Origin: Liolophura sinensis
Taxonomy: Eukaryota > Mollusca > Polyplacophora > Chitonida > Chitonidae
NCBI RefSeq assembly: GCF_032854445.1
Contig: NC_088303.1
Location: 1,247,501-1,311,500, forward strand
DNA: 64,000 nt
Direction: 5' to 3'
This document shows positions 1 through 64,000 of this stretch, in pieces. Each line of letters begins with the position of its first letter. Positions within the stretch are counted from its first letter, which is position 1. Under the pieces are notes generated by a model that searched no databases, was not told the origin of the DNA, and saw only the letters and a list, made by a program, of their open reading frames with translations. The position numbers and the translations under genes were made by a program.

Positions 1-977
1 CTGGAAAGAGTCATTGGTTTTGATTTATTGATTTATTTGATTGGTGTTTGACAACATATTCAATGATACTTCCCTTATACGACGGTGACCAGCATTATGA
101 GGGAGGAACCCGTGCCAAAAGACTCATTTACTGTGGAAAATTTAGGGAAGCAATCAAGACTATGAACAGATGCTTTTTCATGAGTTAATCCACCTTTAAA
201 AATCCAAAGGCTTAAATGGAACTTGAGTAGCCTTGTAAGTCTTATAAAATGGTATAAAACTTGTCATCCATATTCAAGTAAGGGTATTAATGATGAGCGA
301 ATTACAGCACATGTCGATCAAATATGCAATGTCATGCCAGTACATGATATAGCATAAATACCTTCAAAAGGCTATACAGGATATTTTTGTGCAAAAAATC
401 AATATTCGCTAACCATGCCAAATTATCTGTATTTCCCAAGAATAGCTCAAGTTATTGCCTTTTAATATCAATCAGACTCCTACTTGTATACTACTAACAG
501 TGTTAAATGATCCTAACGTTTTAAAAGTTATAATACAAACTGCTTCATAAAATATTGGAACTTTATCACTGTTTAAATGGTGACATGCATAGACAAGGCT
601 GGTATTTAGGGAGAACTAACTGCTGGGGCTATTGTAAAATAAGGGATTGGATTGGATTTGCTCTGATCTTTTTTTTCTTTCTCCCCCCAAAACCCCTGGT
701 ATAATCTCTTTTCGTTGTTCTACAATTTAATTTTTTAACAAAATTTGTAGGAGCCATACTAAAATTTTCACTATCTCATTTACTACGTATTTACATAGTT
801 TTATACATATATATATAAAACATAAATAGCAAACAACAAAAGTTGTGGGTCAAGGGTCAATCCTTCCAGTTAATTGTTTATGAAAGATAAAAAATAAGAT
901 AACATAAACCATGACAAAATTTATCTGATAACTTTATATGATGACGATCAGGTTTAAAGCTGGAGGAAATGGCAGTA
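1..977. other. Non-coding AT-rich stretch with a SINE fragment
   Basis: No gene is visible. The first 120 bases hold the tail half of a SINE. The remainder is AT-rich sequence with short homopolymers and an AT dinucleotide run near 806-818. It leads directly into the 48-bp tandem array. Confidence 0.6.
30..120 (-). repeat. Fragment of the main tRNA-headed SINE (tail half)
   Basis: Recognisable pieces of the recurrent element are present in reverse orientation: TTTATTTGATTGGTGTTT, then CTTATACGACGG, then CCAGCATTATGAGGGAGGA. The complete copy at 46804-47065 shows how these pieces belong together. The head is missing and the copy is diverged, so this is an old truncated insertion. Confidence 0.7.
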
Positions 978-2880
978 AACCACTGACCTATGCTAGACAC
1001 CCGACGAACCCCCTGTACTGAAATAAACCACTGACCTATGCTAGACACCCGACGAACCCCCTGTACTGAAATAAGCCACTGACCTATGCTAGACACCCGA
1101 CGAACCCCCTGAACTGAAATAAACCACTGACCTATACTAGACACCTGACAAACCTCCCGTACAACAGTAAACCACTGACCTACACTAGACATACTAGACA
1201 CCTGATAAACCTCCCGTACCACAGTAAACAAATGACCTACACTAGACATACTAGACACCTGATAAACCTCCTGTACCACAGTAAACCAATGACCTATGCT
1301 AGACACCGGACGAACCCCCTGTACTGAAATAAACCACTGACCTAAGCTAGACACCCGACGAACACCCTGTACTGAAATAAGCCACTGACCTATGCTAGAC
1401 ACCCGACGAACCCCCTGTACTGAAATAAACCACTGACCTATGCTAGACACCTGACAAACCTCCCGTACTACAGTAAACCACTGACCTACACTAGACATAC
1501 TAGACACCTGATAAACCTCCCGTACCACAGTAAACCACTGACCTACACTAGACATACTAGACACCTGATAAACCTCCCGTACCACAGTAAACCAATGACC
1601 TATGCTAGACACCGGACGAACCCCCTGTACTGAAATAAACCACTGACCTAAGCTAGACACCCGACGAACCCCCTGTACTGAAATAAGCCACTGACCTATG
1701 CTAGACACCTGACAAACCTCCCGTACTGAAATAAACCACTGACCTATGTTAGACACCCGACAAACCCCCTGTACTGAAATAAGCCACTGACCTATGCTAG
1801 ACACCCGACAAACCCCCTGTACTGAAATAAGCCACTGACCTATGCTAGACACCTGACAAACCTCCCATACTGAAATAAACCACTGACCTATGCTAGACAC
1901 CCGACGAACCCCCTGTACTGAAATAATCCACTGACCTATGCTAGACACCCAACGAACCCCCTGTACTGAAATAAGCCACTGACCTATGCTAGACACCTGA
2001 CAACCCCCTGTACTGAAATAAGCCACTGACCTATGCTAGACACCCGACGAACCCCCTGTACTGAAATAAGCCACTGACCTATGCTAGACACCCGACGAAC
2101 CCCCTGTACTGAAATAAGCCACTGACCTAAGCTAGACACCCGACGAACCCCCTGTACTGAAATAAGCCATTGACCTATGCTAGACACCTGACAAACCTCC
2201 CGTTCTGAAATAAGCCACTGACCTATGCTAGACACCCGACAAACCCCCTGTACTGAAATAAGCCACTGACCTATGCTAGACACCCGACGAACCCCCTGTA
2301 CTGAAATAAACCACTGACCTATGCTAGACACCCGACGAACCCCCTGTACTGAAATAAGCCACTGACCTATGCTAGACACCTGACAAACCCCCCGTACTGA
2401 AATAAGCCACTGACCTATGCTAGAAACCCGAGCAACCCCCTGTACTGAAATAAGCCACTGACCTATGCCAGACACCTGACAAACCTCCCGTACTGAAATA
2501 AGCCACTGACCTATGCCAGACACCTGACAAACCTCCCGTACTGAAATAATCCAATGACCTATGCCAGACACTTGACAAACCTCCCATACTGAAATAAACC
2601 ACTGACCTATGCTAGACACCTGACAAACCTCCCGTACTACAGTAAACCACTGACCTACACTAGACATACTAGACACCTGATAAACCTCCCGTACCACAGT
2701 AAACCACTGACCTACACTAGACATACTAGACACCTGATAAACCTCCCGTACCACAGTAAACCACTGACCTACACTAGACATACTAGACACCTGACACACC
2801 TCCCGTACCACAGTAAACCAGTGACCTGCACTAGACATACTGGACACCTGACACACCTCCCATACCACACCTGACAAACC
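978..2880. repeat. Minisatellite, 48-bp unit, about 40 copies
   Basis: The unit contains CTGACCTATGCTAGACACC followed by GAACCCCCTGTACTGAAATA and repeats every 48 bp (for example at 983 and 1031). Longer variant units carry an extra AGACATACT block. A block recurs at an offset of about 306 bp (markers at 1301 and 1607), so there is higher-order repetition. Because 48 is a multiple of three, the minus strand reads open for hundreds of codons. Composition and lack of any protein family match argue this is not coding. Confidence 0.95.
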
Positions 2881-2960
2881 TATATAAATGATAAAATATT
2901 CATATCACTAACTGACATTATCGAATCTGATGAAAACACAGCATACACAAACAGAGGTGT

Positions 2961-3014
2961 AAGTTCCTTGTACAAGTTCCTTGTACAAGGAACGTACAAG
3001 TTCCTTGTACAAGT
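2961..3014. repeat. Short direct repeats around a perfect 18-bp palindrome
   Basis: The word AAGTTCCTTGTAC occurs three times. At 2976-2993 the bases GTTCCTTGTACAAGGAAC form a perfect palindrome. No function is assigned. Confidence 0.85.
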
Positions 3015-3308
3015 TTTACATTACGAATCAAATTATTTTTGAAAAGAGAATTTGTCCGACCATTCCTGTTGGCTAGCTGTTGTTTCCACCGTATATAGTC
3101 TCTATAGACTGAAGCTGAACTCCCTGGATTATAGTGAGATATAGATGTACTACACTAGGTGTGACATGTGGTGAAAACAGAGAGCCCCATATATGCACAG
3201 AACAATCAAAAATCAATTAAGTACGCTCACACAGATTTTCTTATCAGGCCTCGCCAAATTTATTTACACTCTCTCTCAACTGTGGATACCAAGAATGACT
3301 GAGTAGAA

Positions 3309-3352
3309 CTGAACTGTGGGAACTGAACTGTGGGAACTGAACTGTGAGAACT
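3309..3352. repeat. 15-bp tandem triplicate
   Basis: The unit ACTGAACTGTGGGA is repeated three times with one change in the last copy. It is a small local tandem repeat. Confidence 0.85.
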
Positions 3353-3946
3353 GAAAATCTCCCTCTTGCTTTATCTCTTTATTAAAGGGACAGAGAGAAG
3401 AAATGAGATGTCTCCATCATCTGTCACACCACTGTATTTGAATGCTTTAATTCCAAGGTGTGTTTTATGGGCTCATGTTTTTACATGTACTCTAATTCTT
3501 CTAAAGTAATGATAGGAGTATGTCGTTCATTAAACGGCCTAAACATGTGAGAAAAAAGAAACAAAATATCTCTGCTACAATACATGTATATTGCAGATCA
3601 GGTGTCCCAAAAATGAGAAGAGAGAGGGTATGTGAGATGTTGATGATGTCACATAGACATATTGTTCACTTTTCTCAGTGTGGTAATTCTGTGTGTGGGT
3701 CCTTCAGTGACAATGACAATGCTGGCTGTTCACACAGGTCTGATGTTTGCGGAACACCATTTGTCTTGCACCAACTTGGTGTTCACATCTGTAAGCCACA
3801 CGTAAGAAAGTTTGTCAGCAGCCTGCCGAAGGTTGGTGGCTTTATTCCACCAATCATCCATAAACAATAGATCCAGAAACAATGACAAATTTCTGATGGG
3901 ATATATAAAGTACACTAATACATGCATTGAGCAATCTACTAAACAC

Positions 3947-4062
3947 ACTGGCCCCGATAGTACAGTTGGTACAGCGTCTGCTTTGGGAGAACTAGATCCA
4001 AGGCCGAGTCACACCCAAGATTTTAAAAGAGGAAGTTGTAACTTCCTGAAGAGAATGTTTTT
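3947..4062 (+). repeat. Second SINE family, plus orientation
   Basis: The sequence starts with a tRNA-like head (GATAGTACAGTTGGTACAGC, resembling a box A region) and ends with TTTTAAAAGAGGAAGTTGTA. The same head-to-tail order appears in reverse at 22735-22860, which supports a dispersed element and not chance similarity. The head is diverged, so it is unlikely to be a working tRNA gene. Confidence 0.6.
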
Positions 4063-4244
4063 TTTTTAAATGTGATGACATATTTTCTTTGGTGTGTCTG
4101 ATTCCAATATTGTGGTGTCATTTTATGTGGTCTTTTCCATTTGATGTAATCTGTTAGATCAGTTTTCTACCTGGGACATACATGTACATATGTCTACTAG
4201 GAGAAAATTAAACCAAAACACAACTTTGTTTTTGCACCATATAT

Positions 4245-4370
4245 ATATATTTATTTATTTCATTGGTTTTTAGGCCGTACTTAAAAATATTTCACTTATA
4301 TCACCGCGGCCAGTATTACGGTTGCAGAGCCTGGTGGAAACCCTCAACCATCTGCAGGTTTGCGCCAGAC
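4245..4370 (-). repeat. Main-family SINE fragment
   Basis: Reverse-orientation tail of the recurrent SINE: TTTATTTATTTCATTGG, GCCGTACTTAAAAATATTTC, and GGTGGAAACCCTCAACCATC. It is diverged and lacks the tRNA-like head. Confidence 0.75.
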
Positions 4371-7334
4371 TTTTACACATATACTATTTGATATATATGT
4401 AGAGAATATATTTTTTGAAATTTTCAGTGATATATACATATGAACAGAATCACACATACATTTGGATATTTTTATATACAGTGTAATAACCATATGTAGT
4501 ATTGCCATACATGTATCAACAGTATATGTATACTGTGTTTGGTTTGAAACTTAAACTAATTCATACTCATTTTGCCTGTTCTGTGCATTACGTTGACCTT
4601 AGAAAGACGTCTTGATGTCTGTTTGGAATGTGGGACAATATCCTATGGGGACCTGTCAAATGCCTGGTAGCAGGACCTTGACATCATTTTACTGATTTTA
4701 TTCAAATGTTCTTTTTGGAGCTCATCATAATGACGTCATACTAAAGACAGTACGACTTTACAACAGAAACTGATACATTGTAACAGTGCAGACGTTATAC
4801 TACAATCCGTTCTTGACGTCACAATGGCTCCAGGTCCTGCTTCACAGTAGCGCCATCAGTCACAGGATGAAAAAGTATGCCGCCTGCCCATTGGCAGTTT
4901 CAGCATCAAAATTCGCATTTCACGACCTTTTTTAGCGTCTAAAAATGCACTTCTTGTACACATTATTAGGGCAAATGCAGTATAAATAAACACAATCATG
5001 TATTAGTTCATGTATTTGTTTGTTGTAGGGTATTTACCCCAGGTTTAATGTTGCTTTCAACATTATTTTAGTGATTAAAAGAGGCCAGGAGTTCTGACAC
5101 ATCTAAATGCATAGTGCTGCCTCACCGGCATACCATGTTGAAGACATGACATATTAAACACCACCCAGACACTGTAAACATGTACTGTGAACAAGTTTAG
5201 CATCAAACACAGAAGTACTGAGACTGCCATATTTAAAGTCTAGACAGGGTCAGTCTAAAAATTACCTACATGTACTTACATGTATATCTCAACCTCAGTA
5301 TAAATAAAGACAAATATATAAGAAGCCCCTAAAGACCGCTCTAAGTGCACAAGTACCAGCTTCAAAACTGTATATATTGTATTTGTTATATATGCCTGGT
5401 TGATCAAAGGAGGTCGGTCACCCTCAGCGCTTTAATCTGTGTACGAATAGGTGCTCCCTGTAGTGTCATCAAATCTACATATTGATAAGACGGACAGATC
5501 AATACAGCCGCACTGGCCAGCCTGTCACACCTTACACAATACAGTCACATTAAACCTCAATCATGGGATTACGTGAAATTAAAAGTGAAAATCAGAGTTT
5601 GGTAAGCCTTTAGACCTGATCAGTTTCAGCAAACTTAATCAACTGCTCTAATTCTCTCACTTTTTTGTACGTTTACAATATGTTTATTGAAACACATTCT
5701 TTGGGCATTGCTCTGTGTCGACTGATAAAATAACACTTTTTATGAAGCTCTGAAATTGGACAACCCAAAGAATGTAGTTTTGTCTCCAAAATCCCAAACT
5801 TTTGTCAATCTGTCTGACTTTATCAATGATATAAATATGCTGTAAAACCACCAACACGGCCGAGCTTAGGACTGCTGGATCATAACACCACACAGCTCAA
5901 TGATCGTATCATCAAACTTTAACCTAGGCATTATTATTGTAGGTTAACATGTAACTTTAGTTTATAGCATGATGTCTAATGGTCTAACAGTGCAAAGAGT
6001 AAGAAACTGGCTATGATCGGGTTTTACCATACCAAAACACAGCGCACATTTCCGTGTTTAATACCCTGTAGTGAACTTTTATATTGAAAGTACTTACACA
6101 TGTCAAAACAAATTTCAAAATTCCTTACAATATTTTTCTCACAGCTTACTCAGAATATAGAGAGTTCATTTTCAAAAGGCTCCTCACAAAACCCAAGTCA
6201 GCCTATAAGTACAGGTGCTTTAGGCATAAACAATAAAGCCATGTTCTTTCCTTATAACCTTAATAAATAAATACATATTGTAGCACATGAGTAAACCAAC
6301 TCATGCCTGTTCCCAATTTTAATGTACCATGCCGAGAGAAAATTGATCTTGGGCGCTTTCATAATGTCTAGTTCAGTACACCTACACAGCACTTTAATCT
6401 ATCAATTGATTATGGTGATTTTAAGAGCACAGCTGATCTGTGGTTCAGTAAAGGGGAGGGAAGGAGAGTTTGGGGGGAGGGGGGGTACAGCCATATGTCA
6501 CCAGGGGTAGAACTTTCTATCAAGGTCTGTACCTACAGATATATACCAGCAAGCGTGTCAGAGTGCCCTGCCTTCTACACAGACCGAGATTACAAGCCGA
6601 CTCCACTGACTGGTGATACTAATGATGGTGCCCTGTCTATTGTCCAGGCGGTAACAGTCCCACAACACCAAGTCCCTCACCCCAATCCAAACCCACCAAT
6701 ACATGGGGGGAACTTACATAATATACAAAAGCACATCTGTAGCCAGCACAATGGCACTGGTTGTAACTATTAACACAGCTTAGGCACCACAGGTAAATGA
6801 AAGTGCATTTTATAAATCTAGTTAATATTAAAGCCTCCTTCGATCAAATCGACAGTGAATGTTTACTCTCTCTACATGTTTATATCATACAGGTATTACA
6901 AACCACCGACTCTATCAATGTAACCACAGCCCTGAGCAATATATAATATCTAAAAATTCGCTCATTACATAACTGCTTTTGCCCACCTAGACATTACCTG
7001 TTTATCGTGAATTATGTAACACCATTCAATCAGAGCCTTCAAACTACAGCAGTGTGGATTCAAATACACAGTCCCAGTACTATACCTCAAACATGGTGAA
7101 ATGAGTGTTACACACATAATCCCACTGGAGTTTACACATTTCCATGTGTAAACTCAAGAATTTTTGCCAACTAAACTTGTATCTTGTGAATTAATTACAT
7201 GTAATGTCATTATGTGCCTGTACATTATGTCAATGGTATTACAGTAAAAGGTGAAGAAAAAAGTTTTTAAGTATTATACTGAAGAAAACTATACAGTGAA
7301 GGCCTGATCGAATGTATCAAAAACCATGTCCAGT

Positions 7335-7340
7335 TTTATT
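7335..7340 (-). promoter_or_regulatory. Candidate WWOX polyadenylation signal
   Basis: The minus strand reads AATAAA about 31 bases after the WWOX stop codon. It would give a very short 3' UTR. Other AATAAA-like words occur further downstream, so the true cleavage site is uncertain. Confidence 0.4.
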
Positions 7341-7370
7341 CACATTTGCCATACATGAAGTGGAGACTGA

Positions 7371-7586
7371 CTACGAACTATCAGTACCTTTCCCTGGTAT
7401 TTCATTGTCAGGAGACATTCTGTCTGCAAGCATCTTCTCACTGATATCCCACAATTTCTTGGACAGGTTGTCTTGGAAACAGTAATCAGACGGTCGGCAT
7501 GGACAACAGTTGTTGAAGTAAAGTCCCCCTACTCCCTCCAACTCCTGAGCTATGGCACAGAAAAGGCTCGTGGCTGCTCCTTGTTG
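7371..7586 (-). CDS. WWOX: WWOX exon 8 (terminal)
   Basis: Encodes the last 71 residues: [41 protein letters not shown], then a short acidic tail and TAG. The GAAT and YFNNCC motifs are diagnostic of the WWOX C-terminus. The acceptor is ATGTTACAG. Confidence 0.96.
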   Translation of the reverse strand, partial: QQGAATSLFCAIAQELEGVGGLYFNNCCPCRPSDYCFQDNLSKKLWDISEKMLADRMSPDNEIPGKGTDSS

Positions 7587-10500
7587 CTGTAACATAAAAA
7601 GATCAGGTGCTGATAAAAGTTGGTGCTGCCATCAGATTTCATCATGAGTAGATGTCCCCTTGTATAAGGCCGTTCCTAATGCTGGTAAGATATATTTATA
7701 TACTTGATTGGAGTTTTACGAAGTGGTCAAGAATATATCACTTGTACAAGGACGGCCAGCATTATGGTGGGAGGAAACCAAGCCCAGGAAAACCCACAAC
7801 CACCTGCAGTTTAATGCTATTAAGGCATTTAGGGTGCTGCCTCAATGAAAGTCTTGAACACCATGTCATAGACACCTGAAATCTGACGTATGACAATGAA
7901 CCCAGTCACATAAAATTACCTCACACCATATACCAATGACTCAAACCCTTATAATGTTTGAACATGTAATTAATACACAATTAACATAAACTTCAAGGGC
8001 ATACCTATACTTCTCATTGCACTGTTAGCTGATACAAACTAACCTACACTTCTCATTACACTGATAACTTATACAGACTAACCTACACTTCTCGTTACAC
8101 TGTTAGCTGATACACTAACCTACACTACTCATTACACTGATAAGTTATACACACTAACCTACACTTCTAATTACACTGATAACTTATACACAGTAACCTA
8201 CACTTTTTACTGTACTGATGAACACCAACCTCCACTTCTCATCACATTGGTAACTTATACGCTAACCTACACTTCTCATTGCACTGATACACAGTAAACT
8301 ACACTTCTCACTACACTGATATTGGATTCATCTCATTATGTAACCTACACTTCTCTTTGCACTGATACACAGTAACCTATACTTCTCACTACACTGATAC
8401 TGGATACACAGTAACCTACACTTCTCACTATACTGGTACTGGATACAAAGTAACCTGTACTTCTCACTACACTGATAATGAATACACAGTAACTCGCACT
8501 TCTCACTACACTGATACACAGTAACCTGCACTTCTCATTACACTGATACACACTAACCCACACTTCTCACTCCACTGATACACAGTAACCTACACTTCTC
8601 ACTACACTGTTACTAGATACACAGTAGCCTACACTTCTAATTAAACTTATACACTGTTACCTACACTCCTCATTACACTGATACGCAGTAGCCTACACAT
8701 CTCACTACACTGATATACAGTAACCCACATTTCTCACTCCGCTGAAACACAGTAACCTACACATCTTATTACCTTGATACACAGTAACCTACACATCTCA
8801 TTACACTCATACACAGTAACCCACACTTCTCCCTACACTGATACACAGTAACCTACACATCTCATTACACTCATACACAGTAACCCACACTTCTCACTCC
8901 ACTGATACACAGTAACCTACACATCTTATTACCCTGATACACAGTAACCCACACTTCGCACTACACTGATAAACAGTAACCTAGACTTCTCCTTGCACTG
9001 ATACACATTAACCTAGACTTCTCCCTACACTGATACTGGATACACAGTAGCCTACACTTCTCACTACACTGATACACAGTAACCCACACTTCTTACTCCA
9101 CTGATACACAGTAACCTACACATCGTATTACCCTGATACATAGTAACCTACACATCTCACTCCACCGATACACAGTAACCTACACTTCTCCTTGCACTGA
9201 TACACAGTAACCTAGACTTCTCACTACACTGATACTGGATACACAGTAACCTACACTTCTCACGACACTGATGCTGGATACACAGTAACCTAAACGTCTC
9301 ACTATGCTAATAAACCGTAACCTAAACTTGTCACCACACTGGTATTGGATACACATTAACCTACACTTCTCACTCCACTGACAATGGATACACAGTAACC
9401 TACACTTCTCATTCCACTCACATATGCAGCTGACTGCCACAGTAATGCACACTATACTAATACACAGAAATCTAACTGAAACACTCTCTGTGTGAAGGTT
9501 TCCAAGTCTTATCGAAGACAAAAATTAAGCGTAGTCAGAGCAACAACAGTATATTGACATGGGTAACATAGTTTAACCCTATGACTGCCGGAGTTCAGAA
9601 TGTTTATGGCAATTAACCCCAGGAATACATAGGGCAGTTAAACAGTGTACATGGGACAGAGCAAGTGTTGCACAGGAATGGCCTATTACCTGCACAGGTT
9701 CACACATTCTGTGCTCTGATGAAGTACATTCATACATACACAATGATATAACATGTTGTCAGCAAAGTGCGCTCCGATATAAAATCCGATGTACTTTAAT
9801 ATACATCAGTGTCCGGCAGACATGTGCCACTGAATCATAATATGCCTTGCATGTTATTCACTGTAAAAAAAATTGTAAAAAAATAATCTCCACTCTATAT
9901 CTGCACGAAATGGTCTTGCAGATGATAGGTACTGTTAATATGTAAAGGTGGTCTGCACATTTGAAAAGCACTAATTTGCTGTACAGCACATGTTTCAGTC
10001 TAGAGATACCTACTTACTTATTTACTTACTTGGTTGTTGTCCAATGCCATACAAAAGAGTTATTTCACTTACATGACAGCTGTCAGTTTTATGCATGAAG
10101 GAAACTGGACTGCTCAGAGCAAATCACCAAAACAACTGACAAATTTCCCAACATGTGACACACTGGCCACTTGACCACTGTAAACGGCTTATTGCTACCA
10201 ATGAACTCCAAACTATGACAATGTGGAAATATGCCAATTCTGCTGAACGCCTTCAGAGATCTAATGTGGATCAAGCCCCAGGAAACAATCTCAGACTTGA
10301 GTTAAGACTTCAAATCAATTTAAAATTGTTATTTCGTACATAACAAGGTCAAAATATGGCTTGACAACATAAATTCTCTGTAAGTTATTATAACACAAAT
10401 TTCAGCTAAAACAACGGAAAGAACATACCAAGTTTAATGATTGAAATTTTAACTTCAGTCTAAGATTGCTTCATGATCCTTCATGTGAAAAAATGACAAT

Positions 10501-13500
10501 CCACAGACAAAAAATAAAACTACTGAAAAAAACCCTAAAACTATTTTCACTTCAGCAATGTTTATACATGTAGATATTATTGACTTCATGTTCCCATATT
10601 CCAAAAGATATGGCTCAGAGAGTTATGCCCCCTTGTTTTGATATTAGTATCCTAAATTCCTCACCCTCAGAATGGACATATCAATCCAGAGTTAAAAATG
10701 CATCCAGAACTACTCTCAAAATCCTGCTGAATCTACAGGTATCATAACAGACAATCGTTACCTGCTGAATCTAGGGGTATCATAACAGACAACTGTCACC
10801 TGCTGAATCTTTGGGTATCATAACAGACAACTTTCACCTGCTGAATCTACAGGTATCATAACAGACAATCGTTACCTGCTGAATCTACAGGTACCACAAG
10901 AGACAATCATTACTTGCTAAATCTATGAGTATCATAACAGACAACTGTCACCTGCTGAATCTATGGGTATCATAACAGACAACTGTCACCTGCTGAATCT
11001 AGGGGTATCATAACAGACAACTTTCACCTGCTAAATCTACAGGTATCATCACAGACAATCGTTACCTGCTGAATCTAGGGGTATCATAACAGACAACTGT
11101 CACCTGATGAATTTAGGGGTATCATAACAGACAACTGTCACTTGCTGAATCTACAGGTATCATAACAGACAACTGTCTGCTGAATCTATGGGTATCATAA
11201 CAGACAATAGTTATCTGCTGAATCTATGGGTATCATAACAGACAACTGTCACCTGCTGAATCTAGGGGTATCATAACAGACAACTTTCACCTGCTAAATC
11301 TACAGGTATCATAACAGACAATCGTTACCTGCTGAATCTATGGGTATCATAACAGACAATAGTTATCTGCTGAATCTATGGGTATCATAACAGACAATAG
11401 TTATCTGCTGAATCTATGGGTATCATAACAGACAATAGTTATCTGCTGAATCTATGGGTATCATAACAGACAACTGTCACCTTCTGAATCTACAGGTATC
11501 ATAACAGACAACTGTCAACCAAATGTCAACCATCATGTAAACCTCTGTGGCAGGTAAATAACTGCAAGGCCATTTTCCAAATTACAAATTATCAATTATC
11601 TAGAAAGTATACAAAAAGTCAATCCTCTTTGACACTGTTCACTGGCAGTAACAATGAGACAGTGTGACATGTGTAGTAAGGTGTGATGTACAAAGGGGTA
11701 CTGTAACAGAAGATAGATCAGGAATGATGGGAGATAAGACGGGGGTGTTATATATCACTCCTGGTACTGCAAGGTCATCTTTTGGACAACAAACTTAACA
11801 TCTACTGTACTCTGCCTAACACACAGTAAATATCCTATTAATCAGACCCTTGGGAATGCACAAGATCAAGCAGAGGCTGCTATCTGACCTTTACTTCAGT
11901 GTCTCAGGATCGGGCCCAGCAATATGCGCTGTTTTGTCATAAACTTTATCTATATCTATTCAAACAAACTGGTTGGAAAGATATGAGCTTCTTTTTTAGG
12001 TTATATTTGTTACAAATCCTAATTACATCTTTCATTGTATTCAAATAAAATGACACCTGTTGCCTGGAATAAATCAAAACTCTGTAAAGAACATGTATGT
12101 ATTTATTTTCTTGTTGTTTATGTTATACTCATGAATATTTGACTTGACCACTCCTGAAGCCAAATTTAAGAGTGCTAGTGACACATTCATGTCTGACAGA
12201 ATCTAGGGTCAGGGGAGCAAGAGTCAGGGGAGCAAGAGTCAGGGAGCAAGAGTCAGGAAGCAAGAGTCAGGGAGCATGTCTTCAGGTGTGCAAATCACAT
12301 TCCTAGTCCTCTATAAATGCTGTGATAATCACACCTCTGCTCAAAAACAAAAACAAAGGCCTGGTCATATGATTTCGTTTATACAGAGTTACTGACAGAA
12401 AGGAACTCTTACCATGGACTTGGTAAATGGTCGAGCCAGATAAAAGAGAAGACGGTAGAGCCACCAGTTCCGGGAAAGAGATGAGTACATCATGTTGCCA
12501 GGGTGAAGGGAATTTGACGTGACTCCCTGCTCCATGTAACGAGCATTCAGCTCCTGGGAGAACAGAACGTTACAGAGTTTGGACAGATTATAGGCTCGCA
12601 TCGCCTGGTATTTGCTGGCAGGGGGAGATAACTTCTCCTCAGACAACTGTTTAACAGAAGCTTCATCTGTAAATCTGAAAAGAGACAGGAGAGTTACTGT
12701 AGTTCAGTTTCAGCAGACTATAACACATCTGTTGCCAAGGTTGTTTTATGTCTCCAATATTCTAACAAACATGCAATGTGTTTATGTATTTATTATTACA
12801 TACGTGTATGATGGCCAGCAGGTTTATGGGTGGGGTGAGCCAGAGTGCCCGGCATAAACCACCGACTTTTGCCAGTTACCACACAAACCTTTTGACTTCA
12901 TAAATAAGGTGTGGCTGACACAATAAGATCTGGATTTGAGCATGCTACCTCATTGGTCAAGGGTCTGATAGTCACAGTGAGCCTTAACCTTCTGAGCCAG
13001 CGAGGTCCCATGCATAAAACAATCTTTTACAAAAGAGCAGAAATCTACTGAATGTCATAATCAAAAAGTCAAAAATCAAATTTTGACATACACGTGTGTG
13101 CATAGATCAAACAGCACGCAGGAGATAAACACAAGTGCATCCTTATATCCAAATCCTATGTACATGTACAAATGCAAATGGTATGTTCATTTTAAAATTA
13201 ATACAAATATTAAGGGTTTTCAATATTAACATATACCTGTGTGACTCTGAGGACACAAGAATGACCCTACTAGGGGCAGAGGTAACCAAGGTTGGTGTGA
13301 GCAGCTTTGTTAGGTAGACTTGGGCCAAGTGGTTAACCTGGAATGTTGTTTCTAGTCCATCAACTGTCAATGTGTGAGGAAGGCCAAACACACCAGCATT
13401 CAAGATCAATATATGTAGAGGCCTGGTATAAACAAAAAAAATTCTGAAACAGAGGCCTGGTGCAGACAAATAAAATACTGAAATAGGGGAGTGGTATAGG

Positions 13501-16500
13501 TAAACAAAATACTGACACAGGGGTCTGGTATAGGTAAACAAAATACTGAAATAGGGGTCTGGTATAGATAAACAAAATACTGAAATAGGGGTCTGGTATA
13601 GGTAAACAAAATACTGAAATAAGGGTCTGGTATAGGTAAACAAAATACTGAAACGGGTTTGGTATAGGTAAACAAAATACTGAAATAGGGGTCTGGTATA
13701 GGTAAACAAAATAATGAAATTGGATTCTGGTATAGGTAAACAAAATACTGAAATTGGGGTCTGGTGTAGGTAAACAAAATACTGAAATTGGAGTCTAGTA
13801 TAGACAAACAAAATACTGAAATAGGGGTCTGGTATAGGTAAACAAAATACTGAAATTGGTGTCTGGTACAGGTAAACAAAATACTGAAATAGAGGTGTGG
13901 TATATACAAACAAAATACTGAAATAGGGGTCTGGTAAAGGTAAACAAAATACTGAAATAGAGGTCTGGTATAGGTAAACAAAATACTGAAATTGGGGTCT
14001 GGTATAGGTAAACAAAGTACTCAAATTGGGGTCTTGTGTAGGTAAACAAAATAATGAAATTGGGGTCTGGTATAGGTAAAAATACTGAAATTGGGGTCTG
14101 GTGTAGGTACACAAAATACTGAAATTGGGGTCTTGTATAGGTAAACAAAATACTGAAATTGGGTCCTGGTATAGGTAAACAAAATACTGAAATAGGGGTC
14201 TGGTATAGGTAAACAAAATACTAAAATAGAGGCCTGTTATAGACAAAAAAAATTATGAAATAGAGGCCTGGTATAGACAAACAAAATACTGCAATAGGGT
14301 TCTGGTAATGGTAAACAAAATACTGAAATAGGGGTTTGGTATAGGTAAACAAAATACTGAAATAGGGGTGTGGTATAGGTAAACAAAATACTGAAATAGG
14401 GGTCTGGTGGAGACAATACACTAAGTCAGTTAACTGGTAATAAGGTACGTCCTGCTGAGCTCAGTATACATGAATATTTAGCGATCTCTGTAAAAACATC
14501 TTTCCTGGGGTTTATATAGCGTGTTATTTATAATTTTAAAGCCGAAAACAGGTTTTTCAGCCCAAATATTTTTGAATAATTCCAACACAAAATAAAACTG
14601 TAATAGCTTTAGCAATTTTACTATTTTTAGGGACAAAATGTTACAAAATGTCTGCCATGATACTGTCACAGGAACAAGATGTTTAGACAAAAATAAAAGG
14701 TTAAAGAAGTCCACAGGTATCCACTAACTCACCACTGCCTGGCATTGTACTTGTCTGTGAAGTGTCTCACGCTGGCTAGGGATGCTAAGTCCACTTCCAT
14801 CACTTCCATCTCAGCAGTCGGATACTCCGCTAAAATCTTACTTCTTGCCATATCCGCAGACTGAGTGTTCCGACATGCCAGTGTCACATGGCAGCCATGA
14901 GAAGCCAAGGATCGGGTTGTTTCATATCCTGCAGTGTGAAATTCAGAAGAGATAAAAGCCAAAATGTCTCATGAAAGGGCTGATCTCAACTATTAATAAC
15001 ATTAACATTAAGTAACATTAATAATTAGCCCTGCAAATCAAAACACACTGTGAACTGGAGAACCTGACTTGTCATGAAGTACAACCAAAAGTACACTGTG
15101 AAATGTAGAGCCTGGCTTGTTATCAAGTACAATCAAATAAACACTATGATCTGTACAGTCTGAACTGTGGAGCCTGACATGTCGCAAAGTGCTTTAAAAC
15201 AACACTGTGAACTGTGGAGCCTGACATGTCGCAAAGTGCTTTAAAACAACACTGTGAACTGTAGAGCCTGACATGTCGCAAAGTGCTTTAGAACAACACT
15301 GTGAACTATAGAGCCTGACATGTCGCAATGTGCTTTAAAACAACACTGTGAACTGTAGAGCCTGACATGTCGCAAAGTGCTTTAAAACAACACTGTGAAC
15401 TATAGAGCCTGACACGTTCTAAAGTGCAATCAAAACAACACTGTGAGCTGTGGAGCCTGACATGTCGCAAAGTGCAATCAAAATAACACTGTGAACAGTA
15501 GAGCCTGACATATCGTAAAGTGCATCAAAACAACACTGTGAACAGTAGAGCCTGACATGTCGTAAAGTGCATCAAAACAACGTGAACTGTAGAGCCTGTC
15601 ATGTCGTAAAGTGTAATCAAAACAACACTGTGAAAGGCGGAGCCTGACATATTGTAAAGTGCAATCAAAACAACAATGTGAACTGTAGAGCCTGACATTT
15701 CACAGAGTGCAATCTAAACAACACTGTGAACTGTGGAGCCTGACATGTCGCAAAGTGCAATCTAAACAACACTGTGAACAGCGGAGCCTGACATGTCGTA
15801 AAATGCATCAAAACAATACTGTGAACTGTAGAGCCTGACACGTCGCAAAGTGCTTTAAAACAACACTGTGAACTGTGGAGCCTGACATGTCGCAAAGTGC
15901 TTTAAAACAACACTGTGAACTGTAGAGCCTGACATGTCGCAAAGTGCTTTAAAACAACACTGTGAACTGTAGAGCCTGACACGTTCTAAAGTGCAATCAA
16001 AACAACACTGTGAAAGGCGGAGCCTGACATGTCGCAAAGTGCTTTAAAACAACACTGTGAACTGTAGAGCCTGACATGTCGCAAAGTGCTTTAAAACAAC
16101 ACTGTGAACTGTAGAGCCTGACACGTTCTAAAGTGCAATCAAAACAACACTGTGAGCTGTGGAGCCTGACATGTCGCAAAGTGCAATCAAAATAACACTG
16201 TGAACAGTAGAGCCTGACATGTCGCAAAGTGCAATCAAAATAACACTGTGAACAGTAGAGCCTGACATGTCGTAAAGTGCATCAAAACAACGTGAACTGT
16301 AGAGCCTGTCATGTCGTAAAGTGCAATCTAAACAACACTGTGAAAGGCGGAGCCTGACATATCGTGAAGTGCAATCAAAACAACAATGTGAACTGTAGAG
16401 CCTGACATTTCACAGAGTGCAATCTAAACAACACTGTGAACTGTGGAGCCTGACATGTCGCAAAGTGCAATCTAAACAACACTGTGAACCGTGGAGCCTG

Positions 16501-19500
16501 TCATGTCATAAAGTGCAATCTAAACAACAATGTGAACTGTAGAGCCTCATATGTCACACAGTACAATCAAAACAACAATGTGAACTGTGGAGCCAGACAT
16601 GTCGTAAAGTGCAATCAAAATAACACTGTGAACTGTGGAGCCTGACATGTTGTAAAGTGCAATTAAAACAACACTGTGAACTGTGGAGCCTGACATGTCG
16701 CAAAGTGCAATCAAAACAACACTGTGAACTGTGGAGCCTGACATGTCGCAAAGTGCAATCAAAACAACACTGTGAACTGTACAGCCTGACATGTCGCAAA
16801 GTGCAATCAAAACAACACTGTGAACTGTAGAGCCTGACATGTCGTAAAATGCATCAAAACAATACTGTGAACTGTGGAGCCTGACATATCGTAAAGTGCA
16901 TCAAAACAACACTGTGAACTGTAGAGCCTGATATGTCGCAAAGTGCAATCAAAACAACACTGTGAACTGCAGAGCCTGACATATTGCAAAGTGCAATCAA
17001 AACAACACTGTGAACAGCGGAGCCTGACATGTCGTGAAGTGCAATCAAAACAACACTGTGAACTGTGGAGCCTGACATGTCGTAAAGTGCAATCTAAACA
17101 ACAATGTGAACTGTAGAGCCTCATATGTCACACAGTACAATCAAAACAACACTGTGAACTGTGGAGCCTGACATGTCGTCAAGTGCAATCAAAATAACAC
17201 TGTCAACTGTGGAGCCTGACATGTCGTAAAGTGCATCAAAACAACACTGTGAACTGTATAGCCTGACATGTCGTAAAGTGCATGAAAACAACAATGTGAA
17301 CTGTAGAGCCTGACATATCGTAAAGTGCATCAAAACAACACAGTGAACTGTGGAGCCTGACATGTCGTGAAGTGCAATCAAAACAACACTGTGAACTGTG
17401 GAGCCTGACATGTCGTGAAGTGCAATCAAAACAACACTGTGAACTGTGGAGCCTGACATGTTGTAAAGTGCATCAAAACAACACTGTGAACCGTGGAGCC
17501 TGACATGTCATAAAGTGCAATCTAAACAACAATGTGAACTGTAGAGCCTCATATGTCACACAGTACAATCAAAACAACACTGTGAACTGTGGAGCCAGAC
17601 ATGTCGTAAAGTGCAATCAAAATAACACTGTGAACTGTGGAGCCTGACATGTCATCAAATGCAATCAAAACAACACTGTGAACTGTAGAGCCTGACATAT
17701 CGTAAAGTGCAATCTAAACAACACAGTGAACTGTAGAGCCTGACATGTCGCAAAGTGCAATCTAAACAACACTGTGAACTGTAGAGCCTGACATGTCGCA
17801 AAGTGCAATCAAAACAACAATGTGAACTGTAGAGCCTGACATGTTGTAAAGTGCATCAAAACAACACTGTGAACTGTGGAGCCTGACATGTTGTAAAGTG
17901 CAATTAAAACAACACTGTGAACTGTGGAGCCTGACATGTCGCAAAGTGCAATCAAAACAACACTGTGAACTGTGGAGCCTGACATGTCGTAAAGTGCATG
18001 AAAACAACACTGTGAACTGTACAGCCTGACATGTTGCAAACTGCAATCAAAACAACACTGTGAACTGTAGAGCCTGACATGTCGCAAAGTGCAATCTAAA
18101 CAACAAGGTGAACTGTGGAGCCCGACATGTCGCAAAGTGCAATCTATACAACAATGTGAACTGTACAGCCTGACATGTCATAAAGAGCAATCTAAACAAC
18201 ACAGTGAACTGCAGAGTCTGTCATGTCGTGAAGTGCAATCAAAACAACACTGTCAACTGTAGAGCCTGACATGTCGCAAAGTGCAATCTAAACAACAAGG
18301 TGAACTGTGGAGCCTGACATGTCGCAAAGTGCAATCAAAACAACACTGTGAACTGTAGAGCCTGACATGTCGCAAAGTGCAATCAAAACAACACTGTGAA
18401 CTGTAAAGCCTGACATGTCACAAAGTGCAATCAAAACAACACTGTGAACTGTGGAGCCTGACATGTTGCAAAGTGCAATAAAAACAACATGATGTTAACA
18501 AGCAACTGAAACTGAGAGATCAAGTTACTGCGTGGCCTTTCCACACCTAACTTTGCCATACCATAAACTGTGCATGCTGTACACCACAGAACAATCATAC
18601 CTGCACATCTAACAAAAAGCAATCATGGCAAAGTTCATCTGATTACTGTTTAACCCTACACTGGTACTTAAAGTGAACTTAAAGTCAACTACTAAAGCTG
18701 AAGTAATTAATAAAATACTTTTCCAGAAATGTTCTAAAAATTATAAAAATTCTCCACTACTTATGAACAAAATAACTAGTAAACAATCCTCAGTAGCCAC
18801 TGGCATTTGGCAATGTTATAACTTATAGCAATCTAGTGACGTCAGAAAACCTAGGAGCACTCTCGTACCAACTGCAATAAACAATGTGACAATGAGAACA
18901 TACAAGCAAAAACACCTGATATCCAACTGGAGTATCAACTCTGTTCCGTGTTCAGGGCCGATATTACTTTCAGTTTGGCGCTCGGGCAGGGCGATGTTCG
19001 TGTACACAAGTGTCATGTATTACCAGACCTGCTCATCATCACTCTACATGGGTGTAAGCATTTCGACTAGCTGGCTATACCAACTGCAGGGAATTTACCG
19101 AACATAGCTGGACCTAATGACTGATAACAGACTCTTTCATTCAGATTTTGTGAGGATATTTATCTGTTATAATTGTGTATCATTTTTTCTAAGGATATAT
19201 AGCAGCAGACTTTCAGAATATTTGGGTAATTTTGCACACAACCAACACTTGGTATGGGTGATGAAAACCAGGCTACCCAGAATAACCCACTGGCCTTTGG
19301 CACCATGAGCTGTGATGAAGTCCTAATGGCCCTGCATGTACATGTACACATCACTTAATTTGAAAGCTGTCTCTTCAAAGCAAGAACAATGAACACAAGC
19401 AAAAAAAATTGTTTCTGTATGATGCTTCAAAACTCACCAGACTGGGTTTAATACACTCCAAAATTTGTCTACAATTTAGGAAAGCAACTCAAGATTAAAC

Positions 19501-22500
19501 ACTTATTCTTTAACCTTATATTCAGGACAGATAATTTAATGAATTTAGTGAAAATGACGACAGGAAGATTTAAAGTAGCACAATAACACTCATGCAGGGT
19601 ATCAATGAGACAAATTTGTTTGCCCTGCGTTTAAATGTGTGCAATTTTGCTCAAATGCTTAAGAATAAACAGGCTTACATATTGTTGAGTAAACAGTGCA
19701 TGGTACTGTCAATATATCCTGATTTTTAATCAGCACATGTTAAATATCGAACACATTAAACTGTTAACATGGTGTTGTTGTAAGAGATAGCTTCCTATAC
19801 TGATAAATTAATCCTTCATGGCTTTGGACACACGGATGAATTTTAATTACCAAGTTAGGATAACTTCCTATCTGCATGTTTAGCTGATTTTCGGAATCGC
19901 TGTGTGTTTTTACCCTAACTTCTGTAGAAGGTGCCATGTTATTAGTAGGCCTACATCCTTAATGGGATGGCCATGTTCTCAGTATTCTGGGCCATGGCTC
20001 ATCGGTAATGATGGTAGGATAATATAGCTCAAGATCACAAATCTCCTGAGTATTCTGGGACTTGGCTTGCAGGTAATAATGGTAGGATCACAAATCTACT
20101 GAGTATTCTGGGCCAGGGCTCGCAGGTAAGGATGGTAGGATCACAAATCTACTGAGTATTCTGGGCCACGGCTCGCAGATAATGATGGTAAGATCACAAA
20201 TGTACAGAGTATTCTGGGCCACGGCTCGCAGGTAATGATGGTAAGATCACAAATGTACAGAGAATTCTGGGCCACGGCTCGCAGATAACGATGGTAGGAT
20301 CACAAATGTACTGAGTATTCTGGGCCATGGCTCGCAGATAACGATGGTAGGATAACAAATCTACTGAGTATTCTGGGCCATGGCTCGCAGGTAACGATGG
20401 TAGGATCACAAATGTACAGAGAACTCTGGGCCACGGCTCGCAGGTAATGATGGTAGGATCACAAATGTACTGAGTATTCTGGGCCACGGCTCGCAGGTAA
20501 CGATGGTAGGATCACAAATGTACTGAGTATTCTGGGCCATGGCTCGCAGGTAATGATGGTAGGACCACAAATGTACAGAGTATTCTGGGCCACGGCTCGC
20601 AGGTAACGATGGTAAGATCACAAATGTACAGAGTATTCTGGGCCATGGCTCGCAGATAACGATGGTAGGATAACAAATCTACTGAGTATTCTGGGCCACG
20701 GCTCGCAGGTAACGATGGTAGGACCACAAATGTACAGAGAATTCTGGGCCACGGCCCGCAGGTAACGATGGTAGGATCACAAATGTACTGAGTATTCTGG
20801 GCCACGGCTCGCAGGTAACGATGGTAGGACCACAAATGTACTGAGTATTCTGGGCCAGGGCTCGCAGATAACGATGGTGGGATCACAAATGTACTGAGTA
20901 TTCTGGGCCACGGCTCGCAGGTAACGATGGTAGGACCACAAATGTACAGAGTATTCTGGGCCACGGCTCGCAGGTAACGATGGTAGGATAACAAATGTAC
21001 TGAGTATTCTGGGCCACGGCTCGCAGGTAACGATGGTAGGATCACAAATGTACAGAGTATTCTGGGCCACGGCTCGCAGGTAATGATGGTAAGATCACAA
21101 ATGTACAGAGAATTCTGGGCCACGGCTCGCAGATAACGATGGTAGGATCACAAATGTACTGAGTATTCTGGGCCACGGCTCGCAGATAACGATGGTAGGA
21201 TAACAAATCTACTGAGTATTCTGGGCCATGGCTCGCAGGTAACGATGGTAGGATCACAAATGTACAGAGAACTCTGGGCCACGGCTCGCAGGTAACGATG
21301 GTAGGATCACAAATGTACTGAGTATTCTGGGCCACGGCTCGCAGGTAACGATGGTAGGATAACAAATGTACTGAGTATTCTGGGCCACGGCTCGCAGGTA
21401 ACGATGGTAGGATAACAAATGTACTGAGTATTCTGGGCCACGGCTCGCAGGTAACGATGGTAGGATCACAAATGTACAGAGTATTCTGGGCCAGGGCTCG
21501 CAGATAACGATGGTAGGATCACAAATGTACTGAGTATTCTGGGCCACGGCTCGCAGGTAACGATGGTAGGACCACAAATGTACAGAGTATTCTGGGCCAC
21601 GGCTCGCAGGTAACGATGGTAGGATAACAAATGTACAGAGTATTCTGGGCCACGGCTCGCAGGTAACGATGGTAGGATCACAAATGTACTGAGTATTCTG
21701 GGCCACGGCTCGCAGGTAACGATGGTAAGATCACAAATGTACAGAGTATTCTGGGCCATGGCTCGCAGGTAACGATGGTAGGATCACAAATGTACAGAGT
21801 ATTCTGGACCACGGCCCGCAGGTAACGATGGTAGGATCACTGGTGAGAGGCTTCAATCAAGTATAACCTAATGTATTAACAGAAAAATTGCTAAAGGAGC
21901 TACACAAACATCAGCCATTGCACATTTTGCAACACCCAGCTATTAAATTTAAGAAATTAAAGCCACACAACTGACCTATGCCGGAGTTAGCACCAGTCAC
22001 AATGGCGTATTTCCCTGTGAGATCACGCCCCAGGAGTATTTGCATGGCAGACGTGTTCCCGTCAAACCTCTGTCTGAAGTCCATAGGTGAGTCCTTGACC
22101 TCCTCAGCAAAGGCTAGGCGAGGGTCTGTATAAGTGGTTTTCTCATTGATATGACTACAAGTATAAGGCAGCATAATTTACTGGTTGGTTTATTACTGAT
22201 TTTTTACAAATGGGGTGTTATATCTGATCAGGTTGAGGAATTATCTCTTTCCTCGTAAACCTGAGTTGTTAACACATTCTTGCGACACAGCACAGTGATC
22301 AATTGACAATGATGGTTTGATGTCATGATCAAAATATTCCGGGACATCCTATTTCAAACTCTTTTGTGAAGTAAGTTGTAGTTCGTCAAACACACTTTGT
22401 GAAAGTATATTTAAGCGTGGTCAACATAAAAACCCCAAAATACATTGTACGTGTACATGCATCCATAGCTCTATACAGCAGCTATGAGTGATTGAGTGAG

Positions 22501-25500
22501 TGAGTGAGTGCTAGGGCTTTAACATCGAGCTCAACAATTGTTCAGTCATATGATGAAGATGGAATCCTTAGGGTGTATGTAATGTACCTCCTTGTTGCAG
22601 GATGGATTTCCACCGCTCTTTCATTTAGTGCTACTTCAATGAGACGACTTACCGAAGGCAAGTAAGCCGCCCACCCGAGCCATTAAACTGATACAGGTCA
22701 ACCAGTTGCTGCACTATCCCCTTCAAGTTGAACGCCAAGCGATGAAGTTACAACTTCCTCTTTTAGGGTCTTGACTCGACCAGGGCTGATCCTGGATTTA
22801 CTGCTCCCGAAGCGGACGCCCTCCCAACTGTGTTATCCGGACCGGTAAAGCAGCTATGAAATGTGCTTTCAACATGCTTCTGACATAGTTAAGACACATA
22901 AACAAGACTTTATATAATTCTATAAAGTGAAACCTTTCTGCAGCTGTAGCAATAATATCAAACACTCCAGAAAAAGACAATGCCACACTATGTCATCACT
23001 GGCCATGAACTGTAGGGTGTGGTGTAGCATTGTCCTTTTGTGCATGTAAACATCTATACACCCACAGAAGGACAATGCTCCACCATAACATCACTGCCCA
23101 TGAACAGCAGGCTGTACATCTATACATCCACACAAGGACAATGCTACACCATAACATCACTGCCCATTACCTGCAGGCTGTACATCTACACATCCACAGA
23201 AGGACAATGCCACAACATAACATCACTGCCCATTAACTGCAGGCTGTACATTTATACATCCACAGAAGGACAATGCCACACCATAACATCATTGGCCATT
23301 AATTGCAGGCTATACATGTTTACATCCACAGAAGGACAATGCCACACCATAACATCACTGCCCATTAACTGCAGGCTGTACATCTACACATCCACAGAAG
23401 GACAATGCCACACCATAACATCACTAGTCATTAGCAGCAGGCTGTACATCTACACATCCACAGAAGGACAATGCCACACCATAACATCACTGCCCATTAA
23501 CTGCAGGCTGTACATCTACACATCCACAGAAGGACAATGCCACACCATAACACCACTGCCCATTAACTGCAGGCTGTACATCTACACATCCACAGAAGGA
23601 CAATGCCACACCATAACATCACTGGCCATTAACTGCAGGCTGTACATCTACACATCCACAGAAGGATAATGCCACACCATAACATCACTGCCCATTAACT
23701 GCAGGCTGTACATCTACACATCCACAGAAGGACAATGCCAAACCATAACATCACTGCCCATTAACAGCAGGCTGTACATCTACACATCCAAACAAGGACA
23801 ATGCCACACCATAACATCACTGCCCAATAACTGCAGGCTGTACATCTATACATCCACAAAAGGACAATGCCACAACATAACATCACTGCCCATTAACTGC
23901 AGGCTGCACATCCACAGGACAATGCCACACCATAACATCACTGCCCATTAACTGCAGGCTGTACATCTACACATCCACAGAAGGACAATGCCACACCATA
24001 ACATCACTGCCCATTAACTGCAGGCTGTACATCTACACATCCACAGAAGGACAATGCTACACCATAACATCACTGGCCATTAACTGCAGGCTGTGCATCT
24101 ATACATCCACAAAAGGACAATGCCACAACATAACATCACTGCCCATTAACTGCAGGCTGCACATCCACAGGACAATGCCACACCATAACATCACTGCCCA
24201 TTAACTGCAGGCTGTACATCTACACATCCACAGAAGGACAATGCCACACCATAACATCACTGCCCATTAACTGCAGGCTGTACATCTACACATCCACAGA
24301 AGGACAATGCCACACCATAACATCACTGCCCATTAACTACAGGCTGTACACCTATACATCCACAGAAGGACAATGCCACACCATAACATCCAAACAAACA
24401 ACTCCGTCTGCTGTGTATTCTCTTCAGGATCTGAGCATTCCAAACTACGTTTTATTTCTATTCTGATATACAATTATGAATTAAGACAGCCCTTCTGGGG
24501 AGGGAGGGGAGAAAATATCGAAAACAATTGCTCTCCTTTTCTTTAACATGTAATGGTCTAGGTTGTGTTGTTACGAACTTGGGCAAGCCCATGCCAATTG
24601 AAAGGGTGGAAGATAAATCATCCAATCAGAGCGAGGCATGTGACAGTTATTGACCAATAAATGCAGATTTTCTGCCAGCACCTCTCCATGTCAGTTCGAG
24701 CTCTAAATTTGAACATAACAGTTTTACGATGACAGAAGAATTATGATCTTATGATCAAACTAATAAAAAACGGTCAGAAGCGAATGATTACTTTCGTGGA
24801 GAATCTTGTAGAATCCGTTGAAGTTTAAATGGAAGGTGCTTCCTAAATTGACAGCGTTGACGAGAATTTGATGACCATGTGGAGCCCATTTTAGAAAACT
24901 CAGGCCTACAACTTTTTCAACTCGAGTAACTCTGTGTCTGGGTGAAGGTATGGAGCCAGGCGCGCTGACACAAGTCACAGATGCATCCGCTTACTGCCAG
25001 GAAACAACCGTTGAGTGTAAAAGACTGAAAGAACGGCATTGTTCTTCAGCCATCATTTACTACAAGCTGTTCACTTCCATTGCTTCCTTGTAATGCCAGC
25101 AATCTTCCCCTTTTGGAGGAATTACAAGTACGAGAAAAACAAACACATCGTTGCCCCTGTGGCAAATATCCAGATATACCTAGATGGTTGTTGTTTGATG
25201 CCAACTCTTTATATCTCACACACGGTATAAGTGCCTTTTGACCAATTGATGTCCGTGATGGTAAATATTTCACCTTTAAACTTAACTGCCAGACCAGGTA
25301 TATGAACCGTCTCAGCGTCCATGACGAAGATGGCAACTGTGCATAGACTGTCAATTTGAGCACACTTCGCTCACCACTGCTTTTAGTGTTGAAGTGTTTG
25401 GAGGCATGTTAGAATCTTAATTAAAAGACCAGCCAGTAGAGGTCACTGTAGTAATATCAAACACATTTTTTTTTTCATTCATATTATCATCAGATCTCCT

Positions 25501-28500
25501 TTTATCTCCATAATTACAGTGCCACCTCACTGCACCATCATTGTCACAGCACAAGCACCTGTTATGTCACACCCAACTTTGGTGAAACAAAATCCATTGC
25601 AAATGACCCCAAACTTTGCCTCAATAAGTGTGTTTTTAGATGCAAATAAATGTCATGAAGTATAATTTAATAATTTTTCCAGTAGGATATCGCCTTACCT
25701 TGTACACAAAGCCAAAAACACCTTTCTAGGGTCAATAAAACGCAGGCAAAATTTGCCACCAATAAGTAGGCATGTGGAAAACTTAAGGCTGTGTTAAAGT
25801 TCACCATAAATCAGCTAATTTTTGTCACTCACTCATTTTCTTTTGGGATTTGCATACATTGTACTGTACATGTATAAATGTGACTAGCCACATTTCACGT
25901 GATTCAGTTAACATCAAACCATGGCTGTCTCCTTGTACCAGACTGGTCTCCATGACAACAAGCTTATCCCAATCCACTCAAAGCCCACACCAAAGCCAGC
26001 AATGGTATCCAAATATAATGTCTCACCCATCAGGTAATCTACTGAGTTACTTCCCTTCATTCACCATACACACGTGTTACTGTTGTAAGTTTCTGCAGCA
26101 AAAGCAGTAACATGAGCCTCAACTAAATTCCACTGTGTTTGTGCATATAGTATGACTTCAGCGAGCTGCTTTCCATCAAAACAACTCATTTTCTGAATTC
26201 ATGCTTTCCACTTAACCTGTGAAAATTACACATATAAACCCAGTATAGGTATAAACTTGTTAAATAATACAAACTTCTTCCCTGAAGTAAAAAGTAAAAC
26301 TACTTACTCAACATAAAACACATGTCCATCATCTGTTACTTTTCTCTGCCAGCCATACGGTAACTCTGTGACAACAGCAGCAACAGAAAAAAGGATATGA
26401 TATTTCACCAAAACTTCACCTTTGTTAAGTGACATATTTCACCAAAACTTCAGCTTTGTTAAGTGACACATTTCACCAAAACTTTAGCTTTGTTAAGTGA
26501 CCTATTTCACCCAAACTTCAGCTTTGTTAAGTGACACATTTCACCAAAACTTTAGCTTTGTTAAGTGACATATTTCACCCAAACTTCAGCTTTGTTAAGT
26601 GACATATTTAGCTCGATTCTAAATGATCCATTCACCTCATTGGGCCATTTAAGGGGTTATCTAGAGTTTGATTAATTTCCTATCAGAAAAACTTAATTGT
26701 AGGCATCAAACCTGTCCTTTTAATCAAGGCCTTGGCACTGTATGTGCTTGTGAAGAGTGTGCATATTTACAGGCCAAATTTGTTAGACTCCATACTCATG
26801 AATTTTGGTAGAATGCACTATACATGTATTAAAGTAAATGAAAGCTAAAATATGAAGTAAGGTTCACTATAAAGACAACTGAAAACTATGTGTAAAAATA
26901 CTTCAATTTATTTCTTCAGCTTTTTTTAAGTGTGCTGTAAGGATTTCAAATATTTGAATGGTATGGTGAACTTTAGGAGCGATACTGACAATGCATCTAA
27001 GATTTATTTATTTATTTGATTGGTGTTTTACGCCGTACTCAAGCATATTTCACTTATACAACGGCAGCCAGCATTATGGTGGGTGGAATGCATCTAAGTG
27101 CTCTGACGTCACATCCCCTTGTTTTCCTCTTATAATTTTTTCTACTTTGATTTTTAGAGGTCTTTTCCTTAACACACTTTGGATTGTGAAGTATTGGCAT
27201 GAAAAATTTACCTTACAAGGTACAAGCTTACATGTACATACATATCTGTATGACACAATATAATAATATCTGTTTGTGGAGACTCTGTATGGAATGAAGT
27301 AGAAAAATCCTGTATTTCAGGGCATTATTTACAGCCCTAGATTGTAATTCTGGAAAACTGTTGGGCATCAAAGATTATCAAGCCGTATTAAAAGCAGCAA
27401 ACTGAACACAAATATTACAACAAATGTTTCTTTATTCGTGTTATGCACTATCACCATGTCACCTTTGGGATGGGAACCTTCCACACTATTCTAGACACAG
27501 CCCTGTGTTTTGTCCAGCTAACTGTTTCACAATGATATAAACAGCATGATATATCAGTACTTAACTTCCTGTTATTTTAATCAAATGACAGGTTAATGCC
27601 CTCAGTAAAGCTTACCTTCATAGATACAGTATGTGCAGCACTTGGCAAGGAATCATTAGAAGATGAAACCAGAACTTAATATTTAATTTACAATTCCAAA
27701 CAAATGATGCAGTGGTATGTTTGACCGAGCACTCCTGACCGAGCACCTGAGCTCTGTATGAATGAATGAACATCCAGCCATCTGCTATACTGCCTACCAC
27801 CGTCATACCAGTACGATAAACATTACCTGAGCTCTGTATGAATGAATGAACATCCAGCCATCTGCTATACTGCCTACCACCGTCATACCAGTACGATAAA
27901 CATTACCTGAGCTCTGTATGAATGAATGAACATCCAGCCATCTGCTATACTGCCTACCACCGTCATACCAGTACGATAAACATTACCTGAGCTCTGTATG
28001 AATGAATGAACATCCAGCCATCTGCTATACTGCCTACCACCGTCATACCAGTACGATAAACATTACCTGAGCTCTGTATGAATGAATGAACATCCAGCCA
28101 TCTGCTATACTGCCTACCACCGTCATACCAGTACGATAAACATTACCTGAGCTCTGTATGAGTATGTACCCTAGTTCTTCTTCCTTTCTGCATGCCAGTA
28201 ATTTATGTTTATCTAAGTTTATCAACATCTGGGCTTTACAAAAATAATTTAACTCTGAGCTTCAGTCCAGGCAGAAAATTGAAAATATTAAAATATGCTT
28301 AAAACAACTGTGAAAAGACTGAAGAAATACTGCATACTTTAACTTAATTGGCCCTTAGTGAGACTCTCCCAGGATTATAAACTTGTGATTGTTCCAATTT
28401 TCTTGTATTACTGCCAGTATTCTCACCTCCTTTGACAACCTTCTTCTTCCCAGTGGTAGGATGCACCCACTGTGTTGTCTGTTTAGCATGGCTGTAATAA

Positions 28501-31500
28501 CAAAGATATACATACAGGTGTGCCCTGTACATTTACAGTTCCTAACGCCCCATTAGATATTAACTGACAAACCACCAGGATTTATCATTTTAGTTGACTG
28601 GCATTTACATGCTGTATAATATACTTAAGAATTTTTGCAGTCAGTTTTATCGGTGGATAAATCCAGAGGGGTCAGGATAAACCAACAGGCCATTGGCAAG
28701 TTACAGACAGACTTTCCCACACAGTTTACATACAGCACACAAATTTGTCAGTGTTAGGCAGTAGATTAATATCTGGACTAACAAATAACTCTTTGGCAAT
28801 GATGGTGCAGACAAGTTCTTTTAGAAAAACATAAAAAAAAAAAACATCAGAAAAAGGAGATAACATCAAAAGCAAGCTTGTTGGTCAGATTTTTCAAATG
28901 CACTCATTTTTAAATACAATGGACAACTATTAGTTAGAGTACTTTGTAGATGATTTGTGTTCATTTGAAGAAATCGTGCACAAAATATCCAAAGGGACAC
29001 ATTTGATCTTGTTTGGCCCTGTAACTCAGAGCTGTGCCACTCGACCCAGACTGGCCGTCTAAGATCTACATGTAACTACAGAGTGGAGTATCTCTCAGGT
29101 GAGCAAAACAGAGTAACAATGTAATATAGCCCCAAATGTGTCAGATTAACGGCAACAAACACTTACTGCATCTTCACACATTCTCTGAAATTTCCCTAAT
29201 GTAAACTGATGTCAGCTGAGAGGTCACCATAACTAACCTGTTCTGAGTCACGCCTAACCAAAACGATCTCCATGACAACCGCAAAAATTACATATAACAA
29301 GTACATTTTCAGACACTACACCAACTTGGGCTGCAAACCGTCTTTCACCATTTCCATCACTTGGGCCGCCAGCTGTTTGTCACCATTTCCATCACTTGGG
29401 CCACAAGCCATCTGTCACCATTTCCATCACTTGGGCCGCAAGTCGTCTTTCACCATTTCCATCGCTTGGGCCGCAAGCCGTCTTCCACCATTTCCATCAG
29501 TTGGGCCGCAAGCCGTCTGTCACCATTTCAATTACTTGGGCCGCAAGCCATCTGTCACCATTTCCATCACTTGGGCCGCAAGCCTTCTGTCACCATTTCC
29601 ATCACTTGGCCACAAGCCGTCTGTCACCATTTCCATCACTCGGGCCGCAAGCCGTCTGTCACCATTTCCATCACTTGGGCCGCAAGCCGTCTTTCACCAT
29701 TTCCATCGCTTTGGCCGCAAGCCGTCTTTCACCATTTCCATCGCTTGGGCCGCAAGCACTCTGTCACCATTTCCATCACTAGGGCCGCAAGCCATCTGTC
29801 ACCATTTCCATCACTTGGGCTGCAAGCCGTCTGTCACCATTTCCATCACTTGGCCGCAAGCCGTCTGTCATCATTTCCATCACTTGGGCCGCAAGCCTTC
29901 TGTCACCATTTCCATCACTTGGGCCGCAAGCCCTCTGTCACCATTTCAATTACTTGGGCTGCATTCCGTCTTTCACTATTTCCATCACTTGGGCCGCATG
30001 CCGTCTTTCACCATTTCCATCACTTGGGCCGCAAGCCTTCTGTCACCATTTCCATCACTTGGGCCGCAAGCCCTCTGTCACCATTTCAATAACTTGGGCT
30101 GCAAGCCCTCTGTCACCATTTCCATCACTTGGGCCGCGAGCCCACTGTCACCATTTTCATCACTTTGGCCACCATTTCCATCACTTGGCCGCAAGCTGTC
30201 TGTCACCATTTCCATCACTTGGGCTGCAAGCCGTCTGTCACCATTTCCACTGGGGGGACAAACAAGACTCAGCTAAATGCTGTGAGCTCATGACCTGTGT
30301 CAGCCAGTCAGTCTGATGGGTGACTTACCTAGTGTTGGTATAATGATTGCCAATGGGTTATCTCTCTTGAACGGCCTACTATGACTGTATGCGTGGCTAT
30401 CAGAATGAGATGGGCGTAGTGTTGGGAAATCTACCTGTCTTGTGAATTCGAGTGGTTGTCATGGATTGTTGTTGGTCCAGAGCGAGAGAACAGCTCTGTT
30501 GGTTATGGGCATCTCCTGGTTGATTTATGATAGGGAAGTTTTAATGCTTATGTGAAAATGTGTTGCCTGACTGAGAGTTACCTAGCCCTGCATGACTATG
30601 TTTGCTTTTTTGTATTTCTGAGTCTTGTGTTCTCATAGTCATGACTGGGTCCTATTCCCCCCTGAATGATGCAAAATTTTGGAAAATAGTCGATTATTAA
30701 CCTCCCTGGTCTGTCAAGTTAGTCCTTTACAATGCTTAGGACATCATCTTAAAAGAAAACATTCACCCATATTTCATCAAGCTCAACCTGTCCAGTTTAC
30801 AAAATAGTTGCGGTGTTTGTTGTAATGCTGTATATGTAGTTATCCTGGTTTCTGCTTCTCGCAATTGGAAAGGTAGAAATGTGTGGCTCAGGAACCCCAC
30901 TGGTGTACATGATGGGCAGCCCTTTCTGTGAAGTTCAAGTGAGTGGAGTGGTTGAACTTGAAGATGTATGGATAGATATTTAGCTTTGGGATGATCAACA
31001 GCTTGGGATTTTAGAGAGGTTAGCAATGGACTGTTTCCCACATTTTATAACGCACCCTTTCAGGGTAAATAGGGCCCTTCAGACATGATTATGCGGGCGT
31101 TGTCCAAACATAAAAAACAAACAGTTATCCTTACACCACTCCGCAACTATCTTAGTTTTATGACTAGAACTTGCACCAAAAACTGTGATAAGCTTGACGG
31201 CATGCTGCAGTTCTAGTCAGAAGTAGTTTCATTTAAAAGAATGAAGTGTGTGTGTGACGCATGTGATGTAGGACGTCAAACTGGAACAGAGAAGACATGT
31301 CAAGGATTTCATTCGTCAAAATATATTGTTCAAAATGGACTTACCAGGTAAACACTGTGGACAGGGAGAGAATGAATGTAAGTGGTTGGATGTTAGCGAA
31401 TCAAATGGGTAAGGTGGGTAATCTAGCCTTAATGATTTTCAATGAAGTGACTTATGACTAGAACTGCACCATGCAGTCCCGCGTACCACAATATCTGCTG

Positions 31501-31890
31501 CAAGTTCTAGTCAGTAAATTCCCAGTAACTGGACAGGACGTGGTGATTAGTAATCGAGAAATTGTTTTAAGAAACTTTATAATGTATCGTACTGGGATGA
31601 ATGGCAGTAAGTCTTGACTAAGCGACTTTTGAGTCCAAATATAAAAAGATGGAAAATCGGCCAGGCACGGTGTTGTTGTTGTCATGCATGTGGAAAATGA
31701 GGAAACTACTAGCTTTAATTTTAGAAAACATGCTTGATACGCGTTATCATCTCAAACTGAAAGAACATGTTTGAACAACAATGCCCTACTTTGCGTAGTA
31801 GACTTTCCCGTCCAGTGTGACTCTTTCCTCCCAGTCTGGTGGAATTTCATCGTCACTGTCGGTGTCTGCTAAAATGTCAGTTGCCGCCAT
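7371..31890 (-). CDS. WWOX: WW domain-containing oxidoreductase, 8 coding exons, 420 aa
   Basis: Exons: 31890-31790, 28491-28427, 26365-26308, 22154-21976, 14928-14733, 13422-13237, 12674-12413 and 7586-7371. All introns are GT-AG and all junction phases agree, giving 1263 nt (420 aa plus TAG); human WWOX is 414 aa. WW1 (about residues 16-49) has DWEER, VYYANH and TTQW. A basic GKKK motif follows. WW2 (about 57-90) ends [10 protein letters not shown], with tyrosine in place of the second tryptophan, as in human WWOX. The SDR domain shows TGANSGIG (about 128-135), NAG, VSSES and the catalytic pair Y290/K294 in YNLSK. WWOX proteins bind PPxY partners through WW1 and act as tumour-suppressor scaffolds; the SDR substrate is not settled. 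The start has A at -3 and G at +4 and gives the conserved MAA. Introns 1-5 and 7 carry minisatellites. Confidence 0.96.
7690..7815 (-). repeat. Main-family SINE fragment in WWOX intron 7
   Basis: Reverse-orientation tail half: CTTGATTGGAGTTTTACGAA, then GGACGGCCAGCATTATGGTG, GGAGGAAACC and CCACAACCACCTGCAG. The tRNA-like head is absent. Confidence 0.8.
8003..9422. repeat. Minisatellite in WWOX intron 7, about 32-bp unit
   Basis: The unit reads TGATACACAGTAACCTACAC followed by TTCTCACTACAC. Many copies carry substitutions or an extra GATACTG block. The edges are more diverged than the middle. It lies about 400 bases from exon 8. Confidence 0.93.
9423..10726. other. WWOX intron 7 spacer without a recognisable feature
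   Basis: Unique-looking AT-rich intron sequence. A CTTA microrepeat run near 10012-10030 may mark a very degenerate SINE tail. No exon with a family match is visible on either strand. Confidence 0.5.
10727..11517. repeat. Minisatellite in WWOX intron 7, 38-bp unit, about 21 copies
   Basis: The unit contains CTGCTGAATCTATGGGTATC followed by ATAACAGACAACTGTCAC. Sub-variants differ at the CTACAGG/CTATGGG and CTGTC/TAGTT/TCGTT positions, and they are interspersed, suggesting repeated exchange between copies. Confidence 0.94.
11518..12412. other. WWOX intron 7, exon-7-proximal part
   Basis: Intron sequence with one short tandem run at 12208-12276 in which GGGAGCAAGAGTCAG recurs with a period of about 14-16 bp. 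No other supported feature was found. Confidence 0.6.
12413..12674 (-). CDS. WWOX: WWOX exon 7
   Basis: Carries the catalytic YNLSKLCN motif, [15 protein letters not shown] and LARPFTKSM. The acceptor is CTTTTCAG and the donor GTAAGAG, phase 0. The intron that follows corresponds to the huge intron 8 of the human gene. Confidence 0.96.
12785..13015 (-). repeat. Third tRNA-like SINE in WWOX intron 6
   Basis: Read on the minus strand, the element starts GGGACCTCGCTGGCTCAGAA, which resembles a tRNA box A. It has TGCTCAAATCC in the box B position and then a body containing GGTAACTGGCAAAAGTCGG. Similar body sequence appears near 28660-28725 and 54606. The head is too diverged for a working tRNA. 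Confidence 0.55.
13237..13422 (-). CDS. WWOX: WWOX exon 6
   Basis: Encodes [29 protein letters not shown] and the [10 protein letters not shown] segment that carries the SDR serine. Its acceptor (TTTATACCAG) lies in the last unit of a 34-bp tandem array, so near-copies of the same acceptor recur upstream. The donor is GTATAT. Confidence 0.94.
13423..14415. repeat. Minisatellite in WWOX intron 5 whose unit copies the intron's 3' splice site, 34-bp unit, about 29 copies
   Basis: On the plus strand the unit is AGGTAAACAAAATACTGAAA followed by TAGGGGTCTGGTAT. Read on the gene strand, each unit contains TTTGTTTACCTATACCAG, a pyrimidine-rich stretch ending in AG. The genuine acceptor of exon 6 (TTTGTTTATACCAG at 13423) is itself the terminal unit, and the first exon bases (GCCTCT) recur in the neighbouring unit. 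The gene strand is open through the array into exon 6. Confidence 0.93.
14733..14928 (-). CDS. WWOX: WWOX exon 5
   Basis: Continues the Rossmann fold: [20 protein letters not shown], then [16 protein letters not shown]. The acceptor is CACACTGCAG and the donor GTGAGT. It ends two bases into a Trp codon. Confidence 0.95.
15030..18490. repeat. Large minisatellite in WWOX intron 4, 48-bp unit, about 70 copies
   Basis: The unit is CTGACATGTCGCAAAGTGCA, ATCAAAACAACACTGTGAAC, TGTAGAGC. A 46-bp variant lacks two bases. A segment of about 350 bp starting near 15411 recurs 710 bp downstream with shared rare variants (markers CACGTTCT at 15413 and 16122, a truncated unit at 15581 and 16291). The left edge is decayed. 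Open frames inside are artefacts. Confidence 0.95.
18491..19984. other. WWOX intron 4 spacer between two arrays
   Basis: AT-rich intron sequence. A weak SINE-like body (ACCCAGAATAACCCACTGGC) lies near 19275. Short open frames at 18816-19354 on both strands overlap each other and show no domain. Confidence 0.5.
19985..21840. repeat. Minisatellite in WWOX intron 4, 53-bp unit, about 35 copies
   Basis: The unit is ATTCTGGGCCACGGCTCGCA, GGTAACGATGGTAGGATCAC, AAATGTACAGAGT. Variants at a handful of positions are shuffled among copies. A variant block with GAACTCTGGG recurs at 20421 and 21269, an offset of 848 bp or 16 units. The array ends about 135 bases from the exon 4 donor. Confidence 0.95.
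21976..22154 (-). CDS. WWOX: WWOX exon 4
   Basis: Encodes the end of WW2 ([15 protein letters not shown]), the inter-domain linker with [11 protein letters not shown], and the first SDR strand with the nucleotide-binding TGANSGIG motif. The acceptor is ACTTGTAG and the donor GTCAGT. Confidence 0.96.
22735..22860 (-). repeat. Second SINE family, minus orientation
   Basis: The minus strand reads a tRNA-like head (CCGGATAACACAGTTGGGAG, then GCGTCCGCTTCGGGAGCAG), GGTCGAGTCAAGACCC and the tail CTAAAAGAGGAAGTTGTAAC. The tail matches the plus-strand copy at 3947-4062. Confidence 0.6.
22995..24395. repeat. Minisatellite in WWOX intron 3, 66-bp unit, about 21 copies
   Basis: The unit includes AACTGCAGGCTGTACATCTA, CACATCCACAGAAGGACAAT, GCCACACCATAACATCACTG, CCCATT. 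A truncated unit (GGCTGCACATCCACAGGAC) appears twice, 253 bp apart, so a multi-unit block was duplicated. The 66-bp period keeps a plus-strand frame open for 209 codons; this is not a gene. Confidence 0.95.
24396..26397. other. WWOX intron 3 spacer with a coding-like patch of unknown origin
   Basis: Mostly unique sequence. Between about 25363 and 24760 the minus strand reads protein-like stretches in more than one frame, for example [20 protein letters not shown] near 25300 and [19 protein letters not shown] near 24900, separated by stops. The texture suggests a decayed gene fragment, perhaps beta-propeller-like, but I do not recognise the family. Confidence 0.35.
26308..26365 (-). CDS. WWOX: WWOX exon 3
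   Basis: Encodes the start of WW2 ([19 protein letters not shown]). The acceptor is TTGTCACAG after a pyrimidine-rich tract and the donor is GTAAGT. A six-copy tandem array ends about 30 bases upstream of the acceptor. Confidence 0.95.
26398..26608. repeat. Six-copy 34-bp array beside the WWOX exon 3 acceptor
   Basis: The unit is ACATATTTCACCAAAACTTC followed by AGCTTTGTTAAGTG. On the gene strand each copy contains CACTTAAC, which fits a metazoan branch-point consensus. The array stops about 30 bases before the exon 3 acceptor. Confidence 0.9.
27000..27092 (-). repeat. Main-family SINE fragment in WWOX intron 2
   Basis: A well-preserved tail portion in reverse orientation: ATTTGATTGGTGTTTTACGC, CGTACTCAAGCATATTTCAC, then CAGCATTATGGTGGGTGGA. 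The head half is missing. Confidence 0.85.
27746..28160. repeat. Five identical 80-bp units in WWOX intron 2
   Basis: Full units start at 27746, 27826, 27906, 27986 and 28066, with a partial copy at 28146. I see no mismatch among the full copies, unlike every other array here. Read on the gene strand, the unit contains AGAGCTCAG followed by GTAATG, a plausible splice donor, preceded by a short open stretch. It is either a very recent expansion or an assembly artefact. Confidence 0.95.
28427..28491 (-). CDS. WWOX: WWOX exon 2
   Basis: Completes WW1 ([12 protein letters not shown]) and adds the basic GKKKVVKG linker, which corresponds to the human nuclear-localisation segment. The acceptor is TTATTACAG and the donor GTGAGA. 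One base of a Glu codon is left for exon 3. Confidence 0.95.
29325..30255. repeat. Minisatellite in WWOX intron 1, 35-bp unit, about 26 copies
   Basis: The unit is CACCATTTCCATCACTTGGG followed by CCGCAAGCCGTCTGT. Occasional 34-bp units (one G missing) break the phase. Open frames up to 334 codons on the plus strand, antisense to WWOX, are a product of the repetition. Confidence 0.95.
30256..31787. other. WWOX intron 1, exon-1-proximal part
   Basis: Intron sequence with no tandem array or recognisable mobile element. Two similar words on opposite strands (TTATGACTAGAACTTGCACC at 31159 and a related TGACTAGAACTGCACC at 31455) may reflect a degenerate inverted repeat. No alternative exon with a match to WWOX is visible. 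Confidence 0.5.
31790..31890 (-). CDS. WWOX: WWOX exon 1
   Basis: Encodes residues 1-34: MAA, an acidic DTDSDDE stretch, and the first half of WW1 through VYYA. The donor is GTAGGG. It ends two bases into the Asn codon that exon 2 completes. Tyr31 lines up with the phosphorylated Tyr33 of the human protein. Confidence 0.95.
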
Positions 31891-34197
31891 TATTGGGGAC
31901 GCCCAGCCGGAAGGAAAACGAGGCTACACGGATTCTCCCTAGTTTTGGCCCGGCAACCAACTGTTTGTGACGCCTGTCTGTGTAAATCGTACGTTTAGCG
32001 TCATCACGGTTACAGATATCGGAATCTCTTGCTGTTTAAAATGCTCTACTGGTTATGCTGTCTAACACGGTTTCACACATAAGCAACTATATTGTTCAAC
32101 ATTAAAAAAGGGTCGCTTGTTTGCTAATTTAATATGTTTAAATTATGCACCGATACTGGTACAGTAGGCCTTGGCGTTTTAACTCAGTGGAATTTTACGC
32201 AACGATACATCGTCTTTGATTCCTACTGATAATTCAGATCAAGTTATCAAGTTTCTTACCAGCTATTTAAAACAACAGCAGAAGTACAGTCCGACCAGCC
32301 TTTATTTTAGGTGGCGCCACTATACACAATCCACACACAGTCCTAACGAGTTCAATTTTATACAAGTAAGTGGTTATGTACACTTTTGACACATATTAAC
32401 AAAGGAATTATATGTAAGGAAGTTTTATTTACAATCGCACATATATATACAATAATATTTAAGCACAATACATTAATTGTAGCAGTTTTGAACAGGGCAT
32501 ATTAATCTCGCCTTAATACGCCTGCCCAGTATTCATCACCTTTTGTACGTGTACCTACACATTAAAGGTGTATCTGTTGTACACATCTTGCCTATATCGC
32601 AGCTACATAAACACACCTGCAGAAAACTGTACACTACAGCTTACATCGTGAGCTACACAAACACACCTGCAGAAAACTGTACACAATAGCTAATGAGATT
32701 ACTGCAGGTGCCACAGGGATACACGAACACCACATAGATCACAAGTTTTCCTCTGTGTTCTAAAAAAAATCCGACAAAAATACGCTCCCAGAATAAAAAA
32801 TAAAAAAAAGGCTTCAATACTCAAACAAAAACGTCGTAAACAATTGTACTACATTGCAGAAAATGCATCACAAAAACATAGTAACTTTAATTGGAAAAAA
32901 ATATATATAGGAAAGAAACGAAATGAAAGACTACACCACAGAGATTAACACTATAGTGCAGCGACGACAGTGTGATAGTTGGAAAACGGTCAGAGGTAAA
33001 TAACTGGTGAAATCCGGCCTCTTGCTGTAAGTCATTTACTATATCTTATTCCTGCATAACCAGGATTCTGTTGCTGGACAGGGCGTTCCCGAGGCCACTT
33101 GCATTGTTTTAATGCTATAGTATGTTAAATGTGATGACAGAATGGCATTATGAGTAGTTCTACCAAAGAGCATTTTTTTTACCCAATTCTGCTTATGTCA
33201 TGGTGCCAAGAAGAATGTAATTTGCTGTTATCTACGCATTTATATCAACAGTTAGAGTAAAACCTCAGCTGACCGAGGTAATTCGCAAGACACACCTCTT
33301 ATACAGTTAAGCGTCAATTTGCACGAAATTTGCCGAGCGGCCAATATACTTTCTAAAGCCATATATTCATGTATATAACAATGCTTAATAATTTTAGTGC
33401 AGACTATATCTTTCGTAATTCGGGTCGTAGTGAAACTATTTTAAAAGTACGATTACTGCGTAAAAACTGAAAATCGCACGATACCGAAGGTGGTATTTCA
33501 TGAAAGTGCAAAAGTCGGTTATTAGAGAAAAATACAGAAAGTTCAGTCGAAATCAATTAAGCTGAAAGTTTGCGATAATTTTCCATAGCTTGTAGGGAAC
33601 ATTATCACGATTTCTGGAACTGCTAAGACAAAAAAAAAATAATAATAATAAGATAAATGTCACATGTTACATTTTCCCCCGACTAATTTTGACCTCTCTC
33701 TATAATGAAAAAAGAAAAAGAAAAAAGATGGGGCCTCCGTGATCGAGGTGGTTATAACGAGGAAGCGCGGGACAACGACAAGGAGCCTCTCACCAGTGCC
33801 TTCGCTGTGAGTTCAAGCCCGGCCCACTACAATGTTAACCGCCGTCGTACAAGTGAAATATTCTTGAGTACGGCGTAAAACACCAAATAAATAAATAAAT
33901 ATAAAGAAATCCAGCTTCAACTTGTGGAATTTCCACCTGAAGTCGACCTAATTCTGACTGGTGACATCATAGCTAAACATACAATAAAAAGCAATAATTT
34001 TCCGCATTTTGTCTTACACTTAATCTTGCCAAAAAAAGATATGTCACCAATGTTTATTGTTATCCCGCGTTATTTTTATACCAAAAATATTTTGCTCTTT
34101 TAAAACACGGGTGAAAATGACGTTTCGCACGGCATTATGGGCTCTGACGTACTAGGCCATCGTACATGTGGAACGTTTTAACGTCAGCTATTCTATT
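31891..34197. other. Intergenic region between divergent WWOX and the CAP gene
   Basis: This region should contain the WWOX promoter and 5' UTR. I see no TATA box close to the WWOX start. A sequence containing ACACACCTGCAGAAAACTGT is duplicated in tandem at about 32600-32690. One SINE copy lies at 33731-33899. Nothing else is supported. Confidence 0.55.
33731..33899 (+). repeat. Main-family SINE with head and tail, internally deleted
   Basis: Begins with a tRNA-like GGGGCCTCCGTGATCGAGG, has GTGAGTTCAAGCCC in the box B position, and then jumps to the tail CGTCGTACAAGTGAAATATT and an AAATAAAT run. The middle of the element is missing relative to the copy at 46804-47065. Confidence 0.85.
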
Positions 34198-34233
34198 TGA
34201 CGTCATTCTTTACACGAGAACATCGTTATAAAA
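34198..34233 (+). promoter_or_regulatory. CRE and TATA box of the CAP gene promoter
   Basis: A perfect palindromic CRE, TGACGTCA, lies at 34198-34205. A TATA box, TATAAAA, lies at 34227-34233, about 46 bases before the start codon. A start site near 34258 would leave a 5' UTR of about 20 bases. The layout suggests a focused, signal-responsive promoter, in contrast to WWOX. Confidence 0.6.
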
Positions 34234-34278
34234 ACATAGCGTCGAAGTGAATACGTCCAATGCTCTTCATTACACACA

Positions 34279-34539
34279 ATGATTGCGAAGATGGTACGTT
34301 TTAGCATTGTAGGAGTGATAATATCCACCTGTGTGCAGCTCGGCCTCTCAGTGAAGAAAGAAAGTAGGCCTATGCACTTTCAAGTTGCTGAAGATCGACA
34401 AAAACGCTTTTCTTTCCCGGGATGGAGCCAGGATACCAGCAAGACGGGTTTGACGGAAGAGGAGAAAATCGCCATTCTTCGTAGACACAATTACCACAGG
34501 AGTAGACCAACGCCTTCAGCCTCAAATATGATCTTTTTG
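34279..34539 (+). CDS. CAP gene exon 1
   Basis: Encodes the first 87 residues: signal peptide, a basic segment with DRQKR, and the start of the CAP domain ([19 protein letters not shown]). The first ATG is chosen; a second in-frame ATG four codons later is possible. The donor is GTGAGT after ATGATCTTTTTG, phase 0. Confidence 0.9.
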
Positions 34540-37500
34540 GTGAGTGTCAATGTGTACAGTGCACTGAATGTAGGTACATGTAAAACCATACATGCACTTA
34601 TATCAGATCCTTTGGCAGGGATCTATGCCTACGTCTCACCTTACTTGTAGGTCACATGTCGGCAGTTCGACGTTCGCTCTTGACCCATAGGTCTATAGGC
34701 CTACCTGGAATGGCTCAAGTCTAGGTCCATTTGTCTCTCGGAGCCGAGGCTTTCTGGGTGCATCTGGGTCTAATTTCTGCATGTCGTAACTGAATGTCAA
34801 TCTATAATGACCTGTGTTGTGGTTGTGGTTTATTAGTTCTATCCTGAGTAGACACTTGATCTGTCGTATGTGTCGGCGGACTATACAGTGTCGGCAATCC
34901 GATTGGTCGTTTTTGCGTTGATATTCCAATGAAAAGGAAGCCACGCTCAGGTAGGACTACTTTCTCTAAGAATAGAACTGAAAAAGACTGGAGGCAGGAT
35001 CTGCAAAATGAAAAAGAGAACACTTTAAATATATCTGTTTTTGTCTGTATTATGTACACATTCACAAACACGGGCATCAGTACAAATTCTGCGGATAAAT
35101 TGAAGTGGAATTAAGACTGAACAGGCGTGCCTACCTCAATATGATCACACGGGCGACATGGACACGGAAAGTCGTCTCGAGTCAGTGGGGTGCATGCTAT
35201 GCACAGCCGAGGGCGAGCACAGACACTCGCAGCTATCACCCTTATAAGTCAGTCATGGAGAGGCACGAAACACCGCTGACAAGAAATCACTAAACTGCAA
35301 TAAAAAAAACTCCTGCTCATACTAGACACATACCTTTCCTTATCCCATTCCATTAAACGGCTCAAATTCCGCATGAATATCATTTTTGAAAGACGCCCGA
35401 AATCTATCAGCACCATCGTTTATCCCGGCGCTCCACCATTTATAGCCTCTTTGGCTCGCCTTCAGGATCTGACGGAGATTCCCGAACTGCCTTGTATGCT
35501 CGACATTCTTGACACAGATGCCAACCAGCTTTTTACATGAGTATTACAAATCCAAAGCAAAAGACACCATGGAATCTGACAGCGAAAAACGAATTGTAGA
35601 GTGGTAAGAATTATTACGAAAACTGGTACCGTAAGATAATCATAAAGAGTTTATGAATGGAATTAATTATTTGATAGGTGTTTTATGCCGTACTCAAAAA
35701 TGTCAACCTTAACCATGCATGCACATATCACATTTTAACTGCATTTTCATGTCTGCTTATATGAACTAATGTGCATTTAAATTGTTGAACAAGTCTGAAC
35801 ACAACAGAATGAAAGAGGGAATAATGGACTGATTTATATTCCCACAGCAGCTCTTACTTTGTGGCCAGATGTATGTGGTCACACTAAGTACATCCACAGT
35901 TCAGTTCATCATCAGCCAGCATTGTGTAACTATTTTTATAGTCTCCTATTTCTACAAAGGGAAAACTAAATACTAGTATGAAAAATATGTCTGACAAATG
36001 TATATTCAACAAAGCGAAATGCACATATACATTAATCCCCTCAGTAATGTTTTATTTATTATTAATTCTTTTCTCTTTGTCTTGTTTTTCTCTATTTTTT
36101 TTTTTTTTTTTTGTTTTTTTTTGTTTTTAAATTTTAGCGAGATTAGTTTTAAAAAGTACCAAGGCCGATTCCACAAAGCCATTTCTGACTGAAATCAAAA
36201 ACTGACATACGATCATAAAGCTTGTTTCGGCTTCAGAAATTAAAATCACTCTCATCAGCTCTGGGTAAAAACAAATCTGACCAAATGACTACTTCCAGAA
36301 CCAAACTAATCGCTGTGAAGAGATTTTAAACTTTACTTAAAGGAGAAGAAAACTTAAAACAATGATGATTTAGGCTGAAAAGAGCACATTTTTTTCTGTC
36401 TGGTGCTGCCTGCTGCATAATTTTGCGATTTTTTCTCGCCATACACGAAAAGTCTGAAAACGGCAAAGCTGGCAAAAATCGCTGAGTTCATCGCTTCCTC
36501 CATCTTTAACGCCCTGTAATTTATGCTGGTGGTGTGTTGCATTTCAGCCAATGAGAGTCGTTAAAACTGCCGGCTTGTTCGTGTGAACTCGGAAACTACG
36601 CCCAACATTCCGGTTTCCCGATCCTCAAGCGGAAAATGAGCTGTACTGTTTGCTACCTTCTTGGAAAAAGAGTCCTACAGGAAATGTACGAATTGCATTT
36701 CGGCGGTTTCCGACGGCAGTTCTCCTCCTGACACAGAGGACTTCTGGACTGGTTCTTGGCAAAACGGAGTCGCTTACAGCGTATTTTGGCGCTGACTTTA
36801 TTTATAATTTATCAACTTGAGTTACATATTAGAATTTTTTATTGCATGCACCTGCGAGGAAGCGCATACTTTTTTCAATGGTATTTTGATATTTAGATTT
36901 TCTTTTCCTTTAGGTCAGAAATGGCTTTGTGGAATCGGCCCGTGTTATCTATAATAACAGTTAAAAAAACTTTTTGTCTTACCTGTTGTGCATGCTACTG
37001 CAACTGACTTTTCCAACGTCTTCTCCCTGTGCTGGCTTGTCCAGTGAGGCAAATATTGCTGGCTGACCTTCCCACTTACGGCCGGAGAGGAAACCAGCAT
37101 GAGCTGGACTTGAACTCACAGCGACCGCATTGGTGAGAGACTCCTGGGTCATTACCGGTACGCTGCGCTAGCGCGCTAACCGAGTGAGCCACGGAGGCCC
37201 CCAAATATTGCGACCGTCGCGACAAATTCGGACAGCCTCTCGCTGCATCCTGTTGATGTCAACTGCTGGCTGTCATTAACAGCTGTTTGGTATCTGTGTC
37301 TCATGCAAGCATGACGCTCATGCACACCAGTTCGTGAATCTCCGTCAGCTCCCGATGGAGAGTTGACGAGCCTATAAACCATTGAACGCGGGGTAAACGA
37401 TGGAGTTAATGGATTTTGGACATTTCCTTCAAAAGTGATATTCATGCAGGATTCGAGCCGTTTAATGAAATGTGATTAGGAAAGGTACAAGTATGTGTCC

Positions 37501-40500
37501 AGTGCGAGCAAGTGTGATAACAATCGAGAAACAAAGGCTTTTTATTGCCGTTCTGTAATTTCTTGTCAACGGTATTTCAGGCCTGTCCATATTCGTCTAA
37601 CAAAATAAATTCAACTCGTTCTACATCTTCTGTACCTAAACTCCACCCAGATTTCACCGTATAAATATTAAGTTACCGGTATTCACGATTCTTTTTGAAA
37701 CAACCCGCAAAAGTAAACTTTCCTCGTCATTTCTTTCGCCGGGCACGTGACGTTGCTTACTAACGGTATAACTTCGATCCCCAATTTCATTGACCCAAAA
37801 AATCACATTCTTAAAATGTGTATTCAGGAGCCTGCGGCGTTTCCTTTAAACAATCGACTAACATTTCCCACGGTTTGAAATGAAAGAATAACATCAGATA
37901 ACATTCTTTTATTCCTTAAATTTAATATTGTTAGTATTGTTAATACTTAAATTTAGTATTGACTGTAATATTTTTTTTTAGATTTATTGGGGAATAAACG
38001 AAAAAAAATATTACATTGAGTCCTTAAATGAATATTAAATAGCTTAATTTGTGTTGATTGTAACCACCACATATGTGGAAGTTCGTGAAGGCTTGTCGAG
38101 ATCGTTTATCTATAGCTTTTTGGAACATGCAAAGTTGAGAAGTGCTGCAGTTCTACATTTTTCCTTCACCGATGTCGTTTTATGAGCTACACTGGCCATG
38201 AAGACTGAGTCACTGAGACAGGTTAGATTAACCAGGCAGATGTCCGAAATTTCCTGTAGTTACTACAGGCGTTACGTGAAGGACATAGCAATGCAACTCC
38301 ACAAACTGACAGAGAAGGCCAGCCCATTCGTGTGGTACACGCCTTCGAGTACTAGAAGGGGAAATTGTCTACAGCCCCGATCTTGAAAATACCTAATCCC
38401 ACTTTGCCTTTTATCCTGGACACGAACGCAATCGCCAAAGATATCGGTGCTATACTCTCTCAGATGCAATTCAGGAAGGAACGGAAAGTAGCTTTTAGAA
38501 GATGAGTCCTTACCAAGTCCGGGATAGTTTCTCGGTCACCAAACGTGAGTTGTTGGCCGTGGTAAGTCTTGTAAGTTACTTTCGTCACTATCTTTACCGG
38601 AGAAAGTTTCTCCTGAGGACAGACATGGATCATTCCGTGTTAGTTGGCTGGAAGTACTGAGTATTTATAACTTCGATATTGAGTATCGGTCAAGCAGGAA
38701 ACACAGTAATGCTGACACCTGTAGCCGACGACCGATCGACGAGTCCTTGGGGACCGATGGCAATGAAGTCAAGGCCGGTACCCAGCAAACCTGCTATGAT
38801 GCTGCTCGTCCACCTCAGTTATGCCCACCACAGGACGAATTCGCTGTGGCGCAGAAATCTGATAAGCAGGTCGGCTCTGTTCTGGAGTGGCTGATGGCCC
38901 GGAAATATCTCCCTTTGGATTCGAAACCAAAGTGCTATGGGGAATGTTTCCGTTTCCCGCAGTACAGAATGGCGTGCTGGTACCACCGATGGCAGGACAG
39001 AAGTGGTCGTGTGGCTCGACATTTACTGGTGGTAAGAAGATACTTAAAGAGTGTCACGACAAACCCGCAGGTGGACATCTTGCAGTGCGGGAAACGCTCC
39101 TGGGGTTAAGCAGGTATACACCTGGTCTGGGCTACAGAAATACGTGCGGCAGTGGTGTCGGAGCTGTCAGGTTTGAAACAGACAAAACATGTTGGACGTA
39201 CGCCAGGGACTCCCTGTGGAAATTCCTACGTATTGGTGATTGCTGACTACTTTACCAACTGGGTAGCCTTCCCTATGCACAATCAAGAAGCTGAGACAGT
39301 AGCTGACGCTTGATCAACGTCTACATTTCTAGATTCGGAGGTCCAGTCTATTATAGACGCTGAACAAGGTAGGCAGTTTGAAAGCGTATTGTTTCAAAAA
39401 GTATGTCGTACGCTTGGAGTTAAGAAGACCCGGACGACTGCACACCACTTCCAATCCAACGGGATGGTGGAGCGTTTCAGCAGGATCTTGGCCCAGATGT
39501 TGAATTCCGTGATGGAAAAAAACCAGTCAGACTGGAATGTGAAGCTCCTACTGACGGTCAAGGTGTACAGGACCGCAGTTCATGAAACCACGGGATATTC
39601 TCCGAACATGTTAATGCTTGAGCGCGAAGTAATTTTATCACCGCACTTGTTCCTCGCGGCTGCTCCTGAAGAAGGTGTTCATGAAGACTTACGCAGCTTC
39701 ATATGTGGCCATCACCTGCAGCAAAAAAAGATGATTTGAAAAAAGAGCCAGTCGGTACGAACAGGGTGACTTGGTCTCCCTTCATACATCATTTCGTAAA
39801 AGGGGACCTGCGAAGAAGCTACAAGGCCAGAGGGAAGGGCGGTGCGAGGTCCTGTGCTCTATATCCGACTTCACCTGATGGCAAGGAGACTGTCGTGCAT
39901 CACGACCGGTTAAAACCTTGTGTGCCGGGAGACGATTCGGACGACAAGAGCAGTCTAGCCGAATCAGTCACTGACGACAAACACGAGCTTTACGACATGT
40001 CGTAGCAGTATGTTCTAATCTCAGGTCTCCCAGAGGCTAATAAAGAGCTCAGTTTGCCGAGAGAAGACAACGGTCAACAGATGCGGCAAGGACGACATAC
40101 GAGGCGACCACGTGACATGAACTGAGAACCGTGTTTTGTAATATCCCCTTCAACCTTGCCACCTACGTTCTCTAGTGATTTAATCCTGGCTGGATTGACA
40201 GGCTTCGACGCCCGGGACATAGCAGGTATCCTAGATTGTGTTCGAGGGACGGCTTCGACGCCGGGAACACAGCTGTGTAGGTGAGACTGGTAGTCTCGGT
40301 CTGACGGCTCAACGCCGACGACCATGAGGAAAGTGGGAATAACTATGCAGGACGACAGAGAAAGCTCCAAGGCTGTTGATATCTGGTGGATGGAGCACTG
40401 GATTTGACGACCGCGGAAGAAGGTGAACCTTGGGGAAAACCAGGCCGACCACGACTCGTGTCCTCGATTTACTTATATACTTGTGTGTTCAGTTAATAAA

Positions 40501-43500
40501 GCGGTTGTTTATATAATCACTTTATATCAGTGTGGTTGTTATCCCTGTAGCTCTCGCACAGGGCTGAGGGGTTATCATAGTTCGGCGCGTTACAGTAAAA
40601 TGTTATTTGAAAACTTGTATTCAGTGTCACTTTACGTCAGGTTTACCAGTTATAAACCCTAACTAGCACGGAAACCATGGCTCCTATGGAACTGAATATT
40701 GGTGACGGTAAACACCTTTATCCCGCATCAGACAAAATACTCCGCTTTTCATTGGACAGCATCGGTCACGTGAGGACGTGTATATTCACGTATCCTGCAC
40801 CTGACGCCATATGTGTTTGCCGACGAGGCTATCTGCCTTTGTTACGTTGTGAAAACATTGGCCACATCACTCATTTGAAGCGATGCACTTGTACATCGGT
40901 TTTTTGCGCTGAATTGATAAGTCTTTTGCATGATAAATTCGTAATATGGTTACTCATTGGCAGGGTACGGAACTATATGGTGTCAGAAAAGTCTCACCTG
41001 ACGCCTTGATTTAAATGAGGGTCACTGGAACCATATACTTCCGTACACTCCCACTGGCGAACCATGTAGCTAATAATATCTGGTCTTACTTTCAGCCGAA
41101 AATATAGCAGGCCCTAAGTTCCGAACAAGAAGCGGTTCACAAGAATGACTACTACCCCATTGTGCACTACAAGTGATTAGCCTACAAGTGCACGCAAGAG
41201 CCTACATGTACATGTATAGATTCACATTTATTTAGGTAAAGGCGAGCGTAGTGTTTCTTGTTGTAATTCCTGGAGTACCATACGGTCACTTTTCCAACCC
41301 CATGCCGCCTGCTATCTGCAAGATTCAAGTGTTGTACTTTTGTCAGATGCCAAAAACAATGTGTAGGGAGATGAAAGACTTACTCGTCCCGTGGCCGTCA
41401 AACAGTTAACACTTAAAAGGCTGTATATCTTGCACATTTGGTCACTACCTCTGTCGTAATGTTTTTGTTTTGTTTTCTGTTTGAAGATTTGGGATGATCA
41501 CCTAGCATCAGTGGCACAAGGATGGTCAACCAGATGTGACTTCGACCATAATTACAGTAATGATTACGGGGAGAATCTGTCTGCTCAAAGCAGTGAGTTG
41601 TAACTCGTGATATCATTTTTAGTTGAGATTGTATATGTGGCATACATGAACACTCAAGAATATCCCACCTAATGGATTTGTTAAGGAAATCCGAAAAAAA
41701 ATACATCTGTATATCTGTATAAGATAGTTTTGTAAACCCGACGTCAATTTTTCACACTAAATTTTCACAGGTTAATGCCCATTGAAAACTCCAACTACAT
41801 TTATTGATGAACCTTAGATACATGTGATGAACAATGTCGACGACTTTTTAAACTGCGTGTCGAGTTTTTAGTCCGTCGAGATTTAGGTACTAAGAAAAGA
41901 ATTTTTTCATGACATAGATACAAAACCATATTTTCCGTACATCCATTAAATCTTCACATGCATTAGACGAATTCTACCTATTTTGCAACAGAACCTATGC
42001 AGGATCATGAAGTCAGACATGGTCTCAAACTGCAAGGAACTTAATTATGACTTAACATGGTTTTTTTTTATTTCAGTACGCACTTTTGTATTAGACTTTC
42101 AAAACAAACTATAAAATAATAAATCAAAAAGTTCTAAGTTCAGAGATTTGTTTCACAAATTATGGCTAAGTCTGACCTAAGACGGTCTAAGAAAGCCTCG
42201 GGATTCTTGTGGAATTGATTTTGAACTTAAACTTGAAATTAAATGCTAATTTTTTGTTCGGTCATGAAAATCAAAATGAAAATTCCTAAGATAAGTCATA
42301 ATTTAGCGAGATTAATTAAGAGAGATAAGAGAAAATCTGACTTAAGTTTAAGTCAGCTTCTTGATCGTGAATCCTGGGCATCAAAATGTTATTCATAAAG
42401 GTCTGCATTAACCTGAGTTAATTAGACTGAAAAAGTACGTTTTAACGTATATCTTAACTTTATATCTAACTTTGTTTTAAGGTTATTACAACGTAACACT
42501 CGCAATCGACGCCTGGGTACAGGAAGGCGAAAGCTATGAATATGACACTAATCGGTGCACCACATCGACATGTGCACATTATCACCAGGTATGTCATATA
42601 TAATAAGCCCAGTATTATCAGGTATGTCACACGCACTATAGAATAAATGTTGCCCGTGCAGTATTATCAGGTGTACGGCATACGTAGACTATTGTATATA
42701 ATAAGCCCAGTATTATCAGGTATGTCAAAAGTACTATAGAATAAATGTTGCTCTTGCAGTATTATCAGGTATACGGCATACGTAGACTATTATATGTAAA
42801 ATGCTCAGTATTATCAGGTATATATAATCGCCTACTAGAGTAAAATGCTCAGTATTATCACGTGTATATAATCGCCTACTAGAGTAAAATGTACAGTATT
42901 ATCAGGTGTATGTAATCGCCTACTAGATTAAAATGCTCAGTATTATCACGTGTATATAATCGCCTACAAGAGTAAAATGCTCAGTATCATCAGGTATATG
43001 TAATGGCCTACAAGAGTAAAATGCTCAGTATTATCAGGTATATGTGATTGCCTACTAGAGTAAAATGCTCAGTATTATCAGGTATATGTAATCGCTTACT
43101 AGAGTAAAATGCTCAGTATTATCAGGTATATGTGATTGCCTACTAGAGTAAAATGCTCAGTATTATCAGGTATATATGATTGCCTACTTGGGTAAAATGC
43201 TCAGTATTATTTATTTATTTATTTGATTGGTGTTTTACGCCGTACTCAAGGATATTTCACTTATACAACAGCGGCCAGCATTATGGTGGGTGGAAACCGG
43301 GCACAGCTGTGCTTGAGCTCCAGTGTATGCAGAGCTGTAGGCTTCCGTGTATGCTGTGCCTAATCTTACGTGTATGCCGAGCTTTAGGTTTCCGTGTATG
43401 CCGAGCTTTGGGCTTCCGTGTATGCTTTGTTTAAACTCTCATGTATGCCGAGCTTTAGGCTCCCGTGTATGCCGAGCTTTACGTGTCCGTGTATGCTGTA

Positions 43501-46500
43501 CTTAAGCCCCCGTGTATGCCAAGTTTTAGGCTTCCGTGCATGCTGTGCTTAAGATCCTGTGTTTGCTGTGCTTAAGCCCCCGTGTATGCCGAGTTTTAGG
43601 TTTCCGTGTATGCTGTGCTTAATCTTACTTGTATGCCGAGTTTTAGACTCCCGTGTATGCCAAGCTTTGGGCTTCCGTGTATGCTGTGCTTAAGCCCCTG
43701 TGTATGCCGAGTTTTAGGCTTCCGTGCATGTTGTGCTTGGGCTCCCGTGTATGCTGTGCTTAGGCCCCCGTGTATGCCGAGCTTTAGGCTCCCGTGTATG
43801 CTGTGCTTTGGGTTCCCGTGTATGCAGTGCTTTGGGTTCCCGTGTATGCTGTGCTTTGGGTTCCGGTGTATGCTGTGCTTAGGCTCCTGTGTATGCCGAG
43901 CTTTAGGCTCTCTTGTATGCCGCGCTTTAAGCTCCCGTGTATGCTGAGTTGTAGGCCTTCGTGTATGATGTGCTTAAGCCCCCGTCTATGCTGAGCGTTA
44001 GGCTTCCGTGTTTCTCGAGTTTTATGCTCTCGTGTATGCTGTGCTTAAGCTCCCTTAAGCTCCAAACTTTAGGCCCCCGTGTATGTCGAGTCTTAAGGTC
44101 TCGTGTGTGGCGAGCTCTAGATCCGGTGCATGCCGAGCTTTAAGGTCTTGTGTATGCCGAGCTTAAACTAGCGTGTATGCCAAGCTTTAAGATCCCGGGT
44201 ATGCCAATCTTTAAGATCCCGAGTATGCGGTGCTTTAAGATGCCCTGTATGTCGAGTTTTAAGGTCTTGTGTATGTCGAGCTTTACGCTCCCGTGTATGT
44301 CGAAGAGGAGCAGGTGTGTCGTTGAGTCCGCGCTCCCCTAGGCACTTGACGTCAGCCCATGCGCGTGACGTCACACGTCACGCGAGGCGCGCCAACGGAC
44401 CAATGAGTGCAGCTCCTTCAGCTCCATGTCGCAGAACGTGCGTCACACGAGGCGCGCCAAAACTGACCGTTGGTGAGCTCCATTTTACGCCAAAACTGAT
44501 GTCACGCGCGAGAGAAGCTCTGGTTTCCCTCTCTGTTATTTCTTTGAGGTCCGCGCTGCGAGGAGGATGAGGGAGTTGTACATTGTATAGCATTGGAACC
44601 CTGAAATTGTTTCTCGAATTCAGTGGAATCCTGAAATTGTTTCTCGAATTTATACAATGCTATTGTATGTTATACTATATAATGTTATTCCATACAATGT
44701 TATACTATACCATGCTATGCAATGTTATACTATACAACGTTATTTTGCTCCCTTCTCGAGCACGAAATAATCGAGCAGGAAAACAGAGCTGCTCCCGCGC
44801 GTGACATCAGTTTTGGCGCGAAATGGAGCTCACCCATTGGTCAGTTTTGGCGCGAAATGGAGCTGAAGGAGTTGCTCAACCCAACTTTACGCGAATCCAC
44901 GGTTCCTTTTTGGCGCGACATGGAGCTGGAGAAGCTGCACTCATTGGTCCGTTGGCGCGCCTCGCGTGACGCGTGAAGTCACGCGCATGGACCAACGTCA
45001 CGCGCCTAGGGGAGTGCGGACTCAACGACACACCTGCGCCTCCTCAAACGTCTCCTCAATACGACACTTTCGGCCCCTTCTATACTACTCCTGTGTATGC
45101 CGAGCTGTAAGCTCCCGTGTATGCGGAGCTCTAAGCTATTGTGCATGCTGAACTTTGGACTCCCGTTTATGCTGTACTTAGACAGCTGTGTATTCTGATC
45201 TTTAAGCTCGCGTGTATGTCCAGCTTTAAGCTCCCGTGTATGCCGGGCTTCATCACTATCTGGCAATTTATAGCTTGGGGCATCTGAAACAATGTTTTTT
45301 GTATGTATGTTGTGGGTGGGCTGAGGAAGGGTTTGCACACTTTGTTATCATTTGTACTGGCATAATACAATGTATATAGGCCTAATGATATAGAAAAATG
45401 ACGAAACTTGCACACAAAGCCCACATATTAACACCATGATGAGACTTGCACACAGTCCCACATATGGACACCACAGTTAGACTTGCACACAATGCCACAT
45501 ATAAACACCATGATGAGACTTGCACACTGTCCCACAACGTACATTAATGGACTTGTGTCCATAGTTAGACTTGCACACAATGCCACATATAAACACCATG
45601 ATGAGACTTGCACACAGTCCCACATATGGACACCATAGATAGACTTCCACACAATGCCACATATAAACACCATGATGAGACTTGCACACAGTCCCACATA
45701 TGGACACCATAGATAGACTTCCACACAATGCCACATATAAACACCATGATGAGACTTGCACACAAGCCCTTATATTAACACCATCATAAGACTTGCACAC
45801 AATGCCACATATAAACACCATGATGAGACTTGCACACAAGCCCATATATTAACACCATCATAAGACTTGCACACAATGCCACATATAAACACCATGATGA
45901 GACTTGCACACAAGCCCATATATTAACACCATCATAAGACCTGCACACAGTCCCACATATAAACACCACAGTTAGACTTGCGCACAAAGCCCAGATGATG
46001 AGACATGCGGACAAGCCCACACAGCTCAGTGAACAGCAATACTTACATCTACGCGTGCAGGTTACTTGTAGAACCGCACGACAGGAAATCTAATCATATA
46101 ATCATAACCGGATGATTTAACCTGAATAACTGTGGACATAATAGGAAAGATTCGAGTTCTAACTCCTTTGTCAGTAAACTTTAAAGGCAAAACGACTCAC
46201 ACTGTGTCATGTATCTTGTTTCGTCGACAATAATTTACCGATCACCTGTGTCACTATGGTCTGGAGGCATTAATGGCACCTCTTTCCCCCCAGGAATTTA
46301 AGTTAAATTTAAGTTCCCAAACAGCTTCTCAGTTTTCTCCATCGTTTGTCAGCTCTAGATAACATTTCGTGAAACCTTTTTTCCCGAACAACCATATATA
46401 GTAAAAGCAGGTCACATGGTACATCACGAAATTTTACCTTCAGCGATAAATGTGATAAAATTATGACAAAGTGCATAAGCATCAATCCATTCTTTAATAT

Positions 46501-49500
46501 TTCAGACTTTACTCGACGAGTCACGGAAAATTGGATGTGGCATGACATTTTGTCGTTCTATGACAACAGTTAGCATGTCAAATGGTTATTTCCTTGTCTG
46601 CAACTATTCCCCGGCGTAGGTATCGTATACCACATACTGTTACCTGTGCATCTGACATCTGTTTCGTTCTTCCCAGCAAAGCTATAACAAACACAGATGT
46701 GTCGACGTACTCTCATTAAGCTCTAACTCGGCCTTTCTCAGTAATGTATAGGCATGTGTGCATGCTGTTCTGTATTGACATTGGTTATACAAAAGCACAT
46801 TTGGGCGACTCCGTGGCTCAGTTGCTAAGCACGCTAGTGCAGAGTAATGACCCAGGTGCCTCTCACCAATGCGCTCGCTGTGAGTTCAAGTTCAGTCTCA
46901 TGCTGGCTTTCTCTCCAGCCGTACGTGGGAAGGTCTTGCACCAACTTGCGGATGGTCGTGGGTTTCCCCGGGCTCTGCCCGGTTTCCACCCACCATCATG
47001 CTGGCCGCCGTCGTATAAGTGAAATATTATTGAGTACGGCGTAAAACACTAATCAAATAAATAAATGAACAGAAAAACATTTCCTTTAATTCTGTAAATC
47101 ATGCGTCTATATCTGCAAGTCCTATTAATATCTGCACATAATAATGACTATAACATAATTTGATAAATGTAACCGGAACATGGACAACTGTTTGCTAACT
47201 GCCATGTCTGAATGCAGTCGGCATCGTTCGGAAAAGAATTTAACTCCTGGAACATGTAGATTAAAACCAATGAGAAGTACCTATACTATAATGAAAAGGG
47301 CAATATACACCGTGCTTGAACAGAAGAAACTAAAAATCACATTTAGTGAAAAATTTAAAACGTTGTCTTTGAAAGATCAACATATTCCAGTATGTCCCAT
47401 GCAGCCGATTGATTCGATCAAAATGAAAGATTTGTTTATTTATTTAGTTATTTATTTATTTCATTGGTGTTTTACGCCGTACCCAAGAATATTTCACTTA
47501 TACCACGGCGGCATGCATTATGATGGGAGAAAACCGGGCAGAGCCCGGTGGAAACCCACGACCATCTACAGGTTGCTGCCACACATTCCCAAGTACCAAG
47601 TTAAATTACGGTAGGCCTACATCATTAACGGACAACTTACGGTAGGTCTGTATCATCAACGGACAATTTAAGGCAGGCCTGTATCATCAACGGACAACTT
47701 ACCGAAGGTCCACATCATTAACGGACAATTAGAATAGGTCTATATCATTAGCGGAGAACTTACGGCAGGTATACATTATTATACGGACAACTTATGGTAG
47801 GTCTACATCATTAACGGACAATTTACGGCAGGTCTGTATTATTAACGGACAACTTACGGTAGGCCTACGTCATTAACGGACCACTTACGGTAGGCCTACA
47901 TCATTAACGGACAATATACGGTAGGCATACATCATTAACGGACAATTTACGGCAGGTCTGTATCATTAACGGACCACTTACGGTAGGCCTACATCATTAA
48001 CGGACAATATACGGCAGGCATGCATCATTAACGGACAATTTACGGCAGGTCTTTATCATCAACGGACAACTAACGGTAGGTCTACATCATTAACGGACCA
48101 CTTACCGTAGGCCTACATCATTAACGGACAATATACGGTAGCTTTACATCTTCAAAGGACAATTTACGGTAGGTCTTTGTCATAAGCGGACAACATACGG
48201 TAGGTCTACATCATTAACGAACAATTTACGGTAGCCCTTCAGGTCTACGTCAACAACGGATATACGGTAGGTCTGAATCATTAACGGACAATTTGCGGTA
48301 GGCCTACATCATGAACGGACAATTTAAGGTAGGTCTTTATCATAAACGGACAACTTCCGGTAGGCCTACATCATTAATGAACAATTTACGGTAGGCCTAC
48401 ATAATCAAAAGGCAACTTATGGTAGGTCCGTATCATTAATGGACAACTTACTGTATGCCTACAACATTAACGGACAAATTACGGTAGGCCTACATCATTT
48501 ACGGACAATGTACGATAGGTCTGTATCATTAACGAACAACTTATTATAGATCTACATCACCAACAGTCAACTTACGGTAGATCTACATAATTAACGGACA
48601 ATTTACGGTAGGTCTACATTATCAACGTACAATTTACGGCAGGTCTGTATCATTAACGGACAACTTATGGTAAGCCTACATCATTAACGGACCACTTACG
48701 GTAGGCCTACATCATTAACAGACAACTTACGGTAGGCCTACATCATTAACGCACAGCTTAGGTAGGCCTACATCATTAACGGACAACTTATGGGAGGTCT
48801 ACATTATTAATGGACAACTTAGGGTAGGTCTTCATCATTAACTGACAATTTACAGTAGGTCTGTATCATTAACGAACAACTTATGGTAGGCATACATTAA
48901 TAACGGACAATTTAAGGTATGGCTACATCATTAACGGACAACTTCCGGTAGGCATACATCATTAATGGACAACCCTAGGTAGGCCTACATCATTAATGGA
49001 CAATTTACGGTTGGCCTACATAATCAAAAGGCAACTTATGGTAGGCCCGTATCATGAATGGACAACTTATTGTATGCCTACAACATTAACGGGCAAATTA
49101 CGGTAAGCCTACATCATTAACGAACGTAGGCAATCATATGGTGTCAGAATTACTCCAGGACTGAAATAAGTCTTTTCTTTGCTTAAGAATAGCCATTTCT
49201 ATGATACAAAAATATACTCAAGGACTAAATACATCCCCTATTACCCGGTATTTTTATTTTGGTTTTCATTCAGTTTCAGTTCACTTTATTCACTCCGACC
49301 ACATCTATAGGATGGTACAACAACTTTAATATATGCACACATGTATCTCCAGGGATGGAGGCCTATTTTTTCAACACACTTTTTAAATATTTATCAAATA
49401 TTTGGTTTCGCTGATTAATTCTATATTAATGTGGTGATCGTTTTGAATCTTTGCAGCACGAATAAGGGTAGCTCTCGGCCCTATGTGAGTGGTACCCCGT

Positions 49501-51715
49501 GTTCCAATTGCCCCTCCGCTTACCCGACGTGTGAGAATAACCTTTGCCGTAAGTACAGTCCGAATGTTCTATCAGACAAAACACAGAAACCGGGCAATGT
49601 GCAACAGCAGATCAACAATTGTGTATAGGCCTTGTATCTCTTCTCCCTTAATGGACTTGAATGGGCATCTCGTAGTTCACAGTCAAACCTTGTGAATATA
49701 TATGATGGGAAAAATAGATTAGTTTAAAATTATTCCTTTAGAGCGGTGCGGTTGATAATCTGGTTAAGAAAACGCTAAGCTTTTTTTACTATAACAGCTA
49801 GCAGTGTCATTATAGGCAACGCAATGAGATTCTGTGGTTGGATAAATGCATATTCTTTTAGTACGTATTCGATTTATCTCTACATGGATTATATTATCTG
49901 GCATCATGTGTTACATTACCTGGGGTCCATTCGTATTCCTCACTCATGTTGAGAGCATAGTCATGAGTTGTGTAGACGTCACTTTTGTTCTTCACTGGCT
50001 ACTTATTCTACCACGATAAAGTTTGGCTGCATACAGTCTAGAATAAGTTGCCCGCTCTCCATGAAATCATCAGTTGAAATCTACATTTTAGGCATATATA
50101 TAACCTGAAACTCAATAAATGACGGAAAGGAAGACGTTGTGATAACCATCTACATTTTTCAGGTAGCCACCCATTTTGCAGAGGTATCGAATGTAATAAT
50201 GGAGGTCAGCTTATGAGTGATTTATGTCTGTGTGACTGTACAAACACGGGATACGACGACGCTACGTGTGGTAAGTATGGCGGACCAAGTGTAGTATAAA
50301 TATGGTGGACCACGTGTGGTAAGTATGGCGGACCACGTGTGGAAGGTATGGTTTCCTCCAACAACACACCTGGCCGTCCTCATGTAAGGATTTGCTTGGT
50401 TTCCTTTAACCATACATCTGGCCGTCCTCATGTAAGGATTTGCCTGGTTTCCTCTAGCCATACATCTGGCCGTCCTCATGTAAGGATTTGCCTGATTTCC
50501 TCTAACAAACATCTGGCCATCCTCATGTATGGACTTGCCTGGTTTCCTCTAGCCATACATCTGGCCGTCCTCATGTAAGGATTTGCCTGGTTTCCTCTAA
50601 CCATACACCTGGCCGCCCTCATGTAAGGATTTGCCTGGTTTCCTCTAACCATACGCCAGGCCATCCTCATGTAAGGATTTGCTGGGCTTTCTCTAACCAT
50701 ACATCTGGCTGTCCTCATGTAAGGATTTGCCTGATTTCCTCTAGTCATACATCTGGCCGTCCTCATGTATGGATATGCCTGGTTCCCTCTAACCATACAT
50801 CTGGCGTCCTCATGTATGGATTTGCCTGGTTTCCTCTAACCATACACCTGGCCGTCCTGATGTAAGGATTTGCCTGGTTTCTTTTAACCATACACCTGTC
50901 CATCGTCATGTATGGATTTGCCTGGTTTCCTCTAACCCATACACCTGGCCGTCCTGATGCAAGGATTTGCCTGGTTTCTTTTAACAATACACCTGTCCAT
51001 CCTCATATATGGATATGCCTGGTTTCCTCTAACCATACATCTGGCGTCCTCATGTATGGATTTGCCTGGTTTCCTCTAACCATACACCTGGCCGTCCTGA
51101 TGCAAGGATTTGCCTGGTTTCCTTTAACCATACACCTGTCCATCCTCATGAAAGGATTTGCCTGGTTTCCTCCTACCATACTCCTGGCCGTTCTCATGTA
51201 AGGATGTGCCTGGTTTTCTCTACCAAATACATTTGGCTGTCCTGTTGTAAGTGAAAAATGTTTTTCCAATCCATGCCGCCTTGACTCTTCCTCCACCTAC
51301 TTAAGAGCTTCGGGGGATTCAACTGCTGAGAGTAGTACAGCAGGTAAGTCTGATCCCGGGTGAAAAACCAGCCGGGATTGGCTGCCAATTTGTGAGTACA
51401 ATCCCAAACACAAAACATAATCTGCAGGACCTTGTGTAGAGCAGGACGCTCTATCAAAACCATATCTCACCATATTCATTGCATGTGGAGCTAGTTGCTT
51501 TGAACAGCTGTTTTCCAATCATTATCCATGACGTCTTGTAACCTCTTCCAGGAACTCCCCCAGTAAATCCGGATAATTCTGGATATCAAAACTCTACGGA
51601 AAACAATTCAAGAAACGATAGTTGGAAACTCAGTGGCAGTTTCGGCATATGGTCGGTTCTGTTTGCGATCATTGCGCATGCGGTTTGGGAAGGACTGATC
51701 ATAGAGAGGTCATAA
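34279..51715 (+). CDS. Secreted or membrane-anchored CAP-domain protein with an EGF-like module, 7 exons, 315 aa
   Basis: Exons: 34279-34539, 41487-41592, 42482-42588, 46506-46615, 49457-49548, 50163-50270 and 51552-51715. All introns are GT-AG and in phase, giving 948 nt with TAA. A signal peptide ([19 protein letters not shown]) and a basic stretch precede a CAP domain (about 57-210). That domain has [50 protein letters not shown] and [10 protein letters not shown], retaining the two His and acidic cavity residues. A Cys-rich hinge ([12 protein letters not shown]), an EGF-like repeat (CNNGG ... CLCDC ... DDATCG), a stalk with NST, NNS and NDS sequons, and a hydrophobic C-terminus ([16 protein letters not shown]) follow. 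The usual VVWA of the CAP1 signature reads TLLD here. The layout resembles GLIPR1 or PI16-like extracellular CAP proteins. Sterol binding or protease modulation are family possibilities, unproven here. Confidence 0.9.
34540..36162. other. CAP gene intron 1, first part
   Basis: Intron without a recognised gene. It contains a short SINE tail fragment at about 35655-35700 (TTATTTGATAGGTGTTTTAT) and a long T tract at 36095-36128. Several small open frames on both strands overlap and lack domains. Confidence 0.5.
36163..36940. mobile_element. Foldback or MITE-like element with perfect 27-bp terminal inverted repeats
   Basis: Bases 36163-36189 (starting GGCCGATTCCACAAAGCC) are the exact reverse complement of 36914-36940. 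The interior is about 724 bp and has no clear coding capacity. No obvious target-site duplication flanks it. A related end sequence (AGTCAGAAATGGCTTT) lies near 60500, which hints at a dispersed family. Confidence 0.75.
37060..37201 (-). repeat. Main-family SINE, head half
   Basis: The minus strand reads GGGGGCCTCCGTGGCTCACT, CGGTTAGCGCGCTAGCGCAG, a CGCTGTGAGTTCAAGTCC box B, and then CCGTAAGTGGGAAGG. The tail half is missing. The tRNA-like head here is one of the best preserved. Confidence 0.85.
38200..40010 (+). mobile_element. Decayed Ty3/gypsy retrotransposon pol region
   Basis: Successive conserved blocks appear in changing frames. They are the reverse transcriptase end ([20 protein letters not shown] at 38252), RNase H (PFILDT ... 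GAILSQ near 38410, then [11 protein letters not shown] near 38540), the end of RNase H (RKHSNAD near 38690), the integrase zinc-binding region ([10 protein letters not shown] near 39070) and the integrase core ([15 protein letters not shown] near 39230, EQGRQFES at 39365, [10 protein letters not shown] near 39456). A stop codon interrupts the core near 39312 and the second catalytic Asp position reads Glu. gag, protease and most of the reverse transcriptase are missing. It sits in the sense orientation in CAP intron 1 and cannot be active. Confidence 0.9.
40137..40594 (+). repeat. Candidate 3' LTR of the Ty3/gypsy element
   Basis: The segment begins TGTAATATCC and ends GCGCGTTACA, giving the TG...CA termini expected of an LTR. 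It holds an AATAAA signal (GTTAATAAAGCGG near 40493). No matching 5' LTR is visible in the window, so the boundaries rest on termini and position alone. Confidence 0.45.
40595..41486. other. CAP gene intron 1, last part
   Basis: Contains a short imperfect inverted repeat at about 40957-41063, where GGGTACGGAACTATATGGT faces ACCATATACTTCCGTACACT. Otherwise there is nothing recognisable. The 110-codon open frame at 40677-41009 shows no domain. Confidence 0.5.
41487..41592 (+). CDS. CAP gene exon 2
   Basis: Encodes [35 protein letters not shown]: the CAP helix and the GEN acidic residue. The acceptor follows a TTTTGTTTTCTG pyrimidine tract and ends GAAG. The donor is GTGAGT. Confidence 0.93.
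41593..42481. other. CAP gene intron 2
   Basis: AT-rich intron. Around 42160-42380 the words CTAAGTCTGACCTAAGACGG and CTGACTTAAGTTTAAGTCAG suggest a degenerate MITE of the kind with 'GATTC...TCTGACTTAAG' ends, but the boundaries cannot be fixed. Confidence 0.4.
42482..42588 (+). CDS. CAP gene exon 3
   Basis: Encodes [25 protein letters not shown], and CAHYHQ, which contributes the second cavity histidine. The donor CACCAG/GTATGTC is echoed in the tandem array that begins at once in the intron. Confidence 0.93.
42575..43204. repeat. Minisatellite in CAP intron 3 derived from the exon 3 donor, about 44-bp unit
   Basis: Units share CAGTATTATCAG/GTATATGTAA. The exon end and donor read GCACATTATCACCAG/GTATGTCATA, so the first unit overlaps the genuine splice junction. 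The first few units are longer (about 60 bp) and preserve GTATGTCA. Later units are about 44 bp with CGCCTACTAGAGTAAAATG. A SINE tail interrupts the array at 43205. Confidence 0.88.
43205..43311 (-). repeat. Main-family SINE fragment between two arrays
   Basis: Reverse-orientation tail: TTTATTTGATTGGTGTTTTA, CGCCGTACTCAAGGATATTT, CAGCATTATGGTGGGTGGAA. It joins the donor-derived array on its left to the 24-bp array on its right without spacer. Confidence 0.88.
43312..44304. repeat. Minisatellite in CAP intron 3, 24-bp unit (left part)
   Basis: The unit is CCCGTGTATGCCGAGCTTTA followed by GGCT, alternating with TATGCTGTGCTTAAGC forms. About 41 copies are present. The same array resumes at 45083-45250 after the inserted foldback element. 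Long open frames here are artefacts of the 24-bp period. Confidence 0.93.
44305..45045. mobile_element. Foldback element with long arms carrying CRE, E2F-like and CCAAT motifs
   Basis: The left arm from TGTGTCGTTGAGTCC (44315) is matched in reverse by the right arm ending GGACTCAACGACACA (45032). Similarity runs over about 230 bp of each arm. The left arm holds two perfect TGACGTCA sites (44347-44354 and 44366-44373). The right arm holds TTTTGGCGCGAAA twice (44811-44823 and 44845-44857), and ATTGG/CCAAT occurs in both arms. The middle (about 44545-44760) is AT-rich with short tandem repeats and no gene. The element splits the 24-bp array, so it inserted after the array formed. No clear target duplication is seen. 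Confidence 0.85.
45083..45250. repeat. 24-bp minisatellite, right part after the insertion
   Basis: CCTGTGTATGCCGAGCTGTA and GCTCCCGTGTATGC units continue the array found at 43312-44304. These copies are more diverged than those left of the insertion. Confidence 0.88.
45425..46015. repeat. Minisatellite in CAP intron 3, about 36-37-bp unit, about 16 copies
   Basis: The unit is ATGATGAGACTTGCACACAA followed by TGCCACATATAAACACC, alternating with a TCCCACATATGGACACCA form. It ends about 490 bases before exon 4. Confidence 0.92.
46506..46615 (+). CDS. CAP gene exon 4
   Basis: Encodes [16 protein letters not shown] and [12 protein letters not shown]. The acceptor is TTTAATATTTCAG and the donor GTAGGT. 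Phase 0 in and phase 2 out match both neighbours. The IGCG and CNYSP motifs identify it as the second half of the CAP domain. The tryptophan of the CAP1 signature is missing. Confidence 0.88.
46804..47065 (+). repeat. Full-length main-family SINE
   Basis: The best complete copy, about 260 bp. The tRNA-like head is CCGTGGCTCAGTTGCTAAGC (box A) with GTGAGTTCAAGTTC (box B). Then come CCGTACGTGGGAAGG, GGATGGTCGTGGGTTTCCCC, the CCACCATCATGCTGGCCGCC block and CGTCGTATAAGTGAAATATT. The tail is AATCAAATAAATAAAT. It serves as the reference for all fragments in this window. Confidence 0.93.
47432..47585 (-). repeat. Main-family SINE, tail-proximal half
   Basis: Reverse orientation: TTATTTATTTCATTGGTGTT, TTACGCCGTACCCAAGAATA, the CATGCATTATGATGGGAG block and GGTGGAAACCCACGACCATC. 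It leads straight into the 31-bp array with only about 20 bases between. Confidence 0.9.
47608..49130. repeat. Minisatellite in CAP intron 4, 31-bp unit, about 49 copies
   Basis: The unit is AACGGACAACTTACGGTAGG followed by CCTACATCATT. Copies are strongly diverged compared with other arrays, which suggests an older array. It starts at the broken end of a SINE. Confidence 0.94.
49457..49548 (+). CDS. CAP gene exon 5
   Basis: Encodes the hinge [31 protein letters not shown], typical of the cysteine pattern that follows CAP domains. The acceptor is TTTGCAG and the donor GTAAGT. Confidence 0.93.
50163..50270 (+). CDS. CAP gene exon 6 (EGF-like)
   Basis: Encodes [35 protein letters not shown], an EGF-like module often found after CAP domains in invertebrates. 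The acceptor is TTTTTCAG. The donor TGTG/GTAAGTATGG is repeated within the next 80 bases of the intron. Confidence 0.92.
50264..50345 (+). repeat. Tandem copies of the CAP exon 6 splice donor
   Basis: The exon 6 junction reads ACGTGTG/GTAAGTATGG, then CGGACC. The same 23-24 bases recur at once in a degenerate copy, then exactly as ACGTGTGGTAAGTATGGCGG, and then partly again (ACGTGTGGAAGGTATGG). The intron therefore begins with at least one perfect decoy of its own donor. Confidence 0.9.
50346..51240. repeat. Minisatellite in CAP intron 6, 48-bp unit, about 19 copies
   Basis: The unit is GGTTTCCTCTAACCATACAC, CTGGCCGTCCTCATGTAAGG, ATTTGCCT. It follows directly on the donor repeats. A multi-unit block starting near 50769 recurs near 51012. 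Open frames on both strands are due to the 48-bp period. Confidence 0.94.
51552..51715 (+). CDS. CAP gene exon 7 (terminal)
   Basis: Encodes a Pro/Asn-rich stalk with three N-glycosylation sequons, then [20 protein letters not shown] and a short IERS end before TAA. The hydrophobic tail could be a transmembrane helix or a GPI-attachment signal. The acceptor is CCTCTTCCAG. Confidence 0.85.
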
Positions 51716-51971
51716 CTTCGTTGATGACAAGCTCATATACTATCTCACGTATCCAAGAAGCTCTAAACAGGCATGCATTAAAAGGTAAAATAGAACCATC
51801 CCAGAACCAGAAGAGACAACGTTTGAGAGGGCGATTTAGACATTGACATGACCATCTCACCAACGCCACCGCCCCCTTCCTCCCATAAAAGGTTCCTCTG
51901 AAATCACGTGAAGATGTCCATTACTTTCAAATTTGTATTGCGAGTTCTATTGGTCAGATCTGAAAGGAAAG

Positions 51972-51977
51972 ATTAAA
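51972..51977 (+). promoter_or_regulatory. Candidate polyadenylation signal of the CAP gene
   Basis: ATTAAA lies about 257 bases after the stop codon and is followed by a GT/T-rich stretch (GTGTTTTTATTG). A canonical AATAAA at 52300-52305 is an alternative. Confidence 0.35.
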
Positions 51978-53412
51978 CGTATTTATAAATTGAAGTGGAT
52001 ACTGTGTTTTTATTGTCGATTTGTCTCTATCTACACCAAATTATTGTATGATTTTATAGCCTGCGAATCCAAAGAAATCTAAAGAGTTTCCCGGCGCCAA
52101 AACGTCTGGAAAATCTCGCCATGATGAACCGCTCAAAAATAGCGGCTGTTAGTGAAAAGATGTGGTTATTTTATCATCTTAGGTCCAAATTTTGCGATGT
52201 CGAATTGATGAACTTTCAATGTATGATTTCTACCAGTATAATATGTACTACTGTTTCCTGTTCAAACATTCAAATGCATTACTTTGGGGCTCTTGCTGAA
52301 ATAAATTAGCCTTAGTGAAATAATTATTTTAATAAGGGTTACATTGAAACTCTTAATAAAATAATTCTTTCAATAGGAATTGCATTGGCAACTCTTATTG
52401 AAATATTGCGGATTTTATTTCACTTTGACACATTTATAGGTCATAACGACGTTTATTGAAACATTATTAGAATGTTGAAAAATTAACTATATTAAGTCAT
52501 TCCAAGACATGATCGCAAACAGCTTAACGATGGAAATAACTGAAACCACAGAAGTGTTTCTGCATGCTTAGCTTTCACTCAATTTCAGCTTTCCTCTGGT
52601 TTTTGCATGCATGGCTTTCACTTGATCTTTTGCCGGTGCTTTCATCTAAAAACGATCCCTGTCGTGTTAAAAGACATTTTAGCCCTACCGTGGCGTAAAG
52701 TTGCACATGTGATCATTCTAGAACTGGCCTATTAAATATTTCAAAGAAGTTCAAAGAAATACACATATTTCATAAAAGTTCTCTAGGAGCATCCGTAGCA
52801 ATGGGTGTTAGCACGCCAGCACGGAAGCAATGCCTCCCGCCAATGTCGCTGTGAGTTCCAGTCCAGATCATGTTCGCTTCCCTTCAGCCCGTACTTATGA
52901 AGCAACTTGCGGATGGTAGTTAGTTTCCCCGAGACTCTGTCCGGTACATACCCTGTTGAGTATTATAGTGAAGGAACGCACCGTAGACTAAATCGACTAC
53001 TATTCAGGATACCGTACACGTATACAGTACATTACCTCACTCAGTAGTGTAGCGAAGGAACGCAGTATGCATATACCCACTGCATTAAGGATGGATCCAT
53101 GTACACGTGGTATACATGTATACATCCACTGTATCGCAGGATAGATACATGTACGCATTGTTGCGATATGTAATCCGTTCGGTATTAAATTCAGATTTTA
53201 TAGTTACCTTGTAATGAGCATGCACACTACATCGTGATTGTCAGTACATCCGAGTAGCGGACGAAGTGCGCCGTACATCATCCGAAGTTTAAAGAGCGCC
53301 ATTTTTGAATCACGTGACTTCGTTGCCAGGCTGGAATCGACCGCGCTCGGCAGCACTCGGAAATCATGGCTGACAGCTTGACCACGTGCACTCCGGATGC
53401 GACATCGCCGAG
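51978..53412. other. Intergenic region between the CAP gene and the RecQ-like locus
   Basis: Contains a truncated plus-strand SINE at 52795-52962 and an imperfect duplication near 52960-53160 (ATTATAGTGAAGGAACGC against AGTGTAGCGAAGGAACGC). From about 53250 it becomes richer in CpG, with CACGTG E-box words at 53315 and 53381, and may be the promoter of the broken helicase gene. Confidence 0.5.
52795..52962 (+). repeat. Main-family SINE, head half
   Basis: A diverged head (GGAGCATCCGTAGCAATGG), the CGCTGTGAGTTCCAGTCC box B region, CCGTACTTATGAAGCAAC and GCGGATGGTAGTTAGTTTCC are present. The tail is missing. Confidence 0.75.
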
Positions 53413-56384
53413 ATGAACACGCACACTGACAGTGCTATAGATAAAGTTTTGGAGAGTTTAAACTTTCAGTTATTTTTTAAAACATCAACAGAAGCAACTA
53501 ATTTCGACTGGTTTTGGGAAGTGCGTCTGTTACGCTTTGGTTCCACTTGTTAAATTTTAGGTAGGGCTTTTAAATTAAACAATTAGGCCTATACTGTAAG
53601 GTTGACAGGTGAAGTCTACATGTTTATTTATGTTAGGAAGTGTTAAAATATAAGGTTAATATATTTTTTTATTTATTGGGAGGAAACCGGAAAACCCACA
53701 GCCATCCGGAGGCTGCTGGCAGGGATTAACAGTGGGCCCTATACTTAAATCTGTTTGATCATGGGACTCTTCTCTTGAGGACTATATACATGTAGATTAT
53801 ACATCAGCGCACTGAAATCCAATGCGTGGCTACTTTAGATGCGATCTCAAGTCAGGCGATTTATGGGGCACGTAGACAGCAATGGCAAGGGTCGAACTTG
53901 GACAGGTTACTCCACTCATATACATAGGCTATATAGGGTTTAAACCATATAAATATGCCGAGCTTTTTATGGTGAAAAGGGAAATATTCTTCAGTATGGC
54001 GTTCAACCTCAATTAGATAAATAGGCCCTTTTAAATGTAAAACCTAGTGTTGCGAAAAATACGAATTCAATTAACCATAGGTCATAGGGATGTTAATATA
54101 TCGAGCAAAGTCACTACTTCGTGTTCTGTTGTTTCTTCTCTTTTCTGGTATTTCTAACGCCGAAAACTGTGTCCATAAGCCTGCTATACTTCTCATTATG
54201 CACAATCAACCTCACCATCATATGGCTCTCGTGATATCGCCATCGACGTGTCTGATGATCGATCAGGTTAGCAGATTTAGAAAGGAAGAATTCTCCGCAA
54301 TCGCGATCTTAGGAGATGTCACCAGGTAAAAGGGGCGTTTCAGTTTATAGGTCTGTGCAGGTTATGACACGATTTCGAACAGCTAGTATTTGCTTTATTA
54401 GGATTGCTTAAAAATAATGCTGAGTCATTTGGGAAAAGCGTGGCATAAATAATATAATACAATATATATTTTATGTTGCCTACATAACTGGAACTGTACG
54501 TACTGTCAAACCATACAGATTCATTCTGTAATCCGAGGATGTATTTGAGGATTGAGGATTTTACTTACACTGTACTTCAGTTGGGAGATATGCCTCAGAC
54601 GTATGGTAACTGGCAGTGGTTTACCTCCTGCGCTCTAGTTTCCACCCAAATCCCGACTGCCGTTGTCGTTTATGATTTGCCTGCGACGCATGCGCACTGA
54701 AATGCACTTCACGATTAAAAACAGTAACACCATCCCTAACAAGACTAAAAAATATGGAGCTAAAACCTCTGGTGTGAGGCGTTTATAAGCCGTAAATTAA
54801 GTTATCAAATAAATCAATAAATAACTAATAAACCATTTATGGTGAAGAGTGAGTTAAGATATTAATCAAACAATTAATACACTAGCAAAAATAATTAATG
54901 AACAAAATTCATCATCAAATGGTTGAACCATGACAGTGGTACCATATATTGTTTTCTTTTAATCCGTGATTATTACAGATTTACAAAACGACGAGTACAC
55001 CCGACAGACTATGCGTTGTAGGAATCAATGAGGCACATTGTTTGAGCTCATGGTAAGAGTTTTAAAGAACATGTCAAAGGAAAATTAGCTGCATGCATTA
55101 TACTTTAACCACATTGTCAAACATTTAATCATATCAATATTTTTTTTAATACAGTCCAATGTATGATGAACAATTTGTGTTCATTAACCAATATATATGC
55201 AGGTTTCTGACAATACGCGGTGAAAGTAACTAATTTAACAATGATAAAAATATGATGTATAAACAGGTGATCATGTACTTGTAATGTGTTTCAGGGGCGA
55301 GGAATTCCGACATATACCTATCAGAGGGTAGTATAATTTCGGAGCTTGCAACCGGACATGTCTGTCGCAGTCCGATATTACAACAGTTGCTGTTCTTCCT
55401 GGCAGGTGAAACTTCGTTTGATATATTAACGTTTGTCACCTATATGGTTAATTGACGTCGTATTTTTTGCAACAAAATTCGTTTTACATTCACTTAGTCA
55501 AATTCTGTCATTCACCATATGTATAACTATACATTAAAAGTTTGGCGCAGGACTTCTGCTATATAGATATGATAAAAAGTCCGATGGATTTAAAAGGCAA
55601 GCATAGATTTAATCGCTGTCCCCAATCAACACTAAAAATTTTTAACATACCACAAGGTACGAAAATACATGGAACAGAAAAGCATTTATAAAATATAAAC
55701 CATAAACTCGTAATCTTCGCTTATAATCTTTTTCAGACCAAACATATATCTTGATGTTCGGAGGGTCTCGGGTGACCTGAACGAAGCATGGATTGCAAAA
55801 GAAGTTATTGGCGTTGGTGATGAATCATCCAAAACAATAATATACGCATGGTATATTATAGTTACATATATTTTCCTAGTTAATCTAAAGAAAAGCGTTT
55901 GTCAGTGTGAAACGTTCTTACGGCAATGCAAGAGTGGAGATGTGTCATGAAAGCACCGATCCAGAAACCCAGAAAGACATCTTGTCACACTTTAAACGAC
56001 ATACAGCTCTGCAAAATGGTTGTTGTGACAGTTGCTTTTGGCGTGGGAGTACAAGTTTGCGATGTAGATAGGGTTTTCCATTGGGATGCAGCGGGAAGTA
56101 TGCATGGGTATTGGCCGGAATGTGGGCGATGTGCGCGAGATGGAAGAAGGCGCACTGCCAGTTTGTACCTTCCTCCTCACGGGCTGACTTCCTCTCAAAT
56201 CTCAAAGGATATTGTGAATGTTGTGAGGGATACTGAGTCCAAGAAAACATGCTTTCGAACAGTAATTCTCACACAGTTGTTTGTACAGGGAATGTCAGTC
56301 GATGATCTCAATAACAGTTCTCATAATATTCGCTGCTGTAACTACTGTGATAAAAAAAATGTTCAGCATTTTTGGACTAAGTAG
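53413..56384 (+). pseudogene. Broken RecQ-like DNA helicase gene
   Basis: Several exons read RecQ-family blocks in order. A possible first exon starts at 53413 (AIDKVLESLNFQ). Exon 54090-54325 has ALVISPSTCLMIDQVSRF. Exon 54979-55052 has VVGINEAHCLSSW (motif II, with Asp of DEAH changed to Asn). Exon 55295-55405 starts GEEFRHI, then hits TAG at 55329. Exon 55737-55850 has PNIYLDVRRVSGDL and SKTIIYAW. A last block to 56384 has VVVTVAFGVGVQVCDVDRVF, GRCARDG and YLPPHGLTSSQISKDI. Walker A is not found, the motif VI Gln is lost, and a frameshift is needed before the last block. GT-AG junctions survive, so this is a decayed spliced gene and not a processed copy. SINE debris fills the interval where Walker A should be. 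Confidence 0.7.
53670..54025. repeat. SINE debris inside the RecQ-like locus
   Basis: A minus-orientation piece (TATTGGGAGGAAACCGG, then AACCCACAGCCATCCGGAGG) lies at 53670-53730. A plus-orientation tail piece (GGGAAATATTCTTCAGTATG) lies near 53975. Both derive from the main SINE family. Confidence 0.6.
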
Positions 56385-59124
56385 TGTGTAAAAATAAAAA
56401 GTGCAATTAGGGAATGTTCGCAACGCAAAATGTTTAGGTATAGCTTCGATAGTTTCAAGAAACCAAAATGACACCATTTTATATAAATATATGTACCAGT
56501 TAATGAGTATTATACAAAATGAATATCAGGATTGTAGCACAAAGTAATGCTCTGATGTTAAAAACTGCGGTTTGTTTCTTTTAGATTGTCGTCTATATTC
56601 AGCTGTCTGTAAAATGAGTTATTTTCGCTACCAAAATTGTCTTTCCCTGGTAACACTTAATATCATGTCCAATCACTACACACTGTTATGTTATTATTGC
56701 AAAGAAATTTTTTGAAATTCCTGATGTTAAACCAGGTTTCGGTAACAATAAATCACTGCCTCTGAAGAACAGGCTTCCGGAATTTAACATTATAAATTAG
56801 AAAAAAAGGGACTCTGACTGATTACTCCTAACAATAACATGAAAATCCAACATATCAGTTTGTAGAGCTTGTAGTGTTTAGTCTTTGGTGAAAACAACAG
56901 ATTTTGCAGAGAGATAAAGATAGACGACCAGTTAAAACAGACAGGACTATAGTCTCATGTTTCGTATATTAAAGATGTCTAAATATAACAGACGGTCGTC
57001 ATTATTTATTTTTAAATTCTGTTACTGAATCCCTCCAAACGTCCATCGAAGACACGATGTCTTTGAACCTGCGGCCCATTTTTGCCGGAGGGCGAACCTT
57101 CGTATTGTTTGTGAATTCATCGAGCCCTCCGCGCTTTCTGGGATGGGGTTGAGGGGAGGGGGTGCAGTATTTAACGAGCCTATCACTCGCAAAATCTTCG
57201 AGAAACATGGTCACATTATCATCTAACTATCTGGCTTCTCGTGATAGCTTCACAACGATAACGATTCAAGTAGACATTCTGTCAAGAAGGTATCTAGTTG
57301 GCGACCGAATGCTTCACTCTTTCTTGACACACGTTTCACCTGCATCTCTGTGTATCTGCCCTCTCCTCCTCGTCAAAATGTGTACCACAATCAAAACAGT
57401 ATAGCTCACGTATTGGGCGAAAAGTATTAACCCATTATAAAGAAGCATTATACTGATATAAAACAGCACGCTATTTTATTAGCAAATGACGCCTAAAATT
57501 GATCAATTACATCATCAGTTTTATGTCAGAGATGGCAACTCTTAGAGAGGAATTTACCCTTAAGATCACTGTTGAGAAATTCGTTCAAGACGTCCATGGC
57601 AATGCTTCTGCTATCTTCCCGTTAAGGTTCACAAGTCTGTTCCAGACTTAATTATGCCTTAGCCTTTCCGGTAGGAAACCACCAACGTCTGGAAATAGAA
57701 AGCCGGGATAACGCATTTTAAGGGATATAGGCTTTTAAATTTCCATAATATGCATTAACTCTGAATATGGGTAATTCTCTGTATACATTTACATGTACAG
57801 TTAACTAAGGCCTACCTACTTGCCAAAAATTGAAGGCACTGGTTAGGTATTTCCAGTGGTCGACCATCCAAAGTTGAACTATGTCAAGTCTACTGTATCC
57901 AGTCTGCTATAATTGCCGGGCCATGTCGCTCTCATACAGCATAACGTCTAGCAATCAAGTTCAAACCCTCCCAGATTACTCTGTGTGAGTAGTTTCTGAG
58001 CTCATCGTCGTCTTCTACACTCGTCACAATCGTCGCTACAGTACCATTTTGGGGGGGGGGGGGGGGGTAGGAGGGAATAAACTAAAGCAACAGTGAAAAC
58101 AAAGAGTTTCATTGACAGAAACAAATTTGGGTGTACGGGCATAAATACCACAGAACCGTGAAGGCATGTTTGCCAACTTGTCATTTTATATAGGCCTGCT
58201 ACTACAGTGCCTGTTTGACATCATTGTATACTTTGCATACACAATGCGCATGTCCTGAAATACTCGACATTATCGGAATATCAATAAATGGACGGAGGAA
58301 ATGTTGAAACATTCTACATATTTGTATTTCAACTGCAGTGAACTATCTTCGAAACCTCAATTGGAATACAAAGTGGAAAAGTTTTTTCAATATATATACA
58401 TATATGTATGTATATATGGAATCATTAATTTTGACTGGAGGAGACCAAGGCATCTCGAATGATACTATTTCCTTGTCAAACACCGGTCTCCTGGCTGACA
58501 TTGAACCATCGACGCATTTCGTTGCTTTCACACACACAATAAATGTTCAGTTGGCCCCGTTTGCTCCGTTTGCAAGCGACTGAGCAGTTCAAGTTATCTT
58601 CAGGGACAACATTTAATCCCATACAATGGAGAGGAAATGGCTCTGTCTAGCATCCCAACCAACAAATATCTCTAACATATTTGACGCCATATTCGTCACC
58701 CACCCGGATTTCTGTTGGTAATTCCCCTCGGATATGTTTTGGGCTTTTTACTTGTAGACGTCGTCTCTGTGAGGTTTAGTTCCAGCAGGACGACACATCG
58801 AGCAGTCGTAAACTCAAGTCATATACCGGTATAACATATCGACGTTAGCAATGTGAAAAGTGACTGTGTCAAATATATGTCAAGAAATAAACTGGCACAA
58901 ATATAGAAGATGCAGAAAGTAAATGTATTATATCCTGTTATCCTCTGACGCAAAAAATAAGTCTCCGTCACCTGCATCATGTCCTAAGCCTGTTTGAAGT
59001 TGTCCAATAAGGCCCGTTCAGACACACCGTTTGTTTGTCCGAATTTTGCTTTCGATTATGGTTATGATATGATATGATATGATATATAATATAAACCATA
59101 TGATTATGGTTTTAGCCGAATGCT
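56385..59124. other. Non-coding stretch after the RecQ-like locus
   Basis: AT-rich sequence with no recognised gene. A run of 17 G lies at 58051-58067. A TATG/TATA microsatellite lies at about 58390-58416, and a GATAT run at 59065-59085. Short open frames show no domain. Confidence 0.5.
58051..58067. repeat. 17-base G homopolymer
   Basis: An uninterrupted run of 17 G followed by TAGGAGGG. It could form G-quadruplex structures and is prone to length error in sequencing. Confidence 0.9.
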
Positions 59125-59520
59125 GTGTCGAAAGCTGCTTCCGACATCACGGGCTCACATACATCGAATTTTTATTCGAAAATAGGAAGAACCGTCCTGT
59201 TTATGCTGACAGCTATGAACCTCGACAACGACAGCAAAGATGATCTCTCCTATTTACCGCTTGCGGCTGCAACTTTCACTATCATTAGAGAGTCTGTTGC
59301 AGCTGGTGGGAAAAGACGGCGGTACGCGATTGGTTTCAACGGCCAAATAAACTTGGGGCATATTCATGCATTTGAAGGAATTAGCTTAGCATGACACATC
59401 GTCTCTTAACAGTTTCCTCCAAATGGACCACTCCACATTTGATGTTTTGCGGGAACTTGTGCAAAACAAGATAGAGAAAGAAGGGCTTGCTAGAGCAATG
59501 AGGTATTTGACAGACGGTAT
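59125..59520 (+). pseudogene. PIF/Harbinger-like transposase N-terminal remnant
   Basis: The first frame (59125-59394) ends with VAAGGKRRRYAIGF ... HAFEGISLA. A shifted frame from about 59402 then reads SLNSFLQMDHSTFDVLRELV and ARAMRYLTDG. HARBI1-type proteins have a basic KRRR segment, then 'F.RM...TFD.LL..V...I' and 'LRFLATG', which match in order. The DDE catalytic part is absent. It is a short, frameshifted fossil; the assignment rests on these few motifs. Confidence 0.45.
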
Positions 59521-61639
59521 TGTCATTATGGAAATAAGTAGGTGTTATCAAATACTCTGATAAAGCCAGTCGTTTGGGAAAGAAATAGTGAAATCCAAGT
59601 CATGAATTGGCATGTATCCTTCCGGTTATATTCTTGATCTGTTGTTTCTTAGCCGTCTCATTAATTTTATTCATATTATTAGCTTTCGGCTAATTCATCT
59701 TTGATTCGAAAGCATATTATTTACACCTATACACACTTTCTTTAAAATGTAGCTTTTAAATTTCTTCATTCTTGCAGTTGTGTACATGTGCACTCGTTGA
59801 CCTACCGTGCACTAGTGCTTGGTAACAATCTAGGCCGGAGCAAGCGAAGGCAACTTTTTGTCGAGTGCATATTATCAGTTTTACGGAACAAAATGACAAT
59901 CAAGGTGAGCAGTCGCTAAGACAATGAAAGGGAATAACCACGTGCTGAAACATTTACACGAGGAAAGTTCATCACTGATAGAACAGGGCTCAAATAAGAA
60001 AATCTTCTTTGGCCTGCAACTTTTTTTCCAGTTAAAAAGTTTTAGCAGGCGCAGTAGAAGATGACGTGCAATTTTTAAACATAGCCTGCCTGTTTAGTAG
60101 TTCAATTAAATTAAGCGTCGAGGTCTATTTTCAACAACTTTCTGATATTTGCCTGCCTCAATGTTTAATCACTGAATTCCAAAATCCAGTATGTCCATAA
60201 CGAGGTAGGCTTTTAAATTCACTCTAAAGCATGAGAGAATAGGACCTCTATTAGCATTATCAAGTATAAATCTAATACCGAGTCAGAATGTTGTTGCAAT
60301 CCACAGAAATATTTCCTTCTCGATTGCGGAAATAATTTTTCGCAGTCATGGCGAGTCAGGTCTACCAACATTTCGGAACTGCGCCCCTAAAGACATGGAA
60401 ATCAACCTAACGGTATCCATGTTTTCTGACCTTGGCCGTGGATTCAATCCGGACTGAAGAAAGAAAAGTTAACATTTTATAAGATTTTATGCATATATCT
60501 AGTCAGAAATGGCTTTTTAATGTGTACTATTTATTGAAAGGATCCTTTTATCCTCAATCCAAACAAGACGTCAGCATTGGTTTCGCTTCTCGTTAACCCA
60601 AAAAGTGAAGTACATGGCGCAATACGATCGCACATGCGCGCATCAACGAAGGGAGATAATTTTGTCCTTAACTTTCAACACAGAGGTATCTCTTGTAACA
60701 TCTCTTTGTGGTTTGCATCGGCCGTGAACAGTGTTTCTTATGTTTTCGGTTAATAACAAATTCGTTATATCTTTATCACGTCACCTTAAATTAGAAAGCA
60801 GAACTTATAGTTGTCCATACATTGACATCTCATGCTTGGCCTGCGATTTTATTTGTTGATCTTTTTTTTTTTTTTTTTTTCGGCAGGCCGGTTTTAAGTT
60901 GGCCTGTTATGCCAAATTTTCGGCCTACTGATAAAAATGGCTTGAGACTTGTCGAAAATATGCGTGGTGAAAACTTCGAGTAGCAACAACAACGATTGTA
61001 AAATTGTAGATTTCTGGAATGAAGACTAGAAACATCAAATCGCCTTGTACTAATGACGTAGAAGCCATGATTTACAAAAAGGCCACGTTTAGGACCACAT
61101 AACTGGTTGATTATTGAACCCTAGGCTACAACTGAGTGAAGTTGCTGGACTAAACAGTGAGTAACACTGGACCTTGATTACAACTAGAATGATTATTATC
61201 AGTATCTCACAAAGTATGGCGTAATTACTAATGAATAAACATCAATGAAAAGCAGTTTGTTGATGAACCAAAATCTCAAATATTCCACTGATTAAGAACT
61301 GTTGTAGTCTGTGCATGGTTTGCTAAATCCATGCATTGTGGCAGGGATACTGTTTTAGTTCAGCTTCTCCATTTTTTCTTTCTGAGCAAACAATTAATTA
61401 ACATAAGTTGCATGTATGTGCAATGTACCTGTAACATGCCAAGTCTTGGTATCTGTGGCATTGTTCGGAAGTTTAACTCCTACTCTGGTTTTTGCTTCAT
61501 TTATTCAGGCTTCATTACAGACAAGAATGGAAACTACAATCTCCTGTACACATACATTTTAACTTAGTCAGCCTACCTGTATGTGGGATTTTTAGAGCGA
61601 AAACTAATACTAGGGATTCATTCTTGAAAGCTTATTGAA
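59521..61639. other. Non-coding stretch, repeat-poor
   Basis: AT-rich sequence without a recognised gene. A T tract of 20 lies near 60861-60880. Near 60500, AGTCAGAAATGGCTTT resembles an end of the foldback element at 36163-36940. Confidence 0.45.
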
Positions 61640-62275
61640 ATGTAAAGCTACTGCCGATACATTAATGTGACTTTCATCTTGTTCCCCTGAGCATAAAGGT
61701 AGTCAACATGCTTGAACATCCATGCAACAGATTAATGTTTTATTTAAAATATTTCATTGAAAAAAGCATAATATTAGTGATATCAACATGACATACGTTT
61801 TTTCACAATTTAACGCTTGATACTAAATACAAACATCTAATTGATCATTAGGATATCATCTTGTATGAATGTACGAATTATTGACAAAAACAAAACAGCA
61901 CTGATTGTAAATTTATAATTTTTACTCTGTCGCTGACTTGGTTTTGTCACACCTGTACATCGGGTAAGGTAATAATATATACAAGACATACTGTAGTTGG
62001 TTGTGATGTTTTTATTTGGAAAAAATTAACCTGTAAAAAATGAATTGTAAAGATCCTACATGTATGTGATTTGTATCTTGTTACCCTCCATACATGTACA
62101 CGCATGAATGTCCATGCAGTGGATAAATATTTTAATGAACAAATACTTTGATAGTATATATACACATATAAATTATGATTAGGATATCATTAGATATGAG
62201 TTATTTTAAAAAACTTCAGTTATTGTTAATTTATGATTTGTGCACCGTGTCTGACCTGTTTTTTTTTTTAACAAG
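61640..62275. repeat. Diverged tandem duplication, about 400-bp period
   Basis: Two blocks share landmarks in the same order: CATCCATGCAACAGATTAAT against GTCCATGCAGTGGATAAAT, then ATTAGGATATCAT in both, then TGATTGTAAATTTATAATTT against TTATTGTTAATTTATGATTT, and CTGTCGCTGACTTG against GTGTCTGACCTG. The copies differ by many substitutions and small gaps. Confidence 0.65.
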
Positions 62276-62861
62276 CACGAGCAGGCCTATATCCCCACGA
62301 TAACAACATACCTGACCCACGGTATGTAGTCGTTTGTGACAATTTTATTTTGAATAATTTAAATAAGTTTAAAAGCATAAAACTCCCTTTTCATTTAAGA
62401 TGGAAAGGGAGGTGTGTAAAGTTAGGGGAGGGTCTAGCGAAGTTAAGGGGGGGGGGCTAGAAAAGTTTATTCCCACTTTGGGAAGAATTTTATGGAGTTT
62501 AAACTAGACGTACTATTCAGATAGTTTGGTGTATTTTATGCCATTTAAGTAATCTAGACACAAAAAGTAAAGAAGCCCTCGTTCTGGTTGACGGCTAATG
62601 CTGTTTCAGCTGTGAATTTAAGTCAGGAGGTTTCCTCAGGCTGAGCACGTGGGTTCCCTCAATCTATACTTCTGACCGCCGTTGTATAGTTACAAAATTC
62701 TTGAGCATGACGATAAATTCAATCAGTCAATCAGTCAGTCGATCAGAAACAGTAAAGGGAAGGCAATGATCATTGCAGTTTCTAACGCATTTTAAGTTCC
62801 AACATGGACAGTTCTGTAATTCAGATGACTTATCTTTCAACTATGCTGTTCACTGGTCGTT

Positions 62862-63100
62862 TGATTTATTTACTTATTTGATTGGTGTATACGCCGTACT
62901 CAAGAATATTTCATTTATACGACGGGAGCCAGCGTGATGGTGAGAGGATACCGTGGAGAGTCCGGGGAAAATCCACGACCATCCTCGAGTTGCTGCAGAC
63001 CTTCCCACTTACGGCCGGTGACGAAGTCAGCAAAAGCTGAACTTGAACTCACAGCGACCGTATGGGTCTCATTGCGCCCTGCTGTCGTGCCAATTCCTTC
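62862..63100 (-). repeat. Near full-length main-family SINE
   Basis: Reverse orientation: TTTACTTATTTGATTGGTGT, ACGCCGTACTCAAGAATATT, GAGAGTCCGGGGAAAATCC, CTTCCCACTTACGGCCGG and ACTTGAACTCACAGCGACCG. Only the outermost part of the tRNA-like head is degraded. Confidence 0.88.
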
Positions 63101-63147
63101 AGTAGTATAGAATGTTGCAAACGTGATCGATGGGGAGGAGGTTTGGG

Positions 63148-63440
63148 AGGAGGGAGTGTGTCGTTGAATCCGCGCTCCCCTAGGCGCATACGTATGACGT
63201 CACACATCACGCGAGGCGCGTCAATGGGCCAATGAGTGCAGCTCCTTCAGCTCCATGTCGCGCCAAAACGGACCCATGGGTCCGCGCCAAAACTGACCAA
63301 TGGGTGAGCTCCATTTCGTTCGCGCCAAAACTGACCAATGGGTGAACTCCATTCACATAACGGGCGAGAGCAGCTCCTTCGGTGCAGCTCCTTCATCTCC
63401 TTGGCGCCCAAGCCGACCCACGGGTGATCACGTGGTCGGT
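63148..63440. mobile_element. Second copy of one arm of the CRE/E2F foldback family
   Basis: From GTGTGTCGTTGAATCC it follows the left arm of the element at 44305-45045: a CCCCTAGGCGC block, TGACGTCA at 63195-63202, CACGCGAGGCGCGTCAATGG, GTGCAGCTCCTTCAGCTCCA, and then repeated CGCCAAAACTGACCAATGGG words. The opposite arm is not within the window. It ends about 70 bases before the integrase reading frame. Confidence 0.8.
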
Positions 63441-63511
63441 CTTGGCGCCTAAATTTTGTTGACAAATGCATGTTCACTACTGGATAATATATATCCGTTG
63501 TCTGGAGTAGG

Positions 63512-64000
63512 TTGACTCACTATACACGGATACAGGGACGACACCAGACTATACCTCGCATAGGCCGGCAGCCAGCTCGCCAGCAGCCGCAGCAGCCGCG
63601 GGGACGGAAGCGGCGTCAGAGAATGCGCGCGGGCAGAGACTCAGACCTGGTCGATACCGCTCGCCATGTATTGTACTACGATCCCGACAGTTCAGTGGCT
63701 TACAGCGGCGTTCAGCCCTTGCTCAAGGCAGCCCGGCAACATGGACTCAAAGTGAGTCGGGCTCGCGTGTCAGCTTGGTTGCCCAAACAGGCCACGTACA
63801 CGCTGCACCGTCCCGTTCGACGGGGCTGCCCTCGTAACCGAGTTGCAGTTGGAATGACGACAACCGTTGCCTACTTACCTGCATCGATACCATCTCCAAG
63901 TACGCTTGGGTGATTCCACTGCTCACCAAAACCTTTGCTCTGATCGAGGCGTTTCAACGCATTTTCAAGAAGGGACGTTGACCGTTGTACCAACAAACGG
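63512..64000 (+). pseudogene. Damaged transposon integrase (Polinton- or Ginger-type), cut by the window edge
   Basis: The frame 63512-63913 contains a basic proline/glutamine-rich N-terminus and then YDPDSSVAYSGVQPLLKAAR, ARVSAWLPKQATYTLHRPVR and RGCPRNRV. This order is typical of the integrases that annotation pipelines label 'transposon-derived protein F54H12.3', found in Polinton/Maverick-like and related DNA transposons. The expected segment with the first catalytic Asp is missing. After a frame change, SKYAWVIPLLTKT and IEAFQRIFKKGR continue from about 63893. A stop follows at once and the window ends. The protein is therefore not functional as read. Confidence 0.65.

What the first reader, a model, noticed from the sequence alone, without database searches (positions are those of the whole stretch)
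13237..50345. Hypothesis: splice junctions act as seeds for minisatellite birth in this genome
Three arrays in two unrelated genes start at a splice junction and copy it, including exon bases in at least two cases. Most known minisatellites have no such placement. Possible mechanisms include slippage or break repair at R-loops or pausing sites near exon boundaries, or selection keeping arrays that leave a working splice site at the edge. The result would be introns that lengthen from their ends and carry decoy sites.
Basis: inference. Interest (0 to 1): 0.85.

Follow-up and report, generated by a model that had tools for sequence, protein, structure and literature searches.

The report
Minisatellites that copy splice junctions
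In a chiton genome, many short tandem repeats inside genes include the border between coding and non-coding sequence, an arrangement already known from amphioxus, and most of the pattern fits random duplication that splicing tolerates rather than splice sites starting the repeats.

Summary
An array in WWOX runs through an acceptor and takes in 7 exon bases; an array in a CAP-family gene takes in 7 exon bases at a donor; a second CAP array copies a donor, with a weaker exon match. The genome is the chiton Liolophura japonica (assembly statistics match).

In 61 other gene stretches (287,690 bases, picked by exon hits without looking at repeats) 13 more arrays span or abut a splice junction, in 10 genes. 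Such structures are known in amphioxus as "mirages".

Seeding is not established. In introns with both ends known, 9 of 38 arrays span a junction. Placement inside the intron only predicts 0.88. A fairer null, a random founder window that may overlap the junction, predicts 5.76 (P 0.083; rate ratio 2.09, 0.83-4.85). Exon share of the unit looks random, other arrays are not drawn to junctions, and decoy GT/AG pairs are not purged. Donor-motif arrays outnumber reversed-motif arrays 39 to 19 in the parts counted, but the donor motif itself is 1.38 times commoner.

Best reading: neutral tandem duplication, tolerated because splicing keeps using the outermost junction. A moderate junction bias remains possible.

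The parts
13416..14408 (-). 34-bp minisatellite, 29.4 copies, spans the acceptor of WWOX exon 6 and includes 7 exon bases; dinucleotide at the splice position intact in 25 of 30 copies
13237..13422 (-). WWOX exon 6 ([10 protein letters not shown]...), phase-2 acceptor CAG|GCCTCTA
   Evidence: adh_short Pfam hit
14733..14928 (-). WWOX exon 5, donor CAGTG|gtgagt; gives W-P-L-H across the junction
42482..42588 (+). CAP-gene exon ending CACCAG|gtatgt
   Evidence: no Pfam hit for this exon alone, joined CAP exons hit PF00188 at 5.6e-15
42596..43210 (+). 49/98-bp then 44-bp array copying the donor TATCAG|GTATRT with probable exon bases
50163..50270 (+). CAP-gene exon (EGF-like cysteine pattern, read by eye) ending ACGTGTG|gtaagt
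   Evidence: no significant Pfam hit for this exon alone
50264..50351 (+). 23-bp array, 3.7 copies, includes 7 exon bases and the donor
50349..51251 (+). 48-bp array that follows directly, inside the intron; unit not that of the junction
26400..26609 (-). 34-bp array ending about 34 bp upstream of the WWOX exon 3 acceptor; near but not spanning
15161..18489 (-). 48-bp array, 69.9 copies, interior of WWOX intron 4; one of the 12 non-spanning arrays counted in the window

Best explanation
These are junction-spanning minisatellites of the kind called mirages in amphioxus. A short tandem duplication arises at a roughly random place in gene DNA. If its window overlaps an exon-intron border, one copy of the border is left intact on the exon side: the first for a donor, the last for an acceptor. 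The mRNA is therefore unchanged, the duplication is nearly neutral, and it can expand like any other intronic minisatellite, filling the intron with unused copies of the splice site and of the exon end. Shown: the anatomy; its recurrence in unrelated genes; exon share and position compatible with chance; decoy sites kept intact. Inferred: that splicing uses only the outermost site, and that founder duplications are random rather than drawn to junctions.
For: Blind sample: 13 junction arrays in 10 genes of three families. 9 of 38 arrays span against 5.76 expected under the founder null, P 0.083; the null is not rejected at 0.05 in 4 of the 5 rows. The exon fraction of the unit is compatible with uniform (KS P 0.42, n = 15). 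Of the 29 non-spanning arrays 28 were checked for a pull to junctions: 4 lie within 50 bp, 3.0 expected. Splice dinucleotides are intact in 164 of 174 copies against 158.2 expected from all columns, so no purge. The exon looks like the source, since copied exon ends are conserved protein (WWOX PLH). Donor-motif arrays 39 against reversed-motif 19 in the parts counted, single motifs 33,494 against 24,251: excess not significant after that correction (P 0.097).
Against: The rate ratio is 2.1-2.5 in all five rows. Batch 1 alone gives 8 of 20 against 4.30 (P 0.034, ratio 2.95, 1.05-7.88); blind set plus window gives 12 of 53 against 6.81 (P 0.020), although the window was the discovery set. Counting L055 as spanning gives 10 of 38, P 0.032. 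Before correction for motif abundance the donor-motif excess has P 0.006. A real two- to fivefold preference is therefore not excluded. No RNA was examined, so use of the outermost site is not shown.
Confidence: 0.68

Rival explanations
1. Splice junctions seed arrays: duplications start preferentially at exon borders, for example by break repair or slippage at R-loops or polymerase pauses.
For: 9 of 38 spanning, ratio 2.09; batch 1 alone P 0.034. Donor-motif arrays 39 to 19 for the reversed motif, P 0.006 before correction for motif abundance. Donor-side arrays outnumber acceptor-side 12 to 4 with the second CAP array included (P 0.077).
Against: Batch 2 gives 1 of 18 against 1.46 expected, ratio 0.56 (0.03-3.99). 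Exon share of the unit shows no fixed offset. Arrays that do not span are not concentrated near junctions. The motif excess is not significant after motif abundance (P 0.097).
Confidence: 0.24
2. The arrays came first and donated the splice sites: the exon border moved into a pre-existing array.
For: Several units carry strong splice consensus.
Against: Copied exon ends look like conserved coding sequence: WWOX PLH; the L016 exon NYHYIKQGG, whose 26 listed PDB matches are all myosins, though each is weak (E 0.69-0.88); the L057 exon end SVHTPSA lies in a kinase match. In WWOX the phases of exons 5 and 6 fit.
Confidence: 0.04
3. Assembly artefact: arrays are mis-assembled or falsely expanded copies.
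For: HiFi coverage was only about 14x. One scaffold (C99) carries seven mitochondrial cox1 copies.
Against: In most arrays the copies differ from one another (percent matches mostly 70-97), although one window array has 100%. Comparable amphioxus structures are backed there by RT-PCR of globin mRNAs and re-examined sequencing data (passages).
Confidence: 0.03

Closest known systems
Mirages of amphioxus (Adh3, globin BflGb6 and BflGb9, troponin C; similar repeats in PGBD5)
   Same: Tandem units span an exon-intron border, include exon bases, occur at donors and acceptors, and often keep AG/GT signals; unit sizes 10-72 bp in Adh3 and 150-160 bp in globins (passages of PMC3087553 and PMC3902484).
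   Different: Here in a mollusc, in WWOX, CAP, myosin, chaperonin and kinase genes, some with dozens of copies (42.9 in L013), and tested against a placement null. Splicing and length polymorphism not tested here.
Intron gain by tandem duplication of an AGGT-containing exon piece (Rogers model; potato RdRp case)
   Same: A tandem duplication carries a splice signal; PMC3087553 links mirages to this model (passage).
   Different: Here the duplicated border belongs to an existing intron, which lengthens; no new intron is claimed. The potato paper was seen only in a search listing with the start of its abstract; Rogers was not read.
Ordinary intronic minisatellites of molluscs, e.g. 27-bp unit in intron 3 of abalone TSSK1-like
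   Same: Tandem units of similar size inside introns (passages of PMC6905558).
   Different: No junction copy was mentioned in the passages seen.

Membership tests
Mirage minisatellites (amphioxus) | Tandem unit spans the exon-intron border and includes exon bases | tested here: met
   WWOX 7 bases, CAP 7 bases; 12 blind arrays with 9 to 113 exon bases, one more ending at the acceptor
Mirage minisatellites (amphioxus) | Both 5' and 3' splice borders can be affected | tested here: met
   11 donor and 4 acceptor arrays in the list; 12 and 4 with the second CAP array
Mirage minisatellites (amphioxus) | Many repeat copies retain AG/GT signals | tested here: met
   164 of 174 copies intact, 158.2 expected
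Mirage minisatellites (amphioxus) | Normal mRNA splicing despite the decoys | not testable with these tools
   no RNA data; only the outermost site leaves array DNA out of the mRNA (inference)
Mirage minisatellites (amphioxus) | Length polymorphism and somatic instability | not testable with these tools
   one assembly only
   9 of 38 against 5.76, P 0.083, ratio 2.09 (0.83-4.85); rows P 0.032 to 0.115
   exon share compatible with uniform, P 0.42, n 15; 4 of 28 interior arrays within 50 bp, 3.0 expected. Small samples
Intron gain by tandem duplication | A new intron between duplicated exon pieces | not tested
   would need orthologous genes of other chitons

The most novel reading that the evidence does not exclude
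Exon borders are two- to fivefold hotspots for tandem duplication in this chiton, more at donors than at acceptors, and spliceosomes tolerate long runs of intact decoy sites because they commit to the outermost site. Introns would then grow from their ends by copying their own splice sites, in molluscs as in amphioxus, as a general animal process.
Probability: 0.24. Interest if true: 0.7.

Novelty: new member of a known kind. Interest (0 to 1): 0.42.

Why it matters
Arrays of up to about 40 mostly intact copies of a real splice site beside the one used (L013: 42.9 copies; 41 of 43 intact) are natural experiments on how a cell picks one site among near-identical ones. They also show a way for introns to lengthen and a possible source of cryptic exons. 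Finding mirages repeatedly in a chiton, far from amphioxus, suggests that they are a general by-product of minisatellite-rich introns. The founder-window null matters for method: edge-to-junction enrichment alone does not show seeding.

Tried and rejected
I rejected it as evidence for seeding because it forbids overlap with exons. Motif test: three CAGGTAAGT at 10-40 base gaps, 241 windows against 161 for the reversed motif; AAGGTGAGT 106 against 35. Windows overlap within an array, so I counted distinct arrays by hand from the listings, grouping places within about 5 kb: CAGGTAAGT 14 against 6 on C1-C3 only (its listing shows 100 of 241 windows and stops at C3:23.27 Mb, so 14 is a lower bound); AAGGTGAGT 25 (100 of 106 windows listed) against 13 (all 35 listed). 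Not every such array is a mirage: strand against the gene was not checked, and one (C3:25738515) is antisense to the myosin matches that flank it. Selection against decoys: not seen.

Rows dropped before counts. Blind set: arrays with period under 15 or fewer than 2 copies, and also some short two- to three-copy ones (L033 779-818, L034 287-320, L041 1695 and 2406, L039, L055 366-404, L056 292-329, L012 1971-2009; L034 8058-8124 has 1.9 copies). Left out too are all arrays in stretches whose exons were not adjacent in the model (for example L005, L010, L019), among them four junction arrays (L004 5273-5641, L004 1-249, L009, L016) that count as examples but not in the 9 of 38. Window: a 14-bp array (12208-12276) and arrays outside the introns used. 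L015 was added after seeing the array; without it 8 of 36, P 0.093. L055 (edge 32 bp from the acceptor, similar motif) is counted as not spanning. Introns and arrays were listed by hand. Some splice sites were placed by eye: the L004 acceptor at 249|250 (automatic scoring preferred 207 or 229), L011 (third of three look-alike acceptors), L015, L016 and L055. In one search, 7 of 49 pairs had scores below zero; of these only L055 and L058 hold counted arrays, and the L058 intron was entered as 450 bases where one search suggests about 487. L0 ignores other insertions. The junction-distance check used 28 of 29 interior arrays (L058 left out). Coordinates of the first CAP donor were off by two and corrected. 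The L016 exon was not among the hits; its myosin identity rests, both weak.

Full report
What the window is. The window is C9:1247501-1311500 of a 609-Mb genome with 632 contigs. Contigs C1 (96,433,062) and C9 (37,343,639) equal the longest scaffold and the N50 published for the chiton Liolophura japonica, with 632 scaffolds and 609,495,693 bases (passages of PMC11068029; G000 itself counts 609,464,459 bases). WWOX lies on the minus strand, with eight exon blocks found by homology. A CAP-family gene lies on the plus strand (PF00188, E 5.6e-15 for joined exon translations).

The observation. TRF reports many minisatellites in the introns of both genes. In WWOX the 34-bp array 13416-14408 runs through the acceptor of exon 6 and ends 7 bases inside the exon. 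In the CAP gene the 23-bp array 50264-50351 starts 7 bases before the donor. The array from 42596 copies the donor at 42589; its match to the junction is unlikely by chance (P 0.0018), but its match to exon bases alone is marginal (P 0.047). In the window 3 of 15 counted intronic arrays span a junction, 1.05 expected, P 0.076.

Is it general? I fetched 28 stretches (194,127 bases) where exons of chaperonin PF00118 and myosin PF00063 cluster, then 33 stretches (93,563 bases) holding 49 pairs of neighbouring exons of PF00209 and kinases. The choice used exon hits only. Splice sites were placed by consensus score and reading frame, a few by eye (see Tried and rejected). Thirteen arrays span or abut a junction: at donors L002, L004 (two), L007, L009, L012 (two), L015, L016 and L057; at acceptors L004, L011 and L013 (list). 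They lie at ten separate places taken as ten genes. L016 is the most striking: an 82-bp unit with 54 exon bases ending GGDHK|gtgagt, 12.7 copies; that exon reads like myosin (26 of 26 listed PDB matches are myosins, each weak). In L013 a 32-bp unit with the acceptor occurs 42.9 times in one block, with a second block of the same unit upstream. One further array (L055) looks like an old case but ends 32 bp short and was counted as not spanning.

Seeding or chance? In introns with both ends known there are 38 counted arrays, 9 spanning. Shuffling arrays within introns predicts 0.88 within 5 bp of a junction (P 3.6e-8). But a duplicated window that overlaps the border leaves one intact border, so it should be tolerated. 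Letting a founder window of one unit fall uniformly on the intron (without its extra copies) and across its ends predicts 5.76 (P 0.083), and the fitted rate ratio is 2.09 (0.83-4.85). The first batch alone gives 8 of 20 against 4.30 (P 0.034, ratio 2.95); the second 1 of 18 against 1.46 (P 0.86, ratio 0.56). Variants: without L015 8 of 36, P 0.093; both exons by Pfam 5 of 24, P 0.115; three or more copies 8 of 31, P 0.062; L055 as spanning 10 of 38, P 0.032. With the window added, 12 of 53 against 6.81, P 0.020, but the window prompted the question.

Other signs. If junctions seeded arrays, the edge should sit at a preferred offset and other arrays should crowd near junctions. The exon share of the unit is compatible with uniform (15 arrays, P 0.42), and 4 of 28 interior arrays lie within 50 bp of a junction, 3.0 expected. 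Across the genome, arrays with three spaced donor motifs number 39 against 19 for reversed motifs in the parts counted (P 0.006). The single donor motif MAGGTRAGT is itself 1.38 times commoner than its reverse (33,494 to 24,251), and after this correction P is 0.097. The single-motif count covers four motif variants and includes tandem copies, so the correction may be too strong or too weak.

How it most likely works. A founder duplication falls across a border; the exon-side copy stays under selection, the others are free and spread by the usual minisatellite turnover. Splice dinucleotides are intact in 164 of 174 copies, 158.2 expected from all columns, so decoys are not purged. Donor-side cases outnumber acceptor-side ones 12 to 4 (P 0.077). 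This would fit tolerance: decoy donors lie downstream of the real one, whereas decoy acceptors lie upstream, where scanning from the branch point would meet them first (inference from general knowledge of splicing). Use of the outermost site is inferred from the reading frame, not shown.

What is known. Tandem duplications of exon-intron borders are described in amphioxus as mirages, in Adh3, globin and troponin C genes with similar repeats in PGBD5, at both border types, with retained AG/GT signals and apparently normal splicing (passages of PMC3087553 and PMC3902484). The original Adh3 paper is not held and was not read. My searches of an open-access library listed no paper that I could recognise as reporting them in molluscs; of the mollusc papers listed I looked only into the abalone one, and most subscription papers are missing there. 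So the class is known. A mollusc case, its frequency and the founder-window test appear to be new in that limited sense.

Noticed in passing
G000:C99 (108,685 bases) and C632: C99 carries seven cox1 copies about 15.5 kb apart: a run of mitochondrial genome copies, perhaps an assembly concatemer; C632 holds one copy.
   Followed up: no
window 46506-46616: The CAP exon runs into an in-frame TAG right at its likely donor (CCGGCGTAG|gtatcg), so the gene may end there, use another donor, or be damaged.
   Followed up: partly
window 27745-28161: An 80-bp array in WWOX intron 2 with 5.2 copies at 100% matches: probably a very recent expansion.
   Followed up: no
window 43212-43300, 46814-47060 and 47430-47600: Short interspersed elements: a dispersed GATTGGTGTTTTACGCCGTAC-type sequence ends the 44-bp array and recurs near 47430; 46814-47060 has a tRNA-like head by eye (ARAGORN found no tRNA).
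   Followed up: no
G000:C1:41107-2330747: A large share, about half by eye, of the first 100 MAGGTRAGT places listed sit in evenly spaced clusters (31, 81, 126, 236 bases), so tandem arrays may hold many donor-like motifs.
   Followed up: no
window 38200-40100: Retroelement-like reading frames broken by stops (read by eye).
   Followed up: no
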